From the NCBI GenBank assembly GCA_963556255.1, contig OY744604.1, positions 77,928,236 to 77,992,235 of the forward strand: 64,000 bases of DNA. The letters are read 5' to 3'. The position numbers were made by a program, and so were the translations under genes. Of this stretch, positions 1 through 64,000 are shown piece by piece (the stretch's first letter is position 1; each line of letters begins with the position of its first letter). The stretch is from Allolobophora icterica. Its lineage: Eukaryota; Annelida; Clitellata; Crassiclitellata; Lumbricidae. The notes below the pieces were generated by a model, which was not told the DNA's origin, did no database searches, and was given only the letters and a program-made list of their open reading frames with translations.

Positions 1-352
1 TAAGCCGATATACAACATCTCGTTGCTTGTAGAATCTCTGTCGAAAAAGCAAGAACTTACTGATTAAGAGCAGGCCTACAGTACTATAGTTTTACACAGT
101 TGGTTTAGGGTCTACTGTACCCTTGCGGCCCTCGATGCACGTTAAACACGGTGGATGGCAAAATACTGTGTTTCAGTTAAGAAAGTTAAATACTATACGG
201 CAACAGGACGATTAAAGTAAGATTCAAGAAAGTATCCTCGCAACGGCTGCATATTAATTAGCCTCAGTGCCTGTCCATTGAGCGTTTAGCAAATCAAGCA
301 ATTGACTGTAGGCTATTCTGGCAACTGCTCGATATTAATTAACCAGCGCTGT
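1..352. other. No gene seen
   Basis: I see no open coding region, RNA gene or recognisable repeat here. It is the flank into which the next element inserted. Confidence 0.5.
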
Positions 353-361
353 CCTTATTCG

Positions 362-1244
362 GGGAACGGACAAAAGCCCCCCGGACAAAAGCCCCCGGAC
401 AAAAGCCCCCCGGACAAAAGCCCTGGACAGAATCCCCCTGATTTTAGCTAGGACAAAATCCCCCCGGACAAAATCCCCCCTCTGTGTGATAAGCCTATTT
501 TTACATTTAATTGAGAATTTTTACTAGCCCTGTTGCCCTCGTGTCAGCTTGTTAATGTTGTAAACGTATAGACTAAAGACTTGTTAGTGTCATTCAGGTG
601 TAAAAATAAGACTTGTTAGTCGCCTAGTTCTTAACTTAAGGCTTGTTAATGTCAGGATTCGCGAGGTCCGCTGCCCAAAAAGCGGGTCAGGCACAGCGCC
701 AAGCAGCTACAAGCCGTCTCCCGCACCCTTGTTAGCGTCACTAAGGTATGAAATGAAAGGAACTTAACTGAACGAATTTAAGTTTGTGATGTGTTTACAA
801 ATGTTATTGATAAAACTTAATAGCCCTGTTGCCCTAGTGTCAGGTTGTTTGGTCAGTTTAGGTATAAAGCATAGAAATGTTAACGAATGAATGGAAGTTA
901 ACTGAACGAATGGAAGTCGTTATGTTGAGGTGTATGTATGTATTTATGTATGTATATATGTATGTATATTTGTATATATGTATGTATATATGTATGTGTG
1001 CATACATGTATATGTATGTATGTATGTATATATGCATGTATATATGTATATATGTAGGTATATATGTATATATGTATTTTATGCGTGTATGTATATATGT
1101 ATGTTTGATATATATGTGTGAAATATAGGTTATTATTTCCTAGCCGGGGGGCTTTTGTCCTACCCCAGGGGCTTTTGTCCGGGGGGGCTTTTGTCCGGGG
1201 CTTTTGTCCGGGGGCTTTTGTCCGGGGGATAATGTCCTACACTC
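362..1244. mobile_element. MULE-like non-autonomous element with compound inverted termini
   Basis: The left end is an array of about seven GGACAAAAGCCCCC-type units (roughly 366-480). The right end (roughly 1141-1240) is the same unit in inverse orientation (GGGGCTTTTGTCC). A 9-bp direct repeat, CCTTATTCG, lies at 353-361 and again at 1245-1253. Inside the left array the motif CCCCCTCTGTG marks the inner edge, as in the sister copies further on. The interior has subterminal repeats around ACTTGTTAATGTCA and an (ATGT)n tract, but no transposase. Target duplications of 9-10 bp fit the Mutator-like (MULE) superfamily. The assignment rests on that and on the MULE-type ORF in the related element at 33865-34694. 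Confidence 0.7.
929..1117. repeat. (ATGT)n degenerate microsatellite
   Basis: ATGTATGT and ATATATGT repeats inside the preceding element. Apparent Met-Tyr-Val-Cys reading frames here are repeat artefacts. Confidence 0.9.
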
Positions 1245-1377
1245 CCTTATTCGGCTTGACAACTGCTCTAGGCCTCTATTGGCCTTCCCCTCACTCGACT
1301 GAACTGTCTTGAACGCGTACTACGTTCCGCTGCGCGCTTGGTCGGGCGCATGAATATATTCGGCCAAGGCTCTCAAT

Positions 1378-1435
1378 ACATTGTATTGTATTGTATTTAT
1401 GCATTTGTAAAGCGCCTCTCGCAGTAGAGGATATG
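1378..1435 (-). mobile_element. CR1/L2-like 3' tail fragment
   Basis: The reverse complement reads a GAGGCGC hairpin region followed by an AATACAATACAATA tail. This is the standard 3' terminus of a non-LTR retrotransposon seen repeatedly in this window, for example at 48660-48729 and 60052-60122. Confidence 0.6.
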
Positions 1436-1679
1436 TCCTCCACTGGTTACCACTCTCGCAACGCATTGTCTAGCAATGACAGTTTGGCCGTGCTCCCTGT
1501 TATCTACCTGAGCTCTATGGCTTTGTTCCACTTGGTCACCGCTCTCTTCGTTCTGCCACCCGTGTTGACCTCTCTGTTCCTTTCACACGCATCGCTACTA
1601 TGCAGCAGCGCTCTTTCTCCGTCGTTGGACCCACAATTTGGAATGGGTTTCCTCCTGATCTGCGGTCTCTTCCTCGAAA
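1436..1679 (+). mobile_element. CR1/L2-like retrotransposon, reverse transcriptase C-terminal fragment
   Basis: Translation of one plus frame gives the usual C-terminal end of CR1/L2-clade reverse transcriptases, with a GPTIWNGFPPDLRSLPR-like stretch near the end. The upstream catalytic domains are missing, as expected for a 5'-truncated copy. The reading frame is cut at about 1679 by the next element and resumes at 2347. Confidence 0.65.
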
Positions 1680-2346
1680 GCCGGACATTTTACCTCTGGA
1701 CATATTTCCCCGGACAGTTACCCCAGACACTCCCCCCGAATCTCAGTAGGTCATTAACCCCATGACAAATTCCCCCTCTGTGGATTTAGCAATCGTACCA
1801 ATTCAAAACGGATGCTTTTAAGTAAAAGATCACAGATACTTCGCCAATAACTTACATCATCATACCGCATGTTACAAAACAATTGCTTTGAAATAAACCT
1901 CTGGTAAATCGGCATGAACAAGACAAACATCTAACCGCATTAGACAATGATAAACTAGAGATCACGAGAAGAGGCTAAGGCCTGTAGTAAGTTGTTTACT
2001 TAGAATGTCGCTACAAAGCGTTACCTTTGAAGTAAACGATCAAAGACCTGAAGTAAATTGGTATGAAGAAGACAAACATCTAACCGCATGTATGTGTATT
2101 TCGTTTTAGCCAATAATTTAGTAAGTGTTTTTGATCATTAAACAGAGATTTTTTTGTATGTTTCATAATTTTTGGAGTAGCTTCGTTGTCTGTTGGCAAT
2201 GTTTTCATTGAAGTTTTCTTAGAAACAGAAAGCTTTATTCTGTGTTGCATTGGGGGATGTCCTAGTAGGGGAAAGTGTCCGGGGGTAACTGTCCGGAAAA
2301 AAATGTCCGGGGATAATATGTCCATGGGGTAAATGTCCGTTCACCA
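1680..2346. mobile_element. MULE-like non-autonomous element inside a CR1/L2 fragment
   Basis: The left array (about 1682-1780) carries GGACATTTTACC and GGACAGTTACCCC units and the inner-edge motif CCCCCTCTGTG. The right array (about 2250-2340) is its inverse. The 12-bp sequence TCTTCCTCGAAA flanks it on both sides (1668-1679 and 2347-2358), so the target duplication is exact at 8 bp or more. The insertion splits a reverse transcriptase frame. The interior is about 450 bp of non-coding AT-rich DNA ending in the conserved TTTTTGTATG box. Confidence 0.7.
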
Positions 2347-2490
2347 TCTTCCTCGAAACTCCTCTTCTCTGCTCTAAAGACTTCTCTTTCGCCGGCGTTG
2401 GGCTGGGAGCGCCTCTGAATAGTTTCATTGAAGAGGCACTATATAGATGCTTAGTTGATTTATTGATTTATTCAATGAGCGTCTAGCAAA
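2347..2490 (+). mobile_element. CR1/L2-like 3' end, continuation
   Basis: The frame interrupted at 1679 continues as an SLLSLKTSLFRRRWAGSASE-like tail. It is followed by the 3' UTR hairpin (GGGAGCGCCTC paired with GAGGCACT) and a TTGATTTATTGA-type tail. Confidence 0.6.
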
Positions 2491-3712
2491 CCATTCAATT
2501 CAACGTCCTTATATATTGCCGTATACAGATTCAAAAATAATTACCACGCATTTGTATATGTTCACTCGGTGACTAAATTGGCAGTATGGATCGGCTACAT
2601 TGAGTATGATTATGCTCCTACACACGTTTGTTCGAAAGTGCTTGTTTTAAAAAACATAATTTGCCTTTTCCATAAAACTCTTAACTAAAGAAGCATGAAA
2701 TAGGCCTAATGAACTTCCCGAAGCTGTTTTCTTCTAAAAATGTCCGCTTTCATTATGCTTGACTGAAATTACTTGTCACTGGTGTTTAATACATATTTCA
2801 GAATTCTTTTTTTAAAGTTCTTAAATCATAAACTATCTAGGCCTAGTTCTTGCTTTAGATCTTTGCCATGCATGATGCATTACAAGGTGCATGAGCGACT
2901 CCTACACTGCATTGTTTCGGGTATGTATGGAGGCCCACATTAAGAGGGGGGCTGCTGCACAGTGGACCCGCAGTTTTGAGGGGCCCCGCATGTTCGAGGT
3001 ACATTATTTTTTTTATTGTATTTATAATTGGTACCCGCGCTGATGGCTATATAGGTAATCACAGCACCCGAGCCTACACTATTCTTAATGCGGCCCTGTG
3101 AGTAGGCCTCGGCCTACATGTATAATATATGTGTGAAGTTGTGAACACTTAACATGAGCTCTTACAGGTGCCCTATACATCGTCAATGCTCAGGGTTCCC
3201 TTGTGCATTTAAAACACTTAGAATTAACATATAAAGTGTGATGTAACATAAATATTATATAACACCCTGGTACACCTCTCTCCAATTAGTTTTAGTCTGG
3301 TTAGATTGTTTATGTTGCTGCTGATCTAGTGATGCTCCAGATCAGTAAAGTCTGTGCCACTGGATAAAAGTACACATTGAATCCAAAAGTTAAATGCCCT
3401 TCATTGGAAGGAAGTGGTTGCAATAAATTATAGCTTATCTATGATTTATAAATCACTTCAATGCAGTCATGAAACACCAAAAGCAATTATATTGCACGAA
3501 ATTCAACTGTATATCGTTAAGAATATTACCCAGCAAAACGAGGCATAATGATGGCTCGATTACAAAGAGCTTTTCGAGAGGTATGTTAGTTACATTACAC
3601 AACGTCTTAGAACACGCAGTTCTTAAACCTGCACAGTACACTTATACTCGCTCTCTCACAATCACTCAGATTTTCTGTTAAATTTATTTTATTATTATTC
3701 CGGATAAATATT
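2491..3712. other. No gene; possible small MITE near 2930-3105
   Basis: I see no supported coding region. At 2930-2946 GGAGGCCCACATTAAGA is matched imperfectly by the inverse TCTTAATGCGGCCC at about 3085-3098, suggesting a roughly 170-bp hAT-type MITE. I found no clear target duplication. Confidence 0.35.
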
Positions 3713-3722
3713 ATTTCTATAG

Positions 3723-4385
3723 GTGAACGGACATTTACCCCCTGGACATATTCACCCCGTACAGTTAATTCCGGACACTTTCCCCCTTACTAGGACATTT
3801 CCCCCTCAATGCAACATACAAAATGTTTCCTGTTTCTAAGAAAAATGCATACAAACATACAAAAAGCTCTCTGTTTAAATGATCAAAACATACATACATA
3901 CAACATGCATATATCCATACATATATACATACATACGTACATGCATACGTGTATACATACATAGTATTACATACATACACGCATACATACATGCATGCAT
4001 GCAATCAATCAATCAATCAATCAATAAACTAGACATTTATATAGCGCGCTCTTCAAGGCAACTATTCAGAGGCGCTCCCAGCCCAACCTCGTCGAAAGAG
4101 AACAGTCTTAAGAGCAGAGAAGAAAGATATACATACATGCATACATACATACATACATACATACATACATGCATACATACATAGAGAATGCATGCATACA
4201 TGCATATATACATACATACAAACAGATATACATGCATACAGACATGCATACATACACAAATCCACAGAGGGGGAATTTGTCCGGGGGAAAAATGACCTAC
4301 TCAGAATGGGGGGAGGATAGTGTCCAGGGTAACTCTCCGGGAGAAAATGTCCGGGAATAGGTCCAGGGGTAAGTGTCCTACGACC
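3723..4385. mobile_element. MULE-like element with microsatellite interior
   Basis: A perfect 10-bp target duplication, ATTTCTATAG, lies at 3713-3722 and 4386-4395. The left end has GGACATTTACCCCC-type units, and the right end has the inverse with CAGAGGGGG at its inner edge. The interior is an (ATAC)n tract, the complement of ATGT, starting after a GATCAAAACATAC junction shared with copies at 16.4 and 27.2 kb. A minus-strand CR1/L2 3' end has landed inside it. Confidence 0.75.
3998..4130 (-). mobile_element. CR1/L2-like 3' end, nested
   Basis: On the minus strand this reads a reverse transcriptase C-terminus (LFRRGWAGSASE-like), the GGGAGCGCCTC hairpin, a TATATAAATG stretch and a (TTGA)n tail. 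It sits within the microsatellite of the element at 3723-4385, so it is younger than that insertion. Confidence 0.65.
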
Positions 4386-4395
4386 ATTTCTATAG

Positions 4396-4600
4396 CACCT
4401 CTCGAAGTCAACTACTACTCAGAGGCGCTCCAGACTACAGCATTTGATACTGTGCCGGAATTTTCACGCCGAAGCGCCACGAGCAATTGCGAGTGAAGGA
4501 CTTGCCCAAGGTCCGTACGCAGCGGCTAGGGTGGTATTCGAACCTGCAACTCTCCGGTCACAAGGCGCTGAACTTACGTTACCACTGGTAAGTTCAGAGC
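4396..4600 (-). mobile_element. tRNA-derived SINE with CR1-like tail
   Basis: The minus strand contains an RNA polymerase III B-box-like motif, GGTTCGAATACC, at about 4529-4540, with an AGTGGTAAC-type A-box region upstream of it. Downstream is the CTTGGGCAAGTCCTT segment seen in many tRNA-derived SINEs, followed by a GAGGCGCTCC 3' hairpin shared with CR1/L2 fragments here. Family identity is not established. Confidence 0.45.
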
Positions 4601-5290
4601 CACAAATGCATAAAAGTTGCTGGCAACAGAATCCAGGACCTCGCTGAGTGATCTTAAAGATGTACCACTTAAATTCATTCCTAGATTTAATGCTAAGGTG
4701 CATACATATGAAGAATACATTACTGTATCTGAGCTCCAAATGCTTCAAATTTGCTTAAAAGAGTGATGAAACTTGAGTCTACAATCTTCAACGAGCATCA
4801 AAAGTGTTTTCAATAAAGACCAACCTCAAAGTTTACCTCCTATAAAAGCACTACTCTGGTTCTATGGAATGCAGGACATTTAAGAAGCTCCTTAGACAGT
4901 AGACATTAGCAGTGGTAGATGCTTTGCTTGGGTACAGTCGTTGAGAATGAGGGTCGTTGCAACAAAAATTCTTGTAGAAAAATTAAAAGTGAAGCAATTA
5001 TTTTTCCTCTAATATGACTATCAAACCAATTTCACAAAGGTAAACCCAAGGTTCTTCTACACTGGACCGTGAAAGCTTGCGCCAATAGGGCATTGGGCCA
5101 GACAGACATAATTCTTCAAGATAAGATGGAGTACACCCTGCAAGACAATTATGCATGAGCATTATAAAAGTCAACTCCATACATTGTAACCAAAGCAGTT
5201 CTTTCTATGCAAAAGTGGATTTGTACCCAAATCGAGGCATGCTGTCGATCAGCCGGGTGGCAGCATAAAATTATGCTGATACGATGCCGA
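4600..5290. repeat. Degenerate triplication, copy 1
   Basis: Blocks at 4614-4880, 4910-5060 and 5060-5230 recur in the same order at 8290-9560, and in part at 6690-7560. Short minus-strand peptides are recognisably similar between copies (GPGFCCQQ in block 1; a PSYL motif in block 3). They are full of stops and frameshifts. I do not recognise the source; it could be a dead gene or an old repeat. Confidence 0.5.
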
Positions 5291-5635
5291 GAGGCACCAT
5301 GTAATTAGCAGAATTAAACACAGTTATTATATTGTAGTGCATTTTAAGATTTCTAAAGCGCCTCTCTCAGTGTAACCTATCAGAGGCGTTTCTGTATGTT
5401 GACAGTTAAGAGAATGCTATTCTACCCCTCACAAATACATACAGGCATACAAAGCTATCCACACACATACACCCATGCATAATATGCACATTACACACAT
5501 CCTTGTTCTTACGCTGAAAATCTGTATTCATTTTTGGTTCAATGAGGTCAGATAGGATAGCAAGTGATTTTACAACTGCACATAATGTTGATGTCAAACA
5601 CTGCAAATTCTAAGCTCTTCTGGTGGTGTACGAAC

Positions 5636-6292
5636 ATAATCCCTCTGGACATAATCCACAGGATAGGACATAATTCCCCAGGGCTAGGATGTAATCACCT
5701 CAAACTCAGCCAAGTAAGGTGGCTAAATTATACATTACATCCAATAACATCTATAGGAATTGAATTTCAATTTGTTTAATTCTAGTAACATATTCTAGAA
5801 GAATATATTTTCAATATGTATAATTCTAACAATTAGCCTAAGAGTACAAACCAATGGAAATGTTTATTATACAAGTTTTTCTGAAAGCTGTAAAAAAATT
5901 GGCATACCAATCTACGAACGGTCAAGATCATTCAGTATAAATTTAACTTTAGAACTGAATGACATTAAGAAGTCAAGATTAAGACCTAAACGACATTAAC
6001 AAGTCTTAACTTTGTACCTAAATGACACTAACAAGAAGTCTTAATTTTATAACTGAATGACATTAAAAAGTCATTAGTCTATACCTTTACAAAATTAACA
6101 GGCTGACTCAATGAACAAAAACTGCGAAAGTCAAGCTTATCAGCTAAATGTAGAAATAGGTTAATTGTACAAAGAAGGGTTTTTGTCCAAGACTATGTCC
6201 TACCCAAAATCTAGGGATTATGCCCGGGGGTAATGTCTGAGGGATTATGTCCCGGGTCTTACGTCCAGGGGATTTTGTCCTACAGCCCTTCT
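5636..6292. mobile_element. MULE-like element, GGACATAATCC family
   Basis: The left end has GGACATAATCC units (about 5636-5690) and the right end has the inverse (ATTATGTCC/TTTTGTCC, about 6176-6285). The interior carries the same subterminal blocks as other copies: an AATTTGTTTAATTCTA region near the left, and inverse repeats of the ACTTGTTAGTGTCATTCAG unit near the right (5950-6110). The flanks CTCTTCT and CCCTTCT are only partly matched, so the target duplication is uncertain. Confidence 0.55.
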
Positions 6293-6689
6293 AAATATCT
6301 ATACCAAAAGTTTACTGACCTCTCAATCTGTAATTCTGCCTCTTCACTGCCTGCTTTTGTTCAAATTGTATAATTTATATTCATTTAACATCCATTCGAG
6401 CTGGCAAACTGCAGACTATTACACACGCTTGACTTGGTACTCATCCAAACGTCCAAAATTGCTGCAAATGTTTGAACGTTTTCTTTCATCTCAAAGGCTT
6501 TTTGCTTTGTTCTCAAATGGATTTAGTTTTCTTACAAACATTTATACTTTAGTATAATTCTGACAAGACTAGACAACTCTAACGCCTCCTTAACTACACA
6601 AAACTTCCACCAAGAACAGTCATACACCACACTACCCCAATGTGTCTTGGACACTTGTGTCATCCAACTTCATAGTCATCCTAGACTCA

Positions 6690-7560
6690 ACACTTTCCCT
6701 ATAACCTAAAATAGCTGGTTGCTTGAGTTTACAACTTTTGAGAATGTAAGTCGTTGCAACATAACTTTGTTAAACAATCAAAAGTAACATAATTAAATAA
6801 TTACTTTCTATTTCTAATTGCTTAATACGACAAAAAAATCATAATCAAAAAGGTTAAACCTAGGATCTGAACGACCAGAAGGAGAGCTATGATGGTGGTT
6901 CATGAGGTTTGAAAATTTGGATTTAGGAGTTTGGTGAATGTCAAAAATCAGTCAGCTGAGCCATGAGATGTTACTTTTCTAGCTCTCTATCCGAATTGAT
7001 TTTTTTATTACTTTATATTCAAAGGCACTCCTTTATGAGTGTGGCACTATAGGCAGTTTACTCCTGGGCCTGTCAGATTTCACGTGAACTTTGGACTTAT
7101 GTGTACTTTGACCCAGGTATTGTATTCTGCATTTGTTTAATTTTATATATTTCTTTTTCTCTAGTAATCTGGGAACTGTTACCCAGACCAATCTGTTACA
7201 AATTATGTACTTTTGAGTTGGATCAATAAAATATATTATGTCATGTTAGCTTTCAAATTTACATTCAAATTACCTCCACATGTATATGTATGCAAACATT
7301 TGTAAATATTTGTAATGTAAAAGTGATCACAAATTCATATAGTGCCACTTCAGATAAACACTTCATAGGCACTGAAAGCCAGACTACACAAACCCATAAA
7401 ATGAAATAGAATGTTTGTCATGCGCTTATGGAATAGAGGCTAGGAAAGCCAACAAAGCCAACAAGATCTGACCAGTTGGCAGTTTATTTCTTTAAAAAAT
7501 GAAAAAAGCCAAACACAGCTTATATACTGTCCGTGGAAGTTTGAGCCAGCTGGACAACCA
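6690..7560. repeat. Degenerate triplication, copy 2
   Basis: Resembles copies at 4.6 and 8.3 kb: the TTTTGAGAATGTAAGTCGTT block, then ACATTCAAATTACC, then ATATAGTGCCACTTC, then GGAAGTTTG. Block 1 is missing. No intact coding frame. Confidence 0.45.
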
Positions 7561-7671
7561 CATCACCTTGCGCTCCAGAACCAAAGAACCTGCAGCCAGA
7601 GGCGTCTACATCCAAGAAATGGGGGAAGTTGCTCCAATGACTTAGGGTGGATAGACGCCCCTGCCTGCAGT

Positions 7672-7862
7672 CAGAGTTGGAATAATAAAGTAATTGGCAA
7701 ATGAATTACAATCAAATTGTAAATTGTAATTCAATTATTTCGACATCAAGTACTTGTAATTGCATTTCAATTACATTTACAAGCATGTAATTGCAATTAT
7801 AACTGATTTAGATTTCCATAATTATAACTGACTTACATTCCAATGTAATTGATACAACACTG
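7672..7862. mobile_element. hAT-like MITE
   Basis: Ends are CAGAGTTG and CAACACTG (inverse of CAGTGTTG). The interior is built of AATTAC/GTAATT palindromic repeats, typical of small hAT-type elements. I found no matching 8-bp target duplication. Confidence 0.5.
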
Positions 7863-8289
7863 GAAATAGCTGACTAACATGGAAAGATGCTAATTCTAAG
7901 CTATTATGGAAGGGTATTGGTAATTTGTGCTGCCCAAAGTAACTCAGTAGCTATGGATATGTGTTCATGTCTTGAATACTGCAACCTTGAGTTTCATTTT
8001 TAATTAGACCATCTTTTATGATACGGCCTGCAATTAATGTCCACTCTAAAAACACAAGATTATTATAATATTATACATTAACTTTACATTAATTTGCACC
8101 TCATTTGCAAGCTCAAACCTCCAACCCTTTAGATCAGTCAAAGTGCACCTATGTAAAGTGTAGACTAAACAGCATAGCATGCTGTTGGATTGCTGTGGCA
8201 TGTTTGAGTGCCAGCACTGAAATCACTAAAACTCAAGAGGATGATGCTACACTTAAACTCGCTCTCTGAGAATCAATAAGATTTTCTGT

Positions 8290-9930
8290 TAATTATATAA
8301 AAATTGCTGGCAGCAGAATCCAGGACCAAATTGAGTGAGCTCAAAGATGTACCACGGAAATTCATTAATAGATTTTAAAATAAGCTGCATCAAAAATGAA
8401 GAATAAATTTGCTGAGCTCCATATTGGTATGATTCAGAATTCTTTATAAGAGTTATGAAACTTGAGTCCATTGTCTTCAAATAGGATAAAAATTGGTTAC
8501 AATAAAAGTTTACCTAAAAGTTTACCTCAAATAAAAGCACTACTCTGGTTCTATGACTATTAGAACATGTAGGCACCCTTGGTTTTGATTATATAAAAGA
8601 TAAAAATGGAAAGAGGGAATTGTGAAGCATATACACTTGCTTCCATGTATCAATAGTAATTCCTAAGGAATGTGGTACCGAGTCTCAGGAATAATTAGGC
8701 TGAGGTACAATTCTGCACAAACATGAACACAATGATTATGAGAAGGGTAAGTAACACAAGCCAAAGACTGCTTCCAACTGTCTGTGTAAATCACAATATG
8801 GAGCGCCTTCAACAATAGACATGAACAGTTTGAGATACTTTGCTTGGGTGTACAGCTCTTGAGAATGAGGGCCATCACAACAAAAATTTCTTGGAGAAAT
8901 TTCAAAATTTAAAAAATTCAGCAATTATATTATTTTCCTTAATATGACTGTCAAACAAATCTCACAAAAGAAAACCACAGGGCTCTGGATAACCAGAAAT
9001 TGGACTATGATGGTGGATAATAAGATTAGAAAGTTATAATTTTTTTAGTTTGGACCTGAATGACAACAAAGTCTGTCTGCTGAAACATGAAATGCTACAT
9101 TTTAACTTTCAGATTTGCATTCAAATTACCCCCAATCATACATGTATGCGTACATGCACATACATATGTATATATCATATATGTATCCTTATTATAAATA
9201 CAGTCACAAATTTATATAGTGCCACTTCACAGACACTCATCATTGGAGCTCTAATGCATGACAACAACATACCCAAATGGAATGGTTTTCAAGCGTTTAC
9301 AGAAAATAAACAAAGGAAGCCAACAAGATCTTGTCTCTTCATGGTCACCTATTTTAACAAGATCTTAGACATACCAACCACAACAAGCTTCTAAACTGGA
9401 TCATGGAAGTTTGCGCCAACAGGACAGTATGTCAGTTTGTGCAGCACCATGGAGAAATCTTCAGGCAGGTGTGCTTTGAGATAAGATGGAACACATTGTG
9501 CAAGACCATTATAAATGAGCATTATGAATGTAAACCTAATACACTGTAACCAATGGAATTCCTTCTATTAGATATGCATAAACCTATAATGCTGGTAAAC
9601 CGACCCACACCATATGTTGATATGATGCTGACAGCTACAAGTGCAGTCAGCAAAAGTCAGTATAGTTAGTTCTCGAATGGTGAAGTTACCGAAGTTAATA
9701 CCAAGCCCCTCGGGCATGCGCATACACTTATAAATACGTAAACACATGCACATAATGCACTTTACACATATATACTCGCCTTTATGTTGATGATCCTAAA
9801 TGTTATGTGCATCTTTGGCAAATGAATTCCAAGACATTTAACAAGTGATTTTAACAGTGCTCAGATGGCATTAGGTCAAGGTGTCAAACCCTGTCAAATC
9901 TCAGCTCCTCTGGACCACGTCTACAAAACT
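8290..9930. repeat. Degenerate triplication, copy 3
   Basis: The most complete copy. Block 1 is at 8290-8560, block 2 at 8833-9010 and block 3 at 9397-9560, followed by a terminal segment at 9720-9930 that matches 5450-5635. On the minus strand block 3 reads an LAQCVPSYLK-like peptide, but no long frame survives. Confidence 0.5.
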
Positions 9931-10324
9931 CCAGAGTTCAAAGTTTTATCAACTATGACTTGTAATTTGAAACCAATCATCTGCTGAACAAGAGTTCAAA
10001 GCAAAGCTTTAAGCATAGAGGTTATATGTTCATATTTTGATGTATTAGGCAAGGCTCTCTCCAAAGAGTTCAGAACAGACTCATTGTTACTGTTAAAAGT
10101 AAGCTATAGTAATCTACGTGACTGGATATGAATGGGTCTGCCAGAGATACCCTTGAAGACATAGGCCTAATTCTGTGTATGTCATGAGTGTGCCGGTACA
10201 TATGTGATGAATTACAAATACCATTTACACGGTCAGTTAGAGACATGCCAGAATTGCGAACAACGTCTACGTGACAAGCAGCATCTGTCAGCTCAACATG
10301 CATATGCTGCAATTTGAAACCAAT

Positions 10325-11028
10325 TGTCGCGTAACTACTACTTCCAGGTGACCGGACTTCTGTAAGGAGTTTCCGATAAGGCAGCCGACGGCTCGTGTCG
10401 CGACCCAGGATGCCTCACGACCGTCGCTGATATCCGTTGAGTTCGACTTCAGCTTTTTGGCTGAAGATTTAAAATAAGAAAAGACTGTGTTTCGCTGTAA
10501 AGTTAAACTCTTTTATTTCACAACGACCGAAATTCTTCTTTATTCGACACTGTACTCAAATAATATATCAAACTAGCGCTTGATAACTTGTAAAATCCAC
10601 GAAGAGCTACGATAACGATCCAAACGAAAATCCACGAGCGAACACACGAAGAACAGAACCCAACACGCACGAAAAGACGAAAAGCACGCTTGCTCTATAC
10701 AAGGTCCTTATATAGCGTTTTTAGGCGAACAACTACCTATTGGCGAACATAGACCAAGCCAAGCGAACAAGCAAAGTTCGCCACCAACAGGCGAACCCTA
10801 AAGGCGAACAAATCTAAGAGTTATCTATCTAAACATAGGCAAAAATAGTATACAAGTACGCCGGAAACGGCGTGGCGAAATTGCAACGTTCGCCACAACG
10901 GCCAATTGTCCTCTAGAACACACAAAAGTTCGCCAATGCCTAGGCGTACATACATAGTTGTTCAAGGCCTATTTCGGCCAACGAAACACCCGAAAGTTCG
11001 CCACACACGGAAACCTATTTCCGTCACA
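10325..11028 (-). mobile_element. Solo LTR
   Basis: This 704-bp segment begins TGTCGCG and ends CCGTCACA on the plus strand, so both strands have TG...CA ends. A 4-bp repeat, CAAT, flanks it (10321-10324 and 11029-11032). Flanks rejoin to match an uninterrupted relative at 9958-10030 (AATTTGAAACCAAT then TGCTGAACAAGAG). On the minus strand a TATATAAGG box near 10710 precedes AATAAA motifs near 10545 and 10510, giving normal LTR order. No internal gag or pol region is adjacent, so it is a solo LTR, perhaps Gypsy-type. Confidence 0.7.
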
Positions 11029-11377
11029 CAATCAACATTGCTGAACAAGAGTCCAAAGCAAAGAATAAGGCACAGAGGTTATGTGTTCATATTTTGACGT
11101 AGTAGTCATTTAAATTGTATATAAATTTATTATACACGTCACAATTCCCATTGTGCGCTTATACAGAAATATTGCTGGCGTCATTACGAAATAAATAGAC
11201 AGATGACTTTCTACTTGCAAAAAATTCAAAATAAATGGGCACTCTTATTTTAATTAAACGACCATACATTCTGCGTAAAATGAAACGGAAATACTCTTAC
11301 AATGTCAGACTTTTGTATTTCTTAAAATTTTTACAATTTCCGGAATTAATTTAAATAGTGTACCAAGAAGCTGGATG

Positions 11378-11420
11378 TATAAAATGATCAACAGATGTGC
11401 CATCTGTTGATCATTTTATA
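11378..11420. repeat. Perfect 20-bp hairpin with 3-nt loop
   Basis: The arms at 11378-11397 and 11401-11420 are exact reverse complements around the loop TGC. Neighbouring sequence is not obviously symmetrical. Origin unknown. Confidence 0.85.
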
Positions 11421-11619
11421 TTTCTAAATTGTTTCGTATTCGTTAACTCAAAATTGCTAACGCGCTATATAGAAGCTAGGCGCAGGACACCAGATAATTT
11501 TAAGAGCGCTGCGTCAAGTCAAAAGGTTTTTCAAAAGACGCCAATAAAACAGTTATCCTCTTCCACGAAAAACAGCCATTTTTACCTTTCATAATAAAGG
11601 AAAACAGCGCAGATATGAA

Positions 11620-11715
11620 TGAATCGTAATCGTAATCGTAATCTCGAGATTCTACAGCGCCCAAAAAAGGCGAAGTCGCGGGAACCAGCTTATTCACAGG
11701 CGCTTAGTCAAATCA
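11620..11715 (-). mobile_element. CR1/L2-like 3' end fragment with (AATCGT)n tail
   Basis: (AATCGT)n at 11625-11645 precedes an AGCGCC...ACCAGCTTATTCACAGGCGCTT hairpin region. The same arrangement occurs at 25250-25340, consistent with a minus-strand retroelement 3' end. Confidence 0.45.
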
Positions 11716-12022
11716 AAATCGATAGGCGGGAGGGGTCGAATCGGTTCCAGGTCAAGATCCAGAGGAGTCAGTCAGGTAAATAGTAAGACGGCTAAGGAGG
11801 GTGGTGTTTAGGCCCTTTAGGGTACAAACGGCGAGGGAGGGAGGGAGGGAGGAGGGCGGGAGGGAATCGGGATTCTTTTGTGAAAGAGCAGTGTTTTCAG
11901 TTTTGAGTGCAAGACCTGTGGAGAAACAGCAAGTGGTGAGGTTTTGATGAGTTCGTAGGATGGATCGGAAATTTCTCGCAGTACTGGTGGAGTTTGATCC
12001 AGAGGGGTGGGACAGCCATGGC

Positions 12023-13230
12023 TATACCCCTAAGCCGCCGCCGTTAGCCACCGAGCCGAAATATTGTCTGCAAGCCGAAAAACCGCCGGAAATTTTGCGG
12101 CTTACCCAAAAAACCGCCGACAGTTATTTCACGGCTAGCCGCCGGAGAAAAGTTCGGCTAGAACATGTACACAGTTGTGATTATAAAGTTTCCACGCTAG
12201 CTTGCTAGTTTGAACTTAGTGTGCAATGAGCAGCGAGTGCTGGCACATTAACATGGCCGTCTAATCGTCTATATTTGGGTCCAGGCTGTCCTATGTTGCG
12301 TATATTATTAAATCTATGGTTGCTGTTCTACCTTCGGTATATATTCAATGTTAAATATTCTATGGTGTGTCGGATGGTTTATATATCTATGGTTGCTGTT
12401 GATGAAAAAATTACAGCTAAAACTTAAAAGTGAGTTGGATTATTGCTAACTGCGTATTGTTTACAATAAACTTTCGGTAATGTTTGTCTTTAGCGTCCGA
12501 AATTATTCGTTCATCCAACTTCTAGTTGCAGTTATATTTTAATCAATTATCCAACCTCTAGTTTCGTGAATATTTTCATCAATCTTCCAACTTCTTGTTT
12601 GAGTTTAACTGTGAAACGTTTTCATCGCTCATGCAATGTAAATAATTTCGGACGCTAAAGACAAACATTACCAAACTTTCTTGCGATGGCATACCATCAG
12701 TGTGGTAGTAGTAAAAAATTAAAGTTCAGGCGGCAGCAGGCTAAGGAAAGTGTGAAGAAATTCGTTAAGGCCTAGTGTATCGCCGTTGTCAAGGGATGAG
12801 AAAGCTATACTGTCTGATCTGAGCATTAAACTGAAAGTTTCGAGCAGTCACGGCAATAGTAAATCTGTTACTCTGGAGATTTCTAATTATCTGTCATGCA
12901 GGTTAGTGCAGAGTGCACACTCTTACTACTCTGTTTCAAAAGCGGCTGTATAGTCTGTTACCAGAATTTCACTGTTTTGTTTCTGTGTATCTGTTGTTTC
13001 TCTCCAGCTATGGCGGCTAGGCCTACACCTATTAATGTATGTCTGGTAACCTTATTTTTCTAACTTCCAATCAGTATTACATATTTGTACATGGTAATTG
13101 AATGTGAACTTACTCCAGTGTATGTGAACTGAAAGCACAAAATGTCTGTTTCTTAACATAATTATTTGAATTTATTGCTCAAATTATTTTCAGACTGAGT
13201 GAATATTGCCCACCTGTCGATTTAAAAATA
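12023..13230. mobile_element. DNA element with AAGCCG-rich end, copy 1
   Basis: It starts TATACCCCTAAGCCG, followed by repeats of CGGCTAGCCG character. It is colinear with the complete copy in intron 1 of gene D (57905-58807) as far as about 13225, where the right end is lost. A block of about 520 bp near 12365-12885 is absent from the other copy, and the MITE at 12476-12672 lies in it. The 82-codon open frame here follows the repeat and is not judged a gene. Confidence 0.55.
12476..12672. mobile_element. MITE with perfect 32-bp inverted termini
   Basis: The ends at 12476-12507 and 12641-12672 are exact inverse complements (GGTAATGTTTGTCTTTAGCG...). An exact 8-bp duplication, AAACTTTC, lies on both sides (12468-12475 and 12673-12680). 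The interior repeats a CAACTTCTAGTT-type unit also present inside the MULE-like elements at 33865 and 51035. Perfect ends and target duplication imply a recent insertion. Confidence 0.85.
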
Positions 13231-13639
13231 ATGTATAACGTATTAGGCCTATGTTAGGCCTGTGTTAATGAGTGATGTAGCTGTGTGAGGGAGTGAGGGA
13301 CTGATGCATTTGTGACCGTGACTGAATGGCTAATTGAGCACTGAACATTGCTTTGTTTTTCAATAGAGTACCGGTATCATTTCACATTACAATCAGTACT
13401 TAAGTAACTCTTTATACTCTAGATAAGCTGCATGTTACAAAACAAAGATTATAAACATTGATCCATAATGAGGTAATTTGAGAGACAGCATTACTGTAAC
13501 TTTTAGGTGTATTTGGAGTTGTGGTTGTCTATGGTGTTTACTAATTCATAAAAACCCTTCCACTGCCGTCCCCCACATCCTCTGCTTCTGGCCAAACCCA
13601 TCCGTGCGCTATTTGAATAGCCTATATAAAACTTGGAGA

Positions 13640-14330
13640 TTTCGTATTGCATTTGTGTATCAGTACTAAACTTATTTTTCCATCGTATAATATACTTCGA
13701 TTAGCAGATATAAATAAGTTTCAAATAGGTTTATTCATGTTTTGCTATTATCACAGATTGTTACCTAGTTCGTTTGGTGGTTATTTTCGTCAGGGAAACG
13801 CTGTGCATGATCATTACACTAGAACTTTGTTAAATTATCGCACTGATATTGCACATACTAGGATGAAATTTTTCTCGATAAAATGTTCTGGCCCTTCAAC
13901 ATGGAACAGTCTTCCAAATTATGTTACACGTCTACTCACCCTTAACCTGTTTTAAAATAAGCTTAAACAGTATTTGATCTTGGTGTATTAAACTACCATA
14001 TTATAAGAAAAACTTTGTCTGTTTGATTCCTGTGTTTGAAAACTCACACTATGTTTAGTGTTTAATGTTTGTTTATGTCATGTTTAATTCGTTACAGTGT
14101 TTTGTACTATACACTTACTCAGTGCGTTTGATTTCTGCACTGTTACTACTGCCAGATATTATTCAGTAAAGGGGCAATCCAGCCTCACCGGTCAAGATGA
14201 CCCTTTTGGATTGACCTTTTGACCATTGCATCATTAATGGAAGTTTTCTGAGTTTGTACTCACTGTTGTTATTGTGATATTACTGTGTTGATGTTGTGTC
14301 AATAAATGGCTTACTTACTTACCTACATCT
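13640..14330 (+). mobile_element. CR1/L2-like reverse transcriptase C-terminus with 3' UTR
   Basis: The frame at 13647-13955 reads a CR1/L2-type C-terminal segment (FQIGLFMFCYYHRLLP, then an IAHTRMKFF segment and GPSTWNSLPNYV). It is followed by a stop, a 3' UTR with a GCAATCCAG...TTTTGGATTGACC hairpin, AATAAA and a (TTAC)n tail. The element is 5'-truncated. Confidence 0.7.
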
Positions 14331-15392
14331 GTTAAAGAAGAAATTAAGGTCAAAGCACTATGACACTATAGAGAAATTCGTAAAAATAGCTGAAGCCATA
14401 GTGAACATTAATCGTTCCATACCGTGAAGCTTAATACAAAATTTTAAACACCTTTGCACACCAAGAAAGGAACTGTCTTGAAACAAGTTAAATTTTTTTA
14501 AAATTCACTGTCCATGTACTAAGCAGCATCATAGTATAAAAGAGAAATATAGGTGTCTAGTCATTTTGGTCTAAAGACATAATATTCTTCCTTTAATTTT
14601 CGTTTGCATGTAACAGCACTTCAAAAATTACCAGTGTACCAGTGTAATCAGCTGTTTGTTTTCCCTACATGTTGGACAGATCCATTTTCCCTTCGGTGCA
14701 GTGAAGATTCCAACACTGGAGGCGGTACCGTTTAGTTTGGCTGCCCTTGCAAAATGGTATCATATTGTCATAGTTATTGTGATAGCCACAAGCACAGTGC
14801 ACAGTGCTGTCTACCAGTTTTTAATTTAATGCTGTGTTTGGCAGTGGTAGTTGATGTGCTACCTTTGCTTTTTCCATTTATAGTTTGTGCTTGGGTCTGA
14901 CATTGTGTTGAACCTTCTGCCAGTACATTAAATCTATATTACATATTTTGTGTAAAATATTCTGATGTGACCAGCATATTTTTGTAGAAAATCTCGTTGT
15001 AACGGATCCGTTCCATGTGCAGACAAGCTGATGTACATATGTAACACAATAAGTCAGCACATCAAGTTCTGAAATTGCTACTTAACCTGCGCTTGTGTAG
15101 TGATGATATTTCAGTTTAAGAGAAGTGTTACACCGTAATAACTGTTGGCTATGCTTATTAAGAAAAAAAGTGCTATCCTTTATTGACATGCTATTACTGC
15201 TCAAGCTGTACTTAAAGAAACTTTTTATTTCCAGGTTGCACATCCCATGACAGTAACATGTGACATGCCAGTCAGATATGGATATTTGGGATTAATTGAA
15301 ATTCCACAGGTCTCAATTTTGAGATTGACATGTGCAGCAGAAAACTTATCCAAGTATGGCCTATTGCTGAACTGCTGCATTCTCGCTTTCAA
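14331..15392. other. No gene seen
   Basis: AT-rich sequence without supported coding or RNA features. Confidence 0.4.
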
Positions 15393-15400
15393 GACCATAC

Positions 15401-16126
15401 AGTGCCAGCCTTAGGATATTTCGGGCTCCGTGCAGAGTATACTGTACGGGCCCTTGAAGGGACACAAGTCAAATTATTTTTCATTGTTATTCATTTTATT
15501 TTAGTAGATTGTTAACAAGTACAACAAGTCAAATTTAACTCTACACGAGAATTCTGAGATATAGAGGAAGCTGACTTTTATTTAATTGACAAAAGAGAAG
15601 ACTTAATCGAAACCAAGATATTATTATTAGGGTGTCTTCAGTGTGTGAGAATTGTAAAAAACAGACTGTGGGGTTAGACTTTGATGAGTTTGATCCACGT
15701 GGAACCGAATATTTTATCCGTATTTTGCAAAATGAGAAAATTCAAAAAAGGCAATAGAAAGCTTAAACTGCTTAAAGTAATGACATCACCAAATTTATTA
15801 GTAACCAATTCACATGGTCACAAATTTCACAATAAACCAAAGCATTACTTTATTCGTAACCAAAAAAGTGAATTGTGAAAGAAAATGCTAAAATATATAC
15901 ACATGTAATCACACTATCACAACTGAGGGGGTTGGAAACGATTCCATAAGGTGTGCAATGAAGACTTAACTGTGTGGTCTTAATAAACACTAAGGGCTGA
16001 ATCCCCGACAATTTTCACCCCAGGTGTCTGTCTTGTTCATGTTAATTTTCTGTGACATTTTCGGGCCCCCTTAAGTTGCGGGCCCCGTGCGACCGCACGG
16101 TTCGCACGCCCCTAAGGCCGACACTG
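15401..16126. mobile_element. hAT-like non-autonomous element
   Basis: Ends are AGTGCCAGCCTTAGG and CCTAAGGCCGACACTG, imperfect inverse complements of the CAGTG hAT type. An exact 8-bp target duplication, GACCATAC, lies at 15393-15400 and 16127-16134. The same family (CGGGCCC near each end, AATTGACAAAAGAGA inside) sits in intron 1 of Ly6-like genes B and D. Part of the interior (15690-15950) also occurs inverted at 23550-23810. Confidence 0.8.
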
Positions 16127-16414
16127 GACCATACCTCATAGCATCATTTTTCAATGGCAAACTGCAATGCATTATCTTTTGAAGAAGACTTTTTAGGTGG
16201 ATTTTACATATCTGCATGCATAGCATCGTGAAACAATGACAAAGTAATACGGCCTTTCGATATTCATGCCACAGACTACTCTTACACTGCAATCTTGTGG
16301 CTGCTTCCTGTGCATTAGGGTCTACTTTCATACTGCGTCACTACCAAATTCTAAAGTGTTTTTGCATACATGTTTCAATTCTGTTTCTGACAGCGTTGCA
16401 TAACTGGTTTTGGG

Positions 16415-17136
16415 GAATGCCGGACAGTTACCCCCTGGACAGTTTCCCCCCGGACATATTCCCCCCGGACAGTTACCCCCCCGGACACTTTCCCCCCCGA
16501 ATCTAGGTAGGTCATTTTCCCCCCCGGACAAATTCCCCCTCTGTGGATTTATGTACGTATGTATGTATGTAAGTATGTATGCATGTATGTAAGTATGTAT
16601 GTAAGTATGTATGCATGTATGTATGTAAGTATGTATGTAAGTATGTATGCATGTATGTAAGTATGTATGTAAGTATGTATGTATGCATGTATGTATGCAT
16701 GTATACATGCATGTATGTAAGTATATATGTAAGTATGTATACATGTATGTAAGTATGCATGTAAGTATGCATGCATGCATGTATGTATGTAAGTATGTAT
16801 GTATATATGTATGTATGTATGCATGTGTGTATGTATGTATGTATGTAAGTATGTATGCATGTATGTATGTATGTAAGTATGTATGTAAGTATGCATGTTT
16901 ATATGTATGTATGTATGCATGTATGTAAGTATGTATGTAAGTATGTATGCATATATGCACGTATGTATGTATGTATGTATGTATGTATGTTTTGATCACT
17001 AAAACAGAGAGTTTTTTGTATGTTGCATTGAGGGGGAAATGTCCTAGTAGAGGGGGGAAAGTGTCCGGGGGGTAACTGTCCGGGGGGGAATATGTCCGGG
17101 GGGGAAACTGCCCAGGGGGGTAACTGTCCGTTTACC
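16415..17136. mobile_element. MULE-like element carrying a 440-bp (ATGT)n tract
   Basis: An exact 9-bp duplication, GGTTTTGGG, lies at 16406-16414 and 17137-17145. The left array (16420-16545) has GGACAGTTACCCCC, GGACATATTCCCC and GGACAAATTCCCC units and ends CCCCCTCTGTGGATTTA. The right array (17030-17130) is the inverse. Between them are an (ATGT)n tract at 16553-16992 and the conserved TTTTGATCACTAAAACAGAG junction. There is no transposase. Long Tyr/His/Thr or Met/Cys/Val frames here are microsatellite artefacts. Confidence 0.8.
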
Positions 17137-17599
17137 GGTTTTGGGTGACTCCATGTCAATTCAACCAACGATATTGACATGACCGACTCAAATTTACATG
17201 AAATTTTTCCCACTGTTGCACCACGTAAGACATGTATGAACCCAGGTAGAAATTGTTTGGTCAATTACATTCTGAGATACGGATTGACGAACTTTGACCC
17301 GACCCGTTCGACCTGTACATTTGGACGCCTGTATCTCAGCTTGTATGAGAACTAGGAAAGTGTTCTTGGTGTCATTCTTCAGCTCTTTGGATGAGCTATT
17401 TGGGGAGATTAACAACGACTGTTTAAAAGTTTAATATTGATACTATAATTATTTTAATATTAAGAACTTTAACCGTGACCTTGACCCCTTCGCGAGTTTC
17501 TTTAAATCTGAAAAATTCACACTTCAACACTGAAGTGTCCTGAACATCCTAAGAAGAAACCATAATGGGATCTCTAATGGTTCTTTTGACATAGTTGTT

Positions 17600-18427
17600 T
17601 TGTCTATAATTTTACGTGCAAACTTCAATATCTATGTCTTCTTAAATTGTGTCACCCATTGTTCAACTTGCTACTTTAGAATCAAAAAGGAATCATATTG
17701 CTGCTTTGATATGAAGTCATGATGTAGAAGTTTGGGAAGTGCACCAAGTGCATCACTGAGCTCAGGAACTCATAAGCAGTCCGAATCTATATTTCCATTG
17801 TTGACCTATCAGTTGCTGTCCATTGTTTGAAGTGAATTTGATCAACCATTTGTTCATCAAAGAAGCATTCCAGTGTTTCATGAAGTAAATCCAGCCCAGG
17901 GAAATATTCACATTGTCCAAGAAACCATTCAATGCAAGTGGGATTACACTGAATAACTGCAATACAATGTCGATAATACTTGAACATTCCCTCATAAATA
18001 TTCTCAATAATTGGTCCTATCATCATCAACTTTGTGTTCTGATGAATTGTGCACACACATGCCACATGTGTCCCACTTTCTGTTGCTAGGATTCACTCTT
18101 TTGGTCTGATTTCAGCAAACTTTGAGAATTAAATTATATCTGGATTTTGTTCTTAAACTGATGAAAAGCTTTTTTCAGACTACACAAAAGTAGATGCTTT
18201 TGTGCATGCTGCCTTATTCTGACGACCAAAATTGATATGTAATGTTTCTTTCCTGGCACCAGCCTACTTATTGAATTGTCATAATAAAATTCATTGACAT
18301 CACTCACTGTCAGTGTCAGTAGTGTCTTTCCTGTTGTGGGATTCAGAGTCGACAGAATAGCTTGCTCTTGTACTAATTTCTTTGCCTTTCTAGTCATGTA
18401 ATTGGACACCTCAAATTCTTCAGACAC
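17600..18427 (-). pseudogene. Broken repeated-family protein of unknown function
   Basis: On the minus strand, from 18427 downward, a frame reads FEVSNYMTRKAKKLV, then LVPGKKHYIS and a KKAFHQFK segment. It continues with KFAEIRPKE, an in-frame stop, and GTHVACVCTIHQNTKLM. After a further frameshift near 17787 it reads LHHDFISKQQ. From memory this resembles a large uncharacterised family repeated in many invertebrate genomes and thought to be transposon-linked; I cannot name it. The stops and shifts mark a dead copy. Confidence 0.5.
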
Positions 18428-18799
18428 TATATCTTGAAGGGGATGCTAGATATGTAGATATCTTGAAGGGGCATTATAAGGCGGCATGCACAAGAAGCTT
18501 TTCAGCAGCTTAAGGACAACATATTACTTTCTTGACTGTCCAGATCTTTGGAAGGATAGTGAACCTTTTCGCTCTGTAATGTATGGAGTAGATATATTGA
18601 AGGGGAGCTACAGGTATAAATTTTCTGAATGAACGAATAGATGCGATCTTAAATAACAAATTGTTTGATTGCTTTATGGTTTTCTCTGCTTTATGGTTTT
18701 CTTTGACTACTGTGGCAAAATGCATCTGATTTTATTTTTTTGCATATTAACTTTTTCTTGAGAGGTTGAGTAGATATTCCATGCACATGTTACATGTAT

Positions 18800-19000
18800 G
18801 CAAGCATAATATGAATGTTCATGGTCCCACCCTCTTGCACGTCGGCGTGAGCTGGGGTGCGCCTTTTCTTTTGTGGGTCCTTCAATCTGGGACAATCTGC
18901 CACTGGACATACAATCATTAGCATCTTTAACATGTTAGGAAACGTTTTTTGCTCTACTTGAGACACAATTGTTCAGTGATTCCTAATTAACCATGCCGGA
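18800..19000 (+). mobile_element. CR1/L2-like reverse transcriptase C-terminal fragment
   Basis: One plus frame reads FVGPSIWDNLPLDIQSL, the typical C-terminal motif of these elements. A degenerate tail follows, then a (CATA)n tract. Confidence 0.55.
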
Positions 19001-19045
19001 GCACTCTTGTGAGTTACTTAAGGGGTGCTGTAGAAGTGTTCCGAT

Positions 19046-19093
19046 ACATACATACAGTACATACATACATACATACATACATACATACATACA

Positions 19094-19122
<29 letters not shown>
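19046..19122. repeat. (CATA)n microsatellite
   Basis: About 18 nearly uninterrupted copies of the tetranucleotide. Confidence 0.95.
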
Positions 19123-19127
<5 letters not shown>

Positions 19128-19129
19128 AA

Positions 19130-21590
19130 TTAAAAAGTCACTTTCTTGCTTATGGATAATTCAACAGAGGAAATTATTGTGTTTTTTTTAATTTATGTTG
19201 TTATTTGCTTAGATTCGAAAGCTGGATATCGGTTTGCCATGCAACATTTTGTGCCATCTTAGCTGTTGGTCAGTGGTAAGTCGACATTCTGGCCAGGCAC
19301 TGGATTCCAGCGGGACAACAGAGAAAAGAGATTAATGACGTGGAGCACAGACTGTACCTTCATATCAAAAGTGAAAATCAAGCAACATATTGACAATTCC
19401 AGTGTCGAAGCTGCTATTACAGCAGACAAAAACAAATTAGATTGAAATACCTCCCACCAGAGCCTCCAATAAAGTCAATGTGCCATGTTTCAGACAAATT
19501 CTATATGAATGTCAAGTATGACTTGTTCTGATGAATTCAGAACTGAATACCATCTGGCATTTGGAAATCCTAGAAGCGATGTTTGTGAATCCCGGAAGAT
19601 GGAAATTGCCAAACCTATTAGCAAGACTAAGAAAACTGAACTAATAACTTTATACAGGTTTGACATAATGCAGGCAGCTCGATTCTATTGTCTTGTGAAT
19701 TGCAACCATTAGCCAAGACTTAAGATAATAACCATTACATTTGGCATCTGTCAAAACCAATTGCTGAAAACCAATGTCTGAGGCTTTTAAGAATATCAAG
19801 TCAGGCATTACAACATGACTTTCATGATGAAGATGCATACGGGACAAGAGTAAAGTGTTGATTTACACTGGGTCAGAAACTCAGGGAGCCAACACATCCA
19901 GTAAATGTATGAGCTCCAAAATGGCTTTAAAAAATCAAAATCGGGGATGATGTTCAGTTGCTTTCAGTTTTATGTGTTATTTCACTACACCGTTCCTAGT
20001 TATGCCTCAAATATTTCCTAGCCTGCAATTTGTTTTATCATTTAACAAGTTTAGTTTGCTCGATTGTGCTAACTGTTTAAGGAAATGTGGACATTGAATA
20101 GTTTAAAGAACTTCATCCACAGTTCACACAACCATGGCAGGCAATACGCACAAAATTATCAGTGACAAATCCAATGAAATATGACTAGCTGATAGAAGAA
20201 TGCAGCAATTGTTACAATGAGTCAGCACTTTGGATATTTATTTATAAATCTTGTTCTTGGACTTTGACACACGATCTTATCTTTAAAGTGTGCAACTATA
20301 CAAGATTTTAAAACCCAAACTTGATAACTTTTATATTTTATGCTTGTTGTTTTGTACCTTAAGGAATTATGTACCTAAGGTTAAGTAAAATCAGTACGCA
20401 TAGAAGATAATGTATCATGCATGATGTTTTACAAATGTTTGTCACTTCTAAGATTGTTTGCATTCATAGTATTTCCCTATTCTTGGGCCTTTCCACGGAG
20501 TTTTAGACATCCTAGAAAACTATGAAATATTGTTGAGAATTAGGTTTCTATGTACTGTGTGTCACTTGAAATTTTTTAATGTTGCCGAAAACTAAGGCAA
20601 TTTTATTTAATTGAAGGTGAAAATTCCTCATTACAGTAATGAACAAGAGAAATTTAATTTTTTCCTTATGAAAGTAAAGTCTACACATTTGAATGATATA
20701 TTACCTGAAAATGCGCAGTTTAAAAAAAAGAGGGCTGCACGTTTATTGTGGTTTCAGCAATAAGGCACACTAAAGTTGTACCAGCGTGACATTTTGATCT
20801 GATATTACCAAAACAACCTGTTTACTCTTACCCTGATTTAATTAAGATTTAATATAGCGTCGGTTGAAAAAAGCTGGTTTCTATACAACTTTTTTGTGCT
20901 GGTGAGAAATTATGGAGATTACATTGCAGTGAATAATCATTTAACAACAAAGCAATATCTAGGGGAAATGAAGTTAGACAAGGCATGTAAAGTTTTAAAC
21001 TGATACAAAGATACAATGCCTTGTTTTGAACAAGTATATAAACTTATCTGAGATTACTACACTACAATATTCGGCCGAGGCAAATGTCCGAGGCGATTTC
21101 GGGTTATGCCCTAACCTACCGGGGTATATATTTTCAGGGTTGCATAATTGGATTTTAGTAGGAAACATTATTTTTTGGCATTCCTTAATAAGAATTCTCC
21201 GTTGTTTAAATCATGCAATTTATAGGCTATATATTTTCAATGTGATTCATTTGATTTTATTGTGGCCATTATAGTAAGCCATTATAGCATATTTTTGCTC
21301 CTTCTAAGTTTTTTAAAAACCAATATGTTGCACATTGTGTTTAATAGCGATTTGGCATAAACATTTATCCTGAAATCGTAGAAATATATAATAATAATAA
21401 TAATTATCTTCGTTTAATATCTTCAAACTGACAATGACGCAGAATGATTACAAATCAGTATGAACGGATGATCACAAGTTGTTACAGGAGTCGAATTTAA
21501 CTACACGGCAGCCATACAAGGCGCCCATCACGTCCTAAATCTCATTTTAGCAACGCGCCATCTCGCGAATGAATGGTTGAGTGGACCTAA
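19130..21590. other. No gene seen
   Basis: About 2.4 kb of AT-rich DNA with only short chance frames. I see no recognisable element. Confidence 0.4.
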
Positions 21591-21596
21591 ATTTGG

Positions 21597-21668
21597 GGGG
21601 GGTAGCGGGAAGCGATCCCGCTACCTCTTGCTCTTCACGCCAGTGATGTTACCACTACTCTATGGACC
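21597..21668 (-). other. Possible tRNA-derived SINE head
   Basis: The minus strand shows TAGAGTAGTGGTAACATC, A-box-like, and GGGATCGCTTCCC, B-box-like, at tRNA spacing. The acceptor stem does not pair convincingly, so I do not call a functional tRNA. Confidence 0.3.
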
Positions 21669-21716
21669 CCAAAAATTTTCATTTTTATAGAAAATTTATT
21701 AAAGCATGATATTATA

Positions 21717-22906
21717 CAGGGTGGGCCAAACAAGTAATCCCTACAGATTTTTGCTAATATTTCGGCCAAAAAGCAATTTTTTTATCGAATTTTACAGGCT
21801 TAAAATAATTTATATTTAGGTATAACAGCCAAATTTGACCAAAATATTTTAGATAGAACAAAGTTATATCACTTTTACTGAGTCCACTCACTGTTTTTTT
21901 GATGGTCCAGAAACATATAATGCAACAAAAAGTAACAAAAGACGATTTATTAAGTCGCATCTCAAATAATTGGTATCAGACAGACATGATATTGCTTCAC
22001 AACTTGAGTTCAATGTGTCCACCACAAGTAACCACACATGTTCTGAGTCTCTTTATAAAGTTTTTGATGGCCTTGTTGATAGGTTCCACAAGTAAATTTT
22101 CCATATCAACTTCAACACGACCTTCAATTATCTTATCGTTTTTGGCTTTGGTCGCAGATTGTGGTATTTATCAAGCATAGCTCCCCACACGTGATAATCC
22201 AGCGGGTTCAAATCCGGAGAGTAGGAGGGCCATTGGTCCTTCTGAATGAAACCAGGGTAATTGACATTGAGCCAATCTTACTTGAGACAAGCAGTATGCG
22301 CTGGTGCGCCGTCTTGTTGAAAGATGAATCCAGCTGGCAACAGACGCTTGCAATCTGAAATTAATTCTGGAAGCAGGGGAGAAACGTAATATGCAGATTT
22401 GAGCTTTGTCTTTCATGAACAAAATGCAGTCTGCCAGTCGACCTTTGCCACCAAAATACCAGCCCATACCATAACATGTGGAGCGAACTCCTCGCGTTCA
22501 GCGATCAAGCGATCAGGTGTGACATCTTGCCGCTAGACCAAATACGATTGTTTGGGTTGCGTTCGTGGATTAAGATAGTTCTAAGTTCTTCTCATCCGTG
22601 AATAACACTCGTTTCGTGTCGTGAACCTTCTGCCGTCTGCTTGATACCAATTATTTCAGATGTGACTTAATAAAATCGCTTTTTTTACTTTTCTTGCGCT
22701 ACATGTGTTTGGACCATCAACAAACAGTGGGTGGACTCAGTAAAAGTGATATAACTTTGGTTCTGTTTGAAATATTTTGGTGAAATTTGGCTGTTTTACG
22801 TATATATGAATTACGTTTAAGCCAGTAAAACTTGATTTGACAGTTCTTACTTTTGGCCGAAATATTAGCAAACCTGTAGGGTTTACTTTTTTTATGGCCC
22901 ACCCTG
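21717..22906 (-). mobile_element. Tc1/mariner element, decayed
   Basis: The ends CAGGGTGGGCC and GGCCCACCCTG are inverse complements flanked by TA on both sides (21715-21716 and 22907-22908). The inverted termini extend about 190 bp inward with mismatches. The 1.19-kb length is normal for the family. The minus strand encodes a broken transposase: IFQQDGAPAHTA around 22295-22335, then after a one-base shift WPSYSPDLNPLDYHVWG around 22180-22250, the catalytic DDE/D-region signature. Frameshifts and stops show it is inactive. Confidence 0.85.
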
Positions 22907-23335
22907 TATATGTTCTGGAAAATTTTTATCAATGATGAATAGTTGAATAGAATGCCGTTCAGCAAAAACCACTTGTAGAAGTTCAAAATGCACAAGCAAA
23001 CCATGCTTGTTTGTTTGAGTCACTAGTAAGTAGGTCGACATGCTTTGTAGACTGTATACATACCTAAATGCCAATGGCGACGTCGTGATATAAAAATTTT
23101 GCAACCCTGAGAATAGGTAGGTTTATAGTAAATGTGAAGTATATAAATCTATAACTTATAATAATTCATACCAAAACCAAGCCGAAGTCTGTGGAATAGG
23201 CTTAAGTAGCCTAATATATGTAGGCCTATATACGCCACTATTTCTTAATATAGGCTATATAAGGTTACAATTCTTAATTTATTCTTAACGGATTAAATCC
23301 ATCCGATGATGACTTGTACATTAGGCCTTGAAGCA

Positions 23336-24180
23336 TAGGCGCCAGCTCTTTGGGAACCCAGAGAGAAAGTTCAGTGGGTGCATCGCACCCAGAATAATTC
23401 GGATCTTAACTTCAATTTTTTTACACCTAAGCAGTAATGTCACAAGTTGAGAAGTACGACTACAACAAAACAGAGTGAGAGTTGTCGGGGTTCAACCCAT
23501 AGCTAGTCTTTGGTAGGACCGCCAGCTAAGTTTCATTGCACACCCCAGGAGGTTCGTTTCCAACCCCCTCCTGTAGTTGTGCTAGTGTGATTATATATAT
23601 TACGCATATATTTTAGCATTTTCTTTCACAGATCGCTTTGCGGGTTACTAGGAATGTAATGCTCTGGTTTATTGTGAGATTTGTGACCATGTGAATTTTA
23701 TTCTAATAGATTTGTTGATGTCATCACTTAGAGGAGTTTAAGCTTTCTATTGCATTTTAGATTTTTTTTCAGTTTGCAAAATACAGATAAAATATTAAAC
23801 TCCACATTGATAAAATTCCTCATAGTCAATACCCCGCCACCCCGTCTCTTTTCTACAATTCTAACATTGGAACAAAATTACCCAACATTGCATGATCTCA
23901 CAGTCACAGCCCGTACATAAATAAATTATTTATTTTTTTATTATTTCAAATAATAACTACGTGTAAATAATAGCACTGGGACGTCCGAATGTGACCGATT
24001 TGCCATTACTTTTTCTAACCCCGTAACCCTTGACAAGAAAACTATTTTCTTTCTCCGAAAATCCGCTAAAGCTCACCTACCTAAGAGGAGGGGAGGGTAA
24101 GGGACGGGCGCGAATGGGGTGGAGGAAAGGGAGGAAAGACCAATGCACCCAGTGACAAAAGCAAAAGTCGGCGCATAGGC
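23336..24180. mobile_element. Possible hAT-type element, eroded
   Basis: ATAGGCGCCAGCT at the left and the inverse-related AGTCGGCGCATA at the right, plus AGTGGGTGCATCG and AATGCACCCAGTG further in, suggest inverted termini of about 70 bp. I see no target duplication. The segment 23550-23810 is an inverted relative of 15690-15950. Confidence 0.4.
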
Positions 24181-24865
24181 TATGAATAGAAGTTACTAAT
24201 TACAATAATATTACATTCTCTTCGCCCGCACAAGACACGATCGATTTGAAACTGAAAAGTTATAATCTGCAGTTAAAATATTTTGTCCGAAGCATTAGTT
24301 GCAATGAAATAATTGTTCTTTAGCTTTCGCTATGACAGCTTTCTAGGCCTATTAGTAGGCCTACTATTATTAAAAGCATTGTATGTTAAATCGAGGCACG
24401 TGACGAGTTTGTGTAAACATCTTGTCCAATGCCTTTGCATGAAATCCTTTTAGGCCCTAACTGGCGCGCATCAATAGGCCTACTGTTGGAGATAAGACAG
24501 ACCTAGCCCCAACCGGGCTGAAACCTGCCCCTGCACGTAGGCCCTACCATCAACCTCCTTTCAGCATCAAAGACATGCTGTAGTACCACGATGTAACCCT
24601 CCTGATGAACTCCGCCATTGTCCATACTGTGCTAGTGTCAGTCCCAAGCCTAGAGATATGAGGAGGGCGACGCTAATCATCTTTGTTATGACGCTGTTAG
24701 ACAGCAACTATTCCTTCTGATTTCGTGATTTTCAGTAATTTCTGGAGTTATAAACGTATGGAAATTGCACTCGGGACGAGAAACTCATGTAATATCATTC
24801 GGTGCTTATTGCCATTCTGAAATAAGAAGTCGCCGCTGACAACATTTTACGATCTCCTGGCCAAA

Positions 24866-24870
<5 letters not shown>

Positions 24871-24915
<45 letters not shown>
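24871..24915. repeat. (TA)n dinucleotide tract
   Basis: About 22 TA units without interruption. Confidence 0.95.
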
Positions 24916-24917
<2 letters not shown>

Positions 24918-24984
24918 GGTCTAGCAAAAAAATATTAATTTTGTTGAAAGCACTGTTACACGGAAACAAAGCAGGTTTATTCAT

Positions 24985-25250
24985 TTAAAACCACGATTAG
25001 GTAGACACTTTGTGTAGACCTAATCGTGATTTAGTGATTTTAAAATTACGAACTCAGCTATGGAAGAATAAGCGTCTCTAAAATCGCGAACTTGATTCCG
25101 ATCACATTATGCTTAGGCCTACTTGAAACCGAGATTAGGTCGACACGTTTGTAGACCTAATCGTGATATGGTGATTTTGAAATTATTAACTCCGCTATGG
25201 AATAATAAACGGTATCATATCGCGATAAAGGCGAAACATTTATCGTTATA
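24985..25250. repeat. Satellite-like repeat with palindromic core, first block
   Basis: Two units of roughly 135 bp, each starting with ACGATTAGGT.GACA and its inverse TGTAGACCTAATCGTGAT about 20 bp later. Each continues GTGATTTT.AAATTA.GAACTC.GCTATGGAA.AATAA. More units occur at 27860-28500. Confidence 0.7.
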
Positions 25251-25345
25251 TATATCACAATCGTAATCTCCAAACATCAAAAGCGCCACTCGAAGGCCAA
25301 GCGCAGGGCACCAGCCTATTCACGAGCGCTTCGCAAAATCAGAGG
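25250..25345 (-). mobile_element. CR1/L2-like 3' end fragment
   Basis: AATCGTAATC followed by AGCGCCACTC...CAGCCTATTCACGAGCGCTTCG, the 3' hairpin layout also seen at 11620. Confidence 0.45.
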
Positions 25346-25356
25346 GTGTTTCCAGG

Positions 25357-26618
25357 ACTGTAGGACATAATGCCCCTGGACATAATCCCCGGACATAATC
25401 CCTCAGGACATAATCTCCCGGACAGAATCCAGGGGTAGGACATTACCAGGCTCGGGGTGTACGGACATAATCCCGGACATAAACCCCGGACATAATCCCG
25501 GGCATAATCTCCCCGACAAAATCCTTCTCGATTTTCGGTAGGACATAATTCCCCGGACAAAATCCCCCTCTGTGCAATTAGCCAACTTCTACGTTTTATT
25601 GTTAATGTCGTAAAGGCATAGGCTATAGACTAATGACTTAGTTTCATACAGGTGTAAACTTAAGACTTGTTAGCCTCATTCAGTTCTGAAAAGTTAAGAC
25701 TTGTTTATGTCGCCCGTCCATTGAAGAAATGCCACACGGACTTGGACATAACATTCGCCTTTAGATTTTTTTATACCTTTGGTGACAATCTTGGGACCAC
25801 TATAGTCTAATAAACGTTTCTATTATTTGTATGTGTAATTTGTACTATTAGGCTATCTGTTAGAATTAAACAAATTGTAAATATATTCTTCTTGTTAAAC
25901 AAATTGAAAACATATTCCGGCTGAGGCTGAGGTAAGTAAGTAAGTAAGTATTTTCTTTATTGAGAAGCACTAGCAAAAACGCACAGCGCTGTACATGGAA
26001 AACATATTGCAGTCAAATTATCAAACAATATAACAATTATATAAAAAGAGATATTACTGCAAATTTAGTGATTCATAAGGAGGATAGGAGAGTAGAGGAG
26101 CAAGGTAGCCAAATCTTGGAGAGCATAGTTATTTGTATAGCATCTCTGCGAGGAAGCATTTATGAGACAAGTTGTCATTCCTCGGGAGCTCACGGTTGTG
26201 GCACCATGGTCGCATAGAGTAGCGAGTGTGCTTAATCGGCGGCAACATTGTATGTAGTACATGGCAAGGATTAAACAAAATACTGGTAAAGAGGCTAGCG
26301 TCAGCATTACTACAAGCAGTGCTCGAAATGGAAAATTTTACGAAACGGAACGCTAGTCAAAGATATGGGAGCATTCACGTTAATTTCATAGTATTTTCCA
26401 CAATAATTCATTTGACGAACCGGAACGGAAACGCTAATTCATTTGACGAACCGGAACGCCGTTCCGGTGCGTTCCGGTCCATTTCGAGCACTGACTACAA
26501 GGCTTGTTAAAGGTGATTTTAATATCGTAGCCTGGGGATTATGTCCTACCCCGGGTGTTCTGTCCGGGGGATTATGTTCCGGGGATTTTACTCGGGGATT
26601 TTGACGGGGGCTATGTCC
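25357..26618. mobile_element. MULE-like element, GGACATAATCC family, with nested insertions
   Basis: The left array at 25363-25570 has about 12 GGACATAATCCCC-type units and ends CCCCCTCTGTGCAATTA. The right array at 26535-26615 is inverse. Subterminal blocks match those of the copies at 362 and 5636. Nested inside are a minus-strand retroelement tail with (GTAA)n at 25930-26010 and a hAT MITE at 26317-26493. The flanks share only TCCAGG, so the target duplication is doubtful and more than one element may be merged. Confidence 0.55.
26317..26493. mobile_element. hAT MITE
   Basis: Perfect 15-bp inverted ends, CAGTGCTCGAAATGG and CCATTTCGAGCACTG. An exact 8-bp target duplication, ACTACAAG, lies at 26309-26316 and 26494-26501. 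The interior repeats CCGGAACG. A relative with CCGGAAC repeats is at 59790-60051. Confidence 0.9.
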
Positions 26619-27215
26619 TACAATCCAGGCTCGGGTATAATCACCTCTATGTCAACTGGAATATATTTACAAGTTGTTTAATACGAAGAACATATTTACA
26701 ATTGGTTTAATTCTAACAAATAGTCTAATAGTACAAATTTTATAGAAGAGTTTATTAGACTAAAGGGGTCCCAAGTTTGTCTCTAAAGCTGTAAAAATCT
26801 AAAGGCGAATGTTATGTCCAAGTCCGTGTAGCTTTTCTTCGATGGATTTCCTTCCATCTCGCCGATCTTGGCACAGCTGCCCAATGAGCGGGTAAGTCGC
26901 AACGCCAAGTAGCTAAAAACCCGTCTGCTGCATCAAGATCGGCGCGATGGAAGGAAATCCATCGAAGAAACCCTCAATGGACTAGGACATAACATTCGCC
27001 TTAAGGATTTTTATTTTTTTTTAAACAGCTATAAAGAAACTTGGGGCCACTATATACTAATAAACTTTTCCATTAAACAAATTGTAAATATATTCTTCTT
27101 ATTAAACAAATTGAGATATATTCCGGCTGAGATTGAGGTGATTAGCAATGGCTTAGTCCTTTTCGCTGTCATCACGCGTCTTGATATTATATGTGGAAAT
27201 ATAGGTGATTATATC
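26619..27215. repeat. Second GGACATAATCC-family element, interior and hairpin
   Basis: 26650-26850 is an inverse copy of the block at 25730-25930, and 26990-27140 is a direct copy of it. Between them, 26835-26870 and 26934-26969 form 36-bp arms with one mismatch. Right-end repeats resume at 27742-27832 beyond the element inserted at 27225. Confidence 0.5.
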
Positions 27216-27224
27216 CTAGCCTGG

Positions 27225-27732
27225 GGAATGCCGGACAGTTACCCTCCACCCGGCCAAATTCCCCCTTTGTGGAATTATGTATGTATGTATGTATGTATGT
27301 ATGTATGTATGTATGTATGTATGTATGTATGTATGTATGTATGTATGTATGTATGTATGTATGTATGTATGTATGTATGTATGTATGTATGCATGCATGC
27401 ATGTGTGCATGCATGTATGCATGTGTGCATGCATGTATGTATGTATGTATGTATGTATGTATGTATGTATGTATGTATGTATGTATGTATGTATGCATAT
27501 ATGAAGTATGTGTGTATATATGTATCTATGTATGCATGTGTGTTGGTATGTATGTATATATGTATGTATGCATGTATGTACGTACGTATGTATGTATGTA
27601 TGCATGTTTTGATCATTTAAACAGAGAGCTTTTTGTATGATGCATTGAGGGGAAATGTCCTAGTAGAGGGAGGAAAGTGTCCAGGAGGTAACTGTCCGGG
27701 ATATATGTCCAGGGGGTAAATGTCCGATTTAC
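27225..27732. mobile_element. MULE-like element with (ATGT)n interior, nested
   Basis: It starts with a short left array (GGACAGTTACC...CCCCCTTTGTGG) and ends with the inverse units GTCCAGGAGG and GTCCGATTTACC. The interior is (ATGT)n at 27279-27606 followed by the TTTTGATCATTTAAACAGAG junction. The flanks CTAGCCTGG (27216-27224) and CTAGTTTGG (27733-27741) match at 7 of 9 bases. It landed in the right array of a GGACATAATCC-family element. Confidence 0.65.
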
Positions 27733-27859
27733 CTAGTTTGGGATTATGTCCTCATGGGGGAGATTCTATCCGGAAGGGATAATGTCCGGAAGGATAATGT
27801 CCGGGCATTATGTGCAGGGAATAATGTCCTACACTGCTGTAACCCTAATCGGGAATTGG

Positions 27860-28500
27860 AGATCTTAAAATTATTTATTCAGCTTGGGAAAAATAATAGT
27901 GTCTCTGAAATCGTGACACATTCCGATGTTGCTGAAGTCCGAGTTTTACAGACAACACGGATTCCAATCACATTATGCTTACTTTAAACCACGATTAGGT
28001 CGACAGATTGTGTAACCGTAGTCGTGATTTCGTGATTTTAAAATTATTAGCTCAGCTATTGAATAATAAACGTCGTGACATCGCGATTGAGGTGACACAC
28101 TGATGTAGACTTAATCGCGATAGCCTGCCATAACTATGTTACTAGAGTCCGCGCTGGACAAACAACGAGTTTAAAATTATTTACTCAGCTTTGGAATTTA
28201 TAAGGGTCTCATATCGCTACAAATAGGCCGTATAGTTAGTATTAATCGTTATCGTTCGTTATCAATCAATCATTCTCACCATTCCAATGTTAATTAAGTC
28301 CACGCTATAGAAACAACGTGGGTTTCGCAGCATGATTATTAGTCTACATAAATTGTGTAGCCCTAATCGTGATATAGTGAGCTTAAAGTTATTAACTCAG
28401 CTATAGAATAATAAGAGTCTTCAAACCGCGACAAAGGCGACACTTCTATGAAGGCCTAGTCGTGATATCTTGCGATTCCTATGCTAATGAAGGCCGCGCC
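27860..28500. repeat. Satellite-like repeat with palindromic core, second block
   Basis: About four to five diverged units of the repeat at 24985-25250, recognised by CCACGATTAGGTCGACA, AATCGTGAT.T.GTGA and CTCAGCTAT.GAATAATAA. The two blocks flank the MULE-like cluster and may be one array split by insertion. Confidence 0.6.
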
Positions 28501-29845
28501 GAACAAACGACGTGAATTGCATTGAATTATGGCCGCGCTTAATTTCCATGTGATTTGTCGGTCTTCAGCGCCGGCTGTAGGCCTATTTAAATACTCCTGC
28601 GCAGTTTGATGAATAAGGTAAACATACTTAAGGTCCTTACTGATCTTCCAGGCAGTAGGCTATATTAAACCTTCTAGGTTCGAAATATTGGAATATTTGT
28701 ATTGCATTTAATCATAACTCAGAATCTTAAGTCTGTATCAGTTTGATGGAATATTTTGTCAGCGCTCTCTAATTTACATGTGTAGCATTCATCGTATTTT
28801 TGAAACCGTGAAAATAAAGATAAGAAGCAACAAACTTATTTTCTTTGAAAGCAATATAAGGTCGACGTGTGCTTTAATCGGTACACGGCTCATTGGAAAG
28901 TCGTCATATGGAAATCAACCATATAGGACCTATGGGTAAGAATTTTTTTTAATTCGACAGTGACAATTTATGCGCGTAATACTAGAGGTTATCTATACAC
29001 AGAAAATCGCGATTCGTTCATGTTAAAGCCACTTTAAGCAAAATCACTATTTCTCATAGTCCACATAGTTTTTCCTGTTATTAACTATTTCTCAATGGCG
29101 CACACGTAAAGTTAAACAGGCCATTCACTAGTGCTTCTTATTCAGTGTTTAATATCTTGTTTCCGCTAAATATTGCATTAGAAATCTTGAAAAAAATGAA
29201 AGCATGTAATTCTGGTATTTATACTACGCGATGATTTAATGTTTTTATCTCAATGTTCAAACCCACAGGAGACTAATTTTGTCCGTTGTATTATAATTAG
29301 GAGTATCGAGACGGTCGTTGAGACGTTCCGCAAATAAAGCGCCAAAGGAATTACGAGACCAGCCTACTTAATATTCAATAGTATAATAAGGGAAGGATTT
29401 CATGAATTGGTCGACACGGCTTAATACGCCCTCTGCATCGCGATTGGCTACTCAGCAGGATAATAGGTGTATTATAATCCCCAATAGGGCGACAGTCGTG
29501 AGGATCTAAACGTGGTGTCCGTGTAAACTGGCGGATATGTCGCCTTAATGTGGGTGAAAGTCTAGGAAGAGGAGATATTCGTTATAAAAGTAAAAGTCGT
29601 TATTAATCGCGTTACTCGTGAGGACCTTAAATTTTAAAGTGCTCACCTAAAATAGTTATATTTGCTGTTAAGTGATATTTTAAAGAGAAAATCTGGATAT
29701 TCATAGATTAGTTCAGAACAAGGAATGGAGAAAAAAATTCAAAACAATTTAATGCGTATATTTGGAAAGAATCGCGTTTTAGTAAAAAAAGTTATGAGTC
29801 GGTAATATGGATTGTAAGTCGTGGGTAGATTCGCTAAAGATAAGT
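28500..29845. other. No gene seen
   Basis: No supported coding, RNA or transposon feature in about 1.3 kb. Confidence 0.4.
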
Positions 29846-29847
29846 CT

Positions 29848-29848
29848 A

Positions 29849-29921
<73 letters not shown>
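29848..29921. repeat. (ATT)n microsatellite
   Basis: About 24 trinucleotide copies. Confidence 0.95.
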
Positions 29922-29949
29922 GATTTATGCTAAATTGCCAATGTAATAC

Positions 29950-30980
29950 ATAATGTGAGATTCATAATCCTACCGTTTCGGTCGAAGAAGAGGAGGAAAT
30001 CCTCTTTTCCTAGAGAATCTTTCCATCGTAGATCTCTCCTATGATTCTTACCACCTCCTTCTGCAGACCTCTGACCTGGAGGATGTTCTTTGTAGTGCTG
30101 TCGACTCTGAGTTCGTGACACTTGTTTCGGGTGGTTCGGCTAATGTTCTTCCGCGAGCATTCCAGGATGAGATGTTCGACGGTGTCCGGGACGTCGCATT
30201 CCTCGTTTTCGTCAGGATGAATAAAGCCACTGATTCAGCAACACTCTACCCAAGCGTAGTCTGGTTATCTGGATCTCTTGCTTCCGCGAAGAATCCGTGT
30301 ACTTTGTTCTCGTTGACACGAGCGGCTCGATCTTCTTGTAGAAGGCTCCCTTCGCGTTGGCGGTATATTTTTTCTGCCACTTTTTCACTACTTACTGTTT
30401 GATTTTACCGATCATCTCTTTTCTCTCGATGTACACGGTGGAGTTGACTGCCGGTAGGTGGAATCCTTCTTTAGCCGATGCGTCAGCTGCTTTTTCACAC
30501 GGATTCCCACGTCACTCGGGATCCACACCACCGTAACGTGGCCCGGGTCAAGTCTGTTGACGTTTTCGAGCACCTCCATCGTCAGTGATGGTCTTGAGTC
30601 AGATCGCTGACTCCGCAGCGCTGAGGGAATCGGTAAAGACGGCGAATCTGTCCCTCGTGACCGTTCGGTTCTTGCAGATCCAGTCGATAGCGTCCCGTAT
30701 TGCCGTCAATTCGGTTGCATATACACTGGACGATTTCGCCAGCCTCAGGATCTTTCTGTAGCCGATCACAGGAATCACGACATCTGCTGCGTATTTGGAC
30801 CCGTCCGTGTACATGCAGGTGTCTCCGTATCTGTCAATGAGCTGTAGAGCTGTCTTCTGGATTTCAGGCGATACGGTCTTCTTGTCGATGGACTTCGTCA
30901 GCTACAGGTCGACCTCGGTGCTTTCGTTCCTCCAAGGTGACGAATTCTGGGCCCTTGCACTCTTGATACTTGTTGTCGAA
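29950..30980 (-). mobile_element. Non-LTR retrotransposon remnant, RNase H and C-terminal zinc knuckle
   Basis: On the minus strand the RNase H domain begins near 30830 with CMYTDGSK, the first catalytic Asp motif. A VYATELTAIRDAIDW helix carries the conserved Glu, and VFTDSLSA near 30620 is the second Asp motif. After shifts, frames at 30400-30050 carry ADASAKEGFHLP, then a VEHLILECS-like C-terminal segment. This order is typical of Jockey/I-type elements. Multiple stops and frameshifts show it is dead. The upstream reverse transcriptase is not present. Confidence 0.7.
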
Positions 30981-31036
30981 GAATTCCTTGTAGCGAGGTG
31001 ATTAGGAGCTGACGGCCGAGATTTGCCGAGATTTTA

Positions 31037-31344
31037 TTGATACTAATCGACCGATATCAAGCGCGAGCTACCAATTCACCCAATTAGCTCCTTAGCCCTT
31101 TTCATGACACTCTAGTTTGTGAAAAGCTGATATTTGTCTTCCTCGTTTTATAAACGTGCATCGCAACAAGCCCTTCACACAACTAATTACGCGAACAGAC
31201 ATTGTTTAATTTGCGTGAAATTAAAACACCAAAAGAACTCAATAGCCCTTGAAATTGGTTCATAGCCTCAAATATTATGGCTTCAATGGCTTTGCTGGCC
31301 CTTGCCCTTGATATCGGTCGATTGATACGAATCGACCGATATCA
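31037..31344. repeat. Direct and inverted repeat cluster
   Basis: A 23-bp sequence at 31037-31059 recurs with one change at 31322-31344. An inverted copy (CTTGATATCGGTCGAT) at 31307-31322 abuts the second copy, forming a 14-bp-arm hairpin. It may be the scar of a small inserted element. Confidence 0.5.
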
Positions 31345-31783
31345 GTGTCACAACTTGCCTAAGAGTAAATAGAGTATTATAGCGTAGAGAGTGTAATGAG
31401 AGGATCACAGACTTGCCCATGTATGCCAAAAATAAGTATCATTAAGGTTTTGCCCATGACCGCGACTGACAGAGTTCTAAATTGAGTTAAATCGCACAAT
31501 TTGTAATTATGTTACAGGTGGATGCTTTTTTGACGGGGGATAATTTCGTACGACTAATGGGGGGGGGTACTTTTGCAAAAGGAGGTAGTCCCTCCCGTTC
31601 ACCTTCATACGGCCGGATAGTCCATTCTGCTAAGGGGATATAACTGTCTGGGGATACTCTACTTCGTGACAGGCGCTGATTCCACCATGTCTCAGACGTG
31701 CGTCTTATCTTTAACAATAAAAGAATTTGAGAAAATTTACTTTTCCGTTTGAGTTCGCTTGAAATCATTGCTGTTTGTTTCAG

Positions 31784-33051
31784 TTCAATCTCTTAAGTGC
31801 TACAAATGTAAAGCTTGTACGCCTAGAGAGGCACGTTACAGTCCTCTTTCGCCATGTGTGATGTCTAATTCAGGTTTTGAAGCTCATAGCTGCTACGAAA
31901 CGATTGTATACAAACTCACAGGTACATGCGACATTATTTAACCTTCAGACGAACTATACTGAATTCGGTTTTGTATTGGATTTGAAAACACACTATCGTC
32001 GAGGTAGATGCTTTCCAAAGCTGAGCGAAATTCGGCAGTGCGGTCTTTGCCAATTTTAAAATTCAGACCCGGGCTTTGAGCTAGGGACCTGCGATGCTTC
32101 GATATTCGACTGGAAAACGAATCGGACATTCGATTCGATTCGAAAATGAAGTCCTGATTCGAAACATCTTCGAATCGTTTTTCGGAAAAATGATAAATGT
32201 TGTACACTAGTTGTTTAAAAATTAGGGTTGCTGATTAATCGCCGTTAATTCGACGGCAGCAACCTTCTGCAAGAAAAGGGTTTATAATTAGAAATTTATG
32301 CTCCGCTTGGATGTCTGTAGAGGCGCTTTACAAATGTTTAGATACAAAACACTACAATGTACACCAATTTAAGGTGCGGTTATGCAATTGGTACAATAAA
32401 TAATATACTTACTTAACTCATGAATTTTTGCTATTTTTATTTCAATTAATTAGTTTAATGTCTGGTTTAATTGATTTTAAACTGCAGAAAAGTTTTCGAT
32501 ATAGGCCTATTGATACTGCGAAACGCCCGTGCTATCAAGCTTCATGAATATCAACTTTGTACCCGCCGATTCGATTCGAGATTCGATTCGAATCTTTACC
32601 CCCGATTCGATTCGAGATTCGATTCGACTGAAATTTTGTGATTCGCAGGTCTCTACTTTGAGCTCAGATTTTAGGACTAGTGGCGAACCGTAGCTCTCTC
32701 CACGCATTTCACGAATTTCATTAAAACCCCCGTTCAAATTCAACTTATCTACACATACTTGTTTTCCTGTTACTCCACTTGCATTACAAATCAGGCCGGC
32801 ATTCTTTGTCGTTGAGGATTTAAATTAGAGACATTTAAATTACTTTTGATGCAGACGTATAGCTTAGTGCTCTAACGGTGTTTTGTTTTGCAGCTAATCA
32901 CGTAAAGATTATAACCATAATAGGACTAGGCTGCTGTTACTTTCCAAGCATCAGTCCTCATGCCTCAAGGTGCCCTGGTACTGACGATGAACCATATTTT
33001 CATTCTACTACATACTGTGTCTCTGATGGCTGCAATAAACCATTCGAATAG
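31784..33051 (+). pseudogene. Ly6/uPAR-like gene A, exons 2-3 only
   Basis: Exon 2 (31784-31921) follows a TTTGTTTCAG acceptor and encodes the start of a Ly6/uPAR domain with CYKC and five cysteines. Exon 3 (32894-33051) follows TTTTGCAG, encodes the second half and ends CVSDGCNKPFE and TAG. Both introns would be phase 1, as in genes B-D. No signal-peptide exon is found upstream in this window. The eighth cysteine of the family is replaced by Ser, and an extra Cys follows cysteine 6. Intron 2 holds a hAT-like insertion (32082-32655). The reading frame is otherwise open across 98 codons. I judge it a truncated, probably non-functional paralogue; an undetected alternative first exon remains possible. 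Confidence 0.65.
32082..32655. mobile_element. hAT-like element in intron 2 of gene A
   Basis: Ends are TAGGGACCTGCGA and TCGCAGGTCTCTA, with ATTCGATTCGA subterminal repeats. An exact 8-bp duplication, CTTTGAGC, lies at 32074-32081 and 32656-32663. Gene B has the unoccupied site (GGGCTTTGAGCCCAG at about 40121-40135). Confidence 0.85.
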
Positions 33052-33864
33052 CCGCATACAACAATTTTTGGAATCAAGTCTCAAGTGACTATTATGGAAT
33101 TGAAGATCTGTTCAATTTTCTTCTATTTAATAATTGAACCATAAAGGCTAACTGAGTTCTCTGTTCGATCGTTTAATTCAGATTCCTCAATTCATATTTC
33201 TTTAGAAAACATGTACCCAGTAGGCCCTTTGTTAAATACACTTCGCTCTAAATTTGCATTTTGTATGCACTTGTTCTTTGTTCCCAATTCAACGGTTTCA
33301 TTAGACGTCCTTTCACTTCATGGGCGTTTATAGCGCTTGCTTTTTTTCGTGTAAGTGCAAACCAATGATGGTAGTGTGATGTTAGTGGCATTTTATGTGA
33401 ATAATAACTGAACGTGTCAAAGAAATTTCCCTAAAAGTGTCTAGAATTGAAGTTGCCAGAGATGTAAGGAGAAAAGGATGTATCAGAATAGGATTTGTGG
33501 GAAAAGGAGTGTCTTGGTTTTTGCAACACTTAAAAATTGCAAAGAACAAATTATGTAATGCAGTCTCTGTGCTGTTGTAGTTGAGCATACTAATCTTGCA
33601 AAGTCCCCAAATGTGCTCCAGATTATACGATTGTACTCTTTGTTCCTGTCTCATTCATGCCAGTTGACTCGACGTGAAGTTCGTTGTGCAACATACGCAT
33701 TACACATACATGCTTTGGGACTTGACACTGTTCACCATTTCGACACGGACCTGGAACACCGAACGGTCAATCCTAAACTGGATCAATTTAGATTCGATGT
33801 CTTTGCACAGGTTTCCTGCTATTAAAAAGCTATTTACTTCAATACACTGATTAGCAAATATTGG

Positions 33865-34694
33865 GTGCGCCGACAAAACGGCGCAGGACAAAACGGCGCA
33901 GACATAACGGCGCAGACAAAACGGCGCGGCAACAAAACGGCGCAGTACAAAACGGCGCAGACAAAACGGCGCAAAACTGAACTAAAGAACAATAGTTTAT
34001 AGTAGTTTATTATATACTAAAAATATATTCTAGAAATAACTGTGTAACTTCATCAAGTCTTTTAGTTCATAGTTCATACGTTGTCATAAAATTTGCGCGT
34101 CTACCCCTTCTTTGCCGGCCGATATAGGTATCTTCCCAATAGTCCGCTAAAGGTGCCAGAACAGGTGAAAAGCTCTCAACTAACTCGTCGAACGCAGCCG
34201 GAACATCAGCAACCGGAACGAAGGCTAAAGCTAACAGCATCTTCACGCATATACGAAGATTTTCATATTCAGGGTAGGACGCTGCAAGGTTAAGGTCGTG
34301 AACCTTGCGCCACATACTCTGGCCGAGATGGAAAAAGCATCCAACAAGTCGTGTATCCGAGAAGACAATCGCGCAGGCATTGTGACTTGCCTTCTCGACA
34401 TTATACGATTAAAATGTAAATTAAACTAGGAATTGGATGAACGATTAAAATGTAAATTAAACTAGAGCGGGATGAACGATTAAAATGTAAATTAAACTAA
34501 AAGCGGGATGAACGGCACTTTTTGATCGCTAATAAGCAAACAATCACTAGACGGGTATTATAATCTTTGTACTGCGCCGTATTGTCTGCGCCGTTTTGTC
34601 GAGGTACTTTGAATTGCGCCGTTCTGTCTGCGCCGTTTTGTCTGCGCCGTTATGTCTGCGCCGTTTTGTCCTGCGCCGTTTTGTTACGGCGCCC
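33865..34694. mobile_element. MULE-like element with GACAAAACGGCGCA terminal arrays
   Basis: The left array (33865-33975) contains seven GACAAAACGGCGCA-type units and the right array (34570-34694) contains the inverse. A 9-bp target duplication, AAATATTGG, lies at 33856-33864 and 34695-34703. Gene C's paralogous block has the empty site (GCAAATATTAGATTTG at 50760-50775). The interior has an ORF with a MULE transposase C-terminal signature and three tandem copies of an ACGATTAAAATGTAAATTAA unit at 34405-34515. Confidence 0.9.
34067..34315 (-). pseudogene. MULE transposase C-terminal fragment
   Basis: An 82-codon minus-strand frame reads LALAFVPVADVPAAFDELVE, then PLADYWEDTYIGRQRRGRR. From established knowledge this is the C-terminal segment of animal MULE transposases (LAFVP...F..L...DYFEDTYIGR). 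The DDE catalytic core is absent, so the element is non-autonomous. Its value here is to assign the array-ended elements to the MULE superfamily. Confidence 0.7.
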
Positions 34695-34849
34695 AAATAT
34701 TGGATTTGTCGCATAGTAGCAACATTTATCAAGGTCAACAATTGACGTGCCGATCAACCTTTTTTAAAAACTTAGGCTGATAACGTTATCGGAGTGTCCC
34801 TATGAGCGTGTCCCTCGGAGCACATCTCGTGATTGAAGACAAGCTGGGC

Positions 34850-35800
34850 CCTATGTCTGTGGACGGTGTCGCGTGTAGAGACTATCCGTCTGTCATTTTG
34901 GAAGATCATTATTTCCCAGAAATCTAGCATATGGATAATTACTGCTGCCGAATCTGCGAGACGGTATTAGGCCTACTTTTCGTTTTGGTTGCGCGTTTTC
35001 GTAACCTTTCCGTGACTGAAATGGTCCACTTACGGCTCTACGCGGTTTTAACAGGTCGAAAACGTTCGCGTTTAAATATAGGAGGAATCGTTTCAGCTGA
35101 CGGTCAAGCCTCTGACAAAATGACATCAAATTAACATGCTTACGCAGTTTTCATTGGGCGACTTTGACTCTTAGAAGCAAGGGCTAAGCGAGTCTGTACA
35201 GCGGCCCCAGTTGTCAATCACAGAATGCCTACACTATCAACCTTACGACGTTCAACCGATACCTGTTCTGCGTGTGGGACTACAGTACATGGTAGTGGTT
35301 CGAGTGTTTTCTGGACGCCGTGTCATCATCCATCTATAAGAGACCGTTGGACGATGAGACGACCGTGAGCCATGGGCGGCGGATCACACCGGCGATTATC
35401 GTTCCTCATTTTCTATTCTACGTGTTGAGAAACCCTGAACGTGCTTCCATTTGACAACTCTATTTGTTTGAGTCAGCGTGCGTGTGCGAACCTCACACAT
35501 CTAACGTTTCTAGTTATTTGAGATATGTTTTGCTAACCTAAAAATGATCGGCTTACTTGTAAACGCGGTTTAACAGATCGAAAACGCTCGCGTACAGTAC
35601 TCTTTTCGGATCGGAGCAAGTTACTTTACACAAACACAGTCACTCAATCAAATAGTTGTGACTGATGTATTGCGTTTTGATAGGTTCTAGAGTCGATCAA
35701 TTTTAATTAATGCATTATTATTATTTAATATGCAACAAGACATCAATCCTCAAAGACAGGGACGCAGCCTATAAAAATCAGCAGATTCGAAAATGCACGT
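34850..35800. repeat. Ly6 unit B, upstream block
   Basis: Shared with the regions upstream of gene C (43520-44260 and 45410-45810) and gene D (56590-57660). Common strings include CGTTTTCG.AACCTTTCC, GACGCCGTGTCATCA and GGAGCAAGTTACTTTACACA. No coding function is evident. It marks the 5' part of the duplicated unit. Confidence 0.6.
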
Positions 35801-35808
35801 ATCAAGTT

Positions 35809-37527
35809 CATAGGACTAGGAGGCGGGGGGTTAGAGGGGCCAAGCGCCCCCAAATTTCGAGCGTTATTTTTTCTGGCAAGTAGGCGCCGGGAACAATGAT
35901 GAACTATGCTCCAAATTGCCCGAATGGGAAGAGTATTAGACTATTAGTAGCTACTAGCATGCAAACCACCATAAGAATTACAGCTTTATTCATTGATGTA
36001 CTAAACACTTGTTACTTACTTACCTAGTTATAGCATCCAGCATGTGGGCTTGATACCGACTTCAGAAAAGAAATAAACTTAAGTTCCTATGCACTCCACT
36101 TTTCGGCATGCAGTTGCGGAAGTCAGTGTTGTGTGCAGAAATTTCACTCATGTTCGATATTTTCTTAGTTGTGAATTTGTGATCCAAAACTAAGTGCTAA
36201 TTGTTAGCATAAGTTATCAAGTTAGAAATATAACTTTGTAGGCCTAATGGCTGAACCTTCGCGGAAACGAAGGTATCGACAGCGTGTTACGTGCAGTGAA
36301 TGTGGTAAAGAGTTAGATTCAGACTACGCAGAGCAGCATGGTAAAAATTATCAAGGTAAATATATGTTAAGTTAATAGCTTGTGTGAAAAGTCCCAAAAC
36401 CAGCTGACATTTTTCATGCAACCGAAGCAAACCGCAAACTCACAATCCGCCTGTGATTGACCTATTCTCAGTCTCCTGTCTACATCGGACACATCTGACA
36501 GACAACAGTTGTGTTAAACGATCTGTTGAAAGTTCAAGTTCTGATGAAGAGGATGCTGATCAACCTGACTCTGAGAATGAGAACTTCAACACTCCCTCTA
36601 GCCATCATGTAATGTAGGATGGCCAGCCTTGCCAAAATCAACCAATACTGAAAGAGCCTATAGTCCGAATAGAATTGGACGTGAAGGAACTCAAAGAAAT
36701 TTTTAATCCTGAATGGTTCACAAGCAGGCCCGCCAACACAAGGGGCCAGAAGACTGGCGACTTTTTGTGTCGGATCCGCAATTAACTTATGAAAAATACA
36801 GTATTATAATCAGTTATGCAAAGTTCATGATTTATGCCTTTTAAATGTAATATAACTGACAATTAACTACAATCAGTTTAAACTTCAAGCATCTGAATAT
36901 TACCTTACTTATCTTTTTTGCTATATTCAATTTTTCTGAAATTTTCTCAAGAAGCCTAGGGATAGTTTAGAGGCCCCTGACTGTTCTGCTTAGTGGGCCA
37001 AGAATTTCTGTCCGCGTGCCTGTTCAATAGTCACCGTTGGCTAAGCTATGACACTGGTGAATGTTGTTGCAGTCCATTACTTCCCATTAAGGGTAGGGCC
37101 TATTCCTGAGCACTGATCGATTCAAATTTGAGAACTGGAAGAAACCAGAACGTCTCATGAAACAATCCAGAAGCAGTCACCATCAGCTGGCAATCACAAA
37201 ATACGTGCGAACAAAATACGACAAACATCCTTTCTTATGCAGCTGAACGATGAACTTAGCGGCATGTGAAGCAAAATCGCGAAAACCTGCAAGTGATTAT
37301 AATTGAGTGGGGCAAGATAGACTCAATAATCTTTCGATTATCAACTGCAGATGAACGACATTATTCAGACTTTTGGTATAGATGAAAGAACAGAAATACC
37401 CTGCTGTTTTAGAGAGACTAGAGAGATTCAGTGACTATAAATGCACTACGCCAATTATTCGGGATTTATTTTTTTCGGGCAGAAATAAATTCTTCCCCCC
37501 GCCACTGAAATTTCCCCTACGCCTATG
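35809..37527 (+). mobile_element. hAT-derived element with transposase N-terminal remnants
   Basis: Ends are CATAGGACTAGG and, inverted, CATAGGCGTAGGGG. The flanks ATCAAGTT (35801-35808) and CTCAAGGT (37528-37535) are near-identical 8-mers, and unit C shows the uninterrupted site CTCAAGTTGGTAATGAAGC. Inside, 36247-36355 reads an ATG-initiated exon with a CSECGKELDSDYAEQH zinc-finger motif ending in a GTAAAT donor. Later, 36510-36770 encodes a SSSDEEDADQPDSENEN stretch. At 37125-37230 a KFENWKKPERL...HHQLAITKY segment follows. Catalytic domains are missing. Confidence 0.65.
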
Positions 37528-37807
37528 CTCAAGGTGGTAATGAAGCCATTGCGCAGAACGCGCAGATACCCAAGTGTTTAATTTGCATTTACCGGCTCAG
37601 CAGTTCATAAAACCGATACGCTATTTCTAATTCATTTGAACTCAAGCACAGCTGGGGTTCGACTTGAAAAACATCAAGATTAATCGCTTATTGCGAATCA
37701 TATACTTGCGCACAGCTAGGAAACGAACTGCAAAAGAATCAAGATTAATGACTGAATGCAAATCAAATTTTAATACCTACTGATAATATATTCTAACTGA
37801 ATTTGCT

Positions 37808-37815
37808 TATAAATA
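37808..37815 (+). promoter_or_regulatory. TATA-like box of gene B
   Basis: TATAAATA lies exactly 84 bp upstream of the ATG. Gene C (45728) and gene D (57667) have TATAAGTA at the same distance. The following ACACACGTCGTCGTGCAGACT, conserved in all three, is a plausible start region. Confidence 0.6.
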
Positions 37816-37891
37816 TTCAGTTTACACACGTCGTCGTGCAGACTGTTCTCAACCTGTGACTTAAGTGTCGTTGCTCTTCTCCTACAGGAAC

Positions 37892-40532
37892 ATGGCGCAG
37901 TTACTTGGAACGATTTGCTTGGCGATATGCATATCTGGCATAACGACAGGTTAGTCTTCAGTAGTCTTTAAACTTAAACGTTATTAAATAATAAGAATCT
38001 AAAATACGACATGCTAGTTGAATTCCTACTTCATTCTTAAAATGACTTGGAATGCAGTTCTTAATTAGCTTAATGACAGAATCACGGTAAATTTCGAGCA
38101 ATTAGACATGTTTTTGCAAGTATAGCCTATTTTAAATCTGCGTCTCCTAAATTGAATTTCTGATGTATGACGTGCGTATACTATCTTACTTTAGGTCCTA
38201 TATAAGTAAATGTTAATGTTAGTACCCACTCAGAATATTACTCTTGGATTTCTTGCGATGAATTTTATTATGAGACATTTAATGATAAACAGGATGCTTT
38301 TCAACCACTTCAATATTTAGTATAAAACCATAACTCTTCCGTCCACCTACTAACGAATTCCTCCTCACTCACTTTAACGTTTGGTTCCGTAATCTTTTCA
38401 TCATCAGTGAATGCCAATGTCGTTTTCAAGTCACATCTGCGACCTTCCGTGTAACTTTTCATTCATATTCACGACCTTCACCCTATCCGCTAACATCGAT
38501 TTCAAAACTGCCTCTGCCATGGCTGAATGTTGCTATTCGTTCTTTATCAAATTCGAATCCAAGTAGCAACTCGACATATCTTTGTTTTGTTCACATGATT
38601 GGGAATCGTAATATCGACTCTCCTGTTATGACGTCCTACGATTCAACGAAATGCCGGTACGTGACGTTTTGGCGCACCCGTTTGGCGCGACCGGTTTGCC
38701 GCGACCGTTTTGGCGCCGGCCGTTTTGGCGCTGATAAACAGAAATAAATCTAGTAGGCAAGAAATATTTAGTCATTTTAACTGCATGTGTAAAAAACGTA
38801 TCAACCCAGCATATCAAAGCTTACAAGAAATGTTCAAAGCTGATCCTGTTCAAAACCACTAATGCACTACCCCGTTAGGTAAGTTGTACAGTCCGCTTTC
38901 TTGTTTAGGGCGAAACCACTACAAAGTCAACACACAAAAGGGAATCAGTTGATGATAAATGTTCTAAGGATAGAATTGGTGCCAGAAATTAATACCTAAA
39001 CTAGCTATTGATGCAGACAATACAGGTAGTCTCGGACACGCAAGTTTGAAATGCCTGTTTACAGAAAATCTCGTATGTCAGCATATATTCCACCAGTGCC
39101 GGCCTTATGGTATTTCAGGGACTATGTAGCCTAGAGTATAATGCACGGGCCCCCATGACACAAGACAAATTGCTAACAATTTCATTTTAGTAAATTGTTA
39201 ACAAGTAGAACAAGTAAAATTTAACAATTTTCAATACCGGAGTACTTACTGTAATCGCCAGCACATTGTTTTTATTTTTAAAATCATGGCAGAAGTCTTC
39301 GTTACGAGGATTCTCGGATAAGGAGGAAGTTAAAATGTTATAGCGCTAATATAATTTGAATCAAACTAAGCTTATGGTACCATTTGACAATAATTTTATT
39401 GACAAAAGAGAGGATTTACGAAACCATACTATTATTATCAGAGGCGGTCTTTGACAGTTTTGTGCTATAGGCCACTATAGGCACGCCGTAAGGACAAAAA
39501 TGCCGCCCTTAACTCAGCACATATATTTCCATTTAATTTCTTATTAACTAATTAAATTTTTGCCGGAATTTGCCGCCCCTTGAGAAATTCTGCCTATATC
39601 GCCTATACCTAAAGCAGGTAGCCTACTGATTATTATAACGGTCTCTAGTTCATGTTAATATTCTGTGACTTTTCGGGCCCCCGTAGTTGCGGGCCCTGTG
39701 TGACTGCACTGTTAACACTCAAAGACCGGCACTGATTCCACAATGTCTCAGTCGTGCTTCTGATTATCTTTAACAATGACAGAATTTGAGAAATACACTT
39801 TTCCTTTTGCAGTTCGTATGAAGTCGTTGCTCTTGTTTCAGTTGAATCTCTTCAGTGCTACGATTGTGAAGATTGTACACCTACAACGGCACGTTTAATC
39901 GAATGTATGGCGACTAACATAGGTATTGAAGCCTACAGCTGCTACAAAACGATCGAACACAGAATCACAGGTACATGCGACCTTATTTAGCCTTCAGACG
40001 AAAGAGTAAGTATACTGAATTCGGTTTTATATTGGATACAAAAGGACACTGTCGTCGAGGTAGATGCTTTCCACAGTTGAACAAAATTCGGCAGTGCGAC
40101 CTTTGCCAATTTTAAAATTCAGGCCGGGCTTTGAGCCCAGATTTTAGAACCAACTCACCAGAATAGGACTACTGGCGAACCGTAGCTCGCACCACGCATA
40201 TCACGAAGTCTATTAAAACCCAGTTGAAATTCAACTTATCGACTCATACTTGTTTTCCTGTTACTCCAGCGATACACTTGCATTACATATCAGGGCGGCA
40301 TTCTTTGTCGTTACGGATTTTAGTAAGAGCTATTTTTGCATTTGATGCAGACTTACAGCCTAGTGCTCAAACGGTGTTTTGTTTTGCAGCTAATGAGGAG
40401 AAGCATACAACCAGGATAAGAGCATCTTGCACTTACCATCCACTCATGGATGCCTATTGCCGAAACTATGTCGCTGACGGTTTTTGTACTACGTACTGTG
40501 ATTCTGATGGCTGCAATAAACCATTCGAATAG
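37892..40532 (+). CDS. Ly6/uPAR-like secreted protein B, three exons
   Basis: Coding exons are 37892-37949, 39842-39970 and 40390-40532, giving 109 residues. Both introns are phase 1 with GT-AG borders. Exon 1 encodes a signal peptide (MAQLLGTICLAICIS). The mature chain begins near LQCYDC. Cysteines at residues 25, 28, 31, 41, 53, 76, 86, 95, 99 and 104 match the ten-cysteine Ly6/uPAR three-finger pattern. The chain ends with C99-x4-C104-N105, the family signature. No hydrophobic C-terminal segment follows, so a GPI anchor is unlikely and the product is probably secreted. Such proteins act as ligands, receptor modulators or defence factors; which applies here is unknown. Intron 1 holds a hAT-like insertion. 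The start is the only ATG with a signal sequence, and it is identical in position in C and D. Confidence 0.87.
38656..38745. repeat. Single-ended GGCGC/GTTTTGGCGC array
   Basis: Five tandem CCGTTTTGGCGC-type units lie in intron 1 of gene B at a point where gene D lacks them. It resembles one terminus of the array-ended MULE-like elements. I did not find the matching inverse end. Confidence 0.5.
39094..39734. mobile_element. hAT-like element in intron 1 of gene B
   Basis: It runs from CAGTGCCGGCCTTA to GACCGGCACTG. The 7-bp flank ATTCCAC occurs on both sides (39087-39093 and 39735-39741). The same insertion point is occupied in gene D, and its right border survives in genes A and C, so it predates the duplications. 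Confidence 0.8.
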
Positions 40533-40679
40533 CCGAATACAACAATTTGGAAACAAGTCCCAAGTGACTATTATAGATTTGATCATCTATTCAATTTTCT
40601 TCTATTTAATCATTCAGCCATGAAGGCTAAATGAGTTCTCTGTTCGATCGTTTAATTCAGATTCCTAAATTCAAAGCTA

Positions 40680-41133
40680 AAAGGATCCATATTAAGTGTC
40701 CTGATATGCATATATGCAAATATAAATATATCCATCGTAGCTAGTTGATGGGGTTGATGTAAGCAGCAGGAATCATGTAGCCCATCTTACGTATAAGGTT
40801 TTGACGCTCGTGCCATGTAGTAGGCCTATAGATCGGTTCGAGTCGTAATGTAGCAGAAGTGAACGTTATCGGCGCAGACCCAAAACGACCCGGCGGATCA
40901 CCTCTCTTGACTGATGACCAGTTCGACCCCAGGTGGATGGTCGGAAGAAAGACTAAGACTAAAACGCTCTGCATTAGTCGATGAGTTAATTCACAAGTTA
41001 AAACGACGACCTCGCACCATTGCTTCTCCACCTCGTGACAACCCTCCCTTACCTATTTGGTTCAGCTACTATCTATGCAAATAAGTTAGTCGGTTGCTTT
41101 ACTCACTTACTCACTTGCGTAGTCTTTTCCACC

Positions 41134-41166
<33 letters not shown>

Positions 41167-41590
41167 TCTGTCTCTGTCTCTGTCTGTCTGTCTGTCTCTG
41201 TATGTCTGTCTCTGTCTGTCTGGCTGTCTCTCTCTCACTTTGAACGTATTCGTCTTTGTCCGTCTGTCTATCTATGATCACGTGGCATCTGGTCAGTTAG
41301 TTATTGGGCTCGTGCTTCAGACTTACTCGCGCTATCGTTTTCTGGAATGTATGGATCGGTTTGTAAGACAGTGCGGTGATGAGTGCATGCCTCCATCAAT
41401 TACCCGTATCAGTAAGTGCATGCCTTCGAATGACTCTCTGGCGCAACAGATCTCAACCACTACAGACACACACACATAATATACACACACACACACGTAC
41501 ATGTACATAAAATATTTACATACATACTTACGTACTCACCCAATTACATACATAGTAGATGCATAGATACAAACATGAACTTGAATACAT
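40680..41590. other. No gene; simple (TCTC/TCTG)n and (CA)n tracts
   Basis: Unit B's homology to the other units stops near 40670. A CT-rich tract lies at about 41140-41240 and (CA)n at about 41465-41495. I see no coding region here. Confidence 0.5.
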
Positions 41591-41593
41591 ATA

Positions 41594-42971
41594 GGGGAGA
41601 CCGGGGCTATATGTTACAGAGGGTTATATGTTATAACGATAATATCTATGGTGTTTACTAATTTGTAGTGAATATCTATGTTCTAGCGCATGCGCACAGT
41701 TAGCCTGCAGGTATAGTGGCGGAGCTGTTGATATATTTGACAGCGTGATCAATTTAGTGCAAATAAACGTTTTTTGAGCAGATATCTTTTTCAAAGGTAA
41801 GTGCGCACCTTTGTTATTTCTGCGGCCAGTTTTAGTACTTCGGTTGTCATATTCTGCGTGTTGGTGGCATGGTGATATGTGTTTATAAACAGAATATTAC
41901 TAGCGATGTAGCTTGACCGTTGTATGTGTAAAAGCTTGTTGTTTACGAAGATGTGCCCAGGGGCTATATGTTACATTTGTAACACATAGCCCCGTATTAT
42001 TAACTTGTGCTATTGACTTATTGGCCTATGTAGGCCAATAAGTCTTGATTGCTATATAATTAAGAATAGGCATAGGCTACCGTGTAACTGCAACGGGCAC
42101 TAGGTTAATGTTTGAATAACTCTTTTCAAATCCAAAATGAGGTCAGTGAAAAACGCACTGGCCGAGGCACATCGAAACAAAAAGAAACGAGTCGACCCAG
42201 GTGCAAGGAAAAACTTAAGCAATAAACTAGCAAAGAATGGATCTACGAGTATGACCAACAACAAAGGAAAGAAATCTGCTCCGAATAAATCTGCTCCGAA
42301 GAAATCTGCTCCGAAGAAATCTGCTCCGAAGAAATCTGCTCCGAAGAAATCTGCTCCGAAAACCCGCAGAAAGAGTTCAGTTACGAAAAACAGCGACAAT
42401 TATAATAAATCTAAGAAAACGGTTTGCCTAGTTTGCGGCGAATCGTTCGACGAGGACTGGGTACAATGCCTAGGATGTGGTGATGGAAACGATTATTGTG
42501 TATGCCACAACTGTTATGACTCTGACTAGGCCTAAGCTTAAGTAGACCCATTTAACTGATTTCTTAACTAGTAGTTTAGTTTAGTTTTCGTCGTTTTTAT
42601 TTCATCAACTGTTGAAGAACTTCAGACTTTATAGGCCTAATCAGTTCTGAATAATCTTTTATATTGTTAGTGATGTTCCTGTTTAATAATCACTTTACAT
42701 TTACTGTAAAGATGTCAATTCTACCTGTGTAACATTGCAACCCCGGGAATGTAACATGTAACCCCTTTATCGGGGTTATTTGTTACATTCCAGTAGCTTG
42801 CCTAACACCAATATTGCACAAAATTCATTAACTATTAACAAAATCTACTGTGACCAATTTCTGTGTAACATAATGAAGTGCTAAACACCCTTGGCCTTAG
42901 GAAAATTCAGGTGCTGAGGAAAAGCCAATTTACAAAAAAGTGAAATTGTAACATATAGCCCCGGTCTCCCC
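41594..42971 (+). mobile_element. pogo/Tc1-type element with TA target site
   Basis: The first 25 bases (GGGGAGACCGGGGCTATATG...) are repeated exactly inverted at the right end, and TA flanks both sides (41592-41593 and 42972-42973). Internal palindromes repeat the GGGGCTATATGTTACA theme at 41961-41994 and 42745-42790. The element carries one intact ORF at 42137-42529 but no DDE catalytic core, so it is a deletion derivative. Confidence 0.8.
42137..42529 (+). CDS. 130-residue ORF from a pogo-like transposase C-terminus
   Basis: Residues 1-45 are basic. Residues 45-75 are tandem KKSAP pentapeptides encoded by nearly identical 15-bp repeats. Residues 97-126 form a zinc-finger-like motif: C97-x2-C100, WVQC111-x2-C114, then C121, C123 and C126, with a YCVCHNCYDSD end. 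Pogo-like transposases of many invertebrates end in a similar WVQC...C...HNC finger followed by acidic residues. The DDE domain is missing. The frame is intact from ATG to TAG, so it could yield a small DNA- or chromatin-binding protein. Expression is unproven, and this may simply be a recent internal-deletion element. Confidence 0.5.
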   Translation: MRSVKNALAEAHRNKKKRVDPGARKNLSNKLAKNGSTSMTNNKGKKSAPNKSAPKKSAPKKSAPKKSAPKKSAPKTRRKSSVTKNSDNYNKSKKTVCLVCGESFDEDWVQCLGCGDGNDYCVCHNCYDSD

Positions 42972-42994
42972 TACATATATACATAGGTCATGCA

Positions 42995-43383
42995 GTTTTC
43001 AATAAAATGCTTTAGCACAATGATTTAGAATACTCTCCCACAGGACCTGATTCAAGCTCCTGTCCTTGGTTTATTTAAAGTACAAAACGAAACGCTACAT
43101 ATTGTCCTCGCAGATTTAATTGTTTTTATGGTTTGTTACTTTCTTACCTTGCACGACACTGTTTACATTCTTCGCATATGATTTGAAATGTTGTGTGAAA
43201 TGATCATGAAGTTGTGTGTTGAACTGGTCGCCTGTAAACTGTTTATGTGAGAGGGTAATCCAAGTAGGCTGTCACGGGACTTTTTACCATTTTGGATTAA
43301 CCTTTTGACGACAGCACTTGAAATCCTATAGGCGAAACTGTCATAATTTGATTTGTCTGTTGTGTGGTGCTTCAATAAACAAT

Positions 43384-43417
<34 letters not shown>

Positions 43418-43418
43418 G

Positions 43419-43449
<31 letters not shown>

Positions 43450-43450
43450 T
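42995..43450 (+). mobile_element. CR1/L2-like fragment with (CAAT)n tail
   Basis: A short frame reads NTLPQDLIQAP-like sequence. It is followed by the 3' UTR hairpin GGTAATCCAAG...TTTTGGATTAACC also seen at 14170-14215, AATAAA, and a (CAAT)n tail at 43380-43447. Confidence 0.6.
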
Positions 43451-43519
43451 ATACCTGCCAATAAACACATATATACAAACGCATTCGCAAACATAATACG
43501 CCTTTTGCACAGCCATGTT

Positions 43520-44260
43520 TGCTGTTGAAGTCGTCTAAGGTCATTTTGGCAGATCATTTTGTCTCACAATTTAATCGATAATCTTGCAAGGTTCGAGAAT
43601 TACTTCTGCCGATTTTGCGTGACGGAATTTATTTTTCTTTTTTGGTTGCACGTTTTCGTAACCTTTCCGTGACTGGAATGGTCCACATACAGCCCTACGC
43701 GGTTTTAACAGGTCGGAAATGTTCACGTTTAAACATAGCTCGAGGCCGAGCTTTTTAGCTGACGTACAAACCTCAGACAAAATGACGTGCTTACGCAGTT
43801 TTCTTTGGGCGACTTTGACTCAGAAGCAAGGTCTGAGCGAGTCTGTAGAGCGGCCCCAGTTGTCAATCACATAATGCCTACACTATCAACCATAGGCGTA
43901 GACTCTGGTGGGGGAGCCGAGGAACGTCCCTCCCAATAATTGAGATGGACTGTACACCCAATGCAACAAGTGTTGAATGAATTGCCAACCCCCTTCCACC
44001 CAATATTTTGGACAAGTTTACGCCAGTGCTATCAACCGTTCGACATTCGACCGATACCTGTTCTGCGTGTGGGCCTACGTGGTGGTGGTTCGAGGGATTT
44101 CTGGACGCCATGTCATCATCCATCTATGAGGGACCGCAGAAACGTTCGGGTAAAGTAGTATTTTCGTGATCGGAGCAAGTTACTTTACACAATAGTTGTC
44201 ACTCAACCAAACAATTATAGTCCTAATCAGTACTTCTTGTATCGCGTTCTGATAGCATCA
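43520..44260. repeat. Ly6 unit C, upstream block
   Basis: Homologous to 34890-35700 and 56600-57290. It continues at 45410-45811 after the insertion at 44282-45238 and adjacent microsatellites. Confidence 0.6.
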
Positions 44261-44281
44261 GAGTCGAAAATTTTTATGTAA

Positions 44282-45238
44282 CCCTCGTAGTATGTCGCTA
44301 AGTTAGTCAATTTTAGGGTGTCGGCCCTGTTGGGGTCCATAATTATGAACCCCACTGTTAAAACCAAAAGATTGTTGGTTAAACGTTACGTAGTAGCAGT
44401 AGGATATGTGGTCATAATTATTATACTGTTTTGCTCTCTAATAAAAAGGTGGCAGTTGTTATGACTGTATTGTGTGATAAAAGGAGCGAAAAAAGAAGAA
44501 AATTAGAGAAAATGGGAAAAAAGCAAGATGGACGGGAATTGACTAAAATTTCAAACTGTTCATTGTCTCTTATTATTTTTTTCTGCTGCTTTCGTCTTTC
44601 TACGTCTTCTTGGCAGCGCCACATCTTACCTACGCGACCTTTGCCGCCCGGTGTCTGACGTCGTAGAGCTTCGGGCACTTCGTTGCTCGACCGGAGGGAA
44701 GCTCTTGGTCCCACGTGCTCGTTCTTTTACTAGTCCAGCGCCGGACTTTCTCAGTTGCGAGTCCCTCCACTTGTATTGGGCTCCCACTGGAACTGCGCCT
44801 ACTACCTCTTAACAATGTGCCTGCATTTCATAAATCACTCAGTTCTTTCTTTTTCTAACTGTGGCTGAACTGGGAGCGCTCATCAGTAGGTATCTTGAAA
44901 GGGCGCCAAATGAATGAACAAATATATCGCGTATAAACTTTACATAAACTAAACCAATGACAGTGCAATATAAAACCATGAATTAAATTGTAAAATTAAA
45001 TCTTTGCGTTTTCTCCAAGTGCATTATTACCATTGGGGTCCATTTCGACCCCAACACCTCAACTGTAGGCCCCTATAATTGTCTCAAGTGGCGTGGAAAA
45101 TCCTTTTTCGCAGGAATCATTCCTTGCTATTAATGATGAAGTCATAAAATTTTAGTTTCTTAAGTGCATGGTATCACTGCATTTTATTTAAATGAAAACG
45201 CGATTGGGGTCCACATGGACCCGAACTTACTACGAGGG
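44282..45238. mobile_element. piggyBac-like element
   Basis: The ends CCCTCGTAGTA and TACTACGAGGG are exact inverse complements. The flanks GTAA and CTAA resemble an eroded TTAA target, and units B and D have TTAATTAATG at this point. Repeated GGGGTCCA and TGGACCC motifs lie just inside both ends. CCCT termini with a TTAA target and GGGTCC subterminal repeats fit piggyBac-type MITEs. A CR1/L2 3' fragment is nested at about 44590-44920. No transposase. Confidence 0.55.
44590..44920 (+). mobile_element. CR1/L2-like 3' fragment, nested
   Basis: A frameshifted reverse transcriptase C-terminus (RARSFTSPAPDFLSCESL) precedes the GGGAGCGCTC hairpin and an AATGAATGAAC tail. Confidence 0.5.
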
Positions 45239-45244
45239 CTAATG

Positions 45245-45400
<156 letters not shown>

Positions 45401-45727
45401 AATTCACAAGGTATCAGTCCTCAAAGATAGGGACGCGGCCTATGGTAAATAAACAATTTCAAAAATGCACGTCTCAAGTTGGTAATGAAGCGACTGAGCA
45501 GAATGAACAGATAAACTTATACCCAGGTGTTCAGTTTGCACTTACAGGCTGAGCAGGTCATAAACCGATAGGCTATTTCTCGTTTGAAAAACATCAAGAT
45601 TAATCACTTTATGCATATCAAATGCTTATGCACAGTTGGAAACCGAATTGAAAAACATCAAGTGCAATCACTTTATGCAAATCAAATTTTAATACCCACA
45701 GATATGCTAACTGAATGTACATGTATT

Positions 45728-45735
45728 TATAAGTA
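45728..45735 (+). promoter_or_regulatory. TATA-like box of gene C
   Basis: TATAAGTA, 84 bp upstream of the gene C ATG, the same spacing as in genes B and D. Confidence 0.55.
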
Positions 45736-45811
45736 TTCAGTTTACACACGTCGTCGTGCAGACTCTTCTCAACCTGTGACGTAGGGGTCGTTGCTCTTCT
45801 CCTACAGGAAC

Positions 45812-48800
45812 ATGGCGCAGTTATTTGGAACGATTTGCTTGGTGATATGCATATCTAGCATAATATCAGGTTTGATTTCAGTAGTTTTTAAACTTACATG
45901 TTATCAAATCGTGAGAAACTAAAATACAACATGCTAGTTGTATTCCTACTTCATTCTCAAAATGGCTTGGAATGCAGGTTTTAATGGGCTTAAATGGCCG
46001 AATCACGGTAAATTGCGAGCAATTAGCCATATTTTTGCTAGTATGATATTAATCGCTCTTAAGACAAGATATATGCTATGTTTTGCTAAAATTATTAAAC
46101 AACGGTTGATGTAAACTCTTTGTACTTTCTGGGCAACGTATATGCGACGGTTAATATTCAGTTGTTACTACACGCCAAGAGACAAGACTGGACATGTCTA
46201 TGACTCATTGCCAACGTCGTATGCCTGTCAAACCCAGCTGTTACGCAGGTCCTAGATGTTGGAATGGTTTGGGGACGTTTCGTCTCCGGACGATTCGTCA
46301 TGGACGATTCATCCTAGGACGATTCGTCACAAGGACGTTTCGTCTCGGGTCGATTCGTCACGGACTGTTCGTCACGAGGGTTGCGTAAATGGACCGTCTT
46401 TAATTTAAAAGAGGTAGGGCCTATCTGTAAAGAAGTACCGTTATTTGATTGCGAGAGTTAGGCGTGCGGTTCAGGGCTATAACAGAACAGATGTTCTTAC
46501 ATATCTTCGTGCAATAGCCCATCTCTCTCAAATCTAGTAGAACTTTTAAGTACTGGAACTTGTACTGACGATGACACTATCGTTTTATTCGGCTTTAGTC
46601 TGTTTTCTCGTTTTAGTATGTACCTATTCTCTTTTTTAGACAATCGATTTAGCCTTTTGTTAGATTTGTTGAGTTTTAACATATAGTGTGTTTTTTCGTT
46701 TTAGTATGTAACTAGAACTAAACTGTTAAGATTTGTTACCTTGACAATCTATCGTTTTAGTCTTTTTTTAGTCTGGAATGACCATGACCATAAAACGTTT
46801 TAGTCTCTTGTTGACAATCAATGTTTTAATCTTTTTTAGACAACCGATCTTTTGTTAGATTTGTTGAGTTTTAACATTAGACAATCGATATTTTGTTGTT
46901 TGTCACTTTGGTAGATTTGTTGAGTTTTAACATTAGTTGAGTTTTATCCTCTGACGAATCGTCCTGGTAGAACCCTTCGAGGAGTTCATTCTTCCAAGAA
47001 CCAACTGATTTGTGAAGTTCATTCTCCCTAGGACCAAGTGATTTTGGAGATTCAAGTTGAAAGGGGAGTTTGATTTTCCTGGGACGAAATGATTCGTGGA
47101 GTTCATTCTTCCTTGGACAAATTGAACGGGGGAATTGATTGTTTCCACGACTTGTGGAGTTGGTTCTACCTAGGACCAACTGATTTCTGGAGTTGATTCT
47201 TCCTAAGACGATTTGAATGGGGAGTTGATTCTTCCTAATTCTTCAATTTGTCCTAGGTAGAATGACCTCCACAAGTCATTTGTCCTAGGAAAAATCAACT
47301 CGCAAGTCATTTGGTCCTACGAAGAATCAACTCCCCATTCAATTTATCCCAGGAAGAATCAATTCCACAAATAATTTTGGTGTAGGAAGAATCAACTCGA
47401 CCGGTCGAAAAACAATAAATCCCCCATTCAATTTGTCCCAGGAAATATCAACTCCACGAGTCATTTGGTCCTCGGAAGAATCAACTCCCCATTCAGTGTG
47501 TCCTAGAAAGAATGTGTAGCCTATGCTATGCTTTTTGTGCGACTAAAAAGCTATAGGCCCTATCTGCGAGCGGAAGCTGGATATATGTGTGCGACTAAAA
47601 AGCTATAGGTGCGAATGAAACCTGGATATTTTCATTGCAGAAATTTGATAATTTCTTCTCAACGAATATGGTGAGAATAAATGTATGAATATTTATGAAC
47701 TGCTGTGTGTATTTGGATTTTGGTACATGCAGCCGGCACTGATTCCACCATGTCTATTGTCTAAGTCGTGCTTATGATTATCGTTAACAAAGACAGGATT
47801 TCAGAAAATGTACTTTTAATTTTGCAGTTCGTTTGAAGTCGTTGCTTGTTGTTTCAGTTCAATCTCTTCAATGCTACGATTGCTATACAAAACCTAGTCC
47901 TACTGGTTGTACATTGGACCTTTCCGGTTCATCTCTTATTCAATGTGTCATCACACCCCCAAAACAAGAACAATACACCTGCTACAGAATGATCGTATAC
48001 GAGTTCACAGGTATATTCGACATTATTTAATCTTCAGACGAAAGAGTAAGTATACTTAACTCAGTTTTATATTGGATTTAAAAGAACACTTCGTCCAAGA
48101 AGATGCTTCTCAAAGTTAAGCACGATTTGAAAGTGCGGACATAGCAAATTTCAAAATGCAGATCCGGGCTATGAGCCAGGATTTTCTAACCACCTAACTA
48201 GACTAGGACTGGTGGCGAAGCGTAGCTGCTTCCCCGCATTTCACGATGTTCATTAAAACGCTCGTTCAAAATCAACTTATCGATTCAGATTTTAATGGCC
48301 TTGTGATGCAGTTTCTGATACAGCAACTGTCGGCATCAATAGCTTGATTTTGATCGCGAGGCAGAGTGGCACGACTGCTTACTTATGTTCCTGTTACTCT
48401 GGCGATAAATACGCATTACAAGACTCATTACGTCTTCCTGCCTCAGCTAGCTCCCTTCGCCATCTTCGTTCCTCTGATCGACTTGACTTGTTTGTTCCCC
48501 GAGTGAGAACGGCGATGGCCCAGTCTAGTTCCTTTGTCAGTATTGGCCCTTAACTGTGGAATCAGCTTCCTCCTTCGGTCCGGACTGTAGTACTATATGT
48601 TGGTCCTGCCACAGCTTTCCGTTGTCTTAAAACTTGCCTTTATTCCCGAGGACTTTCGCACTGGGAGCGCCTCTGATTGGTGGCACTGGGTAGAGGCGCT
48701 TTATAAATTTTGAAATACAATACAATACAATTACAAATCAGGCCGGCTTTCTTTCTCCTTGCAGCAATAAATTAGTTCCAAATGTTTTGCATTTGATGTA

Positions 48801-49039
48801 GACTAACGGCGTTTTGTTTTGTAGCTAATCAGGAAAAGAAACTCAACAGGGTTGATGCAGGTTGCATTTTCCATGCGATCCCGAGTTCTTATAACAACAC
48901 CTGCAACCACTACACTGACCCTAATGGTCTAAGACTTCTTATGTGTACTACATACTGTACTTCTGATGGCTGCAATAAGCCTGCCGAACATTCGCAAACA
49001 ATATTTTTTGAAAAACCCCCAAGTAACCTTTGGAAATGA
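45812..49039 (+). CDS. Ly6/uPAR-like secreted protein C, three exons
   Basis: Coding exons are 45812-45869, 47858-48010 and 48825-49039, giving 141 residues with two phase 1 GT-AG introns. The signal peptide differs from B at few positions. Cysteines at 25, 28, 37, 49, 61, 84, 97, 111, 115 and 120 keep the ten-cysteine pattern, although the loop between cysteines 2 and 3 is longer than in B. A potential N-glycosylation site is N94-N-T. After the CN signature the chain runs 20 residues further to a TGA in what is 3' UTR in gene B, because the ancestral TAG has become CAT. Intron 1 contains palindromic repeat arrays, and intron 2 a CR1/L2 insertion. A possible AATAAA lies at 49187-49192. Probably secreted; function unknown. 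Confidence 0.83.
46160..46275 (+). mobile_element. CR1/L2-like reverse transcriptase fragment in intron 1 of gene C
   Basis: Reads CQRRMPVKPSCYAGPRCWNGL, close to the copy at 59490-59580. It is cut off by the GGACGATTCGTCA array. Confidence 0.55.
46270..47515. repeat. Large symmetric repeat structure, array-ended element
   Basis: 46270-46380 contains eight GGACGATTCGTCA/GGACGTTTCGTC units. 46560-46940 repeats TTTTAGTCT and GACAATCGAT units. 46960-47230 holds GGAGTT.ATTCTTCC.AGGACCAA units of about 45 bp, and 47240-47515 holds the same unit inverted. The result is an imperfect palindrome centred near 47235. It resembles the array-ended MULE-like elements in design, but I could not define its right border. 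Confidence 0.6.
48422..48729 (+). mobile_element. CR1/L2-like insertion in intron 2 of gene C
   Basis: A 308-bp 5'-truncated copy. It encodes SSDRLDLFVPRVRTAMAQSS and, after a stop, LWNQLPPSVRT, then the GGGAGCGCCTC...GAGGCGCTTTATAAA hairpin and an AATACAATACA tail. The 7-bp target duplication ATTACAA lies at 48415-48421 and 48730-48736. Gene B shows the empty intron site. Confidence 0.75.
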
Positions 49040-49239
49040 CCATCTATTCAATTTTCTTCTATTAAATAATTATTCAGCTAAGAAGGTTAACTGAGTACTT
49101 TGTGAATAAGACTTTAACAATCTCGTTCATTTAATTAAGATGTTTAAATTCTGATTTCTTTAGCAGATTAAATACACTTCGCGCTAAATAAATTTACGTT
49201 CTTTGTGCACTAGTTCTGTGTTTCCCTGTTAGGCGGTTT

Positions 49240-50850
49240 CATTAGAAGTCGTCCACTACGTGTGCGTTCATGGCGGTTCCTTTTTACGATGGTGGGGTAA
49301 TGTATGATGCATTTATACGAATCATGACTAGGCTTGTCAAAGAAATTTCTCTAGAAGTTTCTAGAATTGGAGCAGCGAGAAATGCACAGAGAAGAGGATG
49401 TATCAGGATAGCACTTGCAGAAGAAGGAGTGTTCCGGCCTCAGCAAAAAGAAGTGCACTCTAGCGAATGAGTCAGCGGCTGTTGGAGATAGAACGCTGCG
49501 CCGGCCGCGCCGCCGCCGCCGAATTTCATAGGCGCCGCCGTCAATTTTTTTTTGGCGGCGAGCCCTTTGTGTGTAGTTTAGCTTCATTGTCATGGAGTGA
49601 CTTTAGAGAAATGGCCGTCTTGACTGATCATAGGACAAACGGCTGTTCGACTCTCATAGTTACTCATGCTTATCAAGTATTTTGACTAGGATCCGCCACG
49701 TCGCGCGGCGCCGACGCCGACAATTCGTAGGCCCCGCCGCCGCCAGTTTTCGTTGTTCAGCGCGCCGCCGCCTCCGACCCAAAAGCTCCGGCGCGCTACC
49801 GCCTCTATCAAGTCGGCGAGGGCTTTAGTTGGGGAACGGTTCAGCACTTAAAAATTGCCAAATGCAAAATTTACATTTTGCAGTTTTTAACAAACAAATA
49901 AATTGATTAGTAATTGCAATTTTTAGTGCTGAACAGCAGAATGCATTATAAAAATTAATTATATAATGCAGTATATCTGCTGTTGTGGTTAAGCATACCG
50001 ACCTCGCAAAGTCCTATGAAGTGTATAAAAAATGTGGACCAGCTTTATGTGACAGGTGCATTCAAGGATTGAAAATATTATAGAGCTATGTTCCTGTATT
50101 CGTAAGCACAATAGTTTGTCGTTGTGGACCGTGATGTGCCCTAAAACGAAGAAGATTCTCAAGAAAAATATTGAAATTGTAGTAGTAGTTACGACAATTT
50201 ATGTACCATCGTCAGTAGTATCCTACTTATCGGATGCTTTACAATGCCATGTGCTGGTGAAAAAGCTGAATGTTAAATAGATTTTAGACTATTTTTTAGG
50301 CATGAAGGGGTTTGGCCATTTAAGCAGAGTCAGGAAGGCTGTTTCGGGGACTCCGCCCAGCTATCACGCATTTTAGTCCTAGAAAACACGTTAACATACT
50401 GAGTAATGACCGAGTTGGGAAAACGTTTCGGATGGATCGAGAGAATAGATGCACATTCCCAATGCTCCTTCTTTGACAGCCCTGAAGAGTTAATGCTGCT
50501 CCAGAGTATACGACTGTGATCTTTGTTTCTGTCTTATTCATGCCGGTTGAGTGGACATGAAGTTCGTTGTGCATCACATGCATTAGAAATGCATGCTTCG
50601 CAACTTGACACTGTTCACCATTTCGACACGGACCAGGAACACAGAACGGTCAACTCTAACTGGATCAATTTAGAGTCGATGTGTTTGGATCTGGGCCACA
50701 CGTTTCCTGCTATTAAAAAGCTATTTACTTCAATATAAGCATGTTCTTGCACTACTGGGCAAATATTAGATTTGTCGCATAGCAGCAACAATTAGCAATG
50801 TCAGCAATTCCTTTTTTTATAAACTTAGGCCTGATAACAGAAATACACAT
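49240..50850. repeat. Ly6 unit C, 3' flanking block
   Basis: Homologous to the blocks after genes A and D. A GC-rich segment (49495-49810) with GCCGCCGCC runs is specific to this copy and resembles eroded AAGCCG-type element sequence. Short frames are conserved among copies, but indels break most of them. Confidence 0.55.
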
Positions 50851-51034
50851 AAACTCTAGGCCTGCATCTCTAATTTGACTGCTTTGGCTCATTCGCAAAT
50901 AACCTGAAAAAAGATTATCAAGATATATGATTGCTATTCTGACGGCAGTCATTTGTTACTTGAGGTCAGACAAATATTGTGTTAACTATGGCTCTAAAGT
51001 TTGCGCATAACAACTTAGGGTGTAGAATCATATT

Positions 51035-51714
51035 GGCACCCCGTCAAAAACGCCGTGGACAAAAGCACCCCGACAAATGCGCCCCGACAAATGCGCCCCG
51101 ACAGATGCGCCCCGTCATTTGCGCCCGACAAATGCGCCCCGACAAATGCGCAACGAACGTGTAATTTTAACTTTTAGTTTTAGTTATATTATTATCGCTG
51201 ATCCCCTTCTAGTTTTATTTATATTTTAATCGTTGATCCAGCTTCTAGTTTTAATTATATTATCATCGCTGATCCCGCTGCTAGTTTTAGTTATATTTTA
51301 ATCGTTGATCCCGCCTCTAGTTTCAGTCATATATTAATCGTTGATCCAGCTTCAAGTTTTAGTCATAGGCCTATTATCATCGTTGATCCCTTAAACAATT
51401 CTAATTAAATTGTAACACATATCTTTAAATCCTTAAACAATTCTAATTAAATTTCAGCTTTACAAATAATATAATAACTAAATTTCTCCTTTTTAAACAG
51501 ATAAACGAATTCAGCTGTCTTATGTATTCAACTGCTTCCCATCAAATGAACTCATACAGCAAATAATGTTATTATGTGGCGCAAATGTCGGTTCGCATTT
51601 GTCGGTGATTTTTGGCGTTATTGTCAGGTTTCTCCGTGGCGCATTTGTCGGTTCGCATTTGTCGGTTCGCATTTGTCGGGGCGCTTTTGTCCACGGCGCT
51701 TTTGACGGGTCACC
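51035..51714. mobile_element. MULE-like element with GACAAATGCGCCCC terminal arrays
   Basis: The left array (51035-51155) has about eight GACAAATGCGCCCC-type units and the right array (51575-51714) has the inverse. A perfect 9-bp duplication, AATCATATT, lies at 51026-51034 and 51715-51723. The interior (51160-51380) has five tandem copies of a roughly 37-bp unit, TTTTAATCGTTGATCC.GCTTCTAGTTTTAGTTATA, the inverse relative of the repeats in the element at 33865. No coding frame. Confidence 0.88.
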
Positions 51715-51729
51715 AATCATATTGCTCAT

Positions 51730-54700
51730 CGCGGCCTTTGTGACCCGTCATGATTTATCTAAGTTAAAATATGTAGAAAATGATGTACTGAAATTTTTGA
51801 TATTGCAAAATCACAAAAAAATTAATAAATCATTCTCAGTGGGAAGATGTGGGGAAAATGTAAACGAAATTTCAAAATTACTTAGTTAATTACATATTTA
51901 GGAAACTTACCAGTTAAGTTTTTTTAAACATGCCTCCATAGATTTTTATGTAGGCCTATACTAAGGACTCGATATGAGACATAAAACTAGAATCGCCACA
52001 GCTATGTCGTTTTATACACCAATGAAAGTAAAGCAGTGAAAAAAACATCTAACGTTATTTATAAGCAATTTTGAGCAAAATGTATTTACGGTAACTCCGA
52101 CGCATTTTTGAGAAACCAAGCATTATAAAACTGGAAGCAACTACGATTGCCATGATATATGAGGCCTAACTAACATTTGGTTGGAATATAACAGATTCTG
52201 TAACAGTCCTGGAACCATAGACATGGGCAGATTTATTTGTGTGTCAGCTACCGTTAGGCATTTGGAGTAAATTCTAGAAGAAATTCACACGGGTCTACAA
52301 GTAAGACTGTGGTCACCTTGGTACATATCTAATTCTGCAAATTAACACTAACCGAAATTCACCGATAAAAGTTAACGCGAGGTAACGAATTAAAAACTGA
52401 GGGATTTCAGAAACTGCCTTTTTGTGGGAAACAAAACCCTAGGAACAAATGCCTGCAAATATGACATTGCAAGTTGCACTAATGGCAGAGGAGACTTCAG
52501 TCTGTAATTTTAAGCAAATGAAATCAAAGTTAACAGATAGGCCTACATTTGCGAAGAACTCGGAGTAATGAGAGCCAGTGCGGATCTCATCATCTTAGTG
52601 TAAACGATTAATTATTTATATTACCTAAGTCTGGTGTATTAAGCTTTTCTTTTGTCTCAGACATGGTCTAACAATACAATTGAACGTAAAATAGGTTAAC
52701 TTAACTTTTATATATGGAAAGCATAACTTAGCATGGATAACATGAAACTGTGTTTTATTGGAAAAATAAAAAATTTTTATCGATATTTTTCGTCTTTGTT
52801 GAACAATTTTAGCATTCACTCCACTGTGCACCTACTTCGACAACTGCAATACAAAGTAGCATAGGAGAACGGCCTACAGATACAGATGCAGTGTTACCTT
52901 ATTTATTGGGGAAACTGGTCGAAACAGATGGACTAGAGACCTCTCCATAATCTTTTCTGCGCGACTCTTTTGAATAAACCCTCAAAACATCGCCGCTAGT
53001 TTGCTCATCCCCCGATCTCGCCTGTCAATTTTACTTCTCCTCCGCTTGCACTATCCTCCGTTGCTTTCCACTCAAGACTGACGACCGAACTCTTCAAGCT
53101 ATACTATCCTGATTATATTCCTGCGCCACCACACAGCCACCATCATCAACTATTGCAACCGTAGCACAATGATATCTCCTCGGTTTGATCTCCCCGGATT
53201 CTGACCTGGTACCGGAACGGAAAAAAAACCTGGCTATTGCGAACTTGATTTGATATAGAACCGGTGGAAAACCTTGTCTTCCTGACACTGTTTTCGTGTG
53301 GCGCTGATAAATTTGGAAGATTTGTATTTACGTTTACATTACATTGGCACTTACAGTTACTGGAAGGCAGATCGAGAGGTGAAAAAGCTCAGTATCTGAC
53401 ATGGAGACGTGTACCAATCTAGAAGCGACAATTCTGTTTCGACTGTTATCACAGTTGCTGGAAACACGTGTCTTTTTGCAAATTACGTTGGCTTTTGTTT
53501 GGAGCATATCATTAATATTTTTATTTCACAAATATATATTTGGTTTTGCAGTAATATGTTAATGTAGCAAGTTTTAGTGAAAAAAAGCATTACTAAAATA
53601 TTTGTCCAATCCGTTACAATACACATATGAGTGAGACATAAATATAGTAGACAGCATCCTGTTGTGCATATTGTCTTGTCGATATGTTTTTAGAATTAAT
53701 ATTTATAAAATAAATGACAATTAAATGAATTTTTTATTCCATCACAGTTTTAATTAAAATAAGAAATGTCCACTCCGTTACGAAAATAGAAGTAATCAAT
53801 GTAAATCGAATTTGTTTTGTCACATAACCAAATAAAAATCACTTGAGTCAATCATTCCCAGTGATCAAATAAACAGAAACGGTTTAAATATTTATGACGT
53901 TGTCCTAAAATATCTGCTAGCAACATCAAAATTTCCATATGGCAAGTCCGCTCCGTTGCTGTGTTTCGAGAATTGAGCACAGCTTGTGAAAAGTAAACTT
54001 TAATAAAAAAAACACAGTTTGCCGAAACCAAAATGTATTAAAAACGGTCTGATATTGTTTACTAAATTGTATTATAAATGGCATTTAAAGTAGGCGTCTT
54101 ATCCTAACAGTGTCAACAATTTTAGTACCTCAAGTGTGTAACATTTCTAATAATGGAATGGACAGGTAACGGAGTTGAAAAATTGTGCATCAACGCGGTA
54201 GATGCGATGTTATCTCTCATGCATCCATATCAATATTGCTTATAAACGTAATGTTACACATATTTTTGCAATGAAATTCATTCATAATCATTGCAAAATT
54301 GCAGTAACGGAGGGTATGCACATGTATAATAAAAACACGCATTATGTGCACAATAAATGAAAATTTGTAAGAACTCCGTGTTGGCATTCTGATCGTGTAT
54401 CAAGACATAATAACTTAAATAGATCTTCACAGAAGAGACGATATAAGTTGCAAGATCCGGTTAACCAAGTTGTATTTAAAACATATAAATGATACAGGTA
54501 TTTGTAATACAAAAGAAACACGTTAATTTTTGGCTTCCTACAAATCGTGTTGAAATTACAGACAAAAGCAAGAAGTACAATAGCCTAGGGACGGTATCGG
54601 AGTGAAACATTTTAGATTAAAAATAAGTGTCAGTATTAAGTCCAGTACTTTGCAAACAATACAAAAATGAGCAAATATAGAATATGGAAATTCTATTCCA

Positions 54701-55500
54701 ATATTTCAGAATAACTTTTCCTTAGATATTAACAAATGGCTTAAATTCAAATAACTCATAACTGATAATGTTTTCTATTTGGACTTAGATGCGTGTGTTT
54801 GCAAGAGAATGCCTTGGTTGGAGAGAAAATCTTAAGTATGAAGCTTTAGTTAAAACTATCTTAAATATTTCTTAGCCTGTCTGGCGCCTACAGGTGTCAA
54901 AAAATGTAAATGTAATTATGTGGCTAAAGGCAAGCCAAGTTGTTAAAGTTACGTTTGAAGGTTGAGCCAAAAAAAGTCTTATCAGTATCGGTTTCTGTAT
55001 AATAAAGAAACATTCAGCCACTGATTGACTGTGATACGAAGTTCCTGTCATCTTTGTCCGGTAGGATCAATCCATGTGGTCGGGAGCGGAGGTTGAAAGC
55101 TATTTTGGGATTAAGATTAAATATAATTTTAGTTTAAGTTTCATTCTTTTTAGGTGTATTTCCGATGATGTGACTACTGACTATCTTCAGTTTCAAAGCT
55201 GACGTATTAAATAAAGGCATAACTTTTTTATTAAAAGCTGTCCCGTCTCATACCATCAAGGAAGAAATAGCTGATTGTAACTGCGAATATAAGTCAAAAT
55301 TGAGGTAATTACTGTAGTGCAAGCTTGTAAAACACCATTAACAGAATTTAACACGTTTCCATTAATTATTAGGAGTGATTTAAACACCAATTAGACAAAC
55401 GAGAAAGCGGTTATTACATCATAATCGTAATAGTAAACTTCACATTTCTAAAGCGCTACACGAGGATAGGTTCTCAATGTGTTGTTCAATTTCCATACAC
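51730..55500. other. No gene seen; recurrent CTCCGTTAC motif
   Basis: About 3.8 kb without a supported gene. Between 53600 and 54600 the motif CTCCGTTAC or close variants recurs, forward at about 53611, 53773 and 53951 and inverted at about 54161, 54305 and 54597. This hints at an unrecognised element with inverted internal repeats. Confidence 0.4.
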
Positions 55501-55525
55501 AAAGGAATTCTGTCTGGATAACATC

Positions 55526-55795
55526 GTGAAAGAAACGGTCGCTATGTTACTTTCAATTTCGGAAAGAGCACGGATTCCAGCAAGGGCTAAGAATAATGTT
55601 TGGGATCAGCTACTACGTCTGCGCAAGGAGTGGCAAAACCTCCAAAAATGTATTTCGAGGAATCGTCAAAAAGGCTTAGGTTCACCAAAGTCTCAGACAA
55701 ATACCAAAGGTTTCGGGAGAATGCTCTTAAGGCGACCCGTGGGTAAGTATAGATTGCCTTCAAGAATTGAAGATCGTTCATTGGGGATTCATTGA
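55526..55795 (+). pseudogene. Fragment of a repeated invertebrate protein family
   Basis: The frame reads ISERARIPARAKNNVWDQLL and LRKEWQNLQKCISRN. From memory this resembles the N-terminal region (KARIPT...KLE.L..EW..LQK) of an uncharacterised family that is highly copied in cnidarian, echinoderm and arthropod genomes and may be transposon-derived. The conserved continuation is lost after about 70 codons. A 154-codon frame on the opposite strand (55587-56051) overlaps it and is not favoured. Confidence 0.4.
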
Positions 55796-56584
55796 GTGAC
55801 GTACAGCTGAACAAGTACTTCAGGTAGGTTGCGGTCACGCGCCATCCAACATGCGCAGGGAAATCCATCTGTGACCTGAAGTGTATTCCTTTCGGTTGAA
55901 TTTCACATTGGAAAGTGTGTTTTCCAACATGATGCATACGCCCTTTTGACGATTCAGTCACCCTCGACAAAAACAGCGCATGTTTTACAGCATAAGCAAC
56001 AATAATGGATCCAATGAACCCCCACGGAGGCTTCCTCCATACACGATCCACTTAAAAAGCACTACTTCTACCATCAAACTTTTTCAGATCCTCGGATTAC
56101 GTTTTTCTTGATCGTGACCCGTCCTAAGAGTGATGCACGGTGCGGCGGAGAAAGGAATGACTCTCATACAGTCCTTCGATGAAACGCTAGTCCAAAATGA
56201 GGAATTTGCTCTGCCAATGGTCAGGTAGGCCTACCATCGAAACAAGTTCCAAAGAACACTAAAGGGAATTAATAAATGACAAATAATTAAAGTTCTTCTT
56301 TCGCTTTTGCTTATTTTTTATGTCTGAGTGTTGAAATAGTTTGGATCTTTGAAATATACAGTGCATCACTTTGTTTTCTAAATGATAATTATTCCGGGGC
56401 TTTGCGCAAGTTCTAAATCTTCTCCTATGTCCATCTAATTTTGCCAATGTTTTTATTTATGAAGCTGGAACACAACAGCAGTCTGACCAACAATAATTTT
56501 GAAACTTCACATTTTAGACACACCATACCATACACACATAATGCACACATAACCATACGCCTTTGTCTCAGAATTAAATCAATA

Positions 56585-57290
56585 AATCGTTCATATTTAG
56601 AAGAGTACTATTGCCGAGACTGCCTGCCGGAATCAATACCCGTTTTGAAGGCACGTTTTCGAAACCTTTCCCTGACCCTAATGGTCCACCTACAGCGTTT
56701 CAGCTGACGCACAAACCTCAGACATAATTACATGCTTACGCAGTTTTCTTTCGGCAACTTTTGACGCCAAGGAGCAACGGCTGAGCGATTCTTTAGAGCG
56801 GCACCTGTTGTCAATCATAGACTGCCTTCAATAACAACCGTTCGACGTTCGGCCGATACCTGTTCTGCCTGTGGGACAACCTGGTGGTGGTCTGAGGTGA
56901 TTTCTGGACGCCGTGTCATCACCCATCTACGAGGGACCGATGGACGATGAGACATCCGTGAGCCATGGGCGGCGGATAAAACACCATAGATTTCCGTTCC
57001 ACGTGTTCTCTTCTACGTATTCAGACACACTGATCTTCCTTCCAACTGACAACTTTGGTTGGATCAGCGTGCGCGTGCACTGCAAACTTTGGTAGTCATA
57101 TCAGATATATTGAGCTAACCGAAAAACGACTGGCTTACTTGCAACAGGTCGAAAACGTTCGCGTACAGTAGTCTTTTGGGATCGGAGCAACTTACTTTAC
57201 ACAAAAGCACTCACTCAACCAAACAATACTAATGGTTGATGTATCGTGTTCTGATAAGATCTAGCGTCAATAAATTTTAATTAATGGATT
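56585..57290. repeat. Ly6 unit D, upstream block
   Basis: Shares GACGCCGTGTCATCA, GGGACCGATGGACGATGAGAC and GATCGGAGCAACTTACTTTACAC with the upstream blocks of genes B and C. It continues to the promoter at 57667. Confidence 0.6.
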
Positions 57291-57666
57291 AGGACTTTTA
57301 TTATTTAACACACAAAGCATCAGTCTTCGAGGACAGAGACGCAGCCTATGGTAAATAAGCAATTTATTCGAGGATGCACGTCTCGAGTTTGTAACGAAGC
57401 GACTGAGCAGAACGAAAAGATAAACAGATACCCAGGTGTTCATTTTGCACTTACTGGCTCAGCAAGTCATAAAACTGTTATTTTTCATATATTATTTGAA
57501 CTCGTGCACAGCTGGGGACCGAATTGAAAACCATCAAGATTAATCCCTTAATGCAAATCAAATTCTAATGCACTGCTGGTAACAGAATTGAAAAAGGTCA
57601 AGTTTAATCACTTAAATGCAAATCAGAATTTAATGCCTACCAACAAATAGGCTTGTTGAATTTGTA

Positions 57667-57674
57667 TATAAGTA
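57667..57674 (+). promoter_or_regulatory. TATA-like box of gene D
   Basis: TATAAGTA, 84 bp upstream of the gene D ATG. Confidence 0.55.
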
Positions 57675-57750
57675 TTCAGCTTAGACACGTCGTCGTGCAG
57701 ACTGTTCTCAACCTGTGACTCAAGTGTCGATGCTTTTCTCCAACAGGAAC

Positions 57751-62602
<4,852 letters not shown>

Positions 62603-62809
62603 CAGTTATGGAAGTGAACATCTCTTAAATTTGTTTCTATTTAATAAGTCAGCCATGAAGGCTGAATGAGTTCTTTGTTCGATAGTTCAATTCAGATTCC
62701 TAAATTCAAATTTCTCTAGAAAACATGTAGGTCCTAGGTTAAATACACCGTGCTAAATTTGCATTTTGTATTCACTTGTTCTTTGTTCCAACTTAAACGG
62801 TTTCATCAG

Positions 62810-63840
62810 AAGTCCTTTCACTTCATGGGCGTTTATAGCGGTTCCTTTTTACGTGTAGGCCATGTGCAAACAGTGCAAACCAATGATGGTAGAGTTATGT
62901 TAGTGGCATTTTATGTGAATAATAACTGAACGTGTCACAGCACTTCCCTAGAATTGTCTAGAATTGGAGCTGCCAGAGATGTAAGGAGAAAAGGATGTAT
63001 CAGAATACGATTTGTGGGAAAAGAAATGTTTTGGTCCTTGCAAAAAGCAGTGCACTCTAGCGAATGTGTATGCTGTTCAACAAATAAAAAATAGCAGGGA
63101 ACAAATTATGTAATGCAGTCAGTCTGCCATTGTGGTTAAGCATACTAATCTTACAAAATCCCAAATGTGCGTTAAAGATGTGGACCAAATTATTGTATGA
63201 TTGAATATGCGACAGGTGTATTCAAGTGTTGAAAATATTATAGGCTTATATTCCTGTATTCCTAAGCACAATAATTTGTCATTCTGGACCTTGAGGTGCC
63301 CAAAAGGGATCGGAGCAAGTTCTAGTTGTAATTATGACAATTTATTACCCTTCTCTGTAACAAGTTACACAGTAAAACACATCTTAGACTGTTTTTCAAA
63401 CATGAAGAGTTTCAGCAATTTTAATGGAGATGGGTAGGTTGTTCCGGGAATGCGGACCAGCAGCGATCGTCCATTTTAGTCCTAGAAAACATGCTAGATT
63501 GCTGAATAATAGCCGAGTTGGAAAAACTTTCGCATGGATCGAGATAATAGATGCACATTCCCGATGCTCCTTCTTTAACATCCCTCAATAGTTAGTGCTG
63601 CTCCAGAGTATACGATTGTGCTCTTTGTTCCTGTCTCATTCATGCCAGTTGAGTCGTCGTATAGTGCGTTGTGCATCACATGCATTGCACATACATGCTT
63701 TGGGACTTGACACTGTTCACTATTTCGACACGAACCAGGAACACCAAACGGTCAACCCTAAACCGGATCAATTTTGTTATGACACAGCGTCGTTAAACTG
63801 AAACTACTACTACTCCCTCTAAGGAAGTGGTCAAGCGTAA
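62810..63840. repeat. Ly6 unit D, 3' flanking block
   Basis: Homologous to the blocks after genes A and C. The segment to the window end repeats the GTGCTAACAATGGCTCTAAAG theme seen at 50970-51000, so the array may continue beyond the window. Confidence 0.6.
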
Positions 63841-63901
63841 CATCTGCCCACACACTTGAATGTAATATAACCATGAGACCAGAGAGTAAGTATGTAATAA
63901 G

Positions 63902-63920
63902 ATATATATATATATATATA
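63902..63920. repeat. (TA)n tract
   Basis: Short dinucleotide run. Confidence 0.9.
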
Positions 63921-64000
63921 CAATTTTAAGGGCACTTATTGTTAGTTTAGTTTGAAAGAAACGTCAATCAGATACTGTGCTAACAATGGCTCTAAAGTCT

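What the first reader, a model, noticed from the sequence alone, without database searches (positions are those of the whole stretch)
362..51714. Diversified MULE-like families whose ends are outward-facing arrays of 12-15 bp GACA modules
At least eight elements (362-1244, 1680-2346, 3723-4385, 5636-6292, 16415-17136, 27225-27732, 33865-34694, 51035-51714) end in inverted arrays of a short unit with a constant GACA half and a variable half (AAAGCCCC, TAATCCCC, GTTACCCC, AAACGGCGCA, AATGCGCCCC). Most have 8-10 bp target duplications, five of them exact. One carries a MULE transposase C-terminal signature. A shared inner-edge motif, CCCCCTCTGTG, links six of them. It looks like repeated evolution of transposase-binding arrays around a conserved core.
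Basis: partly seen in the sequence, partly recalled or inferred. Interest (0 to 1): 0.75.

Follow-up and report, generated by a model that had tools for sequence, protein, structure and literature searches.

The report
Jumping genes with diversified repeat-array ends
The window holds short relics of cut-and-paste jumping genes whose ends are rows of a 14-15 letter repeat; the same genome carries at least ten families of the gene that moves such elements, each with its own repeat, which makes this a good natural test of how such genes recognise their own ends.

Summary
The window (unnamed 1.12-Gb assembly) contains nine array-ended elements. Seven have exact 9-11 bp flanking repeats, one a degraded repeat, one none found. 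The element at 361-1244 is shown to be an insertion: four paralogous loci carry the empty site with a single CCTTATTCGG.

A MULE-domain search of the genome gave partners: nine transposase families lie between inverted arrays, one representative of each with an exact 8-10 bp duplication; a tenth shows an array at one end. L029 has the window's unit type (GGACAATAACCCCC) around a FLYWCH+MULE gene.

'GACA' is too narrow a core. Typically a 7-bp cap, different at the two ends, is followed by NN(A/T)CA and an array of 14-16 bp units. Caps track transposase phylogeny (Mantel r=0.58, P=0.001, n=10); units hardly do (r=0.12, P=0.24).

The architecture is that of Phantom-type MULE/Foldback elements (nematode Tm1, mosquito Muta1): a known kind, with a within-genome radiation of array codes as the new part. 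Array binding is inferred.

The parts
361..1244 (.). Non-autonomous element, GGACAAAAGCCCCC arrays, caps GGGGAAC / GAGTGTA (element 363-1244 if the full 10-bp repeat CCTTATTCGG is taken as target duplication)
   Evidence: single CCTTATTCGG in four paralogous empty sites L006, L011, L016, L020
1676..2345 (.). Non-autonomous element, mixed GGACA-(TTTAC/TATTT/GTTAC)-CCCC arrays; passenger of a larger dispersed repeat
3722..4385 (.). Non-autonomous element, caps GGTGAAC / GGTCGTA, TSD ATTTCTATA(G), microsatellite core; passenger of the larger repeat
5636..6292 (.). Degraded element with GGACATAATCCCC-type arrays; no exact target duplication found; passenger of the larger repeat
16415..17136 (.). 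Non-autonomous element, GGACAGTTACCCCC arrays, caps GAATGCC / GGTAAAC, TSD GGTTTTGGG, (TATG)n core
25456..26625 (.).
27226..27732 (.). Non-autonomous element nested in the right end of an older array element, (TATG)n core, degraded TSD (7 of 9)
25357..27830 (.). Probable older array-ended element (boundaries approximate) interrupted by 25456-26625 and 27226-27732
   Evidence: by eye; arrays
33864..34693 (.). Internally deleted element, GCGCAGACAAAACG arrays, caps GGTGCGC / GGCGCCG, TSD CAAATATTG(G)
   Evidence: another copy (L062) with 9-bp repeat GTCAGAATG (by eye)
34070..34408 (-). Fragment of a MULE transposase gene (113 aa)
51035..51714 (.). Non-autonomous element, GACAAATGCGCCCC arrays, caps GGCACCC / GGTGACC (same pair as gene-bearing L053), TSD AATCATATT(G), 36-bp minisatellite core

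Best explanation
The elements are mostly non-autonomous (MITE-like or internally deleted) members of several Phantom-type Mutator-like (MULE) families with Foldback-style composite ends. Each end is a short terminal cap (about 7 bp, beginning GG in most, different at the two ends of one element) followed by an outward-facing array of a 14-16 bp unit; at most ends the first unit puts (A/T)CA at positions 10-12. Shown here: insertion with a duplicated target, empty sites, FLYWCH+MULE or MULE genes lying between such arrays, and many families with different units. Inferred: the cap is read by the catalytic core (cleavage), and the array is a multimeric binding platform for the transposase, probably through its N-terminal FLYWCH zinc finger. 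The repeated site would give specificity to a short recognition word and let array units change while caps stay conserved. MITEs keep cap and array and are moved in trans.
For: Exact 8-10 bp direct repeats at 9 of 9 gene-bearing elements with both arrays that I tested, one per family (L029, L031, L036, L047, L051, L052, L053, L054, L058; ends placed by eye, offsets of 2 allowed). Four empty sites. MULE over cut-off in 10 of 10 array-bearing families and FLYWCH in 7 of 10. Catalytic columns: two D and the C of C-x2-H invariant, H and E nearly invariant, H being N in L053. Array-bearing families form supported clades, e.g. L052+L053+window fragment 100/99. Cap distance follows transposase distance, r=0.58, P=0.001; leave-one-out r 0.44-0.75. 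Neighbouring array pairs in the window plus 20 loci: exact 9-bp repeat in 17 of 45, against 1.3% of cross-pairs. The nearest long-frame relative of the window's ORF has a GACAAAAGCGCGC array at one of two places that I had placed by analogy with L052. In print: Muta1 transposase moves elements with 12-bp subterminal arrays in yeast (PMC5225508, passages); the Galileo THAP domain has repeated sites in long TIRs (PMC3688188, abstract).
Against: No binding was tested. Gene-bearing loci were selected by the MULE domain, so the superfamily of the CCCC-type elements rests on one array match, L029, whose frame has one stop; the 20 loci chosen by the inner-edge motif held no match to the MULE fragments. 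The second array placed by analogy at C3:32239 was not in the 500 bases fetched (L064). Unit distance does not follow FLYWCH distance (n=8, P 0.31-0.68), which a strict FLYWCH-reads-unit model would predict. L058 shows no FLYWCH hit, L053's is just under the cut-off, and the L038 frame starts after it. L030 has FLYWCH+MULE but no array within its 3.3 kb. Only about half of copies elsewhere show a near-exact 9-bp repeat by my tests.
Confidence: 0.85

Rival explanations
1. The arrays are chiefly a by-product: minisatellite-like slippage inside otherwise ordinary TIRs, with the catalytic cap alone needed for movement; array turnover is then neutral.
For: Units are variable, their number varies, and unit distance shows little phylogenetic signal. 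Other minisatellites and microsatellites lie inside the same elements.
Against: Arrays lie at both ends in 9 of the 15 transposase families looked at, outward-facing; 12-16 bp is the commonest unit spacing (330 of 511 spacings parsed in the window and L001-L020). (A/T)CA sits at positions 10-12 in 29 of 34 termini (counted by hand) and in both ends looked at afterwards.
Confidence: 0.2
2. Foldback elements of the P superfamily (Galileo-like), which also have long repetitive TIRs and a DNA-binding THAP domain.
For: Same gross architecture (PMC3688188, abstract).
Against: The gene-bearing families with arrays carry PF10551, mostly with FLYWCH, and no P-type or THAP domain; duplications at these copies are 8-10 bp, 9 in five of nine. 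Caveat: the loci were chosen by PF10551, so P-type elements could not have been found this way.
Confidence: 0.04
3. Local tandem-repeat or segmental-duplication artefact with chance inverted repeats.
For: Three window elements recur together as one larger repeat.
Against: Empty sites with a single target copy, copies with different 9-bp targets, shuffle controls.
Confidence: 0.01

Closest known systems
Tm1 (Meloidogyne), Mutator/Foldback, Phantom transposase (PMC3169594, passages read)
   Same: 8-10 bp, mostly 9-bp TSD; 7-bp motifs that differ at the two ends (CGGTTAA / CCTACCC), a GGA, then 13-15 bp tandem units; a distinct motif followed by one more unit at the inner edge; FLYWCH+MULE transposase; MITE-like derivatives.
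   Different: Its units (CGATTCAGTATCCGC and a close variant in a second species) are one code; here at least ten codes in one genome, with other caps.
Muta1 and the other 13 Aedes aegypti MULE families (PMC5225508, passages read)
   Same: 10 of 14 families have 9-15 bp subterminal tandem repeats, 8-9 bp TSD, FLYWCH in 13 of 14; nonautonomous derivatives keep the TIR; active in yeast.
   Different: The passages seen give no unit letters and no comparison of caps with arrays; its 10-bp palindromic terminus was not looked for here.
Phantom family, group 20 of the 2019 MULE survey (PMC6446971, passages read)
   Same: 8-10 bp TSD, FLYWCH in some, minisatellite after the ORF noted in aphids.
   Different: The word 'tandem' does not occur in that text; the passages seen do not treat unit arrays as a diversifying feature.
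Galileo (PMC3688188, abstract) and Tetris (PMC4079207, passages)
   Same: Long internally repetitive TIRs; for Galileo, repeated binding sites identified for the THAP domain.
   Different: Galileo is P superfamily; the unit of Tetris is about 220 bp.
Sea urchin TU elements (recalled; only a mention of sea urchin foldbacks in PMC4079207 seen)
   Same: Recalled: about 15-bp tandem units in long inverted ends, 8-bp duplications.
   Different: Not compared by sequence; no text on them was found.

Membership tests
Mutator-like elements (MULE) | Transposase with PF10551 and DDE residues | tested here: met
   for the gene-bearing families (chosen by PF10551); in the window only the fragment 34070-34408
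Mutator-like elements (MULE) | 8-11 bp, mostly 9-bp target duplication | tested here: met
   9 of 9 gene-bearing elements tested 8-10 bp; 7 of 9 window elements 9-11 bp; fixed-register test 17 of 35
Phantom subclass | N-terminal FLYWCH finger with MULE domain | tested here: met
   over cut-off in 7 of 10 array-bearing families; L053 just under, L038 and L058 not detected
Phantom subclass | Place in the Phantom clade of a MULE phylogeny with the published members | not tested
   only transposases of this genome were in the tree
Foldback-type composite TIR | Long inverted ends made of short tandem units of variable number | tested here: met
Tm1 family proper | Motif C CGATTCAGTATCCGC and caps CGGTTAA/CCTACCC | tested here: not met
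   units and caps read here differ
P superfamily (Galileo) | P-type transposase with THAP domain | tested here: inconclusive
   no such domain in the 18 protein pieces scanned, but these loci were selected by PF10551

The most novel reading that the evidence does not exclude
In this genome MULE ends consist of two separately evolving addresses: a conserved, asymmetric cap that follows the catalytic transposase, and a private array code that turns over so fast that transposases 53-62% identical can have unlike units while a pair about 38% identical has similar ones. The array would then act as a self/non-self lock that splits families and lets MITEs switch or escape helpers, with internal modules (such as the shared 36-bp minisatellite) exchanged between array types.
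Probability: 0.35. Interest if true: 0.68.

Novelty: new variant of a known kind. Interest (0 to 1): 0.5.

Why it matters
Why many animal MULEs and foldback elements end in tandem arrays is not settled in the papers seen; for Galileo it was proposed that repeated sites give specificity to a short binding word (PMC3688188, abstract). One genome with at least ten related families, each with its own array, together with MITEs and empty sites, makes that directly testable: swap arrays between sibling transposases and measure excision. It also warns repeat annotators that such elements look like minisatellites and are easily missed or split.

Tried and rejected
Left/right unit order. I thought the two arrays of an element keep the same order of unit variants (16415-17136 looked so). 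Tested on 42 pairs: only 3 had p<=0.05, against about 2 expected, so not supported in general (crude exact-GACA parsing).

FLYWCH distance against unit distance: no correlation (n=8). Unit against transposase with three distance measures: r 0.09-0.27; one of six tests reaches P 0.048 (u2, n=11, with L056 added), the other five are 0.13-0.30. With only the closer cap of each pair counted, the cap signal is r 0.42-0.43, P 0.006-0.014.

Expectation that the L056 family carries the window's GACAAATGCGCCCC array because it shares the 36-bp minisatellite of 51035-51714: wrong unit. The array found is CACGACAAAAGGTT at the left end; the right end was not reached.

Placing both arrays at C3:32239 by analogy with L052: one found, one not.

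Looking for a MULE gene among the 20 loci chosen by the inner-edge motif: no match to the fragments used. Other transposase superfamilies were not searched there.

Scan of viral contigs with the transposase alignment: none. Papers on sea urchin TU elements: none found; hemichordate with Mutator and MITE: none. The host was not identified.

Genome-wide counting of adjacent array units (pattern search) did not complete, so no genome-wide census was made.
Full report
What is in the window. The window is part of contig C3 of an unnamed 1.12-Gb assembly. Nine elements end in outward-facing arrays of a 12-16 bp unit. The modules are far above chance: GACA-n(1-7)-CCCC 60 times against a mean of 4.15 in 20 shuffles; the two GCGC-type units 10 and 6 times against 0. 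Exact flanking repeats of 9-11 bp lie at 7 of 9 elements; 27226-27732 has a 7-of-9 match by eye and 5636-6292 no exact one. The inner-edge motif CCCCCTCTGTG is exact in five elements and has one mismatch in a sixth, and is enriched genome-wide over the reversed control (601+546 against 170+128).

Mobility. L006, L011, L016 and L020 hold the sequence on both sides of element 361-1244 without the element: window 16-362 runs on into 1245 onwards with a 10-bp overlap, a single CCTTATTCGG. This is an empty site seen four times. The same comparison shows a larger dispersed repeat (97-98% identical) that carries other array elements as passengers: 1676-2345, 3722-4385 and 5636-6292 all lie in the matching parts of L004 and L006, and the first two in L011, L016 and L020, whose fetched stretches end before the third is complete. 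So these three window elements are not separate insertions here. In the window plus 20 loci, 17 of 45 neighbouring array pairs have an exact 9-bp repeat near the ends (22 of 45 with at most one mismatch) against 1.3% (5.0%) of cross-pairs, with offsets of 3-14 searched. With the ends fixed by the cap, 17 of 35 left ends with a candidate partner have a 9-bp repeat with at most one mismatch. They give 10 distinct strings, about 8 distinct insertions since two are reverse-orientation copies; all-against-all gives 11 of 784, true pairs included.

Gene-bearing partners. A PF10551 search of the genome scored 150 of 402 candidates, all over the cut-off. The loci taken from it (L021-L058) fall into about 15 transposase families. 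Inverted arrays flank the gene in nine families, represented by L029, L031, L036, L038/L047, L051, L052, L053, L054 and L058; not every member of the multi-copy families was checked, and L035 shows only one array in its 3.3 kb. In a tenth (L034/L056) an array lies at the left end, beyond about 2 kb of minisatellite, and the right end was not reached. No own array was seen for L021, L022 (ZSWIM-like), L030, L055 (RING) and L057, but only 3.3-4.3 kb of each was read. MULE is over the cut-off in all ten array-bearing families, FLYWCH in seven; L053 is just under, L038 and L058 undetected. The two catalytic D columns are invariant and E nearly so. One element of each of the nine families has an exact 8-10 bp flanking repeat. 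L029, with GGACAATAACCCCC units, is the nearest in array type to the window's CCCC elements; its gene has one in-frame stop. These loci were chosen by their MULE domain; the 20 loci chosen by the inner-edge motif showed no match to the MULE fragments, and other superfamilies were not searched there.

The window's 33864-34693 element. Its 113-aa frame is a MULE fragment: 5 of 12 database relatives carry PF10551, and it groups with L052 and L053 (100/99; only 23% of columns filled). Of 151 genome matches (150 of 502 candidates scored), 25 others are at least 83% identical over at least 100 residues, so a deleted copy has amplified; L062 is one, with the 9-bp repeat GTCAGAATG (by eye). The nearest long-frame relative (C3:32239222, 75%) shows a GACAAAAGCGCGC array behind cap GGTAACC at one of two places that I placed by analogy with L052; the other place showed none.

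Anatomy. Reading inwards, typical ends have about 7 bp of cap, beginning GG in 27 of 34 termini and differing between the two ends (for example GGTTTAC/GGTATCC, GGCACCC/GGTGACC, GGTAAAC/GAATGCC, GGGGAAC/GAGTGTA), then NN(A/T)CA. (A/T)CA falls at positions 10-12 in 29 of 34 termini listed (my count; six window rows were anchored on GGACA, so the fairer figure is 17 of 22 for the other eleven elements) and in both ends read later. The exceptions are L031, L051 and one end of L052.

Co-evolution test. For ten families with both caps (nine gene-bearing families and the window's 33864 element), cap distance follows transposase distance (r=0.58, P=0.001; leave-one-out r 0.44-0.75), while unit distance hardly does (r=0.12, P=0.24; three measures with n=10 and 11: r 0.09-0.27, P 0.048-0.30). 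FLYWCH distance does not predict units either (n=8). Caps and consensus units were read by me, and n is small. Examples: L031, L036, L038 and L051 are 53-61% identical and have close caps, but the L051 and L031 units resemble neither each other nor those of L036/L038; W33865 and L054 are 38% identical and have similar units.

Mechanism. Shown: insertion, target duplication, gene and arrays in one element, non-autonomous derivatives. From established work: an Aedes FLYWCH-MULE with 12-bp subterminal arrays transposes in yeast and mobilises derivatives with different TIR lengths (PMC5225508, passages); a P-superfamily foldback transposase domain binds its long TIRs, further sites were identified in their tandem repeats, and this is proposed to give specificity (PMC3688188, abstract). 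Inferred: cap = cleavage address read by the catalytic domain; array = multimeric binding address; the array may change while the cap is held.

Comparison with the known. The plan matches Tm1 closely: differing 7-bp end motifs, GGA, 13-15 bp units, a distinct motif and one more unit inside, 9-bp duplication, FLYWCH+MULE (PMC3169594, passages). In the window families a spacer of the form GAATCTAGGTAGG likewise precedes the innermost units. So this is Phantom-type MULE/Foldback in plan, not a new kind; a tree with published Phantom members was not made. I saw no report of a many-code radiation with caps and arrays decoupled; the searches were made, in open-licence papers only. FLYWCH+MULE relatives of L053 occur in named insects, a snail and a caecilian.

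Noticed in passing
window 25357-27830: An older array-ended element seems to be interrupted at both ends by younger array elements (25456-26625 and 27226-27732), inserted at nearly the same place of each end (CAGGCTCGG / CCCAGGCTA, by eye), which hints at a preference for own subterminal spacers.
   Followed up: partly
window <16 to >6590; L004, L006, L011, L016, L020: A larger dispersed repeat (97-98% identical) of unknown kind carries array elements as passengers; in L020 two further array elements interrupt it.
   Followed up: partly
window 34405-34514 and 51171-51367; L034, L056: A 36-bp minisatellite (31 of 36 identical; 2000 shuffles reach at most 23) is shared by two elements with different arrays and matches the L034/L056 transposase loci.
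   Followed up: partly
L059, L056, L060 (C9:852800-863100): The L056 transposase gene sits between about 2-kb inverted arrays of 35-46 bp minisatellite units, outside which, on the left, lies the GACA-type array.
   Followed up: partly
window 16550-16990, 27276-27607, 3888-4256: Several CCCC-type elements carry long (TATG)n/(ATAC)n microsatellite cores, apparently spread by the elements.
   Followed up: no
L029 775-883 and 2235-2343: A 109-bp exact inverted copy of the transposase gene's 3' end lies before the gene, a possible first step of foldback formation.
   Followed up: no
L038-L050 and the 484-aa family (L051): Many copies with identical frame lengths and scores (388 aa and 484 aa) suggest recent activity of these MULE families.
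   Followed up: no
L055 881-1676: A GGACAAAAGCCCCC element, 94% identical over 270 bp to the core of window 361-1244, lies beside a RING-type MULE gene in a different, array-less element.
   Followed up: no
window 38665-38731: A lone array of CGTTTTGGCGCGAC units; no partner array was noticed, and none was searched for specially.
   Followed up: no
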